Assembly (NCBI GenBank): GCA_013180625.2 | Contig: SNVD02013737.1 | Span: forward strand, 1-64,000 | Length of the DNA stretch: 64,000 nt | Source: Boswellia sacra | Taxonomy: Eukaryota > Streptophyta > Magnoliopsida > Sapindales > Burseraceae | Reading direction: 5' to 3' | Shown: one piece after another, positions 1-64,000 of the stretch | Position numbering within the stretch: the first letter of the stretch is position 1 | How the letters are laid out: each line of letters opens with the position of its first letter | Translations under genes and position numbers: made by a program | Notes under the pieces: generated by a model | Told to the model about the DNA's origin: nothing | What the model saw: the letters and a program-made list of their open reading frames with translations, nothing else | The model's database searches: none

Positions 1-880
1 AAATCTTTGTGATGAAAATGGTTTGAACATAATTTTTCTGCACTTAGAACTCCACAACAAAATGGTGTTGTTGAGAGAAAAAATAGGACTATCCAAGAAA
101 TGGCTAGGACCATGTTACTTGAAAATAATTTGCCAAAATATTTTTGGACCGAAGCCGTTAATACCGCATGCTTTATAATCAATAGAGTCCATATTAGAGC
201 TTAATGAAGAAAACTCCTTATGAACTTTGGAAAGGAAGAAAACCCAACATTGGATTTTTTAAAGTTTTTGGATGTAAATGTTTTATTTTAAACACCAAGG
301 ATAACCTTGAAAATTTTGATGCAAAAGCCAATGTTGGAATTTTTGTTGGCTACTCCAACCATAGTAAAGCATATAGAGTTTTTAACAAAAAAAAACTCTT
401 ACTATTGAAGAATTTATGCATGTTGAATTTGATAAAAATAATGTGATTTCTTCAAAGAATTTAGATGATGATATTGTTGAGGTAGAAAGGCAAATCAAGG
501 AATCAAGGCTTGATAAAAAGAGCTAAGATGAATTACAACTTTAACAAGAAAAGCTTGAGGAAGTAAATGATTCTTCCCAAGAATTACCAAAGGAATGGAG
601 GTATGCAAAAGCTCACCCTAAAGATCTCATTATTGGTGAACCATCACAAGGTATGTAAACTAGATCTTCTTTTAAGAATTTTTGTAATCATTTTGCTTTT
701 GTCTCTCAATTTGAATAAAAATCTTTTAAAGAAGCCAAAAATAAGGAAAGTTGGATTTTGGCTATGCAAGAAGAATTGAACCAATTTGAGAGAAATCAAG
801 TTTGGGAATTAGTCCCTAGACCCAAATATGACTAAACCCCTTAGTCAAGATAGATTTTGCATGATTAGAAGAGAATTAGG
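1..880 (+). pseudogene. Integrase C-terminus and RT stump of copia A
   Basis: Translation shows the copia integrase catalytic end (NGVVERKNRT near 60-95) followed by the usual GKR/zone motifs (KTPYELWKGRKPN at about 205-245, VFGCKCFILN, GIFVGYSNHSKAYRVF at about 335-380). The frame is broken by tandem stops near 200 and by indels near 390 and 530. At about 770-825 the start of reverse transcriptase appears ([20 protein letters not shown]). It then jumps at about 827-832 straight into the last residues of RNase H (SQDRFCMIRRELGMLD, 845-890). Compared with element E (61915-63236), about 1.3 kb of RT and RNase H is deleted, so this copy cannot encode polymerase. Confidence 0.88.
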
Positions 881-934
881 CATGTTGGATATATCTTAAT
901 TTTGCTTTAATATGATAATCTTTGAATGGTAGTA

Positions 935-1139
935 TATGTTAAGGGGGAGAATATATTTAGGGGGAGCAGTTAATTTGATTACATCTTTTTTATGATAACA
1001 AAAAGGGGAGAAATGGTTGGATTGCTTATATTTATAACAAGTGCCATCTTTTCGCTTATTCTTGATTTTATTTTCATTCTTGATTTTAGATATTATTTTA
1101 AAGCAATCAATGGTTTGTCATCATCAAAAAGGAGGAGAT
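935..1139 (+). promoter_or_regulatory. Multiple polypurine tracts of copia A
   Basis: Four purine runs precede the 3' LTR: AAGGGGGAGAA (about 940), TTAGGGGGAGC (about 956), AAAAAGGGGAGAAATGG (about 1000) and AAAAAGGAGGAGAT directly against the LTR start at 1140. The last is the expected plus-strand primer; the others are the extra tracts typical of Sireviruses. The same set is at 38800-39004 in B and 63340-63534 in E. Confidence 0.8.
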
Positions 1140-1349
1140 TGTTAGCCCTAAGGCTACATGATAATTTTGATGATAACAATACACATTGATTAATTGAGAT
1201 TTACTAACATGTTTATTTATGTGCAAGAATAAGATTCAATGAAATATTTGTAAAATCAAGAGGAGGCTTATTAAAATGAAGTGTTGAAGCTAAGGAGAAG
1301 ACTACATGTTAAAGGCACCAAAGTTTAAGAATAAGGTTTGATTCAAGGA

Positions 1350-2110
1350 ATGTGATACATGAGCAATGTTCAATCAGTTGGTCATATATTTCTCTACAGA
1401 TGTCCAAATGACATGATTATTAAGCCTTTAGAAAGCTTACTCAATTTATAACATTTCATATGTTTTAAAGAAATTTACATTTCAAGTGTAAGGTTGTCCA
1501 AATCATCATGAAAGTTGAAAGACAAATAGAAGCAGCTGACATGAGCACTGAATACTCTTTTAGACATATCTTGAGATAGAAAAATCAAAATTACTTGATT
1601 ATTATGGAATTGGAAAGAGGACATAATGAGGCACATTTCATATGTTTTGAAGAAATTCAAATTTCAAATGGAAGGCCGACATAATTGACATGCAATTCGG
1701 TGGACTGACACAAGAAAGAAAAATCAACTCACATGAGCATCGAATAGTTTTTTGGCCATATCTGAAGATAGAGATATCAAAATTCTTTGATTCTTAATGT
1801 TTTGGAAAGCTTATTCAAATATGCAAATCTTTTATGTTTTGAAGAAATTCAAATTTCAAACAGAATTCTGACAGAATTATCATTCAATTCGGTGGACTGA
1901 GACAAGGAAGAAAAATCAAGTCACATGAGTACCGAATGGTGTTTTGGCCATATCTTGAGCTACAGATATCCAAATGACTTTATTCTTGATGCGTTGGAAA
2001 GCTTGTTCAAATGTGCAAATTGTTTATGTTTTTCAGATTTTCAAATTGCAAACGGAACATTGACAAAAATGGCAGACAATATTACGGTTTTTATGGTAGG
2101 CAGAAAATTT
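1350..2110 (+). repeat. Degenerate ~190-bp units in the LTR U3
   Basis: Four diverged tandem units run through the upstream half of the LTR. Each carries, in order, CATGAGCA..GAAT, a phrase like GGCCATATCTTGAG, AGATATCCAAAT, TTGATTCTTAATG, TTGGAAAGCTTATTCAAAT, TTTTATGTTTTGAAGAAATTC and a gap-rich AATTCGGTGGACTGAC. Units begin near 1352, 1541, 1736 and 1928. The array is also in the LTRs of B. This is an internally repeated regulatory region ahead of the TATA box. Confidence 0.75.
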
Positions 2111-2392
2111 GGAGTTGGTGTCTTCACTTGATTAAGTTCATCTCATTTGCCTATAAAAGGAGCCCTTCTCCCATGCATTCAGCAAGAAAAGAGAAAAGGG
2201 CAAGAGAAGCATTTTATCAAGCAAAAAAAAAAAAAGAGAAATATCAAGTCTAAAGAGCTTTTATATTCTTTATCTACTCTTTGAAGAGAGTTATACTTTT
2301 GTTGTAAAAATTATCCTTGTTCTTGTATTGTGGTGAGAGTGAGATCTACTTGTAAAGGATAAAAGTTATCATTGAGAGAACTCTTTCCTTAA

Positions 2393-2670
2393 TGAGGTTG
2401 TTCATCAAGAAGAACTCTTGGTGTGGTGTTATCAAGAGTTGAAGAAAGTTGCCTTGGTGAGGTTGTTCATCAAGAAGAACTCTTGGTGTGGTGTTATCAA
2501 GAGTTGAAGGAAGTTGCCTTGGTGAGGTTGTTCATCAAGAAGAACTCTTGGTGTGGTGTTATCAAGGGTTGAAGGAAGTTGCCTTGGTGAGGTTGTTCAT
2601 CAAGAAGAACTCTTGGTGTGGTGTTATCAAGAGTTGGAAGAAAAAGTCTTGGTGAGGTTGTTCATCAAGC
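2393..2670 (+). repeat. 65-bp tandem repeat in LTR of copia A
   Basis: Units starting TGAGGTTGTTCATCAAG begin at 2393, 2458, 2523, 2588 and 2653, an exact 65-bp period, with only scattered substitutions between full units and a truncated last unit. The array lies downstream of the TATA box in the transcribed part of the LTR. Related arrays are at about 35450-35710 and 40215-40465, where some units differ in length. Confidence 0.93.
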
Positions 2671-2986
2671 AAGTTGTAAGATTTCTACAACTTAGTGGAA
2701 AGCTTAGCTCGTGGAGCTAGGAGCCCGTGGACGTAGGCAAGGTTTGCCGAACCACGTAAATTGAGTTTGCACTCTCTTTATCCCTATCCTCTTTACATTT
2801 ACTTGCACTTGTGATTGTTCTTTATTCCCATTCTCTTGATTGCATTCTATTTTCATCTTCTTCACCTTTGTTCTTAAAGAAAGATTTAAATAATTTTGAT
2901 CTTTCAAGAAAAGTTTTCTAAATCCGTTTTTATAAATAAAAACCCAATTCACCCCCCCTCTTGGGTTGCTATACCTGGGTCAACAT

Positions 2987-3222
2987 ATATAAAGGCTATT
3001 TCATATTATATAATCTGTGGATTATTTCTCTAGTGGAATACTTCCATCATGGGGTACTTCTATAGTAAAGTACATGTTGTTTCTTATTAAATAAAACATA
3101 CAGTAATTCTCTTTTGTTAAGTGTGATGTAGCAAACTTCTGTTAAATTTTTCATAACGTACGATATCAAAATTCTGCAAACTAGTATCAGAGTATGTAAT
3201 AGTGGCATCTAAACTTCCAACA
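2987..3222 (+). repeat. Right part of 5' LTR of element F
   Basis: Aligns to 4421 onwards in the right LTR from ATATAAAGGCTATTTCATATT through GTATCAGAGTATGTAA and CATCT, with many substitutions. It is cut at its left by the insertion of element A. Confidence 0.78.
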
Positions 3223-4259
3223 ATGGTATCAAAGCCAGACCAGAGTGCCGAATATGATGAGAGTGCTGAATCTCACATTCGATGATCAAGGGACGATCTT
3301 GGTGTATATTCAGAGCCACATGAGAGAGTCACAAGAGAGGTAACTCTACTGATATGCAGAGCTTGACGGGCATAGGAGAAAGTCACTGATTTCCAAGGAA
3401 ATGGGAAGGGTCTTAATGGTCAAAATTGATCAAGGTAGAAACCAAAGACTATAGACATGTCAAAGGTTGAATCGCAGTCATCTCAGTTTTGTTGTGTTAC
3501 AATATTCGCAATAGCAACAATAACAATGCAAGCAACAATAATAGAACTTTGTATGTGCTGTTATATTACCGATAACAAAAGGTCTTACGAGACTTACGAC
3601 AGAAAATTATGGTGATAGGTCGTCTAACATTTGATTCTCATTCAAAAGATTTGTAAAGGTTATATTGTTAGCAAAAAACATCAAGATGCTTTTGCAACAA
3701 GGAAGTTAGTGAAACGGTTGAGAATATAAAAAGAGTCTTAAGTATTGTGATAAAAAGTTCAATAAGACATTCCATGGAGTTTGGCATAGTAGATCTTTGG
3801 CACTAAAGGTGAAATTACTGTGATAAATCTGATAACCAGTTTTTGTCAAGTGATCTACAAGAGTAACAGATCAAGAAGACAGTCAAGTGATCTGCAAAGT
3901 GCGATTAAAGGAGCTAGCCCGAGACAGATCAAGAAGGAGATTCATTCTCTTCAAGGTGTGATTCTGCAGATTAGCTATGGGTTGAACATAAGCTAAGGTC
4001 TTTTGCTAATGTAATAATTTGTCTTGAAAGTGGACACTACAGGCTAGAATAAGAAAGAAGACTTGAGAGTTGGTTGAAAATACTCAAGAAGAAACCGTGT
4101 TTTTGCATGGCAAAGCTAACATTGGTTTTTTTTTTTCATAAAATGAAATAGAAATCTGTTTTATAGATAACAATTAATGTTGGAACAACCAATTTAAGGA
4201 AGATTATGCATATATTTATTAAACTGAATTTTTTAAAATGTTTAGTTTAAGGGAGGAAA

Positions 4260-4655
4260 TGTTATGATAAGTTTAGACCTACTCTTTAGGAAGTAGGATT
4301 GTTGCAATTATAGTTGAATTGATCACTACAAATAAATGATTAGTTCCTATATAATCTCTCAAGTAAGTAGTGGTTAGCAATGATTCTACATTCATGGTTA
4401 AGTGGTTTGATTCAATGCTCATATAAAGGCTATTTCATATTGTGTAATCTGTTGTTTATTTCCCTAGTAGAATACTTCCATCATGAGGTACTTCTATAGT
4501 GAAGTATATGTTATTACTTATTAAATAAAATATATAGTTATTCTCATCTGTTAAGTGTGTTGTAGTAAACTTCTGTTAAGTTATTCATAACATATGATAT
4601 CAGAATTCTGCAGATAAGTATCAGAGTATGTAACAGTGACATCTGAATTTCTTAT
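4260..4655 (+). repeat. 3' LTR of element F
   Basis: Begins TGTTATGATAAG directly after a purine tract and matches the truncated left LTR over its right 235 bp. The exact right end is uncertain because the last bases diverge between copies. From 4656 to 5117 I see no gene. That stretch holds an imperfect TTGATTGATTGATT repeat (about 4740-4790), an (AT)n run at about 4921-4950 and AT-rich spacer. Confidence 0.72.
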
Positions 4656-5117
4656 AATTTATAGGCTCTTGTATGTACAAGAATGGAAAGGGGAAACAAA
4701 AAAGATAGAGAAGGAAAGCAAATAATTATAATAATGATGATTGATTAATTGATTATATGCCTAAAGTAAGGTTGATTGATTGATTGATTTAATGCCTAAA
4801 CTAGAGGTGATTGATATCAATCATATACTAAAATCATGGCAATGATATATTCTAACACTTTTCATTGATGTGAACTACTACATTAACTGCTCAAGTTTTG
4901 TATTTTGACATAAACCCTAGATATACATATATATATATATATATATATATTGCCATAGAACAACCTAATTAAATTATCCCCTTCGACAAACTTAAAGCAT
5001 GCAAAATAAACAAACAAACTAATAAATACAAACTAAACAATTAAGAATAAAAATAAGGGTATTTTACTCTTATAAATTTTTTATTTTTTACATTTGTATT
5101 CATTTTTTTAATTAGAA

Positions 5118-5235
5118 TGAATTGAAACTAGAAGATATTCTGAAATCATTCCAATGCTACATGCATGAAACTGGAGGCTTTAAAGAAGATTTTGCAAACA
5201 TATATGCGAGAATCAATTATATCAACTCATTAACC
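5118..5235 (+). pseudogene. Terpene synthase exon 7 relic (plus strand)
   Basis: A plus-strand frame reads ELKLEDILKSFQCYMHETGG followed by FKEDFAN. This corresponds to the start of the last exon of class I plant terpene synthases, where DELKRGDVxKSIQCYMHETGxSEEDA is the usual pattern. The frame then runs into unrelated AT-rich DNA. No other exon is found next to it on this strand, and the other terpene-synthase pieces nearby are on the opposite strand. It is therefore an isolated, inverted exon fragment, not a gene. From 5236 to about 6490 I see only AT-rich spacer. Confidence 0.72.
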
Positions 5236-6499
5236 ATCTTAACGATTCAATTAAGTGAAGTTAATTACTATAAATTTGTGTTCAAATATTATACAAAAAA
5301 TTTGTGTTAATAAAACTAACTCTAAATTAAAAATTGCTTTATATTTTACTTGCTTTTGGAATTCTTTTCCGTCTTTTACTGAGCCAGCGACATGTATATA
5401 TAATTTGTTGCTATAAACATATTTTGGTGGAAAATTACCTTGCACCAAAGAAAATTTTGACCTTTGATGCTACCTCCGTTGTCCAAATAGTAGCATTGAG
5501 ACTCACAATTTAGATCACCACTAGCTTAATCTGCCAAATTATTTCATAATCTTCTACGCACAGATAATTTTGTCATTATATTTTATTTATAATAACAAAA
5601 TATTAAAAACAAAATAAAATAAATACCACCCCTTCTCACTTATTTCTTCTTGTCTATTTCTGTCTCCTATCTTATTCTTTCCTTTGTTTAATTAGTTTTC
5701 CTTATCTTTGGAGACTAATGATTCTAAAAGCAAGCTAAGCACACTATATTTTATTTTTAGTTTGTTTAATTATTTTATAAACAGAAGTGTCTATGATGAC
5801 ATCAAAAGTCAATAATACCCTCATAATGCCCCAACATCATAATGTGTTTCTTACTAACGATTAATGTCAGAATTGGAGGTCTCAATTTTCTTGTCCAATT
5901 AAACAAGGAAGATGGAAATAAGCATTTTACAAGGGTGCAAATTTTGTTTACCTATAGTTCAACCCTGCAAAGAGTTAAACCATCTCATTAATTAGTAAAT
6001 CGACTCTCAATTAAACTAACATATATGAATTAACCAATCAATTATCAGAACCAATCAATCAATTTTTAGACCGGCAGACAGCAAGATTCAAACTCTCTTC
6101 CACAAGTGGAATATTGATTCATTCTATCTTTTTATTTACTTTTTTAATATGATGGCTAGATAGTTCAAATTATAAAATAGGAGGTGACGAAACATAGGTT
6201 TGAATTCCGAAACATGTAATGTTTGAATTCATGACACTGCATTATAACGTTTCATGTTAACATTCAAAAAAATGTGTTTGGCATCACGTTGCTAATGACG
6301 CATAGAGATTTTCCCCCCCACTATGTCAACTAGGACCATTAAGCAATTATCAGCAGTTGTACTATGGTTGAAGAAATTTCTACTTTGTCAGGAATTTTCA
6401 TAATCCTGAAATTAATTACTTATTTTGAGTGGGTCATTAAGAGTTTGTACTGTTTGTGATGCTAAATTTGCCACTTTACCCACTTAGTATTTTATTCTT

Positions 6500-6890
6500 T
6501 AATATATGAAAGGTTTGGGTTGAAAGTAGGTCGCGGATTGTTGATCACTTTTTTCTGCATTCGTTCTCGTATGGACTGGGAAATGTTCCAGAAACTAGCT
6601 ATATTAATATCATCTTCATGCAAAAAAATTTGTTCATTTTTCTCAATTAATGTCTCTAAGCATATTCTGGAATAGCATGATGAGCACATTAGGCTTTTAT
6701 TTCCAAGAAAAGATGAAAAATAGAGAAAACAAGAAAAGAAAACAAAAAAATCTTCCTGCAGTATCAAAATCCATGCATTAATTGTCGAGGAATTCAAGGG
6801 TTGGAATGCATCCTCAATTGTTTTGTACCAACTTACCTCGAATAAAGTATATATGAGTTGCACAAATTTGCCCACTGAAGCTGTTTGTGA
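6500..6890 (-). pseudogene. Possible terpene synthase exon 6 relic
   Basis: A minus-strand open frame lies just downstream of the exon-5 relic, where exon 6 of a terpene synthase would be expected. Part of it (EVSWYKT...FQPLNSSTINAWILI) loosely resembles the exon-6 stretch around EAKWYxxxYxPTxxEYLxNAWISI. The rest does not match anything I recognise, and a good donor-like GGTAAGT lies inside it. This is a weak identification based mainly on position. It could be unrelated sequence that happens to be open. Confidence 0.3.
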
Positions 6891-6973
6891 CGCTAAACAG
6901 TACCAAACATAATAATCTAAATCTAGCTACTAAAAATTTATTTTCTTAACTAAAAATTTGAAAAAACACTAAC

Positions 6974-7069
6974 CTATCAACATCATCGTTAAAGAGATCA
7001 AGCTCATCCCAGGTGCCATAAACATCATCGGTTATTGTCATCAAGGCACTTAACTTTGTGGAAATCTTC
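6974..7069 (-). pseudogene. Terpene synthase exon 5 relic, broken DDxxD
   Basis: A 96-nt minus-strand exon with intact flanking splice sites (TTGTAG before it, GTTAGT after it) encodes RKISTKLSALMTITDDVYG followed by TWDELDLFNDDVDR. This matches the terpene-synthase exon that carries the DDxxD metal-binding motif (normally TxIDDIYDVYGTLDELELF). Here DDVY runs directly into GTWDEL: about three residues, including the third Asp of DDxxD, are missing. DDxxD binds the Mg-diphosphate of the substrate, so a protein with this exon would not be expected to work. It lies downstream of a misplaced C-terminal fragment (7257-7337), so exon order is also disturbed. Confidence 0.8.
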
Positions 7070-7209
7070 CTACAATATCAAAAATTAACGAGGTTCAAGT
7101 AACGACCCCATGACCCGGAATTATTAATTCTTAATTATTATCATAATTATAAAAAGCAATTGAAATGAAACGTAAGTTTCAGTTATTACCACGGAGAGAA
7201 ATGGATACA

Positions 7210-7240
7210 GCGCGCGCGCGCGCGCACACTCTCTCTCTCC
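7210..7240. repeat. (CG)n-(CT)n microsatellite
   Basis: An alternating CG run at about 7211-7225 is followed by ACA and (CT)n to 7239, in the 3' flank of the terpene-synthase C-terminal relic. Related DNA at 16430-16460 has no CG run. Confidence 0.9.
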
Positions 7241-7256
7241 TTATTTTGTCATACTC

Positions 7257-7337
7257 TTAACTAAACTTATCTTGACCATCAACATTCGTGATTGGAATGG
7301 GATTAACAAGTAGTGACGATACATAATCATCTCCTTT
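7257..7337 (-). pseudogene. Terpene synthase C-terminal relic
   Basis: The minus strand reads DDYVSSLLVNPIPITNVDG followed by QDKFS and a stop at 7257-7259. The same C-terminus (NNVLSLLVNPIPV...) ends the second locus at 16561. This is the last part of exon 7, yet it sits upstream of exon 5 (6974-7069) and directly downstream of the exon-3 fragment. An internal deletion or rearrangement must have joined exon 3 to the gene end. A 25-bp direct repeat (ATTCCTTTGCAATCTTCATT, at about 7359 and 7448) lies at the junction and may mark it. Confidence 0.75.
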
Positions 7338-7375
7338 GCTAAGTTATTACATTTAAATTTATTCCTTTGCAATCT

Positions 7376-8491
7376 TCATTTAAGAGCGTCTGACCTTCCA
7401 ATTTCCTCTCCTTCTTCCAAAAGGTATGCTGCTTCATAAAGATTTAAAATTCCTTTGCAATCTTCATTTAAGAATGACTTCAAGTTTCCCATCTCATCCC
7501 TAAAATTACTGAAAATTTCTACAAGAAGAATGCATATTAGTTAATTATTTCATTAATCATCTCTGAATTGAACTGAGCTAAGGACAAAATCAATGTAAAA
7601 TATATATGTGGAACATCGCAAGGAAATCACTTCTTATATATGTATTAACTTAATTTGTACGGTCCAAATATGATGCCCATATGATGCATCCAGAGCTCGA
7701 CCCAGTAACTATCAAATTTTTCCAATGTTTCAAAAACAGATCAGAGTCGCATAAGCTGCGGAGCATGCGGTAATTCTTTGTACTCGTGGAATTTTTTTAA
7801 AAACAACATGCTATAGCTAGGGTTCTTTCAACTAGTAGGGTATTGTTAAGAAATCGTTTGACTTAAAACCTTAAATTTTTAAGCAGGGAGCCCAACTATA
7901 GTATTTCAAGCTTTTCTTTAGCTTCAACATGGATAAGAGACTACTTTGTCTAAGATGCAAAGCCAGAAAGAAAATATATAATTTATAGATGGAGCTAGTA
8001 CCTGGGGATGTACCAAAGCCATGATGTCTCAGTAGTCTAAATTTAAGAGCTACGGTGTATAAACTATCTTCATTTTGCTTATGATTGCTGTGTATTATAC
8101 TCAGGATCCTCTTAATTTCATTCTTAAAGTGATAAGAAACTCCAAGTCTTTGCAAGTTATCAATGAGCTCGAGGTCATCTAAACTACCCTTCGCGGTATC
8201 ATCAAGGAGCATCATCCTCACTTCTTCCCTCCGCCTTTCCAGTCGTCTGGAGTATGATTCTCCCTACGTAACAAATTAATTGTCTTTTATTAGCCAATTA
8301 ATCTTTGTTCTAAGCAGAAGAAAATAATTGTAATCGCACAATTAACTATAAATGAAAGTATGTGTACGTATAAATACCACATGGTCGCTCCTAAGTGATT
8401 GAATATATTCATAACTCCAAATGGAAGGTTTGTAGTTGGCTGATCGCCTAACAGTAGTGGATTGAACAGGCATTGAAAGAGCGAGAGCCAT
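7376..8491 (-). pseudogene. Terpene synthase 5' half (TPS-b-like), exons 1-3
   Basis: Three exons with good splice sites read in register. Exon 1 (8491-8378, 38 codons) starts MALALSMPVQ and contains RRSANYKPSIW, the RR(x)8W motif of cyclic monoterpene-type synthases. Exon 2 (8263-8002) includes LDDLELIDNLQRLGVSYHF and FRLLRHHGFGTSP, the standard N-terminal alpha-barrel motifs. Exon 3 (7518-7376) has [17 protein letters not shown] and [16 protein letters not shown], then breaks at a stop. Only about 15 residues precede RRx8W, so no obvious plastid transit peptide is present. The central and active-site exons are missing or displaced downstream, so this is a truncated pseudogene, although its N-terminal third is well preserved. 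Confidence 0.85.
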
Positions 8492-8741
8492 TTAGACAAA
8501 ATTCTGATATTATCGAATGTTGGCTTGATTAGTAGGGCGAATTTCATCTCTATTTATACATAAAAGAATCCAACCGCACTGATATGGACATATAGCTAAC
8601 TTAAAAATTATATAATGAAAGAAATAAGATCGATTCATCTTTGTGTTTTCTATCATTGATCACAAGGTTTTAATTTTTCAGTCCGCAATAATTATGGGGC
8701 GTGCCGCAGGGATGGGAAAATCCCAATTTGTCATCAACAAC

Positions 8742-9327
8742 TACCCCTGAGATTTGGGCTATTGTGAAGCGGAAATATTTAGCCTCATTAATCAAGAACA
8801 TCCCTGAGGTTTCCTAAAATTAATGGACTAACATCTTTCGTTAGTTCAGTGTCTAAGGGTAATTAAGTCAAATTATAGTATGTGCAATGAATGGCCAAAA
8901 TCGTTGTTAAAATAATAATCTTCTCCAAAATTTCCACATTTTTTTTAATTTTAGTAACGAAAGAAAAAGTTAAATGTTAGTGGATGGCTTAGCTAGGTCT
9001 TTTAGCGGATGGTTGGGTTTTTGCAATTAAATGTTAGTCTTTGGTTGAATCCCTGCCATCAATGACCTGACGGACGGAGGAAGAAGATGGTTAGAGAAAG
9101 AGAGAGAGAGAGAGGTGAATATGGGAACAGAAAAAAATATAAAATAAAATTTTAATAATATCACGTGGCCTAAAGGAGGAAGATGGCTCTAGGGGTACAA
9201 TAGACTTTTTATATTTCTATAGAATCCAAACTAACAAAAAATGTTAGTACACTGATTTTAAGACATATAAGTGTTTTTTTATTAGAGAGGCAAACTATAT
9301 TTCCGTTGACAATAACCCAAACCTCGG
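8742..9327. mobile_element. Mutator-like MITE with long inverted repeats
   Basis: The left end (CCCCTGAGATTTGGGCTATTGTGAAGCGG from about 8744) and the reverse complement of the right end (CCGAGGTTTGGGTTATTGTCAACGG, from about 9326) match. The similarity continues inward through GGAAATAT, GCCTC and ACTAACAT..TTAGTT for roughly 100 bp. The element is about 585 bp with no coding potential. Long inverted repeats suggest a Mutator-type MITE, but I could not identify a clean target duplication. A short (AG)n run (about 9099-9113) lies inside. Confidence 0.72.
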
Positions 9328-11527
9328 CTACTTAGCGACAATAGCCAATAAAATTACTATATAAAAATAATCAAGTAAAACAAAAGTTATTCTTATTGCT
9401 AAGTTATTACATTTAAATTTATTAAGAATAAACTGCTCTCGGTTTATTCAGTTGGTAGACTCGCTATCAGATTTTTCAATATCTTTCACTGACAGCCCCA
9501 GCAGCATCGTTCCATGCATATATAGATATAGATAAGTATCATTCAGCTTGGCATTTTGTAAAATATTGACTTTCATGAGGTTTTGACTAAGGTTTACCTC
9601 CTGTTTTTATTTGCATGGTGGTGATATACAGTTGGCAGTTGATGATGGCAATGGGAGATTTTGGATGTAATAAAGGGTTTGTGTACTGTTAAAAGTTGCG
9701 GAAGTTAACATCTAGGTTATTTTTTAGGGTTAATCGGTTGGGAAGGGTAGATTATGGTGAGCGAGGAATAGAGTTTTGTACCTCCTTGCGTCGTGTTAGT
9801 TTTCTAAGGTATCAATATTTTCTTTTTTAGAATAAAAATTGAATGATAAACATGGATATTACGATTTTTTGTATCAATTTATAAATATAAAAAAATATTA
9901 ATGCATCATCTTTTAATTATGATTTCCTTTTTTTTTAATTAACATGTTTCCCTTGTTTGTAAAAAATTTCAAGCAGGGGTAGGTTTGAAAGGCCAAACCA
10001 CGGTGTTACGTAATTATTCCTATTCAATATCATCTTGGACTATATATGAAAGCAGAGCCTCTATTCCACATCTTTATTTTCTTTTTCTTTTTTTTTTTCA
10101 CTTTCCTTTTTGGGAGAATAAATGCTTCATACAAGTATAACTTAAAACCATTTTTACACCAAAAAAAAATTCCAATGGTGGTCCAATTCACAATTTCCTC
10201 TTATCTTAGACATAGAAAGTTTTCCATAAACTTAATTAAATGAGATATCGTTTTGTTACACCAGAGAATGGCTTAGCAAAAGTAGTTCTCTAACCAAACC
10301 TTTTTTTAATTAGTTTTTTATAACGTTGTTCATTAGAATGGGATTAAAATTTTTGAGATTTTCAAAGAGGATAAATACTAGTTTTCAAATGGAGAAATAC
10401 TACACTTACTAACTAGTTATACAAACTTACCTACAAACTAATATGGCATGATATGATTTAATAAATAAATATAGTGATTGGATAGATATATGATATTAAT
10501 AAGTTATTTAGTTAAGATAGATGACGTGATAATTATATCATGATAATACATCAGTTTATATAAGTAGCTTTGTATAAATAACTTGTAAGAATAGCATGAC
10601 CCTTCCAAATATTTCTAGAATGAGATATTTGCATCTAAAAACCTCTTCATACCAATAATTCTAAATATACTAATTTTTAGAATTTTAAATATTGATTTTT
10701 AAGATGACTTTTCTCTCAAGTTTTACAAATAACTAATATAACCAATATAATTAAGTAAATTCATGTTAAATTTAATTAAAAATAACAAAAATTAAAAAAT
10801 ATTTTTATCAAAAAGTTGATTGGATGATTTTTTTTTCTAAAAAGTTAATCGAAAAGATTTAAACTCTTAAATTAAATTTTCATTCAATTAAGTGTTAATA
10901 AATTAAAATTTTGCTAGATTGAATCCTTAGGATTATGGAGATGAAACTATGAAAAGTTAAATTTTTGAATTTTAATAGTGAAGTGTACTCATTAGAGTAA
11001 TATTTTAGATTTATATAGTCCCAAATTGAAATAAATATGAAACTCAACACTTATAAGTAAAAGATGCATGCTATTACCCTGAGTTTTTTTGGACAATAAT
11101 TTCAGTTTATAAAACAAGAAAAACACAAATTTAATTTATAGTCAAACATAAAACTTTTTTTTAAATCATTGCGATTTAAGATAAAATAAACAAAACACAA
11201 GTGCAACCTCATTAATCATCAAGATGAATATCCAGTTAATCCTTATTTAGAACTAAAAAAAGAGAAATTCTCAAAGCAAAAAAAGATAAATATTTTTATC
11301 TTTTATTATTAAATCTCTCAATATATATATGATTAATAATCATTTATAGTGGGATAATGTTACGATCAATTTAGTTGTAATTAGATGTATTTAAACAATT
11401 AATGAACTTGCAACATTAAAACATTGTTAGCTAGTGCCTTGAGTAGAACATGTTTGTTGCGTGACATTGTATAATACTATTTTTAATAATTGTACTATAT
11501 TGTATTAATTAATACTATGTAGAATAT
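9328..11527. other. AT-rich spacer without a recognisable gene
   Basis: No coding frame with recognisable motifs was found on either strand. A 27-bp segment (TTGCTAAGTTATTACATTTA...) at about 9390-9416 repeats one at about 7331-7357 in the terpene-synthase relic. Long homopolymer T runs near 10075-10100 and 10305 and short AT-rich repeats make up the rest. Confidence 0.6.
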
Positions 11528-14500
11528 GGTGTGTGTTTGGTAGAACATTGCATTGTATTTTTTATTATACTACACTATACTATACTTATGTTTGGTGAAT
11601 TTTTAGATTTATCATGTTATTCTTCAATTCAAAATTTAACAAAACATTATTAAATAAATTAAATATTATATTTGAACTAAGTTTATTTATTTTTCACTAT
11701 GACAAATTAAATTCTAAATAAAAATACATTACAACCTATAATACTAAAATTATATAATCCTCCTTATAGCTAAAAAATTTTACAAAAATAAAATAAAAAT
11801 CATATAAAATAACTTACAAAATATTTATACTTAAACTTGTATAAACTTTTTTGATGGAGTTTACATAATAAAAATATAATTAAAAGAAATCCACTAAAAA
11901 AAAGTAAACTAAAACATGTTTAACATTTAAAAGTAAACTAAAACATTGTTAAAATTTAAATATTGCAAACAAAATAAAACTTTTTAAATAAACTTCAACC
12001 ACAAGTTCTCCCAAAGAAGTTTCTCTGCGAATGCTTATCTCTAAATACCTTTCAATGACTTAAAAATTGAAATGTTTAAATGTTTCTCTAAGACAGGATT
12101 CAATGCTTCAATTCCTTCGTCTTGACCAAGTCTCGTGATTGCAAGTGCATCAACAATGTCAGAGAACGATGAAGATAACTCATGTTTTGCACATCAATAC
12201 GCGTGTGAATGTGCATAACTCATGTTGAAAGTGATATCCTCGTACAACTAAAGTGACATCATTTTGCATGTGCTGAGGCCCAACCGCCCAGACCTTCCTA
12301 CAAGAAATGCACATTTTCCATCAAATTACTTGAGATTAAATTTTTCCTTATGTGGGTTAAATTCTAGGTCTTGTTACTGCACATATTTCATTTTTTCTTT
12401 TACTTTGTGCACTGCCACCATCTAAGCGTGTGGGTTGCTGCTTTTGAGGTGCTTTTTTCGTGTCAGCATTTAGCTTCTAGTGCTATTCCACTTGCAACTT
12501 TGCTTGCATGCAACTCCCAATATTTTGCATTTGTTTCGGATATGTGCTCCCTCTGTTAAAACAAGAGTGCTCTGTTTTCAAGTTTAGGAGCCAATTATTA
12601 CTTTCTTCGATTCTTTATTAGGAATTGTAAAGTAACATACATATATACAGAAAGAGGAAGATTTGTGCAAGGAAAAATTACCCTATCCTTAATGAAAACA
12701 AAGATGTAAAATTAATGGGTCAGCTCACACTTAAGCGAAGGTTAGGAGCAACTTCAAAATGTTAAAGACCAACTAAATCTTTCTTTTTATCACCTTTGAG
12801 CTTCTGAGATATGTTTTGTTTTCTCTACTTTAGTTTATTTTTTAGCCTGTTATGTTCTATTTTGAGGTAGAGTTGAAAACTTTTGACCTACATAAGAGAA
12901 TGATTAAGTAAAGACTAAAACTTCATTTGGTTGATGAGATTGAGTGGAGCAAAAGTTTATGAGGTTGTGGACGAATCCTTCTGAAGTTGTTTCTGAGCTT
13001 CTTGAGAGTAATTAAACTAATTTAGCTAGGTAGTTGTTTAAGGTTTAGATGGGTTGGGTTGCTTCTACAGTTTTGATAACCAAACATCAATGAACATGAA
13101 GGATTCAGTCAGAAACAAATATAATCTTTCTGTTGAGTCGGGTTCTCTCTCTCTCTCTCTCTCTGTTGCACTTATCAGAGGTTTTTATTACCTTAAGATT
13201 CAGTCATAATTTTCATAAAATTAACAAATTTGGAGTTTACAGATTGGCTCGTGGCAATTTAATCAAGGCACACTACAATTCAATAAAGAACAAAGGTGAG
13301 ATTTTTACTTATTAACCGATTTATCAACTCTTTTTTCTTCCTTTTTTTTTGTTTTCTTCTTAATCTACATTGTTTCAGTTGAAGAACATTCCATAATTTT
13401 AATATGTTATTATGAAGAGAAAAAGTGAAACACCAAGGGCTTTTCTGCTTCATTTCAAATCATAAATTGAGCTTTTGGATCGAAAGTGAACCATGGTACT
13501 TTATTTTCATTCCATCTAAACTCAGTTCGCTTTACATTTTATATTGTCGTATACAATCTGTTTCTGGTTCAAAGTTTGGAGCTTTACACAAACTTTCTAC
13601 AAAATGCAAGTAAAAGACTTTATCCCCGTTCGGACAACTCAAATTTCTGCAGAAACACCATTTGATAAGTCAAATTGGCTATTATTTGTTCGAAGGTAGA
13701 TTCAAACATTACAAAATCTTGCGTCTTATAGACGAAAAAGAAAATTTCTTTCCTGTTGATGCATTACCATGTGAAACAACCACCTAATTAATAACAATGC
13801 ATCAAAAGGGCCAAAAAAAAAAAAAAAAGCTAGAACACCAAACAAAAGAAACTATAATTGTCAAAAAGACCGCAAAGACTCAGCAATACTATAATCATTT
13901 TAACCTGAAATGAACACAACTACAACCTGCAACAAACAAATCAATCAACAATATGGGCCTCTCTTAAACCAAAAGTCAAGGCATGAAAAAGAAAGGCTGT
14001 TGAATTGATTCTCTTTTAACCGCGAAAAATCTACTCCGAAAGGTGCATAAACAGAGCCATTAAAGCAAATGGAGAGACATCATGTTTTGGTGAGACATTT
14101 TATCGAATAATTGCACTGAAAGAACATATCCTTACCAACACCAACTTCCATGTTCAAGTTTTTTTACTTGGATACAATAATAATCAACATAATCATAAAT
14201 TGAATCAAAAATTACAAAGACAAAAGAATCAAAGCATATCAGATAAAAAAATAATCAAATTACAAATCCAAGAAGCAAAAGAGCACAAAAAAGGATCTTA
14301 TTGAGATTTTAGCAAACCCTGAGTTGTAGTTGACGAGATGCAAAGCTTGGAAGGATCTGAGAAATCTTAGGGTTTCTTTGTGAATGTGAGAGGAAGGAGA
14401 GACACGTGGGAGAGAGACTGACTGAGAGGGTTAGCCAAGAGTGTAGAGATGAGTGAGATTTTGAGAAATTTGCAAAGAAAGGGAGGAGGAGATAACTCGA

Positions 14501-15300
14501 TTTGTCGTGAGATCGAGACGGAGACGAAGACGAGAGAGTAGTTTTAAATTGAAAAAATAAATTGTATAATCTTTTACAGCGTAGTTTAGTGCATCCAATT
14601 TTCTTCGCATTAGATAATACAATGTTTGTGACGCATTATTTAATGTAGTGCAGAGTTTGTGTCAAACATAAAAATTGCATAGAAGGACATGTTTGTTGTG
14701 CTACTTTCTACGATAAAGCATAGAATAACATTGTATTACGTTATATTATATAATATTAAATTTAGTAATATGTCAAAATTATATTATGTTTAGTATAGTA
14801 ATGTATTATTTTAATTTATAATAAAGAGAAATTAATTTTTAAAAAAGTTAATACAAAATATAAAAAATATTTTATTTTGTATTGCAAAATTAATTAATTA
14901 ATTAATTAATTTTTTGTGGCAACCGTTTTTGGTACTGTTTTAGCCGCTAGCTAGCTATTATTGGCGACGTTTCGACAACCATTTGACATCCTTCTCCGAC
15001 AGCTATTTTAAATAAATTTGATTTTATAATTTATCTATTAATAAATTACTAATTATTTTAAAAATTTAAAAATTGTAAGGGTAGTGTTGAAAATATATAA
15101 TTTTATAAGGATAATTTTGATATTTTTAAATTAATGTTATATAATGTAATGCTAAAATCGTAGATTAACTGTATATAATTTAATACAATGTGCATACATA
15201 TAATCGTTTTACTTTGTATAAAACTAAATACATGTATTATAATATTTAATATAATGTAATAAAATAATACTATTCAATGTAACATATCAAACACACCCTT
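11528..15300. mobile_element. Candidate TIR element, hAT/MITE-like ends
   Basis: The left end GGTGTGTGTTTGGTAGAACA and the reverse complement of the right end (AAGGGTGTGTTTGATATG) are similar. The resemblance continues as TTACATTGAATAGTATT versus ACATTGCATTGTATT and further AT-rich matches. Inner copies of the same phrase (CATGTTTGTTG.. at about 11450 and 14680) suggest several related elements or nested ends. I found no target duplication, so the boundaries are provisional. The interior holds degraded gene-like sequence on the minus strand. Confidence 0.4.
11996..14540 (-). pseudogene. Gene-like remnant inside TIR candidate, unidentified
   Basis: Several minus-strand patches look like exons of a decayed plant gene, none of which I can name. 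Near 14540-14290 there is a CT-rich leader with AAACCCTAAG typical of plant 5' UTRs. At about 12560-12400 the frame reads SETNAKYWELHASKVASGIA. At about 12190-12050 it reads SDIVDALAITRLGQDEGIEA and continues to a stop. No continuous frame joins these. The order (leader at the right, coding patches to the left) fits one gene captured by, or overrun by, the TIR element. From 12600 to 14280 there is no clear coding sequence, only spacer with a (CT)n run at 13143-13163. Confidence 0.35.
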
Positions 15301-16430
15301 AAAATCTAATTGTTGTGAAGTAAAATATATGCATAGCATTGCTAACAAATTAAAAGGTGTTCTTGTAAACTAATACATATCCAATCAGGGTTTTCATTTT
15401 AAATTTTTTCCCGATGTGTTAAGTAATGAACTAACCATATCATGCAAATAATTTCACCTCGAAGTACTGGCATGCGTACAATTATTAAATCCGCTAATGT
15501 ATCTAAGACTATAGTTAACTTTATTAAGTCAACCAATAATGACCATAATTAGAAATTAATCCCCAATGTTTATTGCGTTTTCTTTACATAATGAAATGTT
15601 CGAAGAAATTAGTAAACACTTTAGAACCAAAAAATTTCAGAAAATTACAAAGCTCATTTTTATCTTCGCGCCAGAAACTTTTAAAATTAAGTGGAAGCAG
15701 GTTTTAATAGCTAGTCTACCATTTCATTAATTGATAAAATTTTGATGATTGTGACGTAGCTTATCTATTTTACAGTTGGAATATATAATCTTCAAATGAT
15801 TACTTGTATCACAAGGAAAGAACTGATCATCATCCAAGTTTATGCACGTGATAGCTAGAATAAAACCATAATCACTTCCTTTTCTTGCTATTGATCAATT
15901 GATTGATAATAATGTATTGTTTTTATAAAATGAGCGGAAAATATTATCAGAAAATTATATGAAATATCAAAAATTGGGGATTACTATGATTTTTAGAATG
16001 TTAATATATATATATATATATATCCACGATCGTAGATTTTATTTTTCAATATATTCAATTTCTCTTATTAATTATCGCCATTGATGTAGTATGATTATTT
16101 AATAGTAAATCAATATCATAATCTTAATTATGTATTTATACCATTCAATAAAATTATACTATATCAAGTTGTATGAGAACGGTTGTATATATAAAATATT
16201 TGTATTTATTTTATTATTATGTAATATATGTTATAGAATAAATTCCATATTCCTTCTAAGTTGTTTCTTTTGATGTATCCTATTTAGCAAAAGCTCATAT
16301 ATAACATTTTTTTTTTTGGTCTCTAAGAAAAACGTCAAACTGGATGACCTTAATTCTTAATTATATATAAAAATAAGACTCGAATAAATCAATTGAGACT
16401 AAACATCAGCTTCAAGCATTTCTCTGGAGA
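15301..16430. other. AT-rich spacer, no gene seen
   Basis: Nothing coding was recognised. An (AT)n microsatellite is at about 16003-16022. The right edge (16425-16560) resembles the 3' flank of the 7.2-kb terpene-synthase relic (GGAGAGAAATGGAT shared), so it is probably the 3' UTR of the next pseudogene. Confidence 0.6.
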
Positions 16431-16560
16431 GAAATGGATTCAACACACTCTTTGTATGCTTATTTTATGCTAAATAAAAACATTACAAATTATCATTTAT
16501 TTAACTTCAAATGACAAGTCGTTTTCTCACACTAGAGAATGACACATCATAGAGCTCTAA

Positions 16561-16857
16561 CTATAACTTACTTTGACCTTCACTATTTGCGACTGGAATG
16601 GGATTAACGAGCAATGATAATACATTATTTTTAGTCTCGCCATCATGTGCAGTATATGCATCACTACCGAGGCGGTACAACCACAGAGCCACTTTCATTA
16701 AATCCCTCCCATGTTCAATAAAAGCGTCGGTACATGGGAATCGATTTGATCATGTTCATCCATGTGACGATAATCAGTTCTCGTATGTGCTCACGAGCAT
16801 CTTCTTCAAAAGCTCCAGTTTCATGCATGGAACATCGAATTGTTTCAATTCGGCCTA
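16561..16857 (-). pseudogene. Terpene synthase exon 7 pseudogene, second locus
   Basis: The minus strand begins after an AG acceptor with AELKQFDVP (family DELKRGDVP). It shifts frame into CSMHETGAFEEDAREHIREL, shifts again into DAFIEHGRDLMKVALWLYRL, and ends GSDAYTAHDGETKNNV, LSLLVNPIPV and a stop at 16561-16563. Together these are the last exon of a class I terpene synthase with at least two frameshifts. No upstream exons are visible to the right before copia D begins. It is a remnant of a second gene copy, related to the 7.26-kb fragment by its C-terminus and 3' flank. Confidence 0.8.
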
Positions 16858-17106
16858 ATTAATTAACCAAGGAAATCAAGAAGAGAAGTTAATACATAAC
16901 ACATCCTATCCTATCGATAAATCAAAATTTTTATTTCAAGTGATATGTCTTTATATAGACTAATAGGGAGGATGAAACATTGTTTCAAGTGATTGATTTG
17001 AGGAATTTTTAGGATATGCATCACCATGCACACACACACACACATGGAATTATCCTCATATGATCGGAATCCCAAAAGCTAGCTTATACGCGGACCAAAC
17101 ACTGTT

Positions 17107-18095
17107 ACTGTTGGATGCCTACTTTCAGCTTTTAATTTACTTTTTATTTTCTCTCATCTAACATTTTCAATCATATTCTTCCACCTCTTAATCGATAGTT
17201 CATCTTCTGTCAATCTGCATTAGTCCCTATCCTAATAGCTAGATCTTATTATTTCTTATTCTTTTTGTTCCTTCATAAGAGCTTATGAACAAAATCTATC
17301 TCTTCTACTAATATTTATCTGATAACTTCCATATAGAAGTCTGTATAAAGACTTGCAAATTAGTACTGTTTTAAAGTTTCAGTTTGCTAGAATAACTGGA
17401 GATAAGGAAAAATAAATGAAGTTCCAGTACTACTGATGTTTTTGTTCAATAGATGATGATTCCTATATATTATTTTCATAATAACTCCACAAAATTTTAA
17501 CTTTATGATCAAAAAGCAAGTAAGTACACTTGTCAATAACTAGAGATAAGATCAGATCAAACAAAACTTGGGTGAAAATTTCAAATAGAAAATGAAAGAT
17601 GGAATGGCAAAGCCAACACATGAAAGCAAGGGCTGATGAGAGAGAAGAAGAAAGTGGCATGGTTAGGAGTGATTTATTTTGTGAGAGAAGAAAGTGAGAG
17701 ATAAAAGATATAAAAATATATTAAATGTCTTTAGGATTTGATGTTTAGAAGTCAAAGATGTTGTCAGCATTAAGTGTTTACAAGTACAAAATGTAGGAAA
17801 ACATATCTCAATTACTTAGATAATTAACAAACATATTCTAATCAAATAAGTGATTGCAATCAATTAAGATAAGTATTCATAAAAATATCTTAATCTTAAA
17901 TGTGATTGATAATTAAGATAAAACTTTCCAAAAATCACTTTAATCAATCAATCAATTCTTTTCCTAAAACAAATCTTTCATAATGCATTAGGAAAAAGAA
18001 TAACACACATGTTTTTATCACAAGTTGACGAAACAAATATTGATCACATGCTTTGCATATGCATGTAGTTTGTCAAGTGTCACAATGACACTAAC
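17107..18095 (-). repeat. 3' LTR of copia D (left end approximate)
   Basis: On the minus strand, D's polypurine tract (AAATGGGGAGATC at 42150-42162, duplicated by the gypsy insertion) continues left of 18096 as GTTAGTGTCATTG. This parallels element C, where GGGGGAGAT is followed by TGTTAGTGTTAACG. Further in, both have TGCATATG..CATG and TTGTGATAAAAA. No coding sequence is present; the 65-codon open frame at 17463-17660 lies within this LTR and is not treated as a gene. The outer end could lie anywhere between about 17700 and 17103. Confidence 0.6.
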
Positions 18096-18100
18096 GATCT

Positions 18101-19633
18101 TAACACATCCAAAAATTATTATCTCCCAAGTATAAAAGTGTCGAAGTAATAAACCCGGTAAGATTAAGGTCGATCCACAAGGAAGGGGATTTAGCGCTAC
18201 AAACTAAAAGGTAAGCAAATATGATATGAATGATTTAAATGAATAACAATATAATACTAACAAATAAAAGTTAAGAAGCTAGGCGGTACTACTGACCATT
18301 CAAATGTGAAACAACAACAAAAGGTGGTAAAACCATCCATAGGAAGTAAAACCTACTATAGCAAATGCAAAAAAAGTTCATAAGCAATAAATGAGAATAA
18401 TTAAAGTACAAAAGTAAGATAAATTAACACAATTACAATGAAGACTAAGGTTAGGGGATTCGCCCTTAATATATCAAATAAGGATAAACAGCCTAATTAT
18501 AACTCAATTGGAATCCACACATCAAGGAGGTTCCAATCAGAAGGTATGTTATTTAAGCCAATTTTAGTTATATAAATTATATTTGTTTCATTACCAATAT
18601 TTATACCACTTCTTGTAAATGGGTTCAAACATCCAATGTGCCAATCATCATATGTCTACAACAAATAAAGATTCCTAACTAGACTTATGTCGGTAAGGAA
18701 GAACCATGGGATATCTAGAAAAAATCCAAGTATTTGATATGCCAAGGATTTTCTACAATAGCTCAAAACCTCCACTTTACGAGTGGTGTCAAGATTGATT
18801 AGAAAAATAAATATAAATCATATAAAATAAATAACACAAGATTATGATTATTAAGCACATGTCAAGGGTTAGAAAATAGTTATTCTTATATTAAGGGTTT
18901 CACCCTTTCACCTTAGCAAAATAGAATTTAGTAAGATATTATAAAAGAAAGAAAACAATTTCCAAGGAAAAGAAGATTTATTAATAACATTAAAGCACAA
19001 GAGAGAAAAACACAATAACAAGAGATCCCAGCCGAGGTCAAAATATCCTAATGGGTCACAAAGCACCTCTATTTGTAGATATATTGAGGGGCAGACTTGT
19101 CATATTACAAAGGGACAATTGTAAAATATCTTGTTGACAATTTGAATCATCATGTGCACCGACTTTGACCACCGATTTCTGTACTGAATTGTTTAGAATT
19201 TTGGTCACATATCTTCATAAAAGTTGTAGATATTTCTCTCGGCTTTCTAGAACATCTTGATTCATACGATTTTGATATCAAGCGATATGATTAAAATACA
19301 AAGGCATGGTCAAGCTAGGCCGAAACTGAAGATGGTTCACTTCAAGCCCATTTTTGGTATACTAAAAGCCTGGATTTGATGATGCTTGTGAAATATGATC
19401 TTATAGATAATTTAATCAGCTTTCCAACAAATCAAGATTTGCACCATTATTATCTATAAATAGAAAGTTATGTCCATTTTATCGAACTTGTAACAAAACC
19501 AAAATTAAGATGAAGTTAATTCAAAAGATACAATGATTATAAATATGCTTAAGTTGAGGAATTTAATGACACTATCATAGTAAAATAATGGATTAAGCTC
19601 TTACTATAATCATACATATTTAAGTGTTCATCA
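18101..19633 (-). repeat. 3' LTR of gypsy element (1533 bp)
   Basis: Minus-strand start TGATGAACACTTAAATATG at 19633 and end GGATGTGTTA at 18101. It matches 34057-34251 plus 40798-42149 throughout (shared phrases include GTCGAAGTAATAAACCCGG). The preceding minus-strand bases (GTTGGCGAGTA) are a degraded polypurine tract. The minus-strand TAACA/TGTCA terminal difference between copies is a point change. Confidence 0.88.
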
Positions 19634-19810
19634 TACTCGCCAACCAGCTTAGTCCCTAACAATTAAAGCGTTATTATTTAGAAGTGATTTATAGAATTTT
19701 ACATGTAAGGTGGTCATTATTGCATTGTTCTTGATTCTATTCAAATAAACAAACTCTCAACCAGTTGTTTTCTCTCTCTATTTTTTTTAAGAATCATGTA
19801 CCCTTCAGTC

Positions 19811-20221
19811 TGTTGGTGTTAACGTGGTACCTACATGTGCCATGCACATGTTGAGTTTTTGTTTAATTTGTGATAAAAATAGAATAGTATTTTGGTTCCT
19901 ATTTTACAATTTCTAGATGATCATTATAGGAAGTATTTGATTAAAAATAAATATCTCCTCAGATTAGGAAAATGTTTCTTATATCCTAATAAAAATAGGA
20001 GAATATTTAATTGTGTCCAAATTCCTTTAGGAGTTTAACTATAACACTTCCTATTTTATTTCTCCTAATCCTAATATGATTTTAATTAGAATTTTTACAG
20101 GATTTCTAGGAGATTTCAGTCAAACCTCTAGCTATATATACAAAGCTATTCATGTGGCTGATGACATGTGATTGAGAGATCAACGTGTTGGCTATTTTGG
20201 TTATGAGAGAGTATTGAGTTT
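19811..20221 (+). repeat. 5' LTR of copia C, truncated
   Basis: Matches 28283-28692 of the 3' LTR from TGTTGGTGTTAACG to GAGAGAGTATTGAGTT. It then jumps directly into gag-leader sequence, so about 0.5 kb of LTR and the primer-binding site are deleted. Confidence 0.88.
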
Positions 20222-20259
20222 CGATCACCTTGATCTGGAAGGATGGAGTTTATTCACAA

Positions 20260-21939
20260 TGGAGAATCTGGAACGTAACCACCTATTCTTGATGATGGTC
20301 ATTACCCATATTGAAAAGTAAGAATGATGATGTATATCAAATCTCTTGATGACAGGGCATGGACTAGTGTGTTTAAAGGATGGACACACCGCCAACAAAG
20401 CTGAATGCTTTTGGTAATGCCAAACCAAAACCAGAGGATGAATGGTCTGATGAAGAATACTGACGATCTAGTTGGAACTCCAAGGCTCTTAATACAATCT
20501 TTGCTATAGTAGACTTAAACAACTTCGGACAGATTTCTAGATGCAAAGTGGCCAAAGAAGCATGGGACATACTTGAGGTAAAACATGAAGGTACTGCATC
20601 TGTTAAAAGATCTAAATTGATGAGATTAAATTCTCAATTTGTAAATCTGATGATGCATGAGGATAAGTTAATTTCTGAATTTTACTCTAAGATATGTCAC
20701 ATTACAAATTTGGCCTATATGCTTGGCAAAACTTTCACTGATGCATAAATTGTTAGCAAGATAATTAGGTCTATTCCAGATAAATTTCAACCTAAAATTT
20801 CAGCCATTGAGGAAGTTAAAAACACTGATGAGATGAGGGTTGATGAACTGATCGGCATCCTCCAAAACTTTGAAATTAACCAAAGTACTAGGAAGCAAAA
20901 AGGTAAAAGCATTACATTCAATGTGAAAACTGAAAAATCTGATGATGAAAGTAGTGATGAGCTTGATGAAACTAATTCTAAACATATTGCTTTTCTAACA
21001 AGAAATTATGTCAAGTTTATGAAAAGAAATTTCAAGAAAAAGAATAGAGGAAAGCTATCAAACTCATGTGAAGAAAAATTCAGAAAGTTCAGTAAGGAGA
21101 ATGACAAGAGGAAGCTAAAACAATCTGAAAAGAAAGGGCAAATTCAGTGTTATGAATGTTCTGGTTATGGACATATTCAATCTGAATGTGCAAATCTCAA
21201 GAAGAAGAATAAAGGGCTGACAGCAACCTGGAGTGATGAATCAAAGTCTGAGTCAGAAGATCAAGATTGCATGAGCAACTTTGTTGCATTTACCACATAT
21301 GCAGCTGATGAAGGAAAGGTTGTTATGTCTAACATAACAAAAAATTATAGAACCAATATTGATCATTCGGATGAAGAAGAAGGACTAGAATACTATGAAG
21401 GGTTGCAAGAGACATACAATGCACTCTATGATGAATGACTGAGTCAGAAAGAAGAAATCAAAACCTTGAAAAAGGAGATTGAAGTTCTGAAATGTGAAAA
21501 AGCCTATGCTGAAAACCATATCACAGAACTTGAGACTGTTTTGACAGTCAAAACAACACACATTGAGAAAATCACAACAAAATTGATTAAAAGCAAGAAG
21601 TGTGTTGATCAACTCAAAATTGGAGCAGCCAAACTTGATCAGGTGTTGAACCTTGGAAGAGACAACTCCAACAAACATGGATTGGGGTATACAGAAGGTA
21701 ATATTGCATCTACATCAAAAACAGTCTTTGTAAAAGCTTCAACAACAGGTAAAAATTCTGAACTTAACTCTTTAAAGTCAAGTCCTACTTCAAAGAGTGA
21801 TGAAACATTTGTTTCTCCTCTAAGTTCGTTCAAATCCAAGCTTGAAAAGGTAAGGACATTCATTCCTACTTGTTATTTTTGTGGTAAAAAGGGAGATATT
21901 AGGCCTAGATGTTTTAAATTGTTGAATCTATTGCATTAA
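20260..21939 (+). pseudogene. gag of copia C
   Basis: The frame carries PPILDDGHYPY and MMYIKSLDDRAW (start of copia gag). Next come AKEAWDILEVKHEGT and a leucine/lysine-rich capsid region, the zinc knuckle CYECSGYGHIQSEC at about 21149-21190, an acidic spacer, a Lys/Glu coiled-coil-like segment (about 21440-21620) and a second knuckle-like CYFCGKKGDIRPRC in which His is Asp. Gag packages the RNA and assembles virus-like particles. In-frame stops near 20325, 20460, 20747 and 21436, plus a frameshift near 20395, make it a pseudogene. Several of these stops are at positions where Trp or Gln is expected. Confidence 0.85.
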
Positions 21940-22051
21940 AGATCAAAACATTTCAAACTGTTATCTAAATCACGACTGCAGCGGGTTAGGAAAGACAAAA
22001 CAGTATGCCATGTTGCTTTTACTACACTTAATCATGCTTTTAATGATTTGT

Positions 22052-23225
22052 AGTATTTTGACAGTGGTTGTTCCAGGCACATGACTGGAAATAAACTATT
22101 TTTAACAAATTTTAAAGCATGCAGGATGGTAATGTCACCTATGGAGATGGAGCAAAAAGTAAGATCATTGGTAAAGGCACTTTGAATGTCAAAGGTTTAT
22201 CCAATTTTCAAAATGTTTTGTTAGTTGAAGGTTTGAAAGCTAATCTTATTAGTATTAGTCAGATATGTGATGACAAGTATGTTGTTAATTTCACACAAAA
22301 CAAATGTATGGTCTTAGATGATTTTGGTAAATATATTCTTGAAGGTAAGAGATCTTCGGATAATTGTTATTTGATTAAAATTGCATTTCAAGCTAGGATT
22401 TCAGATTTAGAATTGTGGCATCAAAAGTTAGGACACTTAAATTACAAAGGCTTGGTTAAATTAACTAAGTTAGGTGCTGTAAAAGGAGTTCCTAAACGTG
22501 ATGACAAAGTTAATGAAATTTGTGGACCATTTCAAATGGGAAAACAAATTAGAAGTTCACACAAATCAAATCCACATCTTAGCACATCTAAGATACTTGA
22601 TTTGCTTTATATGGATCTTATGGGTCTTATGCAAATTGAAAGCATTACAGGTAAGAGATACATATTTGTCTGTGTGGATGATTTTTCTGGATATACTTGG
22701 GTTGATTATATTAAAGAAAAATCTGACACTTTTGAAGCTTTCAAGAATCTTTGTGTTAAGCTTGAAAATGAGCAAAATAGGAACATTGGAAGGATTGTGA
22801 GAATAAGAAGTGATCATGGCAAGGAGTTTGAAAATGTTAGTTACGTTGATTTTTACAAATATCATGGAATTGATCATGAATTTTCAGCTCCTAAAACTCC
22901 TAAACAGAATGACATTGTGGAAAGAAAGAATAGAACTCTACAAGAGAAGGCTAGAGTGATGCTTAATAGCAAGAAGTTGACCAAGAGGCTATGGGCTGAA
23001 GCAATAAGCACTGCCTGTTATATTTCAAATAGAGTTTTTCTTAGACCTGGCACTAACCAGACACCTTATGAAATTTTGAAAGGTAGGAAACCTAATTTGA
23101 AATATTTTCATCTCTTTGGATGCAGGTGTTACATCTTAAATGACAGAGAGCAGTTAGGAAAATTGGATTCGAGAAGTGATGAAGAAGTCTTTGTGGGATA
23201 TGCTCAAAACAACAAAGCATTTTGA
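22052..23225 (+). pseudogene. Protease and integrase region of copia C
   Basis: The aspartic protease site DSGCSRHMTG begins at 22060, followed after a frameshift near 22115 by a 368-codon open frame. This contains the protease flap region, the pre-integrase zinc-binding part (LWHQKLGHLNYKGL at about 22412, then a degraded Cys pair) and the integrase core (FVCVDDFSGYTWV, RSDHGKEFEN, NDIVERKNRTLQEKARVML). It ends with the GKR-type tail LKGRKPNLKYFHLFGCRCYIL. The normal QNGxVER is QNDIVER here. Integrase joins the cDNA to the target. The frame ends at 23225 and the linker to RT (23226-23570) is broken. Confidence 0.88.
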
Positions 23226-23569
23226 GTTTACAATCTAAGAATTGAGGCGGTCATGGAATTTGCAAACGTAGTATTTTATGACCTTGATGATTATACAAAG
23301 TACTAACAAGAGGAAAGCATAACCAGTTTCACAAAAGATACAGAAAAATCAGATTCAGACAACAACAAAAAGGAAGATGTTGTTATAAAAGAGGAAACAG
23401 CTACTGTTACACCTGACGTAACAGTTACATCTGACAACTTAGATTTGAACAGAAGTTCAATCTGGGATGATGAAGAGAGAAAAGATCCACCCACATGGAT
23501 TTAGAAGGCACATCCAGCAAGTTCTATAATTAGAACACTAGATGGAATGATGAAAACCTAGAGCAAGGT

Positions 23570-25126
23570 AAGAAATCAGGTAAGGTTTGCTTGTTATGTT
23601 TCTTTAGTTGAACCAAAAAATGTGAAAGAAGCCTTAAGGGAAGATGTGTGGATTCAAGCTATGCAAGATGAACTTAATCAGTTTAAAAGAAATGAAGTGT
23701 GGGAATTAGTTCCTAGGCCAAAAAATGCAAATGTCATTGGAGCTAAATGGATTTTCAAAAATAAAACTGATGAAAGTGGACAAGTAGTTGGAAATAAGGC
23801 TAGGCTAGTTGCACAAGGTTACACACCAGTAGAAGGCATAGACTTTGATGAAACCTTTGCACCAGTAGCTAGACTTGAGTCAATCAGATTACTACTTGCA
23901 ATTGCTTGTTTGCTTGATTTTAAGTTTTACCAAATGGATGTTAAAATAGCATTTTTAAATGGCTATCTCAATGAAGAAGTCTTTGTTGAACAGTCTAAAG
24001 GATTTGAAGATCTTAAACATCCTGATTTTGTGTACAAATTGCACAAAGCTTTGTATGGTTTGAAACAAGCTCCTAGAGCATGGTATGAAAGGTTGACAAA
24101 CTTTTTAACCAACAAAGGTTATAAAAGAGGCAGCAATGATAAGACTTTGTTTATCAAACATGCATCTAACTATCTTATTGTTGCACAAATATATGTTGAT
24201 GACATTGTTTTCAGATCAAATAACAAAAGCAAAACTAATGAGTTTTTAAGTTGATGCAGGAAAAGTTTGAGATGAGCATGGTAGGAGAATTAAATTTCTT
24301 TCTTGGATTACAAGTTAAGCAAATGAATGATGGGATATTCATATCTCAATCAAAATATGCTAAAAATCTTGTAAAGAAATTTGGGCTTGAGAATTTAAAA
24401 TCAATGAAAACTCCTATCAGTACTAACCTTAAACTTTTAAAAGACAATACAGAAAAAGATGTTGATACAAGTTTGTACAGAAGTATTATTGGTAGCCTGC
24501 TATATCTCACAACAAGCAGACCAGATTTATGCTTTAGTGTAGGACTTTGTGCAAGATTTCAAGCAAATCCCAAAGAATCACATCTTGCAGTAGCCAAGAG
24601 AATCATCAGGTATGTTCATGGAACATGTGATTATGGAATATAGTTTTCTAAAGATACAAATGATTGTCTTGCAGGGTTCAGTGATGCAGATTGGGCAAGA
24701 AATGCAGATGACAGAAAAAGTACTTCAGGAGATTGTTTTTATCTTGGTACTAACTTAGTTTCATGGCACAGCAAGAAGCAGAATTCAATTTCTTTATTTA
24801 CAGCTGAAGCCGAATACATAGCAGCAGGGAGTTGTTGTATGCAACTATTATGGATGAAGCAAATGTTGAGTGATTATGGTATTGAACAAAAGCCTATAAC
24901 TGTGTTTTGTGATAATACTAGTGCTATAAATATTTTCAAAAATCCTGTTCAGCATTCTATAATAAAACACATTGATATTAGATACCATTTTATAAGGGAA
25001 CTAGTAGAATCTAAGATGATACATATTGATTACATCTCCACGGATAGACAATTGTCTGACTTGTTCACTAAGGCATTGGACACAACAAGGTTTGAAAATC
25101 TAAGAAAAGCCTTAGGTATCTGTTAG
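23570..25126 (+). pseudogene. Reverse transcriptase and RNase H of copia C
   Basis: RT domain motifs are well preserved: [20 protein letters not shown] (about 23690), [51 protein letters not shown] and the catalytic YVDD at about 24194-24205. A frameshift and stop near 24252 split the domain. It continues with GELNFFLGLQVKQ, SLLYLTTSRPDLCFSVG and, after a TAG at 24641, the RNase H part with FSDADW, EAEYIAA, DNTSA and the final STDRQLSDLFTKAL. RT/RNase H makes cDNA from the element RNA. Only two lesions interrupt pol after 23622, so C is fairly young. Confidence 0.9.
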
Positions 25127-25963
25127 TTATATGAATGAACACAATATGCTATTATGTTATGCATATTTGTAGTATCATAAGTTTTCTTCTAATTTAACAT
25201 GTTTGAGCTATGATAAAAATTTGTGTGAATAATTAGATACTGATTTAAAATGAAAAATATAGAGAGGGCTACCAATATATGGTGTGTGAAAGCCATCATT
25301 GAAAGTAACCTCAGGGTATGTAGAAAATATGTTGAGGTCACATACTCACATGAAAAAGGCTACCACTATATTGTGTGAAAGCTACTGTATTAATCTAGAA
25401 AAGTTTCCATTGAAATCAATTTTTGTGTGTGTAAAAAGCATGCTCAAGTGGTTCATTCAATTGAATCAAAATAGCTTTCATGAGAAAATTACTCAGCTCT
25501 AACATATGCTTTCTTAAAATGATACATATGATAATCTAGATATTATTGTTATGCTATTATTAACTGTGTTTTGTTACTTTTTTCATAACAATGTCCTATG
25601 TGCTTATTCGAAATATAAGTTGCTTGTGTGTCCATGTGTCAAAAATGTCAGGTCAGCACTATTGAATTGCGAGGGAGAAGTCTCAGTGGCGGGAATCCTA
25701 ATTCTATTAGTATTCCTTATTCAAATTAAAATCAAATTTGAACTGCGGTGTTTAATGGAAGTTATTAAACGATTTTGAAAAGGGAAATTATTACTAAATT
25801 TTTGTTGAAAAACAAAAATTCTTTAAATTTAGCCTAGTATATATCAAATAGGATTTGGGCTTCTCCTGTTCATACCATACCTCACCTACAGTTGCTTTCC
25901 TGTCCTGCGTCTTGTTTCTCTATTTTTGTTTTGGAAATCTTCTACAGATCAGAAACCCTAGCT
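25127..25963 (+). other. Spacer between pol and envelope-like ORF of C
   Basis: No gene is recognised. It holds repeated phrases like GTGTGAAAGC[CT]A and AAAAGGCTACC (25275-25400). Their reverse complements occur in the matching spacer of element D (about 44830-45000), so this is a conserved non-coding part of the family, possibly the leader of the downstream ORF. Confidence 0.55.
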
Positions 25964-27664
25964 ATGGCAACCTCATCAAACTCGACAAAGACTGCTAGTG
26001 CTTCCTCTTCCTCCAACGACTCTAGTTACAATAGCATGTATCGATTGTTGTCGATCTCGTCATCAGTGAGGACGAGCAAGTGCCGGTGAAGAAGATTAAA
26101 GACAAGGTCAAGCTGAAATACAACAAATTCCTCATAGCTGCTGTCAAACAGAAGTTTGTCAAGGTCATTTCACAGAGAAAACTGAGTTGGAAAGGCCAAT
26201 GAAACTCTTAGACTTCAACACATATGGTCTCAGTGAGATGATTGAGTCCAATTACTGGACTCGAACGGTATCAAACTTTCTTCCTCCTGTAAAAACTTTG
26301 ATACAAGAATTTTATGCTAATATCTCGACTGTCATTGACGATCCTAAGAGTTTTCATTATCACAAAGTTTACTGTCGAGGGAAGTTTGTGAAATTTTCTC
26401 CCAATGTCATAAACTCTTTTCTAGACATTCCAATAGGTAGTATGCATTCTTTAGATGAAGAGTATTATATGGCAGAAATAGTTAAGGAAGTAACTGGTCA
26501 AACAGACATTGAATGGAAACAAAGAGATGACATTGACCAGAAGTTCCTTAGAAGAAATACAGAGTGTTACATAAGATAGCACAGTTTAATTGACTTTCTT
26601 CTTCCTATCAAAATCAGGCTCGGGAAGACAGAGTGAAACTTCTATTTTGTTTAGGAACTAATCGGCCAATAAACTTTGGCTTGTTAGCCTATAGAACAAT
26701 TGTACACATTGGATCCTATCACTCTGATTACTATTTGCTTGTGTTCCCCTATTTGATTCAAGGGATTCTTGCTCAGAACAATATTCTTGTGAGCTCTAAT
26801 GAACAGACAGAAATTTTGTCTAAGTCCATCACCAAGGGATTTCTTCAAAGATTGTATGACCAATCTGACTTACCTGCACCTGAACCAAAACCAAAAAGAG
26901 TCAGGAAAAACCAATTGAAAATTGTTGAAGAAAAGCTTGATTTGATCAACTCTACTTTGACAGATATTATGTAGGAGTTGAAGGACATTAATCTCAAGCA
27001 ATCTGTTTTGGAAGCTCAGTTTACCAGACACTCTCGGTCTACAGCACCACAATCCATGGAACCTAAACTTGTGGTTCCTGAAAAACCAACTGAGGAAATA
27101 CCTGAGGCAGATGAACCACTACCTGAGGAAGATGCTTAAATGCAATCAAGTCATGCTACAAAACCTGCCGTTAAGACAGATAAAACAGCAGCACAAAAGC
27201 TGAAAGAAAAGTCAATCAGGGCTTTTGACAAGGGATATAGCAGGAAGGGAAAGAAGAAACTTAATATGGTGAAGAAATCATCTGACCAGAGAAAGAAGTA
27301 GAAGCTAGCATCATCAGCTCCCACTTTGCGAGATGAATCTGAGTCCGATGAACCAAAACAAGTAGAGTCCGAAATGAAACAGCCCTCACCACTTGCTGAG
27401 ACAAAATCTCAAGATATCCTTCTCCCTGCAGTAGCTGAAGCAAAACCTCATCCACCACTACCTCAATCACCAACTCTTCCAGCCGATGAGTCACTGGTTC
27501 CTTCTACACAACAGCATGTTAAGGCCACCAAAACCAGTGCAGAAAGAATACAGCAGGAGATACGCAGAGTTGTAGCTGAAGTCACTGCTACTTCCTCTAA
27601 TACTACTGAGGCTCAACCAGAACCAGTCCTCTCTAAACAGCCAGCACCAATTCCATTGGATTAA
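25964..27664 (+). pseudogene. Envelope-like/plant transposon-type ORF of copia C
   Basis: After RNase H the element has an additional gene. It starts at about 25964 (MATSSNSTKTASASSSS) and, after a frameshift near 26060-26170, continues ERPMKLLDFNTYGLSEMI, VKTLIQEFYANIS, YCRGKFVKFSPNVINSFLDI and, after stops at 26577 and 26971, into Pro/Glu/Lys-rich sequence to 27664. The LIQEFYAN...V[KR]GK.V.FSP..IN.FL pattern is what I recall from the 'putative plant transposon protein' domain of Sirevirus-type extra ORFs. The second half is low-complexity and Pro-rich. I see no clear signal peptide or membrane helix, so a true envelope role is unsupported. Element D has a homologue at 44353-42700. Confidence 0.75.
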
Positions 27665-27764
27665 AATTGTTGCTCGCAGATCCATCAAACACTCTGGTAG
27701 TTCCACCTCACCACAGTTAGAAAGTCTCCTAGACTTAGTTAGGTTTTGGCCACTTGTGCTGAAA

Positions 27765-28282
27765 TCCAGGGGGAGATGAGGGCGAAGCTACTTGCTATAT
27801 TTTTTTCTGATTGCAGAACTATTTTTATTTTTTTGTTATCTGTTTAATCATGTTTCTCTCTCTGCTTACTATTTTTTGTTGCTTGTTTCTCGAAGGTGTA
27901 AGTAAGTAGTAAGGGGGAGTAAGAAGAAATTTTTATGTTTGCTTTATGTTTTCATTTGAGATATCTTGATTTGATGAATGTTTTGCTTGGATGTTTTGCT
28001 CTGATCATGATCTGATTGCATTGATTGATATAATTGATCATGAATTAATTAAAGTGTGTTGCTTGATCAGTTCGACAAAGTCATTTTGATTGTAGGATAT
28101 AGTTATTCTGACAGTGTTCTATTATGAGTTTTGTAACAGCTCACTGGTTAATTCTTTACACATGACAATTTCTGTTTGTTATTTCATGATAGCTTATTGT
28201 CATGATTGACTTATCATGTGTGATATTCTCTGATCAGAAACAGTTTGGTGTTTTCATCACAAGTTGCCAAAAAGGGGGAGAT
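27765..28282 (+). promoter_or_regulatory. Multiple polypurine tracts of copia C
   Basis: Purine runs CCAGGGGGAGATGAGGG (27767), AAGGGGGAGTAAGAAG (27911) and AAAAAGGGGGAGAT (28269-28282) precede the 3' LTR. The last, adjacent tract is the expected primer; the other two are the extra tracts of Sireviruses. The rest of the segment is T-rich and non-coding. Confidence 0.82.
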
Positions 28283-29220
28283 TGTTAGTGTTAACGTCGT
28301 ACTTGCATATGTCATGCACATGTTGAGTTTTTGTTTAACTTATGATAAAAATAGAATAGTATTTTGATTCCTATTTTACTGTTTCTAGATGATCATTATA
28401 GGAAGTATTTGATTAGTAATAAATATCTCCTCAGATTAGAATAATGTTTCTTGTATCCTAATCAAAATAGGAGAATATTTAATTGTGTCCAAATTCCTTT
28501 AGAAGTTTAACTATAACACTTCCTATTTTATTTCTCCTAATCCTAATATAATTTTGATTAGAATTTTTACAGGATTTCTAGGAGATTTCGGTCAAACCTC
28601 TCACTATATATACAAAGCTATCCAGGCGATTGATGACATGTGATTGAGAGATCAACGTGTTGGCTGTTTTGGTTATGAGAGAGTATTGAGTTCGGTATTC
28701 CATGAATTCATAGAAAAGAGCTTCAACGCAAAAGGAATGTCTTTATTCATTTAATTCTTTGAGTCTTTTGATTCATGTATAAGTAGTAAAAATCATACAT
28801 GAGTTGTTGGTTGAGTCTGTATGAGTTAGTAGACACTTGGGATAACTTGCGGGTTAAGTGTTTATGTAATTCTGCGCAGACGTCATTGTTATGTGTAACT
28901 TAACAGTGTGTTGTTAAGTTTTCTGTGACAGAGAGTGGGCAGTGTCACTAGAGTTTAGGATTTTTGCGAAGATTTTGTTTGTCAAAGATTAGGTCAGTAA
29001 ATGAGAGTGAGTCAGCACTGTAAAAGGTCCTAGAGATTGTACAAACGAGAACTTAGTGAATTATAGCTCTATAGCTGTCCGTGGATGTAGGTTTTATAAC
29101 TAAGCCACATAAAAAATCCTCCTGTGCCAATTTACATTATAGTTTACTGTGTTGTTATTTATAACTGTATACCTCCAGAACTCTCACAGTTAAAATATTA
29201 ACAAACCTTCTTATTGTGCT
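28283..29220 (+). repeat. 3' LTR of copia C
   Basis: Starts TGTTAGTGTTAACG directly after the polypurine tract; a TATA-like CTATATATAC is at about 28602-28611. The left 410 bp match the truncated 5' LTR. The right end is 29220 if CAGTC (29221-29225) is the target duplication, or 29203 if judged by the terminal TAACA. Confidence 0.8.
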
Positions 29221-29359
29221 CAGTCAACACATGAATATGGGGCTTATTAGAAAGAAGTCATATCGGTTCTAATATATGTTAAGGCTAACATCCTTAGGCA
29301 GGGACATTCATTCATCATTATTTTTATTTTTGTATATTTTTTTTAGTAATACATTTTTA

Positions 29360-29620
29360 ACCCCTGTAGCGAGCCTTAGGCTGATGACTCCCAGACTAGT
29401 TGGCCTTAAGGCATTAGGTGTTAAGACACCCCCACAAACTTAACGACTCGGGTTGTTGATGCTTTATTTTTGCTTAAAAACTTGTGGATAGTGCAATGTT
29501 CAATCCCCTTAAGCGTTCTCCTTAATCCATGTAACGAGCTTTGGGCCAATAGCTCTCAAATCAATTGGTTTTAGGGTATTAGGTGTTAAGGCACCCTTTA
29601 GGCTTAATTGCTCAAATTAA
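29360..29620 (-). repeat. Diverged ~165-bp tandem repeat in gypsy interior
   Basis: Two copies, at about 29366-29460 and 29532-29620, share TGTA[GA]CGAGC[CT]TT, GG.ATTAGGTGTTAAG.CACCC and a CTTAA.[CT]G[AC]CT phrase. They lie in the gypsy element interior just right of copia C. No coding sequence is apparent here or from 29620 to 30320. That stretch has T-rich tracts and, on the minus strand, AATGTTTCATTTGGTTGAGGGGGAAGG near 30185-30215, a phrase reminiscent of the region ahead of the 3' LTR in Athila-type elements. Confidence 0.6.
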
Positions 29621-30329
29621 GGAGGCTACGAGACCAAACGTATCTACAATTTTTTTTTTCACTTTCACTTTTTCTCTTTTTTTTTTTTAACTTTCCCCTT
29701 CCTTTTGTTGTTATCCTAAACAAAGCAAAAGAACTCAAATATTGCAACATTTTATTCTGCAACCCACAATCATGCATCAAGTTATGTGTGTGTGTCTGAA
29801 AAAAGGTTCATGAATACTTGTTTAATGAGTACATGAACAAACAGTTTATTAAATGATAAGGTAGTGAGAGTTCATAGATTTGAATAATTCAAAGTGAAGT
29901 GAATAAGACAACCTCGTTATAAAATTCAAAAATCAAAACTAAATAATATCAAGTTAGCTAAAATAAGTCTTCAAAAATGCAAAATAAAAAAAAATGACAA
30001 ATTGGTTAGAGTGTGTTTCAAGAGTTTAAAATGACCCTGTTTACTCTGCAATTCTTGACCTAGAATGCATCTCAAAGGATTTGAACTCCTTACACTGCAC
30101 TCTGAATCTAATTATTAACTTGTTTTTGTTTTTTTTTTTTTTGCAAAAAGAAAATTTAAGACACACTTATGTCTACTATCCTTCCCCCTCAACCAAATGA
30201 AACATTGTCCTTAATGTTTAAATGTAGAGAGATAAAGTATAGGAGACATTACTTGAAGCTTCAGTTATTCAAAAGAGACGACCTGAAAGATACGTAAAAT
30301 AAAATGCTAAAAATAAAAGACAATAAAAA

Positions 30330-30980
30330 TTACAAACGGAGATTCATATCCAATTTGCACTTTTGGTTTTGTCCCCCTGACCAATTAATTTGAGTTATAG
30401 TTGGGTCAGGCTCATACCCGACTGCTTATAATTTGTCAAGTAACTCATTAGCAGAAGTGGCAGAGACAAGGACCTGTCGCATCAAATGAGGGATAAAATT
30501 CTGTTCTACAATTGCGTCAATAAAACGTATCAATGGATCAAAGAAATTTTTAACATTCAACAAACCTAAGGGTTTTTTATGGAGATTTAGTTAGGCCCAA
30601 GAGGCAATTTAAAAAATTCCTTCGAGAGTACCAAAGCCACCTGGTAAAGCAATAAAGACATCCGAATTAATAAGCATATATATCATGCGTTCATGCATAG
30701 AATAGATCTGTAACTTCTTCCCAACCGTTTTTTCAATGATGCTTTCAACAGCTAAAGCTTTAGGAATAACACCTAAAACTTGACTGCCTCCTACGAGTGC
30801 AGCTGTTGACAGAAAACCCATTAACCCCTGGCTACCTCCCCCATGAACCACATGAATATTTCTTTCAGCTAATAGCCTACTAAGAGAATTTGCTACAGCT
30901 ACAAACTCTTCACTTTTTTCAGGTCGAGATCCACAAAATACACATATCTTTTGGATTAGACATTTTGAGGTTCCCTCCAT
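30330..30980 (-). pseudogene. LOG-like: LOG-like cytokinin phosphoribohydrolase pseudogene
   Basis: LOG enzymes release active cytokinin base from cytokinin riboside 5'-monophosphate in the cytosol. The 217-codon frame (ATG at 30980, TAA at 30330-30332) is full length, with no frameshift and no intron. It has KICVFCGSRPEKSEEF at the N-terminus, HVVHGGGSQGLMGFLS (nucleotide-binding loop), GGSQVLGVIPKAL, SMHERM and LPGGFGTLEG (the PGGxGTxxE signature; the Glu is Gly-shifted here as LEG). It ends LDMNLRL, an EAR-like tail. Three in-frame TAA codons (30609-30611, about 30594 and about 30400) destroy it. They fall where I recall Gln in relatives (EIFQIASWAQLN and DQLQ). A TATA box (CTATAAATA at 31031-31040) lies about 50 bp upstream. 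It is inside the gypsy element, in gag orientation. Confidence 0.88.
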
Positions 30981-31030
30981 GTCTATGCAACTCCCTAGCT
31001 ATATGTGTAAAGTGAAGAGCAAGAGATGTT

Positions 31031-31041
31031 ATATTTATAGA
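31031..31041 (-). promoter_or_regulatory. TATA box upstream of LOG-like frame
   Basis: The minus strand reads CACTCTATAAATATAAC, an excellent plant TATA box about 50 bp before the ATG at 30980. This suggests the LOG copy was captured with its own promoter, or acquired one, rather than being a bare cDNA. Confidence 0.6.
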
Positions 31042-31249
31042 GTGCGAAAAGGTATTCTAATGATGACATCTATATAGGTAGCTTGGCTATTTGTTGAAAA
31101 AAGTTTGACAATAAAGCATAGAAATTAAAAAAAAATGACTTAAATAAGACACAATAAATGCACAAGTCAACCAAAAGATAGAGATATTAATTAAAAAATG
31201 ATAGCTGTAAGGCATTAAAATTAAAAAATGATAGCACACATGCATATGT

Positions 31250-31808
31250 ACAGGTAGTTGTGACTGTGGCTCACATCTTCCTTTGGTTTTACGTCCAGAA
31301 ACGACTTAAACACCTTCTATGAGTTGGAGATATGCTTCCCATCTAGTTTTCTTATAAACTGGCAAACAGGGTCTTTTTGAGTCAGATTCCTAAGACTATA
31401 ACGTTTCTGCTCGTCTTGAAATTGTGTCCATAATTTTAAAATTTCACGCTGCATAATTCCACAAGAATCGTCTCAAGAGTTAATTGGATATTATCCAAAG
31501 ACTCTATACTCAGTCCATTCTTAATGAATTGTAGCTTATCCTCTTGAATATTAGACAAATATCACAAGGAGGGGCAATGCTGGTTATAAGTCCTTCGTGC
31601 ACATTTATGACAAAACTTGTAACCTTTTCGCTCTTCGCTTTTTGGCGTAAGAGCTTTTTCCCAAACCTGGCATGTGGGAAACAAGATTATCTAAAAACTC
31701 ACAAGAAAATCGAACCTTGGCTTCAATTAACCATCTTAAATTAGCAGGAATACCCTTGCGCATCAGCATCCTTAGTCTTTCTACACAAGCTTTGTAAATT
31801 TTAAGCAA
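31250..31808 (-). pseudogene. Unidentified coding-like remnant next to LOG
   Basis: The minus strand opens with MLKIYKACVERLRMLMRKGI and continues PANLRWLIEAKVRFSCEF, then KSSYAKKRRAKRLQVL. It moves through a frameshift into a Cys/His-containing stretch (CHKCARRTYNQHC, about 31610-31570), QEDKLQFIKNGLSIESLDNI and, in another frame, REILKLWTQFQDEQKRYSLR and QKDPVCQFIRKLDGKHISN. Frame changes and stops break it, but the composition is protein-like over about 550 bp. I do not recognise the family. It sits between gag and LOG in the same orientation, where pol would be, so it may be a second captured host segment or a diverged retroelement ORF. 31810-32380 shows nothing recognisable. Confidence 0.4.
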
Positions 31809-32381
31809 ATAATTTTAAGGAAGAGAGGGAAAATGTTTGTGCAGATTCAAGAAAATGGTATCCATGTGAAGAAAATGAGAGAGAAGAAAAGAAAATGAAT
31901 GTAGGATGAGCAACAGCTTTTAGGGAACTGAAAAACCGACTTTAAAAGTCATGGAGTACCGTATCCGCCACTTGACCGGGAAACAAAATAAAATAAAAAC
32001 ACAAGAAAGAAAAAAAAGAAAATGAAAACAAAGTAGAAAATGATAGAAAAACATAGAATAACAACAAAAACAGAAAATACGGTACAGACAGATAAAACCT
32101 GATTAATCGTGATAGACAAGGTCCACAAAGTGAATTTCTTCGAAACTTATAAATTAATTTACCATGATAAAAAATATGCCATTGAGGTGGTATCTCTTTT
32201 TTCCTTTATTTGTGAGAATGGAAGAGATTACCACTGGTTGAGTTTGTTTGTCCTTGAGGCATGCATTCTTGAGTGTGGATGTTTCTTTCTGCCTTTTTTC
32301 AAAACATGGCTCCTAACACTTAATCTCCTTCACCTGTACAAAATCAAGTAATGAAAATTCTTTAGAAGTAATAGGCTCTAA

Positions 32382-33870
32382 TTACACACTTGGTTCAAAT
32401 GAACTAGTTAACCTGATTTCTGAAGGACTTGAGAAATTCTCATTTCGGATACAGTCTTCCACATTAGTTTTAGTCCTACTCGCTTCGTCATTTTCATCAT
32501 GCTCGAAAAATTCATTAATGTCAAAATTTTGGTTAAGTTCCTTTGCATGATGACATGAGGGCATAAGTGAGGATTCAGTCTTTTCCTTGTTAGGTGTAGG
32601 TTTATTAACCTCTTCCTTACCCTTTGAGATTGATTCATCGTCTCTCTTAGAAGGGTTAAGAACATCTTCTTTATCAACCTTACCATCATGAAGAGTACTG
32701 AACGAATCTTTATCTAGATGTTGGCCACTTGAATTAACATGTGGATTGATGGGGTTTGGCTCCATTTGAGATGGAAACTCACCTTTCTCATGAGAACTAA
32801 GTGCAAATGCAAGTTTTTCAAGAGCATCATTCAAGTTTGCCATACTCTAAGCAGTTTGACTATTAAAAGCCTCTTGTTTTGCAATGAATGAATCAATGTT
32901 TCTTCAAGATCCTCACAAGATGAATGATCATGAGCTTTTTAAAAATTTTGATATGATTGAAAGGGAGGTTGGTAAGATTGTGCATTGTTATTATTCCTCC
33001 AATCAAAATTCAAGTGATTTTTCCATCCAAAATTTTGTGAGTAAGGACTAGGATTTGACCTTTGGAAAGTGTTTAAAACATTGGTTTGTTCATGGAGACT
33101 TTTCCTAAAGGTAGGCACAATTGGCCACTCATCTGTAGGATGATCATTAGTATTACAAATATGACAAACAATTTCTTGCATAGACCATATTTCTAAATCC
33201 TCGACTTTTCTAGCTAGGGATGTAAATTTAGCATGAAGATCTGATTCTCCCTAAAGTTATAAATGCCTTTACTAGATGTTCTTGGTACCTCATAGGTGCT
33301 AACATTATTCTAATTTTGGGCATTTTTCGCTAGTAAGTCTGGGTAATCCATGGCTTCATCACGGTCTTTATTTTCAAATTGTCCATTACACATTAATTCT
33401 ACCATTTTTCAAGCTTGATGTGTAAGATCTTCATAGAAAATCAAAAGTAGTCTCCATGTTTCCAAACATTGATAAAAGGTCTCTCCTTATTTTTGAGTGA
33501 AAGTGATGATTTGCCTTTTGAGAGAATTTGTTATATAGGGAGGAAAGAATTTTTTAAGAAATTTTTGTTGCATTTCATCCCATAAACTAATGGATCCTGA
33601 CCTAAGATTTTGTAGCCATGTTTTATCTTTATCTTTTAAAGAAAAAGGAAAAAGCTTTAATCTAAAGATGTTTATGCTACAATTTAGGTTACTATATGTG
33701 TTACAAAACTCTTCAAATTCTCTCAAGTGCAAATATGGGTTTTCAACATCTAGGCCATGAAAGTGGCGTAAAAATTGAATGAAATTCGGTTCATGGTTGA
33801 AATATTTTGCATCATTAGGGAGGACTAAGCATGATTGTGCACAAGTTCTTATAAGATTTATGCAGTCCAT
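32382..33870 (-). pseudogene. gag-like region of Athila/Tat-like gypsy element
   Basis: The minus-strand frame has FIQFLRHFHGLDVENPYLHL, REFEEFCNTYSN, LKLFPFSLKDKDKTWLQNLR and EMQQKFLKKFFPP, the standard gypsy gag (retrotransposon gag domain) motifs, in 33870-33487. After a stop it continues with the QCLETWR-type segment, a zinc knuckle CHICNTNDHPTDEW (33170-33130, last Cys replaced by Trp), an Asn/Gln-rich stretch (about 33100-32940) and an acidic Ser/Lys-rich tail (32843-32382). The tail would normally lead into protease, but no protease or RT follows. It encodes the capsid precursor of the element and is broken by several stops. It starts about 190 bp inside the primer-binding site. Confidence 0.85.
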
Positions 33871-34033
33871 TAATGTTCTTGATTGGGTTTGAGCATGTTT
33901 TGCAAAGAAGATGAGTGGCTCCTAACAATTCTACCAACAATGCAAAGAGAAAGAAAAAATGAACACATGCAAGAAAAATAAAAATAGAAATGAGAAATGA
34001 AAATACTTAATTTTGTATGCTAAATTTTACCTT

Positions 34034-34056
34034 TCCCGGTAACGGTGCCAAAAACT
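34034..34056 (-). promoter_or_regulatory. Primer-binding site of gypsy element
   Basis: Minus strand reads TTTTTGGCACCGTTACCGGG immediately after the LTR end (GATGTGTCA). Athila-type elements have TTTTTGGCGCCGTTGCCGGGGA at this place; two transitions separate them. It primes minus-strand cDNA synthesis with a host tRNA. Confidence 0.85.
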
Positions 34057-34251
34057 TGACACATCCGAAAATAGGATTATCTCCTAAGTATAGGAGTGTC
34101 GAAGTAATAAACCCGGTAAGACTGGGGTCGATCCATAAGAAAGGAATTTTAGCAGTATAAACTAAAATATGAGCAAATATGATATGAATAATTGAAATAA
34201 TTAACAAGATGATATGAACAAATAAAAGTAAAGATGGCAGGTGGTACTACC

Positions 34252-36038
34252 TGTTAGCCCTAAGGCTACATGATAATTTTAATGATAATAATACACATTG
34301 ATTAATTGAGATTTACTAACATGTTTATTTATGTGCAAGAGTAAATTATAAAATCAAGAAAAGGCTTATTAAAATGAAGTGTTGAAGCTAAGGAGAATAC
34401 TACATGTTAAAGGCACCAAAGTTTAAAAACGAGGTTTGACTCAAGGAATGTGACACATGAGCAATGTTCAATCAATTGGTCATATATTTCTCTAAGATGT
34501 CCAAATGATGTGATTCTTGAGTCTTTGGAAAGTTTACTCAATTTATAACATTTTATATGTTTTAAAGAAATTCAAATTTCAAGTGTAAGGTTGTCCAAAT
34601 TATCATGCAATTTGAAAGACAAATGGAAGCAACTGACATGAGCACTGAATACTCTTTTGGACATATCTTGAGCTAAACAAATCAAAATAATTTGATTCTT
34701 ATGGCATTGGAAAGAGGACTTAATGAATCACATTTCATATGTTTTGAATAAATTCAAATTTCAAATAGAAGGCCGACATAATTGACATGCAATTCGGTGG
34801 ACTGACATAGAGAAGAAAAATCAACTCACATGAGCACCAAATGGTGTTTTGACCTTAAGATAGAGATATCCAAATACTTTGATTCTTAATGTTTTTGGAA
34901 AGCTTATTCAAATATACAGATCTTTTATGTTTTGAAGAAATTCAAATTTCAAACAGAAAGTTGACAGAATTACCATTCAATTTGGTGGACTGGCACAAGG
35001 AAGAAAAATCAAGTCACATGAGCACCGAATGGTGTTTTAGCCATATCTTGAGATAGAGAAGTTCAAATGACTTGATTCTTGATGCGTTGGAAAGCTTATT
35101 CAATTTTCCAGATCTTTTATGTTGCATAGATTTTCAAATTTCAAACAAAACATTGACAAAAATGGTAAAAATAATTACGATTTTTATGGTGGGTAGAAAC
35201 TTTGGAGTTTGTGTCTTCACTTGATCAAGTTTATCCCATTTGCCTATAAAAGGAGCCCTTCTCCCATGCATTAAGGAAGAGCAAGAGAAGTATCTCTCAA
35301 CCAAAAAACAAGAGAAATATTAAGTCTAGAGAACTTTTATATTCTTTATCTACTATTTGAAGAGAGTTATACTTTTGTTGTAAAAATTATCTTTGTTCTT
35401 GTATTGTGGTGAGAGTGAGATAGTCTTGTAAAGGATAAAAAGTTATCGTTGAGTGAACTCTTGGTGTGGTGTTATCAAGAGTTGAAGGAAGTTGCCTTGG
35501 TGAGGTTGTTAATTAAGAAGAACTCTTGGTGTGGTGTTATCAAGAGTTGAAGAAAGTTGCCTTGGTGAAGTTGTTCATCAAGAAGAACTCTTGGTGTGGT
35601 GTTATCAAGAGTTGAAGAAAGTTACCTTGGTGAGGTTGTTCATCAAGAAGAACTCTTGGTGTGGTATTATCAAGGGTTGAAGGAAAAAGTTTTGGTGAGG
35701 TTGTTCATTAAGCAAGTTGTAAAGATTTCTACAACTTAGTGGAAAGCTTAGCTCGTGGAGCTAGGAGTCCGTGGACGTAGGCAAGGTTTGCCGAACCACG
35801 TAAATTGAGTTTGCACTTTCTCTATCCCTTTCCTCTTTACATTTAGTTGCACTTGTGATTGTTCATTATTATTATTCTTTTAATTGCATCTTTGATAAAT
35901 TCTAATTTCATCTTCTTCACCTTTATTCTCAAAGAAAGCGTGAACTAATTTTGATCTTTCAAGAAAGTTTTATAAATCCGTTTTGATAAATAAAAACCCA
36001 TTTCACCCCCTTCTTGGGTTGCCATACCTGAGTCAACA
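34252..36038 (+). repeat. 5' LTR of copia B
   Basis: TGTTAGCCC...GTCAACA, homologous to 1140-2985. TATA box CCTATAAAAGG at about 35243-35253; tandem 65-bp-type units at about 35450-35710. Confidence 0.93.
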
Positions 36039-36093
36039 AGTGGTATCAGAGGAAGGTTGCTCAATTTTTTAAATCTTAATCGATTTTTGAGCT

Positions 36094-37315
36094 ATGACAA
36101 CTTTTAATTCAACTTCATATGTTGAGGGACTTTCTATCTTTAGACCTCCATTTTTTAATGGAAGTGATTACTCTTATTGGAAGACTAGAATGAGTATTTT
36201 CTTGAAATCTTTTGATTATGATTTGTGGTCTATTGTTTTGGAAGGACCTTTTGTTCCTACCAAAATTGAAAATGGGGAATGCATGCTTAAAGAACCTAAA
36301 GAGTTTAGTGAAGATGATAAAAAGAAATTGAGTTTGAATGCTAAAGCTATGAATGTGTTATATTGTGCTCTAGATAAAAATGAGTTTAATAAAATATCTA
36401 CTTGTTCTATGGCACAAGAAATATGGCACACATTTGAAGTAACATGAAGGAATTAGTCAAGTTAAAGAATCCAAAATTCGTATGCTAGTTCATAGTTATG
36501 AGCTTTTTAAGATGAAACTGGATGAATCAATTTTTGAAATGTTTACTAAATTTATGGATATTGTCAATGGTTTGAAATCTCTTGGCAAATTTTATTCTAA
36601 TGTTGAAATGGTGAGAAAGATTCTTAGGTGTCTACCAAAATCTTGGGAGCCAAAAGTGACGGCAATTCAAGAAGCAAAGGACCTCACCAAACTACCATTA
36701 GAAGAACTTATGGGTTCTCTCATGACTCATGAAATCACCTTGAAGGAGAATGAAGAAGATTGCAAAGTGGCAAACATGTGCTTCATGGCTTTAAGAGAAA
36801 ATGAGATAAGTATTCTAAACCATGATCCTAAGCTTTGATATGATAAATTACTTGAAGCATTCCAAAATTTACATGTGTAAGTTGATAAGCAAAATTCAAA
36901 AATCAATGCTTTCAAAAAGAAGTTAAAAATGATGTTATCTCAATTAGAAGAGTTGGTGGAAATAAATGAAGCTTTAGAAAATGAAAATGAAATTTTAAAG
37001 CAAAAAGATTTTGAAAGTTTGGAAAGTCAAATACATTTTTTAAAAACTGAAAATGAGATTTTAAAACAAAAGGATTTTGATAAATTAGAGAAAGAAAATG
37101 TTATTTTGAAAAAGGAAAATAATGACTTAAGAAATATTGTTGATAGTTTTACAAAAAGCACAAAAAATTTGAATTCTATGTTACAAAACCAAAGGTGTGT
37201 TTTTGATAAAAGAGGGTTAGGATATAAAAGTCATAAAAATCAAAAGTATTTTAAAAACTATTTTGTTCATGCATTTTCTAGGAATAATCCTAATCATTCA
37301 TATAATTATTGTTGA
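36094..37315 (+). pseudogene. gag of copia B
   Basis: Begins MTTFNSTSYVEGLSIFRPPF, the N-terminus of this family's gag, followed by DYSYWKTRMSIFLKSFDYDL. A frameshift near 36430 interrupts the frame. It goes on with KILRCLPKSWEPKVTAIQEA and LPLEELMGSLMTHEITLKEN. At about 36755 it jumps to DCKVANMCFMALREN, whereas element E has about 110 residues in between, including the Lys-rich region and the zinc knuckle. The junction lies in GAAGAAGATT, which occurs at both ends of the missing piece. A Lys/Glu coiled-coil-like part (36929-37190) follows. Loss of the knuckle should impair RNA packaging. Confidence 0.85.
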
Positions 37316-37439
37316 AGAAAAGAACACAAAATGCATTCTTGTTACATTAAAAGAAATCCTAATTTGAAACAAATATGGATTCCAAAAAGGACCATAACTA
37401 ACCCCCAAGGACCCAAGAACATTTGGGTACCAAAAAGTC

Positions 37440-38760
37440 GCTCTTTTAATGTTGATTGTAGAAACAAAGGAGTGGCAAACACAAGTGGTACTTAGATAGT
37501 GGATGCTCAAGGCATATGACCGGAGATGCCTCCAAGTACTCAAGATTAATCATGAAGAAATGAGGATATGTGACCTTCGGTGATAATGCCAAAGGAAGGG
37601 TAATCGAACATAGTGATATTGGTAACCCTTCTTCACTTATTATTGAAAATATTTTGCTTGTTAATGGTTTGAAACATGATTTGATTAGCATTAATTAATT
37701 GTGTGATAAGGGATATTTTATTACTTTTGAGCATAATAGATGTGTGATTAAGGATGTTAATAACAATAAGACATTATTTGTTGGTAATAGATGTGGTAAT
37801 ATTTATACAATTGATATTGATGTTAATGATCATGTAGAAAAGTGTTTCATTGTTAATCATGATGCTTGGTTATGGCATAGAAGGTTAGGACATGCTAGCA
37901 TGGACACAATTTCAAAATTTCAAAATGATTTAGTTGATGGTCATCCAAAAATAAAATGCTTGTCAATTTGGAAAACAAGTGAGAACTTCTTTTAAACAAA
38001 AGAAGTTTATTTCAACAAATAAACCTCTACAATTACTTCATTTGGATTTATTTGGACCATCAAGAACTCAAAGTCTTGGTGGAAAGTATTATGTTTTTGT
38101 TATTGTGGATGATTATTCAAGATTCACCTGATTATTATTCTTGAAAACTAAAAATGAGGCCATACAAGTTTTTTCAAAATTTGCAAAAAGAGTTCAAAAT
38201 CAAAAAAGGGTATTCTATTGTGTCCATTAGGAGTGATCATAGTGGTGAAGTAGACAATGTTGCATTTGAAAATCTTTGTGATGAAAATGGTTTTGAACAT
38301 AATTTTTCCTCATCTAGAACTCCACAATAAAATGATGTTGTTGAGAGGAAAAATAGAACTATCCAAGAAATGGCTAGGACCATGTTACTTGAAAATAATT
38401 TGTCAAAATATTTTTGGGCCAAAGTCGATGTTGGAATTTTTGTTGGCTACTCCAACCATGGTAAAGCATATAGAGTTTTTAACAAAAAGACTCTTACTAT
38501 TGAAGAATCTATGCATATTGAATTTGATAAAACTAATGTTATTTCTTCAAAGAATTTAGATGATGATATTGTTGAGGTAGAAAGGCAAATCAATGAATCA
38601 AGGCTTGATGAAAAGAGGCAAGATGAATTATAACTTCAACAAGAAAAGCTTGAGGAAGTAAATGATTCTTCCCAAGAATTACCAAAGGAATGGAGGTACG
38701 CAAAAGCTCACCCTAAAGATCTCATTATTGGTAAACCATCACAAGGTATGAGAACTAGAT
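37440..38760 (+). pseudogene. Protease/integrase remnant of copia B
   Basis: The protease site (LDSGCSRHMTG, at about 37495), the pre-integrase WHRRLGHASMDTISKF (about 37875) and the integrase core (VDDYSRF, SIRSDHSGE, DVVERKNRTIQEMAR) are recognisable in changing frames. At about 38420 the core end is joined directly to GIFVGYSNHGKAYRVF, omitting roughly 180 bp, and at about 38770 it is joined to post-RNase H sequence. No RT motif (YVDD) is present, so B cannot replicate alone. Confidence 0.85.
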
Positions 38761-39004
38761 CTTCTTTTGTTTTTATATGATAATCTTTGAATGGTAGCAT
38801 ATGTTAAGGGGAAGAATATATTTAGGGGGAGTAATTAATTTGATTAAATCTTTTTGATGATAACAAAAGGGGGAGAAATGGATGGTTTGCTTATATTCAT
38901 AACAATTGCTCTCTTTTTGCTTATTATCGATTTTATTTTCATTCTTGATTTTAGATTAAATTTTAAAGCAATCAATGGTTTGTCATCATAAAACAGGGGG
39001 AGAT

Positions 39005-40792
39005 TGTTAGCCCTAAGGCTACATGATAATTTTGATGATAACAATACACATTGATTAATTGAGATTTACTAACATGTTTATTTATGTGCAAGAGTAATAT
39101 CATTAAAATAATTGTAAAATCAAGAAAAGGCTTATTAAAATGAAGTGTTGAAGCTAAGGAGAATACTACATGTTAAAGACACCAAAGTTTAAGAACGAGG
39201 TTTGACTCAAGGAATGTGATACATGAGCAATATTCAATCAATTAATCATATATTTCTCTATAGATGTCCAAATGATGTGATTCTTGAGCCTTTGGAAAGC
39301 TTACTCAATTTATAACATTTCATATGTTTTAAAGAAATTCAAATTTTAAGTGTAATGTTGTCCAAATCATTATGAAAGTTGAAAGACAAATGGAAGTAGC
39401 TGACATGAGCACCGAATACTCTTTTGGACATATCTTGAGCTAGAAAAATTAAAATAATTTGATTCTTATGGCATTGGAAAGAGGACTTTCATATGTTTTG
39501 AATAAATTCAAATTTCAAATGGAAGGCCGATACAATTGACATGCAATTTGGTGGACTGACACAGAGAAGAAAAATCAACTCACATGAGCACTGAATGGTT
39601 TTTTTACCATATCTTAAGATAGAGATATCCAAATGCTTTGACTCTTAATGTTTTGAAAATATTATTTAAATATGCAGATCTTTTATGTTTTGAAGAAATT
39701 CAAATTTCAAACGAAAAGCTAACAAAATTATCATTCAATTTGATGGACTGACACAAGAAAGAAAAATCAAGTCACATGAGCACTGAATGGTGTTTTGGCC
39801 ATATCTTGAGATAGAGATGTCCAAATGACTTGATTCTTGATGCGTTGGAAAGCTTATTCAATTTTTAAGATTTTTATGTTTTGTAGATTTTCAAAATGCA
39901 AACAGAACATTGACAAAAATGGCAGACAATATTATGGTTTTTATGGTGGGCAGAAACTTTGGAGTTGGTGTCTTCACTTGATCAAGTTCATCCCATTTGC
40001 CTATAAAAGGAGCCCTTCTCCCATGCATTAAGGAAGAGAAAGACAAGTATCTATCAACCAAAAAACAAGAGAAATATCTAGTCTAGAGAGCTTTTATATT
40101 CTTTATCTACTCTTTGAAGAAAGTTATACTTTTGTTGTAAAAATTATCTTTGTTCTTGTATTGTGGTGAGAGTGAGATCTTCTTGTAAAGGATAAAAAGT
40201 TATCCTTAAGAGAACTGTTGGTGTGGTGTTATCAAGAGTTGAAGAAAGTTGCCTTGGTGAGGTTGTTCATCAAGAAGAACTCTTGGTGTGGTGTTATGAA
40301 GAGTTAAGAAAAGTTGCCTTGGTGAGGTTGTTCATCAAGAAGAACTCTTGGTGTAGTGTTATCAAGGGTTGAAGAAAGTTTGGTGAGGTTGTTCATCAAG
40401 AAGAACTATTGGTGTGGTGTTATCAAGGGTTGGAAGAAAAAGTCTTGGTGAGGTTGTTCATCAAGCAAGTTGTAAAGATTTCTACAATTTAGTGGAAAGC
40501 TTAGCTTGTGGAGCTAGGAGCCCGTGGACGTAGGCAAGGCTTGCCGAACCACGTAAATTGAGTTTGCATTCTCTCTATCCCTTTCCTCTTTACATTTAGT
40601 TGCACTTGTAATTGTTCATTATTATTATTCTTTTGATTGCATCTTTGATAAATTCTAATTTCATCTTTTTCACCTTTATTCTCAAAGAAAGAGTGAACTA
40701 ATTTTGATCTTTTAAGAAAAGTTTTATAAATCCTTTTTGATAAATAAAAACCCAATTCACCCCCCTCTTGGGTTGCCATACCTGGGTCAACA
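39005..40792 (+). repeat. 3' LTR of copia B
   Basis: TGTTAGCCC...GGTCAACA preceded by the purine tract AACAGGGGGAGAT. TATA box CTATAAAAGG at 40001-40010; 65-bp-type units at about 40215-40465, one shortened. Confidence 0.93.
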
Positions 40793-42149
40793 CTACCGAC
40801 CATTCGAATAAAAAACAAAAAGAAAATGTGGCAAAACCATCCATGGGAATAGGAGGCAAAACCTACCATACCAAATAAAAGAACAAGTTCATAAACAATA
40901 AACAAGAATACTAAAATTACACAAGTAAGAGAAATTAACACAATGATAATAAAAGCTAAGGTTAGGGGATCTGTCATTGATATTTCAAATAAGGATAAGC
41001 AACCCGATTATAACTCAATTGGAATCCACACATTAAGGAGGTTCTAATCGAAAGGTATGTCATTTAAGCCTATTTTAGTTATATGAATTATATTTGTTTC
41101 GTTACTAATATTTATACCATTTCTTGTAAATAAGTTTAAGCATCCAATGTGTTAATCACCATATGTCTACAATAAATCAAGGTTCCTAACTATACTTATG
41201 TCGGTAAAGAAGAACCATAAGCATTTAGAAAAGATCCAAGTATTTGATATGCCAAGGATTGTCTACAATGGATCAAGACCTTCACTTTATGAGTGGTGTC
41301 AAGATTGATTAGGAAAATAAATATAAATCATATAAAATAAATAGCATAAGATTATGATTATTAAGCACATGTCAAGGGTTAGAAAATCTTTATTCTTATA
41401 TCAAGAGTTTCACCCTTTCACCTTAGCAAAATAGAATTTAGTAAGACATTATAAAAGAAAGAAAACAATTTCTAAGGAAAAGAAGATTTATTAATAACAT
41501 TAAAACACAAGAGAGAAAAACATAATAACAAGAGATCCCAGCCAAGGCCAAGATGTCCTAATGGGTCACAAGGCACCTCAATTTATAGATACAATGAGGG
41601 GCAAACTTGTCAAATTACAAAGGGACAATTGTAAAATATCTTGTTGACAATTTGGATCACCATGTGCACCGACTTTGACCACTAATTTCTGCACCAAATT
41701 ATTTAGAATTTTAGTCATATATCTCCATTAAAGTTGTAGATATTTCTCTCAGCTTTCTAGAACATCTTGATTTATACGATTTGGATATATATATCAAAAG
41801 ATATGGTCAAAATACGGAGGCATGGTCAGGTTGGGCTGAAACTACAGATGGGTTCAATTCAAGCCTATTTTTGGTCTACTAAGAGCCCAAATTTGATGAT
41901 GCTTGTGAAATATTATCTTGTAGATAATTTAATCAGGTTTCCAACAAATCAAGATTTGCACCATTCTGATTTATAAATAGAAAGTTATGGCCATTTTATC
42001 AAACCTATAACAAAAACCAAAATTAAGATGAAGTTAATTCAAAAGATGCAAAGACTACAAATATGCTTAAGTTGATGAATTTAAAGACACTGTTAGTGTA
42101 AAATAATGGATTAAACTCTTATTAATCACACATATTTAAGTGTTCATTA

Positions 42150-42640
42150 GATCTCCCCATTTGGCATCATGTGATGAAAACATTCACATGTTTGTATAAA
42201 GAAAGTCTTGCATGGTTGAGTGAAATACAATAGAAAACAGAAGGTAAACACTTAGTTAAAAATTCACACAAAGGCAGTAATAACCGATTGTCAGTCATAG
42301 CAGACACAACTGAATCTACAAGTACTTGCATAGAAATAGTTATCAGATATAGAGCACTAATAGATTGAAAATTGCAATTTGCAAACTTAAGTAATTAAAG
42401 TCAAATCAATACATGAAAACAACGTTGCAACACATGGATCAATTACTCCCCTAAATTCGAAAACAAAAAGAAAACTTGTAAATATATTTTGCATAACAGT
42501 TAAACAAACACCAAAATGTGCAAGGTTGAATGCTAACCAAAGAATTCAATAATAAAAAATCCTACGCATAGAAATATCCATAAAAAAAAAGAAGAAAAAC
42601 TTAAGTATTACTCCCCATTGGTTTCATGACAAGTTGCCAA
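42150..42640 (-). promoter_or_regulatory. Polypurine tracts of copia D
   Basis: Minus strand carries AATGGGGAGTAATAC (about 42605-42620), TTTAGGGGAGTAATTG (about 42445) and AAATGGGGAGATC (42150-42162). The last is where the D 3' LTR should begin; instead the gypsy element starts there. Confidence 0.65.
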
Positions 42641-42699
42641 AGATAGAGGGGTAATCACAAAGTTTAAAACATGAAAAATTAAAGTTAATGGTCAGTTCA

Positions 42700-44353
42700 G
42701 CTTGGCAAACTTGCGCACAGGCAATTTTAATGGTTGTTCGGGGCATTTTTTGGATCTTCCAATGGTGGTCTTCTATCTCTTAACCACATTAGTTAGAGAA
42801 ACTCCTTTAGGAATTGAGGCTGGAGCTAGTTGAGTACTTGTTTCTATTGAGATGACAACTGTAGCAATTGTTTTTTTTAATTTCATAAGCATGTCTCTCA
42901 GTTATGGTTTATATCTTCTGAGAAATATCCACTAATGTCTCTGCTGCTTGCTGCATAACATGAGTTAGGGATAGATGTGGAACTAGATCAGGTTGTGGTG
43001 GTTTTGAAGTGGCATCCACTGATTTTGAAGAAGTCTTGCTTTGTGGAGATTCATCTACAATTGTGTTGGCTTTCTTCTTACTCCTCCTTTTGTCCTTGCT
43101 CTTTTTCTTCTTCATTGAAGTTTCACCACTTGATCTTGTCTTTAGCTTCTCTTCCGGAATCTGCAGCTTTGCCTTAATAACTTGATTTTTCTACACACTG
43201 TCACCTAAAAAACTAGTGATTGAAGTAACCTGCTTACAAATAGAAGCCATCTAATCTGGTCTAGGAGGTCTCCTCGATCTAGGCTGTCTCCGAGAAATTT
43301 TCTCCCACTCAAGAGTTTTTTTTTTCTAGTCATAAAAACTTTTTTGATGGTAGGAAGTATTTCTTCAATTGTTTCACCATACTTCAATTCGATCTCATTT
43401 TGCATCAACAGAGCATGAATCATGTAGGGTAGAATAAGTAGTTTCTTATGAGAATGATAAGTTACAATTTGAACAATGTAATTGTACATCCACAAGCCAA
43501 GATTAATTGATCGATTTGTGCCAACATAGTAAAGAAATTTGGCTCTATCCTCTATAACATTGTTTTGGTGTGTGGATGGAAGCCAATCATATTGACTATT
43601 CTTATACAACACTATATTTCATTGTCAAATGCTTTTGGTAAATACCATCATGTGGATTCCAATGTACATTACGACTCCTAGTCAGCTTAAAGTAACCTCA
43701 CTCATGTTCAAATCACTTCCAATAGTATGTTAAATGCCAATTGGTATTTCATAAAACTCATTTGTGACATTTGGTAAGAAACGAATCAATTTTCCTCTAC
43801 AAGAAACCTTATGGTAATAATAGCTCCTACGATCATTGATGCATGGAAATATATTGACATAGAATTCTTGGACAAGAGAATTTACAGGAGGGGTCAGATT
43901 TGTTACTGTTCTCATCCAATGCCTAGATTCAATCACCTCTCTGGGTTGGTAATCGTCAAAGTCATCTACTTTGATAGGCCTCTCCACACGAATTTCTCTC
44001 TTGGACGTGTATATTCTATACCTTGTCTCATTTTCTCTTTTTAAGAACTTGTGATTGTGAGGGTTTACATGATCCTAAACTTCTCCAAACATGACAACTT
44101 TATCCTCACTCATGGTTGAGTCAACTGGAACTGATGGAGTTACAGGTGAATCTGGTTCTCCTATTGATGGTTGTTCTGGTTTTGTCAGAGGCGACTAATT
44201 TCGTTCAATTTCTGGGTTTACATGTTGTTCTTATGGCAACTGCTATTCTTTTTGGCTTGATTCCTTTTCAATTGAAGAGTCAAAGAGTAACAAATAGCTA
44301 GTGGTTTCGGGTTCAGTTGATGAAGTTGGAGTGACAACTTTGCGTTTGGCCAT
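42700..44353 (-). pseudogene. Envelope-like/plant transposon-type ORF of copia D
   Basis: Starts at about 44353 (MAKRKVVTPTSSTEPE). After frameshifts it reads RPIKVDDFDDYQPREVIE, VNSLVQEFYVNIF and SCRGKLIRFLPNVTNEFYEI (43987-43730). It continues with LYKNSQYDWLPSTHQNNV and NRSINLGLWMYNYIVQIVTY (43612-43205), then KKKKSKDKRRSKKKANT (43115) and a Gln/Pro-rich tail. It is homologous to the C ORF at 25964-27664, which establishes that this extra gene belongs to the family. Function unknown; decayed here. Confidence 0.72.
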
Positions 44354-45059
44354 GGCAGTGAAAAAGAAACAATTTTCATAGTCGCTATGTTTTAGGGTTA
44401 ATAAAGAGATAAAAACAAATATGCAAAAAGTGATTGATATAACTAAGAGTTCTCTAATAACTAAGTGTGATGTAACTAATGCGTAATTCTAATCCAATCC
44501 GAATTCTAAGAGTTCAAATTTGAATAAAATTGATTTTCCAATATAAATTAAATCCATGAAAGAGAGCACATCAACGCATAAGAAAATCAAATAGAGTTTG
44601 ACATAAAGCACTGTTCAAAAGTTATACTATACATAACCGAAAACAATTATACTTCACATAACTGCAATATTTGAGCTTCATAAAGTCATTTTAAATGCAA
44701 GCATGTTTTAGAACTATAAAAATACATAACAAAATCAATTTTTATTATTTTAATTAACATTTAATTTAGTTAAGTAGTCAACATGAGCATGCTTCTTACA
44801 TGCATAAATATTGATCTCAACATGAATTATTTCTGTCAAAGTAGTAGCTTTCACATAAGAAATGATGCAGCCCTCTTCCATTATAGTGGATGACCTCAAC
44901 ATATTTCCAATATACATTGAAGTTACTCTCTCAGGTTAGCTTTCACACATTATAACGGGTAGCCCTATCTATTTTTGACATAAGTTTTTAGTAAATTTAA
45001 ACAAATAAAGCAGCTCTACCATGCTAAATTAAAAAATTGACAAATGATACTATAGATAT

Positions 45060-45671
45060 AAATAACATAACCAAACACAGTTTTTATGTAGATAATTGGC
45101 AAATGCCAATGGTTTTTCTCAGTTTTTCAAATCTCAATACATCAAGTACTTTAGTAAACAAGTCAGCTAGTTGATTCTCAGTAGAGATATGTTCAGTGCA
45201 AATTGTTTTAGATTCGAGAAGCTATCTAATAAAATGATGCCTTATATCCATGTGCTTAGTTCTAAAGTGTTGGACTATTAGTGTTATCATAAAACACAGT
45301 TATAAAGTCTTGATTAATAACATAGTAATTTAGCATTTATTTCATCCAAAGTAACTGAGTGCAGCAACTCCCAATAGCTATGTATTCAGTCTCTATTATG
45401 GATAATGAAATGCTAGTTTACTTTTTGCTTTGCCAAGATACCAAGTTATTGGCTAGGTAAAAGCAGCCACCCAAGTTGCTTTTCCTATCATCAATATTTC
45501 CTGCCCAATTTGCATCCTTATAACCTACAAGGCATACATTTGTGTCCTTAGTAAACAATATTCCAAATTCAAATGTCCCATGAACATACCTGATAATTCT
45601 CTTCATTGTTGATAAATGTAATTCTTTCAGACATGACCGAAAACGAGCACATAAGCCAACATTGAAACTGA
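45060..45671 (-). pseudogene. RNase H of copia D, interrupted by CACTA
   Basis: Reads FNVGLCARFRSCLKELHLST, KRIIRYVHGTFEFGI, GYKDANWAGNIDDRKSNLGG and LANNLVSWQSKK, then (45400-45060) degraded EYIA, HFIR and STEN..ADLFTK-like pieces. The upstream half (ending ...SKPDI) is at 50374-50430 on the other side of the CACTA element. Removing the CACTA element and one TGA target copy leaves the reading frame continuous, so the gene was open at this point when the transposon landed. Confidence 0.85.
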
Positions 45672-45699
45672 CACTACAACAGACTATATTATTTACGGT

Positions 45700-46165
45700 G
45701 GACAAAAACCGCCGTAAATAACCTTTTACGGCGGTTATACGGCGGTTTTCATCTGCTGTAAAAGCAACTGCAGTAAAAGGATTTACGGCGGTTTTTGTCC
45801 GCCGTAAACAAATTTATACGGCGGTTTTCGTGTTCGACGTAAAAAAGGACAACGAAATTGTCACACCCTTTTGCGGCGGTTTAAAACCGCTGTATATAAA
45901 TTTCTTGCGTCGAACATTTAACCGCTGCAAAAAATTTTTTTGCGTCGAACATCATAACCGCCATAAAAAATTTTTTTACGTCGAACGAAAACCGCCGTAA
46001 AAACCGTTTTTACGTCGAACATTGTAACCGCTGTAAAAAATGTTTTTACGTCGAAAACGAAAACCGCCGTAAAAAATGTTTTTACGTCGAACATGAAACC
46101 GTCGCATATGTTTGCTACGATTTTTATTTGCGACGGTCCGTAAACCGCCGTAAAAAGCGTTTCTG
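45700..46165. repeat. Subterminal repeats of CACTA element, left
   Basis: More than fifteen copies of CCGCCGTAAA / TTTACGGCGG variants in both orientations, some paired as hairpins (for example TTTACGGCGGTTTTTGTCC GCCGTAAA at 45781-45807). Several are spaced with TTTTTACGTCGAAC. Such GC-rich units bind the element's own transposase in known CACTA systems. They stand out sharply from AT-rich surroundings. Confidence 0.9.
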
Positions 46166-46786
46166 TTTACCACAACAATTTGTTTTTATTTAATTCACAC
46201 CTGCTGTTCACAAATTCAGTTCAACTACCTCAAAAAATAGTATTCCATAACATTTCAATAATTATATGCATTCAATATTAATATAAAGGTAATTTAGAAT
46301 ATAAAAGCATCTCATATAAGTGGTTTTAAACATATTGTAATAAACAAATCAAATGTAACTGTATCATAATTTACATAGTTTAACAATCTAACAATAAGCA
46401 AATGGTTAAACATCTCTAAGAGTTCATCAAACTCCACATAAGTGCAAACCACAAAACTAAGAGTCCATCAACCTCCACATAAGTGCAAACCAAAAAACTT
46501 GAACTTACCTGCAAGAATAAATTTGTAACTTAGATATTATGCATTTAATATGATTATTTAATTTTGAACAAATATGATTGTTTATACGTACTCATGTTCC
46601 TTATCTGATGGGTCATGGGTGATATTATTTGTTCCATGACTATCAAGGTGAAAACGACTTTGATGTCCACTTGAAGCATCTGGAACCTATTCAGAAAAAA
46701 GAATACCAAATGCAAGTTAAAATATGAATCATTCAAAACTTTCAACTTTTATGGAAATATGTGAATACCGATCTGTTTGCATGCCG

Positions 46787-47089
46787 CTATACAAATTCTG
46801 GAAACGTCTCCTGCAGAAAGGAAAGGACCTCAGCATGCGTCATCTTCAAGTTGTTGTATTCTTCCTGCAAGTTGTTGTGAGCAGTATTCAAATTGTTGTG
46901 TGCTTGCTGTAAGACACTAAACTGCTCCCTCAATTGATTATCAGATGAGCTGCTGCATCCATGAATGTCAATGGGAGATGGACCATAACCGTATGTCCGA
47001 GCATAGCTACAATGATCAGGTCCCATTACGTTTCCAAATACCTCTTCTCTCACATCTTGAGTTTGTTGCTCTTGTGAAAATTGAGACAA
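46787..47089 (-). pseudogene. En/Spm-family transposase C-terminal remnant
   Basis: The 100-codon minus-strand frame contains VMGPDHCSYARTYGYGPSPI, which matches the VxGxxxxGRVRxYGxGxxPS block of plant (Ptta/En/Spm-type) transposases. It is followed by a Gln/Asn-rich coiled coil (LREQFSVLQQAHNNLNTAH) with heptad-like spacing that ends the family's proteins. Upstream exons with the main part of the protein are absent. In this orientation the element's 5' end is at 50370. A host-gene origin is unlikely given its place in a CACTA element. Confidence 0.72.
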
Positions 47090-50000
47090 ACCCTCATTAA
47101 ATTGACTCTACAAAATTATGAAAACAAATAACAAGTTAAAGAAGATAAAACAATAAGCAAAGTAAATTCGTACATACTAGATGAATATATGTTCAAAGAA
47201 ATGTAGAACTTACTATTATTTCTGCACTTTCACTATCACCTATTTCTCCATTACTTTTTGTTCTAGTTTTGATGAAGACACTAATACGATCAGTTTGTTC
47301 GCCCTTTCTTATCATCTAACCAAAAAAAAGAAACCCAAATATAAAGCTGTATCACGATGTACAAGTACTTACAAAATGATTCATCATTTTTGTGGGCTAA
47401 ACGTTGAGTGGGCTGGCTGAATTTTTAAGTTTAATGGGCTGGTGTCATCATTTTTGTGTTTAATGGGCTGGTCATTTTCCTTAGCTTTAACAGTGAAAAT
47501 TTTCGTATTTTTTATAGCATTAACAGTGATGCAATTATGCAACATTTTAAAATTATGAAAACTCAATGAGGTCCTTTCTTAGATAAAATCTTAAGTTCAC
47601 CATTAGTTTCAAGCTATTGAGTAAGGTTAGCCAATAATAAAAATTTTGGAATTGTGATAACTATTGAAATTATTGATGTGTGGACAAACATAATAAATTA
47701 TGTGTGTTAAGTTGTAGGCCGTAATGTGATTGTTAATTTTATTTATACATGCGGCCCATAGGATAGCCCCAAAACTTCATTTTCTAGCCTATTAGGATGG
47801 TGACAATTCAAATGAGCTTGAAAGCCCATTGGACATGTGAAAGCCCACATATACATATTTGCCTTATATATAAAGGTTGAGTAGCATCATTAAAAGGTTA
47901 GACCATTTACTGTGTGCCTTTGATTTGTACGCTTTGCGTGCTACTATTATTGAATTAAAAGTTGGAGAAGGTATAGCCTATCATCCTCTGTTGTGTTGCC
48001 TAACCTCTACTCAAAATGTTTATTCATTTTCTAGCTCAAAGATAGATTCCTCTATGATGGATAAAACAAATAATTAAATAACAATTAACAAGCTGGCACA
48101 TCGCTATAGCAACCTGGTAATGAAGTTCTTATCATATGATTGAATGTTTGAAATAAAAGTTCATCAACTTGATTTTGACAGACTTCAAATACATTTTTTA
48201 TATAATTTCTAATGCAAGCTGAATTTCTAATGCAAGCTTCAAATATATCAACTTAGTGATATCATACGGAAGACGTACATGCACTTAACTAGAGTAAGAG
48301 TACATTCCTGTTCTGATGTAGTTATCTCCTCAAGGTTGACGTCCTTTATCAATTTCAGGTTAACTCAGAGCAGGAAGTTATGACCATTGGCCCACAAGAC
48401 AGCTTGCAACAAATGGTTTGTGTTATATAACCAATATTCACTAACAGACATATTTATGCATGAGGATAGTTGTTGAATGGATTTTAAGTTAAATATGGTT
48501 TGTAAAGTTTGAAATTATGTTTGTGTTTTTTAACAGAAATAGCTTCCAAGTGTAAGGGAATTAATGATAACCTGATATTTATTATAATAATAGAGTATAA
48601 TCATCTATTTGCCCAGCTTAAAAAAATGAAGAGATCTTTTTCAATTTCTGAACGCAAGCCATATAAAAATATCTAAAATTATGGTGCAACTGTCTCAGTA
48701 ATTCTTGAATTAGGTATTACCTCTGTTGGTACATTTTCTGAACAAATATCTAATTTGTTTGCATTTTCTGAACAAAAACTGTTTTGATGCCTTGTAGAAA
48801 ATATTAAACATAGTGGTCAGACTTTCTCAGGAAACATAGATACCAGCAGACAAGAAATGCAGTGAGGTTGGGGTCAGGGCAAAGTGGATATGATAAGAAA
48901 TAGAGACAAGAAGATTCAGATGCATCGTGTTGTATTTTTTCTATTGTGTTCGTTGCTTCCAAGAACCAGCTGATTGGTTTCACTCTTCGTGAAGTAGTTT
49001 ATAGAGACATTTTAAGTCAGACAAATTAGATTACATTTTAGCTTTATTTGCTATGTTTCTAATTACTCTTCTCAGTGACTTTTACTACAAAGGCAAAGTG
49101 CAGAGGTTGGCTGTTTCCCGCAATCAAATGAGATTTTGAACTTTAAACAGAATTCATCACTTTCACGTATCATAAAAATACAAACACTAAGATATGAATT
49201 TTAATCCGCCTTCTTGAATTGAAGACTGATTTTCAGGATGTGGTTTTTAACCTTAAAGAAATCAAAATCGAATAAAAGAGAATGAAATGACCAGGGAGGC
49301 GTTTGTTTTAGTTGAGTTACAAAAGGTTGATAATTTTTAAATTAAAGTAGTTTCTAAGATTATTTTTCAATAATAATTAGAAATTTGAAAGAATGCTAAA
49401 AACTTTCAACTAGTTATTCCCAATCTTGCAATAAATTTGCATGCATGGGAGTCTTGAGAGGATCAGTTCTGCTTATCCTAACATCATTATGATTCTAAAC
49501 TTTCATTACTTCAGATTTATTTTTTCTTTCTTTCCAATGGGCTGTGGTTGGCTTATTAATTATCATGTTTTACTATTCTCTTTGCTGCTGATTGTAAGAA
49601 AAGGACCCCAATCTGCTTTTTGTGTTGAATCGGTACAGCAACTGACTATCTATTTAATAGTTGCACAAAAATGTCGATGTATGATGATAAAAGAATGATG
49701 AATTACAAAGTTCAACTAGAAATATAAAATCACACAGCAATCCACAATGTCTAATGCAAATCTATGATTTCCCAAAGAAAATTAATGGAAGTCGATCACA
49801 CAAAAATCATCATGGAAACGCAAACAGCAACAACAAGCCATGGAAACGCAATAGCAAATGCAGACATAAGATATAGTAGCTCACCAGTAGCAAAGCGGAA
49901 GAAAGCAGGCAAACTGCGTCAAACGATATCCCTCGCCACAATCTTCATCGACTCGGTTGAAGTAGCTCACCGGTAGCAAAGCGAAAGAAAGCGGAAGAAA

Positions 50001-50254
50001 GTGCCTCGACGATCGAAACAGAGGAGTGGTGGAGTTACAATTCGCTTGGCAGAGAAAATGGAAATCCGAAACAGGGAAGCTTGGCACGACCAATTCCCGC
50101 AATTCCCGTAATTATTGAGAAAATAATTTGATGAGAAATGAGAGGGAATACAAGAATTTGATGAGAGGGCGAAAACGGGAGAGAGATGAGAGGGAGATCC
50201 AAATTATTTCACGCAATTCCCGCTCTTAGGGCAAAACAAATTTGGGGATTTTTG

Positions 50255-50345
50255 CCCAGTTAAACGGCGGTTTCGAAACCGCCGCAGAGTTCGTTGTATG
50301 TCGGCCTTCTGCGGCGGTTTTTAAAAACCGCCGCAGATGGGCGCA
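50255..50345. repeat. Subterminal repeats of CACTA element, right
   Basis: AAACGGCGGTTTCGAAACCGCCGCAGA and CTGCGGCGGTTTTTAAAAACCGCCGCAG form two perfect or near-perfect hairpins just inside the right terminus. Confidence 0.88.
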
Positions 50346-50373
50346 GTATATGCCTCTGATTCTTGTAGTGTGA

Positions 50374-51260
50374 TGTCAGGTTTGCTTGTAGTCAGGTGTA
50401 GGAGGCTTGCAGTCAGGTGTAGGAGACTTCCAATCATGCTCTTATAAGAGCTTTAATCAACATTATTACTTGCATCTTCTTTTGTTAGTTTGATCTTAGT
50501 ACTCCTAGTGGTCCTACGTGCCTTGGCCTTGTCAAGTTCGAATTTCTTTACCAAGTTTTTAGCACACTTTCATTGTGAAATAAAAATTCCACTTTCAAGT
50601 TGCTTCACTTGTAAACCAAGAAAGAAATTCAACTCTCCTACCATGCTCATCTCGTATTCACTCTGTATTAGCTTAACAAACTCATTAGCTTTGACTTTAT
50701 TTATGAAACCGAAGATAATATCATCAACATACAGTTGAGCAATAATGAAATAACTTAGAGCATGTTTAATGAATAAACTTTTGTAGCATATTTGAATCAA
50801 GAAGCTGGTTAATCTTTCATATTAAGCTCTAAGAGCTTGTTTTAAGCCATACAATGCTTTGTGAACCTTGTATACAAAATCTAAATATCTAGGATCAACA
50901 AATCCTTTAGGCTGTTCAACATAAGTCTTTTCATTAAGATAGCCATTTAAGAAGGTTTTCTTAATGTCCATTTGAAACAACTTAAAGTTTAACAAGCATG
51001 CAATAGTAAGCAATAACCCAATATATTTAAGTCTAGCAACAGGTTCAAATATTTCTTCAAAATCAATACCTTCAATTTGAGTATAACTTTGTGCAACTAA
51101 CCTAGTTTTATTTCTAATAACTTGGCAATTTTTATCAGTTTTGTTTCTAAAAATCCATTAAGTTCCTATAACATTCGTATCTTTTGGCTGGGGAACTAAG
51201 ACCCATACTTTTTCTTTTCTCTCAAACTGATTCAATTCTTCTTACATGGGACTTATCTAG
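50374..51260 (-). pseudogene. Reverse transcriptase of copia D
   Basis: Minus-strand pieces carry [37 protein letters not shown] and LYGLKQALRA (51013-50822), then FIIAQLYVDDIIFG with the catalytic YVDD and GELNFFLGLQVKQ (50800-50570). A degraded AKNLVKKF segment follows up to the CACTA insertion. The N-terminal part (51260-51020) is present with stops. Near 50380-50430 a 21-bp duplication repeats a SLLHLT-coding unit. 51270-51840, between RT and integrase, has no continuous frame and corresponds to the usual linker. Confidence 0.82.
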
Positions 51261-51848
51261 ACATCTTCTTTTAAAGCTTCATTAACATTCTTTGGTTCTA
51301 TTAAAAAGACATAACAAGAATGACTTACCATATTTCTCACTTTGCTTCTTGTTTTCATTCAACTTTTTGGACTTCCAATTATTGAAGTTGTGGGATATAC
51401 TTTTTGTATCCAAGAAGGTGGATCTCTTCGAATAATAACATCCCTTATCTAATTTTTGTCCAGATCAATATTCTCTGATGGTTCAGTTTTGTCTGAGCTA
51501 ACTGCAATTGTTATCTTTGTTATAATTGGCTCCAACTTGCTGTTTGTAGCAATTGAGTTTGAATCTTCTCTAACCTCTGCGTTCACTGTCAAACTAAAAA
51601 TCTGGTTTTCCTATGAATAACCAAAAAAATCATCAGTATCATAAAAAACCACATTGGCTGATTCCATTCTGGTCTCAGTCATCAAATTATAAACTCTAAA
51701 AGCTTTGCTATTTGTTGAATAACCAACAAAAACTCCCTCATCACTTTTAGCATCAAACTTGCCCAAGTGCTCCCTATCATTCAATATAAGGCACTTGTAA
51801 CGAAAAATATGGCAATGGGGTTTTACAATGTTCCAGTCTCAAGAACAC

Positions 51849-52221
51849 TCAATTAGAGATGGAAAATGTAGTGCTAATAGAGTCTGCCCACAGCCTTTTT
51901 GCCAGCTTCTTGCTGTTCAACATCACCCTTACCATTTTTTGTAGAGTTCTGTTCTTCCTCTTTACCACTCCATTTTGTTCAATTGTCTTTGGAGCTGAAA
52001 ATTCATGAGCTATGCCATGGAATTTGCAAAAATCTGCATAGCTTACATTCTCGAATTCCTTGCCATGATTGCTTTTGATTCTAACAATTCTCCCTATGCT
52101 CCTATTTTGTCTATTCTCAAGTTGAACACACAATTTTTTGAAAACTTCAAAAGTGTAAGATTTTTCACAAATAAAATCAACCAAAGTAAACCTATAAAAA
52201 TCATCAACAACAACAAAAATA
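51849..52221 (-). pseudogene. Integrase (main part) of copia D
   Basis: Reads VDFICEKSYTFEVFKKLCVQ, RIVRIKSNHGKEFENV, FSAPKTIEQNGVVKRKNRTL and MLNSKKLAKRLWADSIST: the D,D35E integrase core with the last acidic position (VER) changed to VKR. The N-terminal portion (STSTILDLPHMDFIGPMQIE) lies at 63691-63775 beyond copia E, which inserted within the codon run YVFV. The integrase tail beyond 51849 is missing. Confidence 0.85.
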
Positions 52222-52389
52222 TGTTAGCCCTAAGGCTACATGATTAATTTTGGTGACAACAATACACATTGATTCATTAAGGTATTACTCATTTTGATCT
52301 TTCAAGAAAAGTTTTATAAATCCGTTTTTATAAATAAAAACACAATTCACAACCCCCCCCCTTCTTGGGTTACCATACCTGGGTCAACA
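52222..52389 (+). repeat. Miniature 5' LTR of copia E
   Basis: Has the normal first 50 bp (TGTTAGCCCTAAGGCTACATG...CACATTGATT) and the normal last 105 bp (TTTTGATCTTTCAAGAAAAG...GGGTCAACA), joined at ATTCATTAAGGTATTACTCA. The U3 repeats, TATA box and 65-bp repeats are absent. PBS (TAGTATCAGAGC) follows at 52392. Confidence 0.92.
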
Positions 52390-52443
52390 AGTAGTATCAG
52401 AGCAAGGTTGCTCTTTTTTTTAAATCTTAACCGATTTTGAGCT

Positions 52444-52694
52444 ATGGTAAATTTTAATTCAACTTCATATGTTGAGGGGCTTTCTATCTCTAGACCTCAA
52501 TTTTTTAATGAAAGTGATTACTCTTATTGAAAAAGTAGAATGAGTATTTTCTTGCAATCTTTTGATTATGATTTATGGTCTATTGTTTCGGAAGGACCTT
52601 TTGTTCCTAGCGAAATTGAAAATGGAGAAAGCATGCTTAAAGAACCTAAAGAGTTTAGTGAAGATGATAAAAAGAAATTGAGTTTGAATGCTAA
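52444..52694 (+). pseudogene. gag N-terminus of copia E (part 1)
   Basis: VNFNSTSYVEGLSISRPQFF through DYDLWSIVSEGPFVPSE and KEFSEDDKKKLSLNA is the N-terminal third of gag, homologous to B at 36094-36340, with a TGG to TGA change in the YSYW motif. It is cut at 52694 by the CACTA-like element; the next codons are at 58827. Confidence 0.88.
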
Positions 52695-53424
52695 TTCACT
52701 AAAAGAAAAATGAGAATAGATGACGGGAACAAATAGTCATAAACAAGGGTGGATGACAGAAAATCTATCAGTCGTCTATGTCACTGTCACTCATTCATGA
52801 TAGAGAAAAAATCTATCATCAACTTTGTGATACTTTTTACATATCATATGTCTATCACACTAAGAAATTAATTTTTTAATTAATTTCCTTGAATTTTTTT
52901 GCGGGAAATTGATATTTTTTTAAATTTGAATATTTTGGCGGGAAAATTGATTCTTTTAATTCCTATTTAATTTTGGTAGAAAATTTTGGCGCAACAACTA
53001 GTGGTTAATTTTTGTGGGTAAATTATGTTGTTTGTGACAGAATTTATGATTGATATTTTCTGTCACAATATTTAAATTTAGTTGCGTAGAACTATGTTTT
53101 TTTTTAATTTTATTTACGCACTATTGTGTCTAAAATTCATATACAAATTCAATAAGAATTAAAAATTAAAGTGCACATCTAATTGAGTCAAAAAACTTTT
53201 TATAGTAATGACATCCACATAACAAAATAGAGAAAAGTTACATAGATCATGTATATCATTACCAATACATAAGCAAAATCATTAGTAACTATCGACAACA
53301 AATTGTGATTCTAATTCAAATCCAAAAGCAACAACAAATGATAGCCAACAAATGAAATTTGGTGTTCACATGACAAATTTCACCAACTAAGAGCAAATGT
53401 TTTATATTTGACTAGCTAAACCAG

Positions 53425-53595
53425 CAAAACTCCTTCTGTTTTCTCAGCAAAATCCGAAGCAGAGCTCCTCCTATTGTCAGCAAAAACCCAACAAAACTCC
53501 TCCCATAATCTTAGCAAACTCCTCCTATTCTGAGCAAGATACCCAGCAAAGCTCCTCCCATTCTCACCAAAATACCCAGTAAAACTCCCAAGTCA
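53425..53595. repeat. ~33-bp minisatellite in CACTA-like element
   Basis: Five to six imperfect units of the form CCCAGCAAAACTCCTCC[CT]ATTCTCAGCAAAATA, varying in length from about 23 to 36 bp. Confidence 0.8.
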
Positions 53596-55182
53596 AGCAA
53601 TAACTCAATCTATGCAACACCAATGAATATACCCAACAATATTATTAAAAAAAAAATTTCTGTTAAAGCAAAACTCCAAGTTTTAGATGCAACACAATAA
53701 TTACAATTTCACATTGCAACTCAAAATTTCACTAATTATAACACATAAGAAGTAATTTTAGGTTCAGAACAAGATGGGTTGCTTTGGTGGGCTGGGTAGG
53801 TTTAGTTTTAAGTTTGCTGTCTACTGTAGGCCTTCCCTTCTCAAGTTTGCAACTATTTTTGAAGCAAAGAAAGATTAAAACACTAAATATCTAATGAATT
53901 GACACCAGAATAGTGACAATGAAGTGAATTGTGCTCATTCTTATTATGAATTGTGAGGATTTCAAGTGAGAGTGAAGTGTGGGATATAATAACTAATGAA
54001 TGAAAAACATTAGCAGTTCAAAATATGCATTTAGAGCACGAGAAAAACAAAGAACAAAGCTAAATAGAGCAGTAAAAAACATCAACTCACCTATGACACT
54101 CAATATATTAGATACAACAACGCCTTATTTGGTTCGTAGAATCAACTAGTGAATTTCCTCTAGTTTCTTAATGACAATTTGCTGGCTAGCAGCAGTAATT
54201 AGGTTCTCAACCCTAATTATTTCCATAGGTCTCTTAATGTTTTCAAAGAGGTGTATCTATAAGAAGAAATTATATTTCACAAGGAAAATCTCAAATCTAT
54301 CTACATGGCTAGTTTGATAATCACATTAAAAGGGTAAACAAAAATTAATTAGTACCAAATCCGTTAGTTTTCATATACCTCTTATCGAATAGTAGCAACA
54401 GTTTGGCGTGTGGCGGATAATGGCCTGCTCAAACAGCCAAATCTAAATATGAGCTTTCTATAACAAAGTTAGAACTAATAAGCAAGCCAAGCTAGGCACA
54501 TAACGAAAGCAATAATTAAAGGAAAAGAAGCAAGCTGAGAAGTAGGAAATCGGGCACTTACACTTTGGAGAAACCAGAAGATCAAGTTCTACAACCATAA
54601 AAGGAAAATTGAACAAAAGAAATGAGAATTAAAGAGAGGAAAAATGAAAAAATGCTGTAAATTTTGTGTGAAGAAGGGATAGAAGAAGATTTGTTACAAT
54701 GGTTGGGTCATAATTCTCTAAATTTTGGATCTAGCCATGATTGCTCTGCTTTTGCTGCTCATGTTGCTCTGATAAAATGAACATTATCAATTGGTGTCAA
54801 AATTTTACGTTAAATTTAAGTTATAGAATGCTATAATGCAAATGCAAAACCATCTCAACATGAAAGTCTAAAATATCCTTCCATAAATTTAGCATCTCTC
54901 AACTGCAGTGCAAGTTTGCTTCCCCTGTTTGCCTTTATACGAGGAATAATTCGTTCTCTTTTTCATGGAATCTAATTGTTCATTTTGTGGAGAGTAGACA
55001 TTGAATTAGGATTAGAACCAAAACGAAAGCTAGCAAAGCACACGCATGAAATTTAATGTAGTCTCTTTATCTGCTATCAAGTGATAATTATTGCCATGCA
55101 CGGTGAAGTTTGTCAATTACAAATCATGTGCATTATGGATGGATGTTGAAATAATGAGAGAAAATTAATGCAGAAAACTAGT

Positions 55183-55452
55183 TCAAGAACAAATCATTGA
55201 TGGCAAAAACCAAGAAGAGGCAATCGGAATATCATGCATATGTAATAAATAAGAAAGAACAAAAGCAATAAAAACAAACCCGTGTAATGAGGAGACACTT
55301 GGCCTTAGAAGATAAGCCAATTTTACATAACCTGAAGCTCCTTTATTCACTGTCTTTATACATGCCCTTATCACCCCTACAATATCCCTCTTTTCTTCAT
55401 ACTTTGCAACTTGTTCACAACACAATACCATAAAATCAGCTTGAGAGAACAT
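55183..55452 (-). pseudogene. Coding-like segment in CACTA-like element, unidentified
   Basis: The minus-strand frame begins MFSQADFMVLCCEQVAKYEE and continues KRDIVGVIRACIKTVNKGAS, with a plausible splice donor after GYVK (GTAAAAT near 55320). The composition is protein-like and unlike transposase. CACTA elements often carry captured host exons, and this could be one, but I cannot name the parent gene. A possible first exon with MSSKS... lies near 54770-54720. Evidence is limited to an open frame and composition. Confidence 0.3.
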
Positions 55453-56159
55453 ATCATAGCTAAGAACACAGGTTAAAAATTAAATAGTCAATAGTCTGCC
55501 TTAATATATATCCATGGAATAAGGAAGCTCATTTAAAAAAAAACTGGTGAAGGCATTAAACAATTTTAATTTTTGTACATATCACTCACTACTCACACAT
55601 TAAATTCTAAACCTTTTTTATGTCGTATCTTTGAGTATACAAAACCAGTTTTAATTTTATATATATCACCCATTTGGAAACTGAAATTTAGCTCTTGTTT
55701 AACACTTCTAATCAAAACTCATCAACTATAATTGCAGGTATTTGAATGAAGTCATGTTAAAATTAGTAAAGTTAGTGAAAGCAAGCATCACGTATGTGAG
55801 AGGCAAACAAATTAAATTGCATATATATATCACAAACAAATTAGATATCACAAAATTAACACTTCTAATTAGAACTTATCAACTATAATTGCATATATCA
55901 CGTACATCCATATACAGGTATATAATTAGTGAGTGGCATAAGACAAGAATGGTGTATTTGCATGTGTAATGATTAGAGAGAAAAATGAGAGTTAGGCAGT
56001 GGATTCTAAGTGACGTGATTTGTAGTTAAAGTAAGTGTTTTGTGAGAGTTTTTCAAGTGTTGTGCTTATACACAAGTGTTAAGTGTGAGCTTGGTCTTTA
56101 ATGTCTCCTTGTATAACTTCTATCATTACTTTCTGAGTACAAAATGTGTTTGTAATATA

Positions 56160-56260
56160 AATTAAATTGTGCTTATAATATGAATTATAGCTGCGTTATT
56201 CTCGTGTTGTAGGTTCAACAATTGGTACTAGAGCTTATAAAGTGACCATGCAAATTTTCA
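56160..56260 (+). repeat. LTR end plus primer-binding-like site
   Basis: GTTGTAGGTTCAACA ending at 56220 is followed by ATTGGTACTAGAGCTTA, similar to the copia junction ...CAACA-x-TGGTATCAGAGC. It suggests a fragment of a different LTR retrotransposon inside the CACTA-like element. The LTR start could not be located, and no gag was recognised after it. Confidence 0.45.
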
Positions 56261-57639
56261 CAATGTGAAGGGCAGTCCATTTAAATATAAAGGCTTTTAA
56301 GTAGAGACAAACACAACTAACAAAAAGCAAAAATTATTGGCACAAAACAGAAGACCTAATGAAGAGAGTCAAGGGAGAGTTAGAAACTTCTCGATGTCTA
56401 TGTATAAAATATAGGCTAATAGACAAATTTCAATATTAAATAAGAATCAAGCATTCATTTAAATTCTTAAGAGCACAACAAATATATAAACAAAGAAATA
56501 CGTTTTAAACAAGCTTTGACATAGACCTCCCAAATTAGCAATGCAAATCTGCCTTCACATATTCTAAAACGAATGCAGCCACTCTTTATCAATAGCTTGA
56601 TAGCAAGACTTTCCCAAGGCCTTAGGTATATATCAATGAAATTCATACTTGAACTACATAACTTTGCAGGGTCAAGAGTTTCTAAAACATCTTAATATGG
56701 CACATGTTTTTGACTAGAAAATAAAAGTATGGTAGTAACTAACCTTTATATATAAGCCTATGAAAACTCAAAAACAACATAGATGTGTTGTTAATTTTCA
56801 GTTTTCTAAAGTTTTATAAAATCAAAAGGCGGACTATTATCTAATATAATTTACAAATTCAAATGTTTCACATTTTCAATGGAAAATGCAAGTGACGTTT
56901 TGCCTAGTAATTTCATCAAGCACTTAGCAGGTGACATTTTAGTTTTGTCAATACCAATAAAATTGAAGCTACCAAAAAACCTAACTATTCTTTTATCAAA
57001 GTCCCAAATAACATACTATGAGACAATACTTGTTTGGCATCCCCCACTGGTTCATTAATAGAACCACGAGCACTCAATCTAAAAGCTTCTCTTGGTGCCT
57101 TTTGGGCTCATATTAAGTCGTTCTAGGCGAAAGCTCTCTCGATGACAACAACATATTTCATTCTAGGTGAAAACTATATTTAGCATTGGAACAAATAACC
57201 CGTACAATAAAAATCTCATAAACAGATTCTGAATCGCATTCTTAATCTAACATATTGAAACAAAATCAAAGAAATTGCACAGATTACTGAAATTAATAGA
57301 AAAATATATGAATTGAATGAAACAAATCAAAGGTACCTGTGTTACAGATAAATGGAGGGGTAGGTTTAGAGAAAGCTTCGATTGCAAGGCTAGGAAAGTC
57401 CCGTCATCTCTCTAGTCAAGCAGTTTTACCTTATACCCAGATTAAGAAACATCAAGATATGAAAAATTAGAGGGTTTAAAGAGTGGCAATAGCTACAGAA
57501 GAAGGAAATAGAAAAACAAGGAGAGAACAAATGCAGAAAGAATATCACCTTCGAGAGAGCAACTCGGGAAAGAGACTGAGATATAGGTATTAGAGAGTGC
57601 CAGAAACAAAAGCCTTGTTGTTTCTTTTTCTTTTATTTT

Positions 57640-58030
57640 CTCACGTGAAATTTTTTTCAGTTAGAGTTTAAAATGCCAGACATAACATTTTAGCGGGCAC
57701 CAAATTTTAGTCCGCACCCTTTACATATTAGAAAGAGGGTGTTTTACAAATATTATAACTATTATAAAATTATAATTTTGGATAACGTTTAAAGATTGCT
57801 ATAAAATAGTATAATTAATAGCATTTTCCTAAAATATTAATAATACTAATTTTTTAATAGCATTCTTTTTGGTAAATGTTATCAACATAATTTCCATGAC
57901 AGCATTCTTAGAATAATGTTATGAATAAATTGTTATTAAAATATAATAAATAAAAACACAACATTTTTCTATAAAATGCTATTAATAGAAGCTTTTTTAT
58001 AGCATTCACTCTAAAATGCTATTATTAAGC
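57640..58030. repeat. Second subterminal-type repeat set (ATAGCATT)
   Basis: Repeated ATAGCATT / AATGCTAT motifs in both orientations (57815-58025), preceded by TTTTAGCGGGCACCAAATTTTAG, resemble the ends of another CACTA family. No matching terminal CACTA with a target duplication was found, so this is probably a truncated relic nested in the larger element. Confidence 0.4.
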
Positions 58031-58826
58031 TAATATTAAATGTCATTTTTGTTATATTGATGGCACCTCCATCGTTGCTTTCCTTGCTGCCTAATACTCA
58101 CTACTAAAAAACCCTATTAACAACCTAACAACCCCTTCAGACCCGCTTTGTCGACTGTTCCCCAGTCGATCACACTTATGGTGTAGACAAAGTTGAGGAT
58201 GAACCACACACAGCTTTCAGTGGTTTGATTACAAGGCAACAGCAACAGAGTTACAATTGATGATGGAGAAGACAATGGCGTAGGGGAATCGACGAGGTGA
58301 GCTTCTGTTTTAAGTAGCGGTTAGGCCTCGGTGATGGTGGTGGATGGGCTGATGAGATCAATGACGGTGAGGAGGTTAAGTGAGAGAGAACAGTGAATCG
58401 ATTTCATATTTGAGGGCAGCAAAGGGGGGAAACTGAGAGAAAAGGCACAAAGTCAGGAAATTGATTTTAGGTTTTGCTGCATTCGGGTTTAAATGCACCA
58501 TTTCCTATTGCAGTGATATATGTATTTTTATAAAAAAATTATTTGACCACAAAATTAAATGCTACATTCTGCTTTTAATTAATAAAATATTAATTTAAAA
58601 TTTGTTCAAACATGGTCAATAATAAATTTCTATCACAAAGTTTTTGATAGAATTAATTCCTATCAATATTCTATCATCAATTCTTGATAGATAAAAAATA
58701 TATCATTTCTACATCTTTAAGTTTTTTATAGTTTATAATTCTATCACGACTCTATCATCCTTATATGATATAATTATTTTTATCATAAAATGTCAGTCAT
58801 CTATTGTCTTTTTTCTTGTAGTGTAA

Positions 58827-60000
58827 AGCTATAAATATGTTATATTGTGCTCTACATAGAAATGAGTTTAATAGAATATCTACTTTTTCTGTGGCATAAG
58901 AAATATGGCAGACACTTGAAGTTACTCATGAAGGAACTAGTCAAGTTAAAGAATCTAAAATTAGTATGCTAGTTTATAGTTACGAGCTTTTTAAGATGAA
59001 ACGGATGAATCAATTTTTGAAATGTTTACTACATTTACAGATATTTTCAATGGTTTGAAATCTCTTGGTAAATCTTATTCTAATGTTAAAACGATAAGAA
59101 AGATTCTTAGGTGTCTACCAGAATCTTGGGAGCCAAAGGTGACGAAAATTCAAGAAGTGAAGGACCTTACCAAACTACCATTAGAAGAACTTATCAGTTC
59201 TCTCATGACTCATGAAATCACCTTGAAGGAGAATGAAGAAGATTTTAAGAAAAAGAAAAATATCGCTTTCAAATCTTCAACGAAAGAAGAAGATGACTCC
59301 GATGACGAAGGAAATGATGAAGATCTTGCATTCATCATAAGAAAGCTAAAAAGGATGATTAGAAGAAACCAAGGATTCAAGAAGAATTTTAGAAGGGAAT
59401 ACAAAGGGCAAAGCTCAAAGCAAGGTAAGAAAAATGATCAAATCATTTGCTATGAGTGCAAGAAACCGGGACATGTAAAAATGGATTATCCATACTTAAA
59501 GAATCAAGACGAGAAATGCAAAGCAATGAAAGCCACAAATTGGGATGATAGTGAGGCTAGCTCCTCCGAAGAAGAAGATTGCAAAGTGGCAAACATGTGC
59601 TTCATGGCTTTGAGAGAAGATGAGGTAAGTATTCTAAACTATGATCCTAAGCTTTCATATGATGAATTACTTGAGGTAAGTATTTACATGTACATGTTGA
59701 CAAACAAAATTCAAAAATCAATGCTTTCAAAAAGAAGTCAAAAATCATGTTAGCATAATTAGAAGAGTTGGTGGAAACAAATGAAGCTTTAGAAAATGAA
59801 AATGAAATTTTAAATCAAAAAGATTTTGAAAGTTTGGAAAATCAAATACATTTATTAAAAACTGAAAATGAGATTTTAAAACAAAAGGATTTTGATAAAT
59901 TAGAGAAAGAAAATGTTATTTTGAAAAAGAAAAATAATGACTTAAGAAATATTGTTGATAGCTTTACAAAAAGCACAAAAATTTGAACTCTATGTTACAA
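58827..60000 (+). pseudogene. gag of copia E (part 2)
   Basis: Continues gag after the CACTA-like insert: NEFNRIST..EIWQTLEVT, then a 243-codon open frame from 59022 with KILRCLPESWEPKVTKIQEV, LPLEELISSLMTHEITLKEN, an acidic DDSDDEGNDED stretch, FKKNFRREYKGQSSKQGKKN and the zinc knuckle CYECKKPGHVKMDY (59449-59490; last Cys is Tyr). The stretch 59232-59575 is what element B has deleted. A Glu/Asn/Lys coiled-coil-like part (59768-59986) and a second knuckle CTYCGRKGHKVHSC (60115-60157) complete it. Confidence 0.88.
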
Positions 60001-60560
60001 AACCAAAGGTGTATTTTTGATAAAAGAGGCTTGGGATATAAAACTTATAAAAATCAAAAGTATTTTAAAAACTATTTTGCTCATGCATCCTCTAGGAAAA
60101 ATCCTAATCATTCATGTACTTATTGTGGAAGAAAAGGACACAAAGTGCATTCTTGCTATATCAAGAGAAATCCTAATTTGAAACAAATCTGGGTTCCAAA
60201 AAGTATCATAACTAACCCCCAAGGACCCAAGAATATTTGGGCACCAAAAAGTCACTCTTTGAATGTTGATTGTAGAAACAAAGGAGTGGAAAACATAAGT
60301 GGTACTTAGATAGTGGTTGCTCAAGGCATATGACTGGAGATGCCTCCAAGTTCTCAAGATTAATCATAAAGAAAAGAGGATATGTGACCTTTAGTGATAA
60401 TGCCAAAGGAAGGGTAATCGGACATGGTGATATTGGTAACCTTTCTTCACCTATTATTGAAAATGTTTTGCTTGCTAATGGTTTGAAACATGATTTGATT
60501 AGCATTAGTCAATTGTGTGATAAGGGATATTTTGTTGCTTTTGACCTAATAGATATGTAA
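60000..60560 (+). pseudogene. Protease region of copia E
   Basis: After QNQRCIFDKRGLGYK and the knuckle, the aspartic protease site LDSGCSRHMTG appears at about 60308-60340. It is followed by GYVTFSDNAKGRVIGHGDI and HDLISISQLCDKGYFVAFD. The protease matures the polyprotein. A frame change separates the DSG site from the preceding frame. Confidence 0.85.
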
Positions 60561-60659
60561 TTAAGGATGTTAGTAACAATAAGACGTTATTTATTGGTAA
60601 TAGATGTGGTAATATTTATACAATTTATATTGATGTTGATGATCATGAGGAAAAGTGTT

Positions 60660-61535
60660 TCATTGTTAATCATGATGCTTAGTTATGGCATAGAAGATTA
60701 GGTCTAGCATGGACATAATCTAAAAAATTTCTAAAAATGACTTAGTTGATGGTCTTCCAAGAATAAAATTTGAAAAGGATAAGATTTGTGATGCTTGTCA
60801 ATTTGGAAAACAAGTGAGAATTTCTTTTAAACAAAAGAAATTTATTTCAACAAATAAACCTCTTCATTTGGATTTATTTAGACTATCAAGAACTCAAAGC
60901 CTTGGTGGAAAGTATTATGTGTTATTGTAGATGATTATTCAAGATTCACTTAGGTGCTATTCTTGAAAACTAAAAATGAGGCCACACAAGCTTTTTCAAA
61001 AGTTGAAAAAAGAGTCCAAAATCAAAAAGGGTCTTCTATTGTGTCCATTAGGAGTGATCATGGTGATGAAGTAGACAATGTTGCATTTGAAAATCTTTGT
61101 GATGAAAATAGTTTTAAACATAATTTTTCTGCGCCTAGAACTCCACAACAAAATGGTGTTGTTGAGAGAAAAAATAGGACTATCCAAAAAATGGCTAGGA
61201 TTATGTTACTTGAAAATAATTTTTCAAAATATTTTTGGGCCGAAGCTATTAATACCGTATGCTTTATAATCTATAGAGCCCATATTAGAGCTTTAATAAA
61301 GAAAACTTCTTCTGTACTTTAGAAAGGAAGAAAGCCCAACATTGGATTGTTTAAAGTTTTTAGATGTAAATGTTTTATTTTAAACACCAAGGATAACCTT
61401 GAAAAATTTGATGCAAAAGCCGATGTTGGAATTTTTGTTGGCTACTGCAACCATAGAAAAGCATATAGAGTTTTTAACAAAATGCTCTTGCTATTGAAGA
61501 ATCTATGCACGTTGAATTTGATGAAACTAATGTGA
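60660..61535 (+). pseudogene. Integrase of copia E
   Basis: Pre-integrase zinc-binding part: LWHRRLG near 60684 and CDACQFGKQVRISF near 60789. Core: VDDYSRFT at about 60930 (followed by a TGG to TAG stop), SIRSDHGDEVDN at 61045, APRTPQQNGVVERKNRTIQK at about 61130-61190 and YFWAEAIN. Tail: KGRKPNIGLFKVF and GIFVGYCNHRKAYRVF. All catalytic residues (D, D, E) can be found, but across several frames with stops. It is the only complete integrase outline among A, B and E. Confidence 0.86.
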
Positions 61536-61839
61536 TTTCTTCAAAGAATTTAGATGATAATATTGTTGAGGTAGAAAGGCAAATTAAGGAATCAAGGCTT
61601 GATGAAAAGAGCCAGGATGAATTACAACTTCAATAAGAAAAGCTTGAGAAATTAAATGATTCTTCCCAATAATTACCAAAGGAATGGAGGTACGCAAAAG
61701 CTCACCCTAAAGATCTCATTATTGACGAACCATCACAAGGTATAAAAACTAAATCTTCTTTTAGGAACTTTTATAATCATTTTGCATTTGTATCTCAATT
61801 TGAACCAAAATCTTTTAAAGAAGTCGAAAATATCGAAAG

Positions 61840-63303
61840 TTGGATTTTAGCTATGCAAGAAGAATTGAATCAATTTGAGAGAAATCAAGTTCGGGAATTA
61901 GTCCCTAGACCCAAAAATCATTCTATTATAGGCACTAAATGGATTTTTAGAAATAAAGTAGATGAAAATGGCACCATTATTAGAAACAAAGCTAGACTTG
62001 TTGATCAAGGATACAATCAAGAAGAAGGTATTGATTATGAGGAAACCTTTACACCGGTTGCTAGATTAGAATCCATTAGAATGTTGTGCGCATTTTCATA
62101 TATTTCAAATGGATGTCAAAAGTGCATTTTTAAATGGTTACATTATGGAGGTAGTATATGTAAAGCAACCTCTTGGTTTTCAAAATCATGATTTTCCAAA
62201 CCATGTTTTCAAACTCGAAAAGGCACTTTATGGCTTGAAACAAGCACCAAAAGCATGGTATGATAGATTGAGCAAATTTCTCATCGATAATGGTTTTGAA
62301 ATGAAAAAAGTTGATATTACTCTTTTTGTTAAAACCAAAAATGATGATTTATTAATCGTTCAAATCTATATTGATGATATTATATTCGGTGCTACAATGT
62401 TTCTATGTGTGAGGAATTTTCTAAGTGTATGCAACAAGAATTTGAAATGAGCTTAATGGGAGAATTAAATTTCTTCCTTGGACTTCAAATCAAGCAATCA
62501 ATAGATGGTATCTTCATAAATCAAGCCAAATACATAAGAGATCTTCTTAAGAAGTTTGGCATGGATAATTCAAGAACATATAACACACATATGGGTACCT
62601 TAACCAAGCTTGACATAGATGAGAAAGGATAAAATGTTGAGGTAACAAAATATTGAGGGATGATTGGCTCTCTTTTGTATTTAACTGCTAATAGACCCGA
62701 TATTATGTTTAGTGTGTGTATGTGTGCTAGATTTCAATCTTGTCCAAAGGAATCTCACCTTAAAGCTGTCAAGAGGATATTTAGATATCTTCTTGGAACC
62801 ATAAATCTAGGTCTTTGGTATCTTAAGTGTAATATTTTTGATCTAATTAGTTATTCTGATGCGGACTTTGCTGGAAGTCTTCTTGATAGAAAGAGCAACA
62901 GTGGCTCTTGCCATTTGCTAGGACATGCATTAGTTTCATGGTTAGTAGGCAACAAAATTCTGTTGCCTTATCAACCGCAAAAGTAGAGTATATTATAGTA
63001 GGAAGTTGTTGTGCACAAGCTTTTTGGATGAAACAAATTTTAGAAGATTATGGTGTGGTATTTGATCATATTCTCATCAAATGTGACAATACTATCAACT
63101 TTTCAAAAAATCCCATACAACACGCTAGGACTAAGCATATAGAGGTTAGACATCATTTTATTAGAGATCATGTGCAAAAAGTTAATATTTCTTTAGAATT
63201 TGTTCTCACCGATAAACAATTAGCTGATATTTTTACTAAAACCCTTAGTCAAGATAGATTTTGCATAATTAGAAGAGAATTAGGCATGTTGGATATGTCT
63301 TAA
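61840..63303 (+). pseudogene. Reverse transcriptase and RNase H of copia E
   Basis: [22 protein letters not shown] (61856), [40 protein letters not shown], then a frameshift near 62095 to [35 protein letters not shown] and YIDDIIFG (62369) with the catalytic Asp pair. It continues with GELNFFLGLQIKQ. RNase H (62660-63303): [72 protein letters not shown] and LTDKQLADIFTKTL. Four frameshifts or stops separate the pieces. It supplies the sequence that A and B have lost. Confidence 0.88.
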
Positions 63304-63339
63304 TTTTGCTTTTATATGATAATCTTTGAATGGTAGCAT

Positions 63340-63534
63340 ATGTTAAGAGGGAGAATATATTTCGGGGGAGTAGTTAATTTGATTACATCTTTTGATGATA
63401 ACAAAAAGGGGAGAAATGGTTGGATTGCTTATATTTATAACAATTGCTATCTTTTTGCTTATTCTTGATTTTAGATATTATTTTAAAGCAATCAATGGTA
63501 TGTCGTCATTAAAAAGGGGGAGATTATTAGCCCT
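63340..63534 (+). promoter_or_regulatory. Polypurine tracts of copia E
   Basis: AAGAGGGAGAAT (63346), TTCGGGGGAGTAG (63362), AAAAAGGGGAGAAATGG (63403) and AAAAAGGGGGAGAT (63520-63534, adjacent to the LTR). Confidence 0.8.
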
Positions 63535-63685
63535 AAGGCTACATGATAATTTTGATGATAACAATACACATTGATTCATTGAGATATTATTAATTTTGAT
63601 CTTTCAAGAAAAGTCTTATAAATCCATTTTTATAAATAAAAACCCAATTCACCCCTTCTCTTGGGTTGCCATACCTAGGTCAACA
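63535..63685 (+). repeat. Miniature 3' LTR of copia E
   Basis: TATTAGCCCTAAGGC (first G mutated to A) through CACATTGATTCATTGAGATA, joined directly to TTTTGATCTTTCAAG and ending AGGTCAACA. The internal junction is at the same place as in the 5' LTR. Confidence 0.92.
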
Positions 63686-63690
63686 AAACA

Positions 63691-63806
63691 TACCTTTTTT
63701 CCGCAATTCTCTCTATTTGCATGGGTCCTATAAAGTCCATATGCGGCAAATCTAGAATCGTAGAAGTGCTAAGGTATGTGTTTGAATTATGTGATGCCTT
63801 TATTTG
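63691..63806 (-). pseudogene. Integrase start of copia D
   Basis: The minus strand reads QIKASHNSNTYLSTSTILDL then PHMDFIGPMQIERIAEKRYV, aligning with KQIRSSHKSNPHLSTSKILD of element C. It continues, after copia E, at 52221. This is the truncated 5' end of D. Confidence 0.82.
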
Positions 63807-64000
63807 TTAGCTGGTAACATTGATGATATTCAGGTCAAGATAGCCTGGGTTTCCTTGCGGACCAGTTGAAATATGAGTAACATTAGTGGTGAGCAATTAG
63901 GAAAGACCAAAATTTGCTTCCTTTACACAAAGTTGTTGTCAAGAAGAATGTTGTTTGTTTTCATATCACGTTGTATGATCTCACAAGCATGGAGGTAAGC
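63797..64000 (-). pseudogene. Receptor-like kinase catalytic fragment
   Basis: The minus strand reads AYLHACEIIQRDMKTNNILL then DNNF, the catalytic loop of a plant receptor kinase (HRDVKTNNILLD; here His is Gln). After a frameshift come VKEANFGLS (DFG changed to NFG), VTHISTGPQGNPGYLDL and, after another shift, [10 protein letters not shown]. The TNNILLD...[28 protein letters not shown] pattern is typical of LRK10-like/WAK-like kinases with an extracellular GUB_WAK domain. Changed catalytic residues, a stop and frameshifts show it is dead. The kinase match stops at ACAAATAAAG, exactly where copia D sequence begins. The gene would continue to the right, outside the window. Confidence 0.82.

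Follow-up and report, generated by a model that had tools for sequence, protein, structure and literature searches.

The 64,000-nucleotide stretch of Boswellia sacra DNA analysed here (the window) contains a retrotransposon in which a first-pass annotation saw a LOG cytokinin-activation gene standing in place of pol. The locus raises the question of whether LOG is an accident of this one element or a regular gene of a lineage, and of what use it would be to a transposon. The best overall explanation, to which we assign a probability of about 0.7, is that the window holds an old element without pol, now decayed, from an Athila-like Ty3/gypsy lineage with fuller gag–pro–RT–RH–INT–NABP–LOG members, in which both accessory genes are selected.

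Structure of the Element

The element reads on the minus strand. Its 3´ LTR (18101..19633, minus strand) aligns as one pair with the 5´ LTR (34057..42149, minus strand), which is split by a later copia insertion into the LTR parts 34057-34250 (82.1% identity to the 3´ LTR) and 40792-42149 (87.6% over 40792-42147). The LTRs end in TG..CA, with one mutated end in each of the two; the 3´ LTR has TG..TA. The exact GATCT target-site duplication (TSD) lies at 18096..18100 on the left and 42150..42154 on the right. The primer-binding site, TGGCACCGTTACCGGGAA (34033..34050, minus strand), has three mismatches to the Athila-type TGGCGCCGTTGCCGGGGA found at the corresponding place in L016, a younger copy at another locus. 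Behind it lie the gag core (33487..33921, minus strand; PF03732, E=2.2e-10) and an open frame for the gag C-terminal region (32382..32846, minus strand), which lines up with the part of L016 that follows gag and gave no match in a Pfam search. The 3´ non-coding region (29187..30329, minus strand) is collinear with L016 up to L016 position 6455, and the last interior part before the 3´ LTR (19634..19810, minus strand) has a polypurine tract that is degenerate here and clear in L016 (agttggggggtg). Paired LTRs with a TSD, a primer site and a polypurine tract together identify an LTR retrotransposon, and the boundaries, Athila-type primer site and gag of the first-pass annotation are all confirmed.

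Two later insertions are no part of the element itself. Copia B (34251..40791, plus strand), within the 5´ LTR, has its own LTR pair (34252-36038/39005-40792, 91.6%). Copia C (19811..29186, plus strand) carries a copia-type RT (PF07727) and an integrase; it had been drawn to about 29225, but the collinearity with L016 stops exactly at the span given here.

We take the primer site TGGCGCCGTTGCCGGGGA to be of the tRNA-Asp type that marks the Athila lineage. It is accompanied by 5-bp TSDs in L016 (GAGAG), L013 (GTTCT) and L017 (CCCTT), as it is, with its three mismatches, in the window. The placement in Athila rather than Tat comes from the primer site and published reports, and the lineage is called Athila-like.

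LOG as a 3´ Accessory Gene

The LOG homologue of the window (30330..30980, minus strand; 216 codons) is a pseudogene. The earlier description of a full-length LOG-like frame stands as regards the gag orientation and the homology, which covers the whole length (PF03641, E=3.5e-31, with X at the stops). It fails as regards the frame, which contains three in-frame TAA codons, and the motif, which reads PGGFGTLEG and has lost the glutamate of the PGGFGTLEE or PGGYGTLEE present in intact relatives. No full LOG protein can be made from this copy.

Other LOG-carrying copies are present in the host and are often younger. A LOG-profile search of the B. sacra genome found at least 150 uninterrupted LOG domains, with PF03641 recognized in all 150 that were scored. 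Twenty loci were fetched from the top of this ranking, a non-random sample biased to intact LOG frames, in which NABP was not a selection criterion. All 20 align with L019 or L016 element sequence, direct repeats of 88–99.5% surround LOG in 10 of them, and PGGxGTxxE is kept in each of the 11 LOG frames that could be extracted. The window is collinear with L016, which has its own TSD, through gag, the NABP stretch, LOG and the 3´ region; the collinearity of L022 with L016 extends from ahead of NABP into the 3´ LTR.

The absence of pol motifs from the interior was judged from a Pfam scan of seven interior pieces, frame reading and collinearity with the pol-less L016, and it holds: only the gag piece and two LOG pieces rose above a family cut-off. 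Within the scanned pieces and read frames, the element therefore has LTRs and gag without pol, the same non-autonomous form as L016, which is that of the LARD/TR-GAG kind. LOG does not, however, occupy the place of pol. RT and/or integrase frames were read upstream of LOG in 6/20 loci, and Pfam recognized RT, RNase H and integrase in L014 and L026 and integrase in L022; the order in fuller members is gag–pro–RT–RH–INT, then NABP, then LOG. A single pol-deletion junction is common to 11 of the 20 loci. Since LOG lies behind pol in these fuller relatives and the pol-less L016 is collinear with the window, LOG is, by this comparison of copies, a 3´ accessory gene that was retained when pol disappeared.

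The Companion Gene: A Viral-Type NABP

The other coding-like stretch that had been noticed in gag orientation can now be identified as a broken gene for a carlavirus-type cysteine-rich nucleic-acid-binding protein (NABP; 31317..31865, minus strand). The tblastn pieces in the window span 183 of the 184 codons of the L028 NABP, with two stops; two window pieces given to Pfam matched no family, and the copy is frame-shifted. The three other copies scanned (L019, L013 and L016) exceed both curated cut-offs for Viral_NABP/Carla_C4 (PF05515/PF01623), with L019 scoring 43.6 against 23 bits and 25.2 against 20.9 bits. Stops interrupt NABP in 7/20 NABP-bearing sequences examined, the window included.

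Judged from its sequence, NABP is a member of the family of cysteine-rich proteins known from flexiviruses. In the proteins of carlaviruses, allexiviruses and mandariviruses (PF01623, PF05515), a CxxC..C..C finger comes after a basic stretch. The transposon NABP has the same arrangement but is a retrotransposon gene of about 182 codons; the viral proteins are shorter. The predicted NABP model is poor (pLDDT 64, pTM 0.31); a BFVD fold search with it gave flexivirus proteins as the leading named matches at E >= 0.06, with TM-scores below 0.2 by query length in the top ten. The viral proteins at ranks 1–12 measure 77–140 aa, some being fragments. A PDB sequence search returned no matches up to E 1, and a viral-contig scan with the NABP alignment gave 21 pattern stretches, none of them confirmed.

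A block of about 150 nucleotides (31246..31400, minus strand) overlaps the 3´ end of NABP and is conserved at the nucleotide level within and across families. Folding of the block gave z values of -0.27 and -0.51, and an Rfam search of L016 and L027 gave one match, to snoR71 (E=0.0053), under the gathering score and outside the block. A dN/dS of 1.21 calculated for NABP codons 156–184 in pol-deleted copies, with dS no lower than upstream, was at odds with this conservation; it was superseded by the nucleotide alignment because frame-shifted copies had probably been mis-paired.

Selection on LOG and NABP

Both genes are under purifying selection, also in pol-deleted copies. Across families, dN/dS is 0.18–0.21 for LOG and 0.18 for NABP. 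In the 11 pol-deleted copies it is 0.205 for LOG and 0.273 for NABP, against 0.693 for the neighbouring gag–pro–RT remnant, which is relaxed. Five pol-bearing copies gave 0.279 for NABP and 0.43 for LOG, a weaker constraint on LOG than in the pol-deleted ones. A NABP value of 0.57 from six close pairs was replaced by these wider calculations.

Relatives in Other Eudicots

The transposon LOGs fall with LOGs from four eudicot orders into one clade (support 100/100). The relatives in other species were examined as gene models; among the 120 database relatives of LOG in the matches listed, 112 keep PGGxGTxxE. Of 120 gene models listed for NABP, four, from Rhamnella and Orobanche, combine NABP and LOG domains according to the annotation in the database. 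A Rhamnella gene model (P0192) joins an integrase end to NABP, with 72% identity to L022 over 101 aa, Carla_C4 over the cut-off and Viral_NABP just below; in a domain scan, P0199 showed LOG domains alone at E 0.01 or better. Some Populus members of the clade are annotated as LOGL10 genes, and several eudicots contain TE-type NABPs, part of which fall in large clusters. Reevesia contributes 42 of the 120 LOG relatives among the matches listed, over 15 chromosome labels. Such swollen LOG families in gene annotations are probably transposon copies.

Relation to Known Elements

Steinbauerova et al. (2011) are said to have described a LOG (YgdH/LOGL4-like) extra ORF in LTR/Athila-like elements from Citrus and Populus. 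LOG (YgdH) in LTR retrotransposons of these two genera is already reported (PMC9289625, which cites that study); the first-pass annotation knew of no described LOG-carrying Athila/Tat lineage. Those elements, like the present ones, are of the gypsy type and encode a LOG domain in an additional ORF. What differs here is the viral-type NABP that accompanies LOG, and the high-copy, recently active, pol-deleted derivatives in which both genes are under constraint. The term 'carla' is absent from the text of PMC9289625, and literature searches found no report of a viral-type partner gene beside LOG.

Orchid gypsy elements that carry an AlkB m6A RNA demethylase are likewise plant elements with an acquired RNA-related enzyme, but they hold other genes and were tested in vitro, whereas the present case is read from sequence (PMC9289625). 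Maize Bs1 and other transducing LTR elements also hold a host gene between their LTRs (PMC7264820); in contrast, the gene here is also found in pol-bearing elements and is retained under constraint in pol-less ones. The endogenous betaflexivirus replicase-like sequence of cucumber is another flexivirus-related sequence in a plant genome, although it is a replicase piece rather than an NABP gene within an LTR element (PMC3136472).

Origin and Role of the Two Genes

Several other readings of these data deserve consideration. LOG and NABP might be passengers, useless to the element, that an old recombination tied to the 3´ region and that hitch-hike with a few source copies. LTR elements are known to capture host genes (PMC7264820), the genes are broken in the window and in several further copies, non-autonomous copies have no need for their own proteins, and the 0.43 for LOG in pol-bearing copies fits as well. 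Nevertheless, the low values in pol-deleted copies beside a relaxed remnant, the retention of PGGxGTxxE in B. sacra and among the listed relatives, and the single clade across four orders make this improbable. Still less credit is due to the idea that LOG serves the host, the element having spread copies that became domesticated cytokinin genes: purifying selection and the LOGL10 annotations in Populus would suit it, but the uninterrupted copies number at least 150, all 20 examined lie in element sequence, NABP shares the constraint, and old copies such as that of the window decay. That LOG entered this one element later, brought by a different transposon or as a fragment of a host gene, was the case that the first-pass annotation had named as refuting its reading. 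Nothing was found in its favour, and it is next to impossible: L016 shows this gene order at a different locus and between its own TSD, the window is collinear with it across LOG, and L022 repeats its arrangement.

A further reading concerns NABP, which may have begun as a plant or retroelement zinc-finger protein that flexiviruses took later. The occurrence of TE-type NABPs across several eudicots, partly in large clusters, and the shorter viral proteins speak for it, and nothing decisive speaks against it; we consider it rather unlikely, and it would leave the homology intact and change only which way the gene moved.

Under the preferred explanation of a lineage with two selected accessory genes, how each gene was captured, and from which side, is inferred. 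LOG would have been acquired, most simply once, in a distant ancestor, as an intron-free copy of a canonical plant LOG. Plant transposons are restrained by small-RNA silencing, and we know of few that counter it with proteins. The likely role of the pair is that of a virus-like module for silencing suppression and cytokinin activation. After transcription, NABP would weaken RNA silencing of the element or act in the nucleus; its viral relatives are investigated for silencing suppression and as factors of pathogenicity (PMC12172455). LOG would turn cytokinin nucleotides into active free bases, and active cytokinin would favour dividing, meristem-like cells, from which new insertions may reach the germ line. 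Pol-less derivatives would borrow pol in trans.

More tentatively, and at less than even odds, this may be a widespread eudicot lineage whose host-manipulation module, a flexivirus-type silencing-suppressor relative and a cytokinin-activating enzyme, has been conserved for the benefit of the element since before the rosid/asterid split. It would work within a transposon much as the accessory module of a virus or an oncogene cassette does, and a strongly conserved control element, acting at the nucleotide level, would lie where the NABP gene ends. An LTR lineage that holds a gene of viral suppressor type and a hormone-activating gene under selection would offer a testable case of a retrotransposon that manages both host defence and host cell state, and would raise the question of the direction of gene transfer between flexiviruses and retrotransposons.

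The LOG-Bearing Element in the Window

The Athila-like gypsy element at 18101-42149 (minus strand) is delimited by a pair of LTRs and by exact GATCT on both sides, as proposed in the first-pass annotation. The LTR pair, formed by 18101-19633 on one side and by 34057-34250 together with 40792-42149 on the other, aligns in two pieces, with 82.1% identity over 196 nt and 87.6% over 1360 nt, and the comparison of both indicates that TG..CA were the original ends, one end being mutated in each copy. The K2P divergence, computed over the two pieces, is 0.134; with substitution rates of 1.3e-8 or 7e-9 per site per year, this gives an age of 5.1-9.6 million years. Copia B, inside the 5´ LTR, and copia C, inside the interior, were inserted after the element.

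Relatives of copia B recur in the window (1-2985, 34252-40792 and 52224-63686) as pieces ~87-94% identical, and their LTRs hold 65-bp tandem repeats. An ORF in the env position downstream of the copia C RT, at 26100-26974 (+), resembles PF20167 (Putative plant transposon protein) in two frames, with a score under the cut-off of that model.

A LOG homologue lies at 30330-30980 (minus strand). It matches PF03641 (E=3.5e-31) and two LOG-type proteins of Arabidopsis with known structures, 2a33 (E=1.4e-48) and 1ydh (E=2.5e-43), which we take to be LOG3 and LOG8. The homologue previously described is thus present, but not as a full-length frame: three TAA codons interrupt it and its motif reads PGGFGTLEG, against PGGFGTLEE in L016, a younger pol-less copy from the same genome. 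On its sequence, the window copy is a pseudogene.

The window and L016 share the same order of LTR, gag, second gene (NABP), LOG and 3´ region. Positions 1293-6455 of L016 correspond to 34251-29187 of the window, with small breaks, and 6451-7722 to 19810-18561. This collinearity indicates that LOG belongs to the element and that copia C ends at 29186; it shows no separate boundary around LOG. The window element belongs with L016.

A Lineage with Many LOG Copies

A PF03641 search over the window's own assembly (638.6 Mb, 7431 contigs) returned 10,198 loose candidates, 150 of which were scored. All 150 contained the whole domain with no stop (E<=8e-37), so that at least 150 LOG copies exist, a lower bound biased toward intact copies. 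Twenty loci were fetched from the upper rows of the scored list, with long contigs preferred (three pieces end at a contig end), and all 20 align to the L016 element or to that of L019, a member of a second, commoner family. Further copies therefore exist, and the element is not a one-off capture.

Direct repeats of 88-99.5% identity flank LOG in 10 of the 20 loci, the L025 piece holding just 183 nt of the pair; in the other ten, no flanking pair was found within the piece fetched. Among six copies whose 5´ ends were fetched, target-site duplications are exact in L016 (GAGAG), L013 (GTTCT) and L017 (CCCTT), and carry one mismatch in L024 (TCAAT/CCAAT); none could be settled for L011 and L019. 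LTR divergence, measured in nine copies on the LTR parts contained in the loci, lies between 0.006 in L013 and 0.116 in L010; the lineage therefore includes young copies.

The proposal that LOG stands in place of pol is contradicted by the fuller relatives. Reading of frames places RT and/or integrase upstream of NABP and LOG in five loci of the commoner family (L012, L014, L021, L026 and L027) and in L022, from the window's own lineage. In Pfam scans, L014 and L026 match RVT_1, RNase H and integrase, and L022 matches the integrase core. One junction, with ~2.65 kb of pol missing, is common to 11 of the 20 loci, and L013 and L016 seem to represent further forms without pol.

Frame reading in L011, L017, L018 and L019, which represent the commoner pol-deleted derivative, suggests that protease-like sequence, NABP and LOG are retained. 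The gag core seems to be missing as well; the first frame of L011, scanned with profiles, matches no Pfam family.

The Second Accessory Gene

The other coding-like stretch noticed earlier is a gene of the same element, of ~182 codons in the relatives, located between pol (or gag) and LOG, but it is broken in the window, where tblastn pieces account for 183 of 184 codons and two stops interrupt them. Window pieces searched by themselves match no Pfam family. The copies in L019, L013 and L016 match Viral_NABP PF05515 (E=4.6e-11, 1.6e-6 and 1.7e-8, respectively) and Carla_C4 PF01623 (1.6e-5, 2.7e-5 and 1.1e-5) above the cut-offs, the carlavirus-type cysteine-rich nucleic-acid-binding family. Relatives in the protein database number 196 at E<=1e-3, and organisms named among the 120 listed include Populus, Xanthoceras, Acer, Rhamnella and Orobanche. 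Among the matches listed, at least four gene models (P0199, P0221, P0232 and P0236) combine NABP and LOG domains by database annotation, although P0199, rescanned here, gave LOG domains alone; P0192 fuses an integrase end to NABP.

The AlphaFold model of NABP is poor. Its leading viral fold matches are flexivirus 'RNA silencing suppressor' entries, at E>=0.06 and with top-ten TM-scores <0.2 by query length. Viral proteins of this kind are reported to suppress silencing, and that of chrysanthemum virus B to act as a transcription factor causing hyperplasia (PMC12172455).

Repeats containing two to four CACGTG (G-box) motifs lie between NABP and LOG, upstream of LOG, in nine copies of the commoner family (L011, L012, L014, L018, L019, L024, L026, L027 and L028) and are absent from L016 and the window. 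An internal promoter is possible.

Selection and a Conserved Block

Between the two families, dN/dS is 0.18-0.21 for LOG and 0.18 for NABP codons 1-155, and it is higher in the decayed window copy (0.33 and 0.24). In the 11 copies sharing the pol deletion, LOG (0.205) and NABP (0.273) contrast with the gag-pro-RT remnant (0.693); the choice of loci by LOG flatters the LOG values, NABP having been no criterion. The case is weakened by the five pol-bearing copies, where LOG reaches 0.43 (NABP 0.279), one of the five, L021, carrying three stops. Overall, stops occur in LOG in 5 of 21 sequences and in NABP in 7 of the 20 sequences bearing it, the window counted (one to three each).

Where NABP ends, the window (31246-31400, minus strand) and the fetched copies share a block of ~150 nt; in L009, which gave no NABP match, the block alone marks this end. 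In 30-nt windows, L016 and L028 (commoner family) are 87-100% identical across the last NABP codons and ~60-85 nt past the stop, against 47-83% in the rest of NABP and down to 37-67% in the spacer behind. Within the commoner family, the block differs by a mean of 0.0024 per pair (10 pol-deleted copies), compared with 0.027 for the sequence upstream and 0.063 for that behind; between families the three values are 0.11, 0.30 and 0.50. A perfect match to one 15-mer from the block was required of the copies included, which introduces a small bias. A single old recombination fails to explain the low within-family variation, which makes a functional DNA or RNA signal likelier. The block may serve in splicing, packaging, reinitiation or readthrough; its folding showed nothing notable and an Rfam search gave no match within it.

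Origin and Previous Reports

In a tree of 44 sequences, the LOGs of this genome fall in one clade (100/100, stem 0.76) with those of Reevesia (Malvales), Diplodiscus, Pterospermum, Xanthoceras (Sapindales), Populus (Malpighiales) and Primulina (Lamiales), spanning rosids and asterids, next to Arabidopsis LOG3 and a Dioscorea LOG. The retroelement context is observed directly for this genome and inferred for the others from copy number and gene models. Of the 120 LOG rows listed, 42 come from the annotation of Reevesia pubescens, where they carry 15 different chromosome labels; these gene models are probably copies of the retroelement. Host LOG genes contain introns, and the single unbroken frame of the element's LOG therefore suggests capture through RNA.

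Steinbauerova et al. (2011) reportedly made a LOGL4 finding. PMC9289625 describes consensus LTR elements that contain a LOG/YgdH domain, from two Citrus species and, without a filter, from Populus, and calls its result 'in line with' that study. A 2019 survey counted extra ORFs from 250 codons up (PMC6317226), a minimum exceeding the length of both LOG and NABP here. Literature searches, with ranked results and few subscription papers covered, returned no recognisable report that a retrotransposon encodes a protein of carlavirus type.

The finding is real in a corrected form: the window element is a broken copy from a lineage that carries two accessory genes at its 3´ end. Genes like LOG have been described in such elements before; genes like NABP apparently have not.
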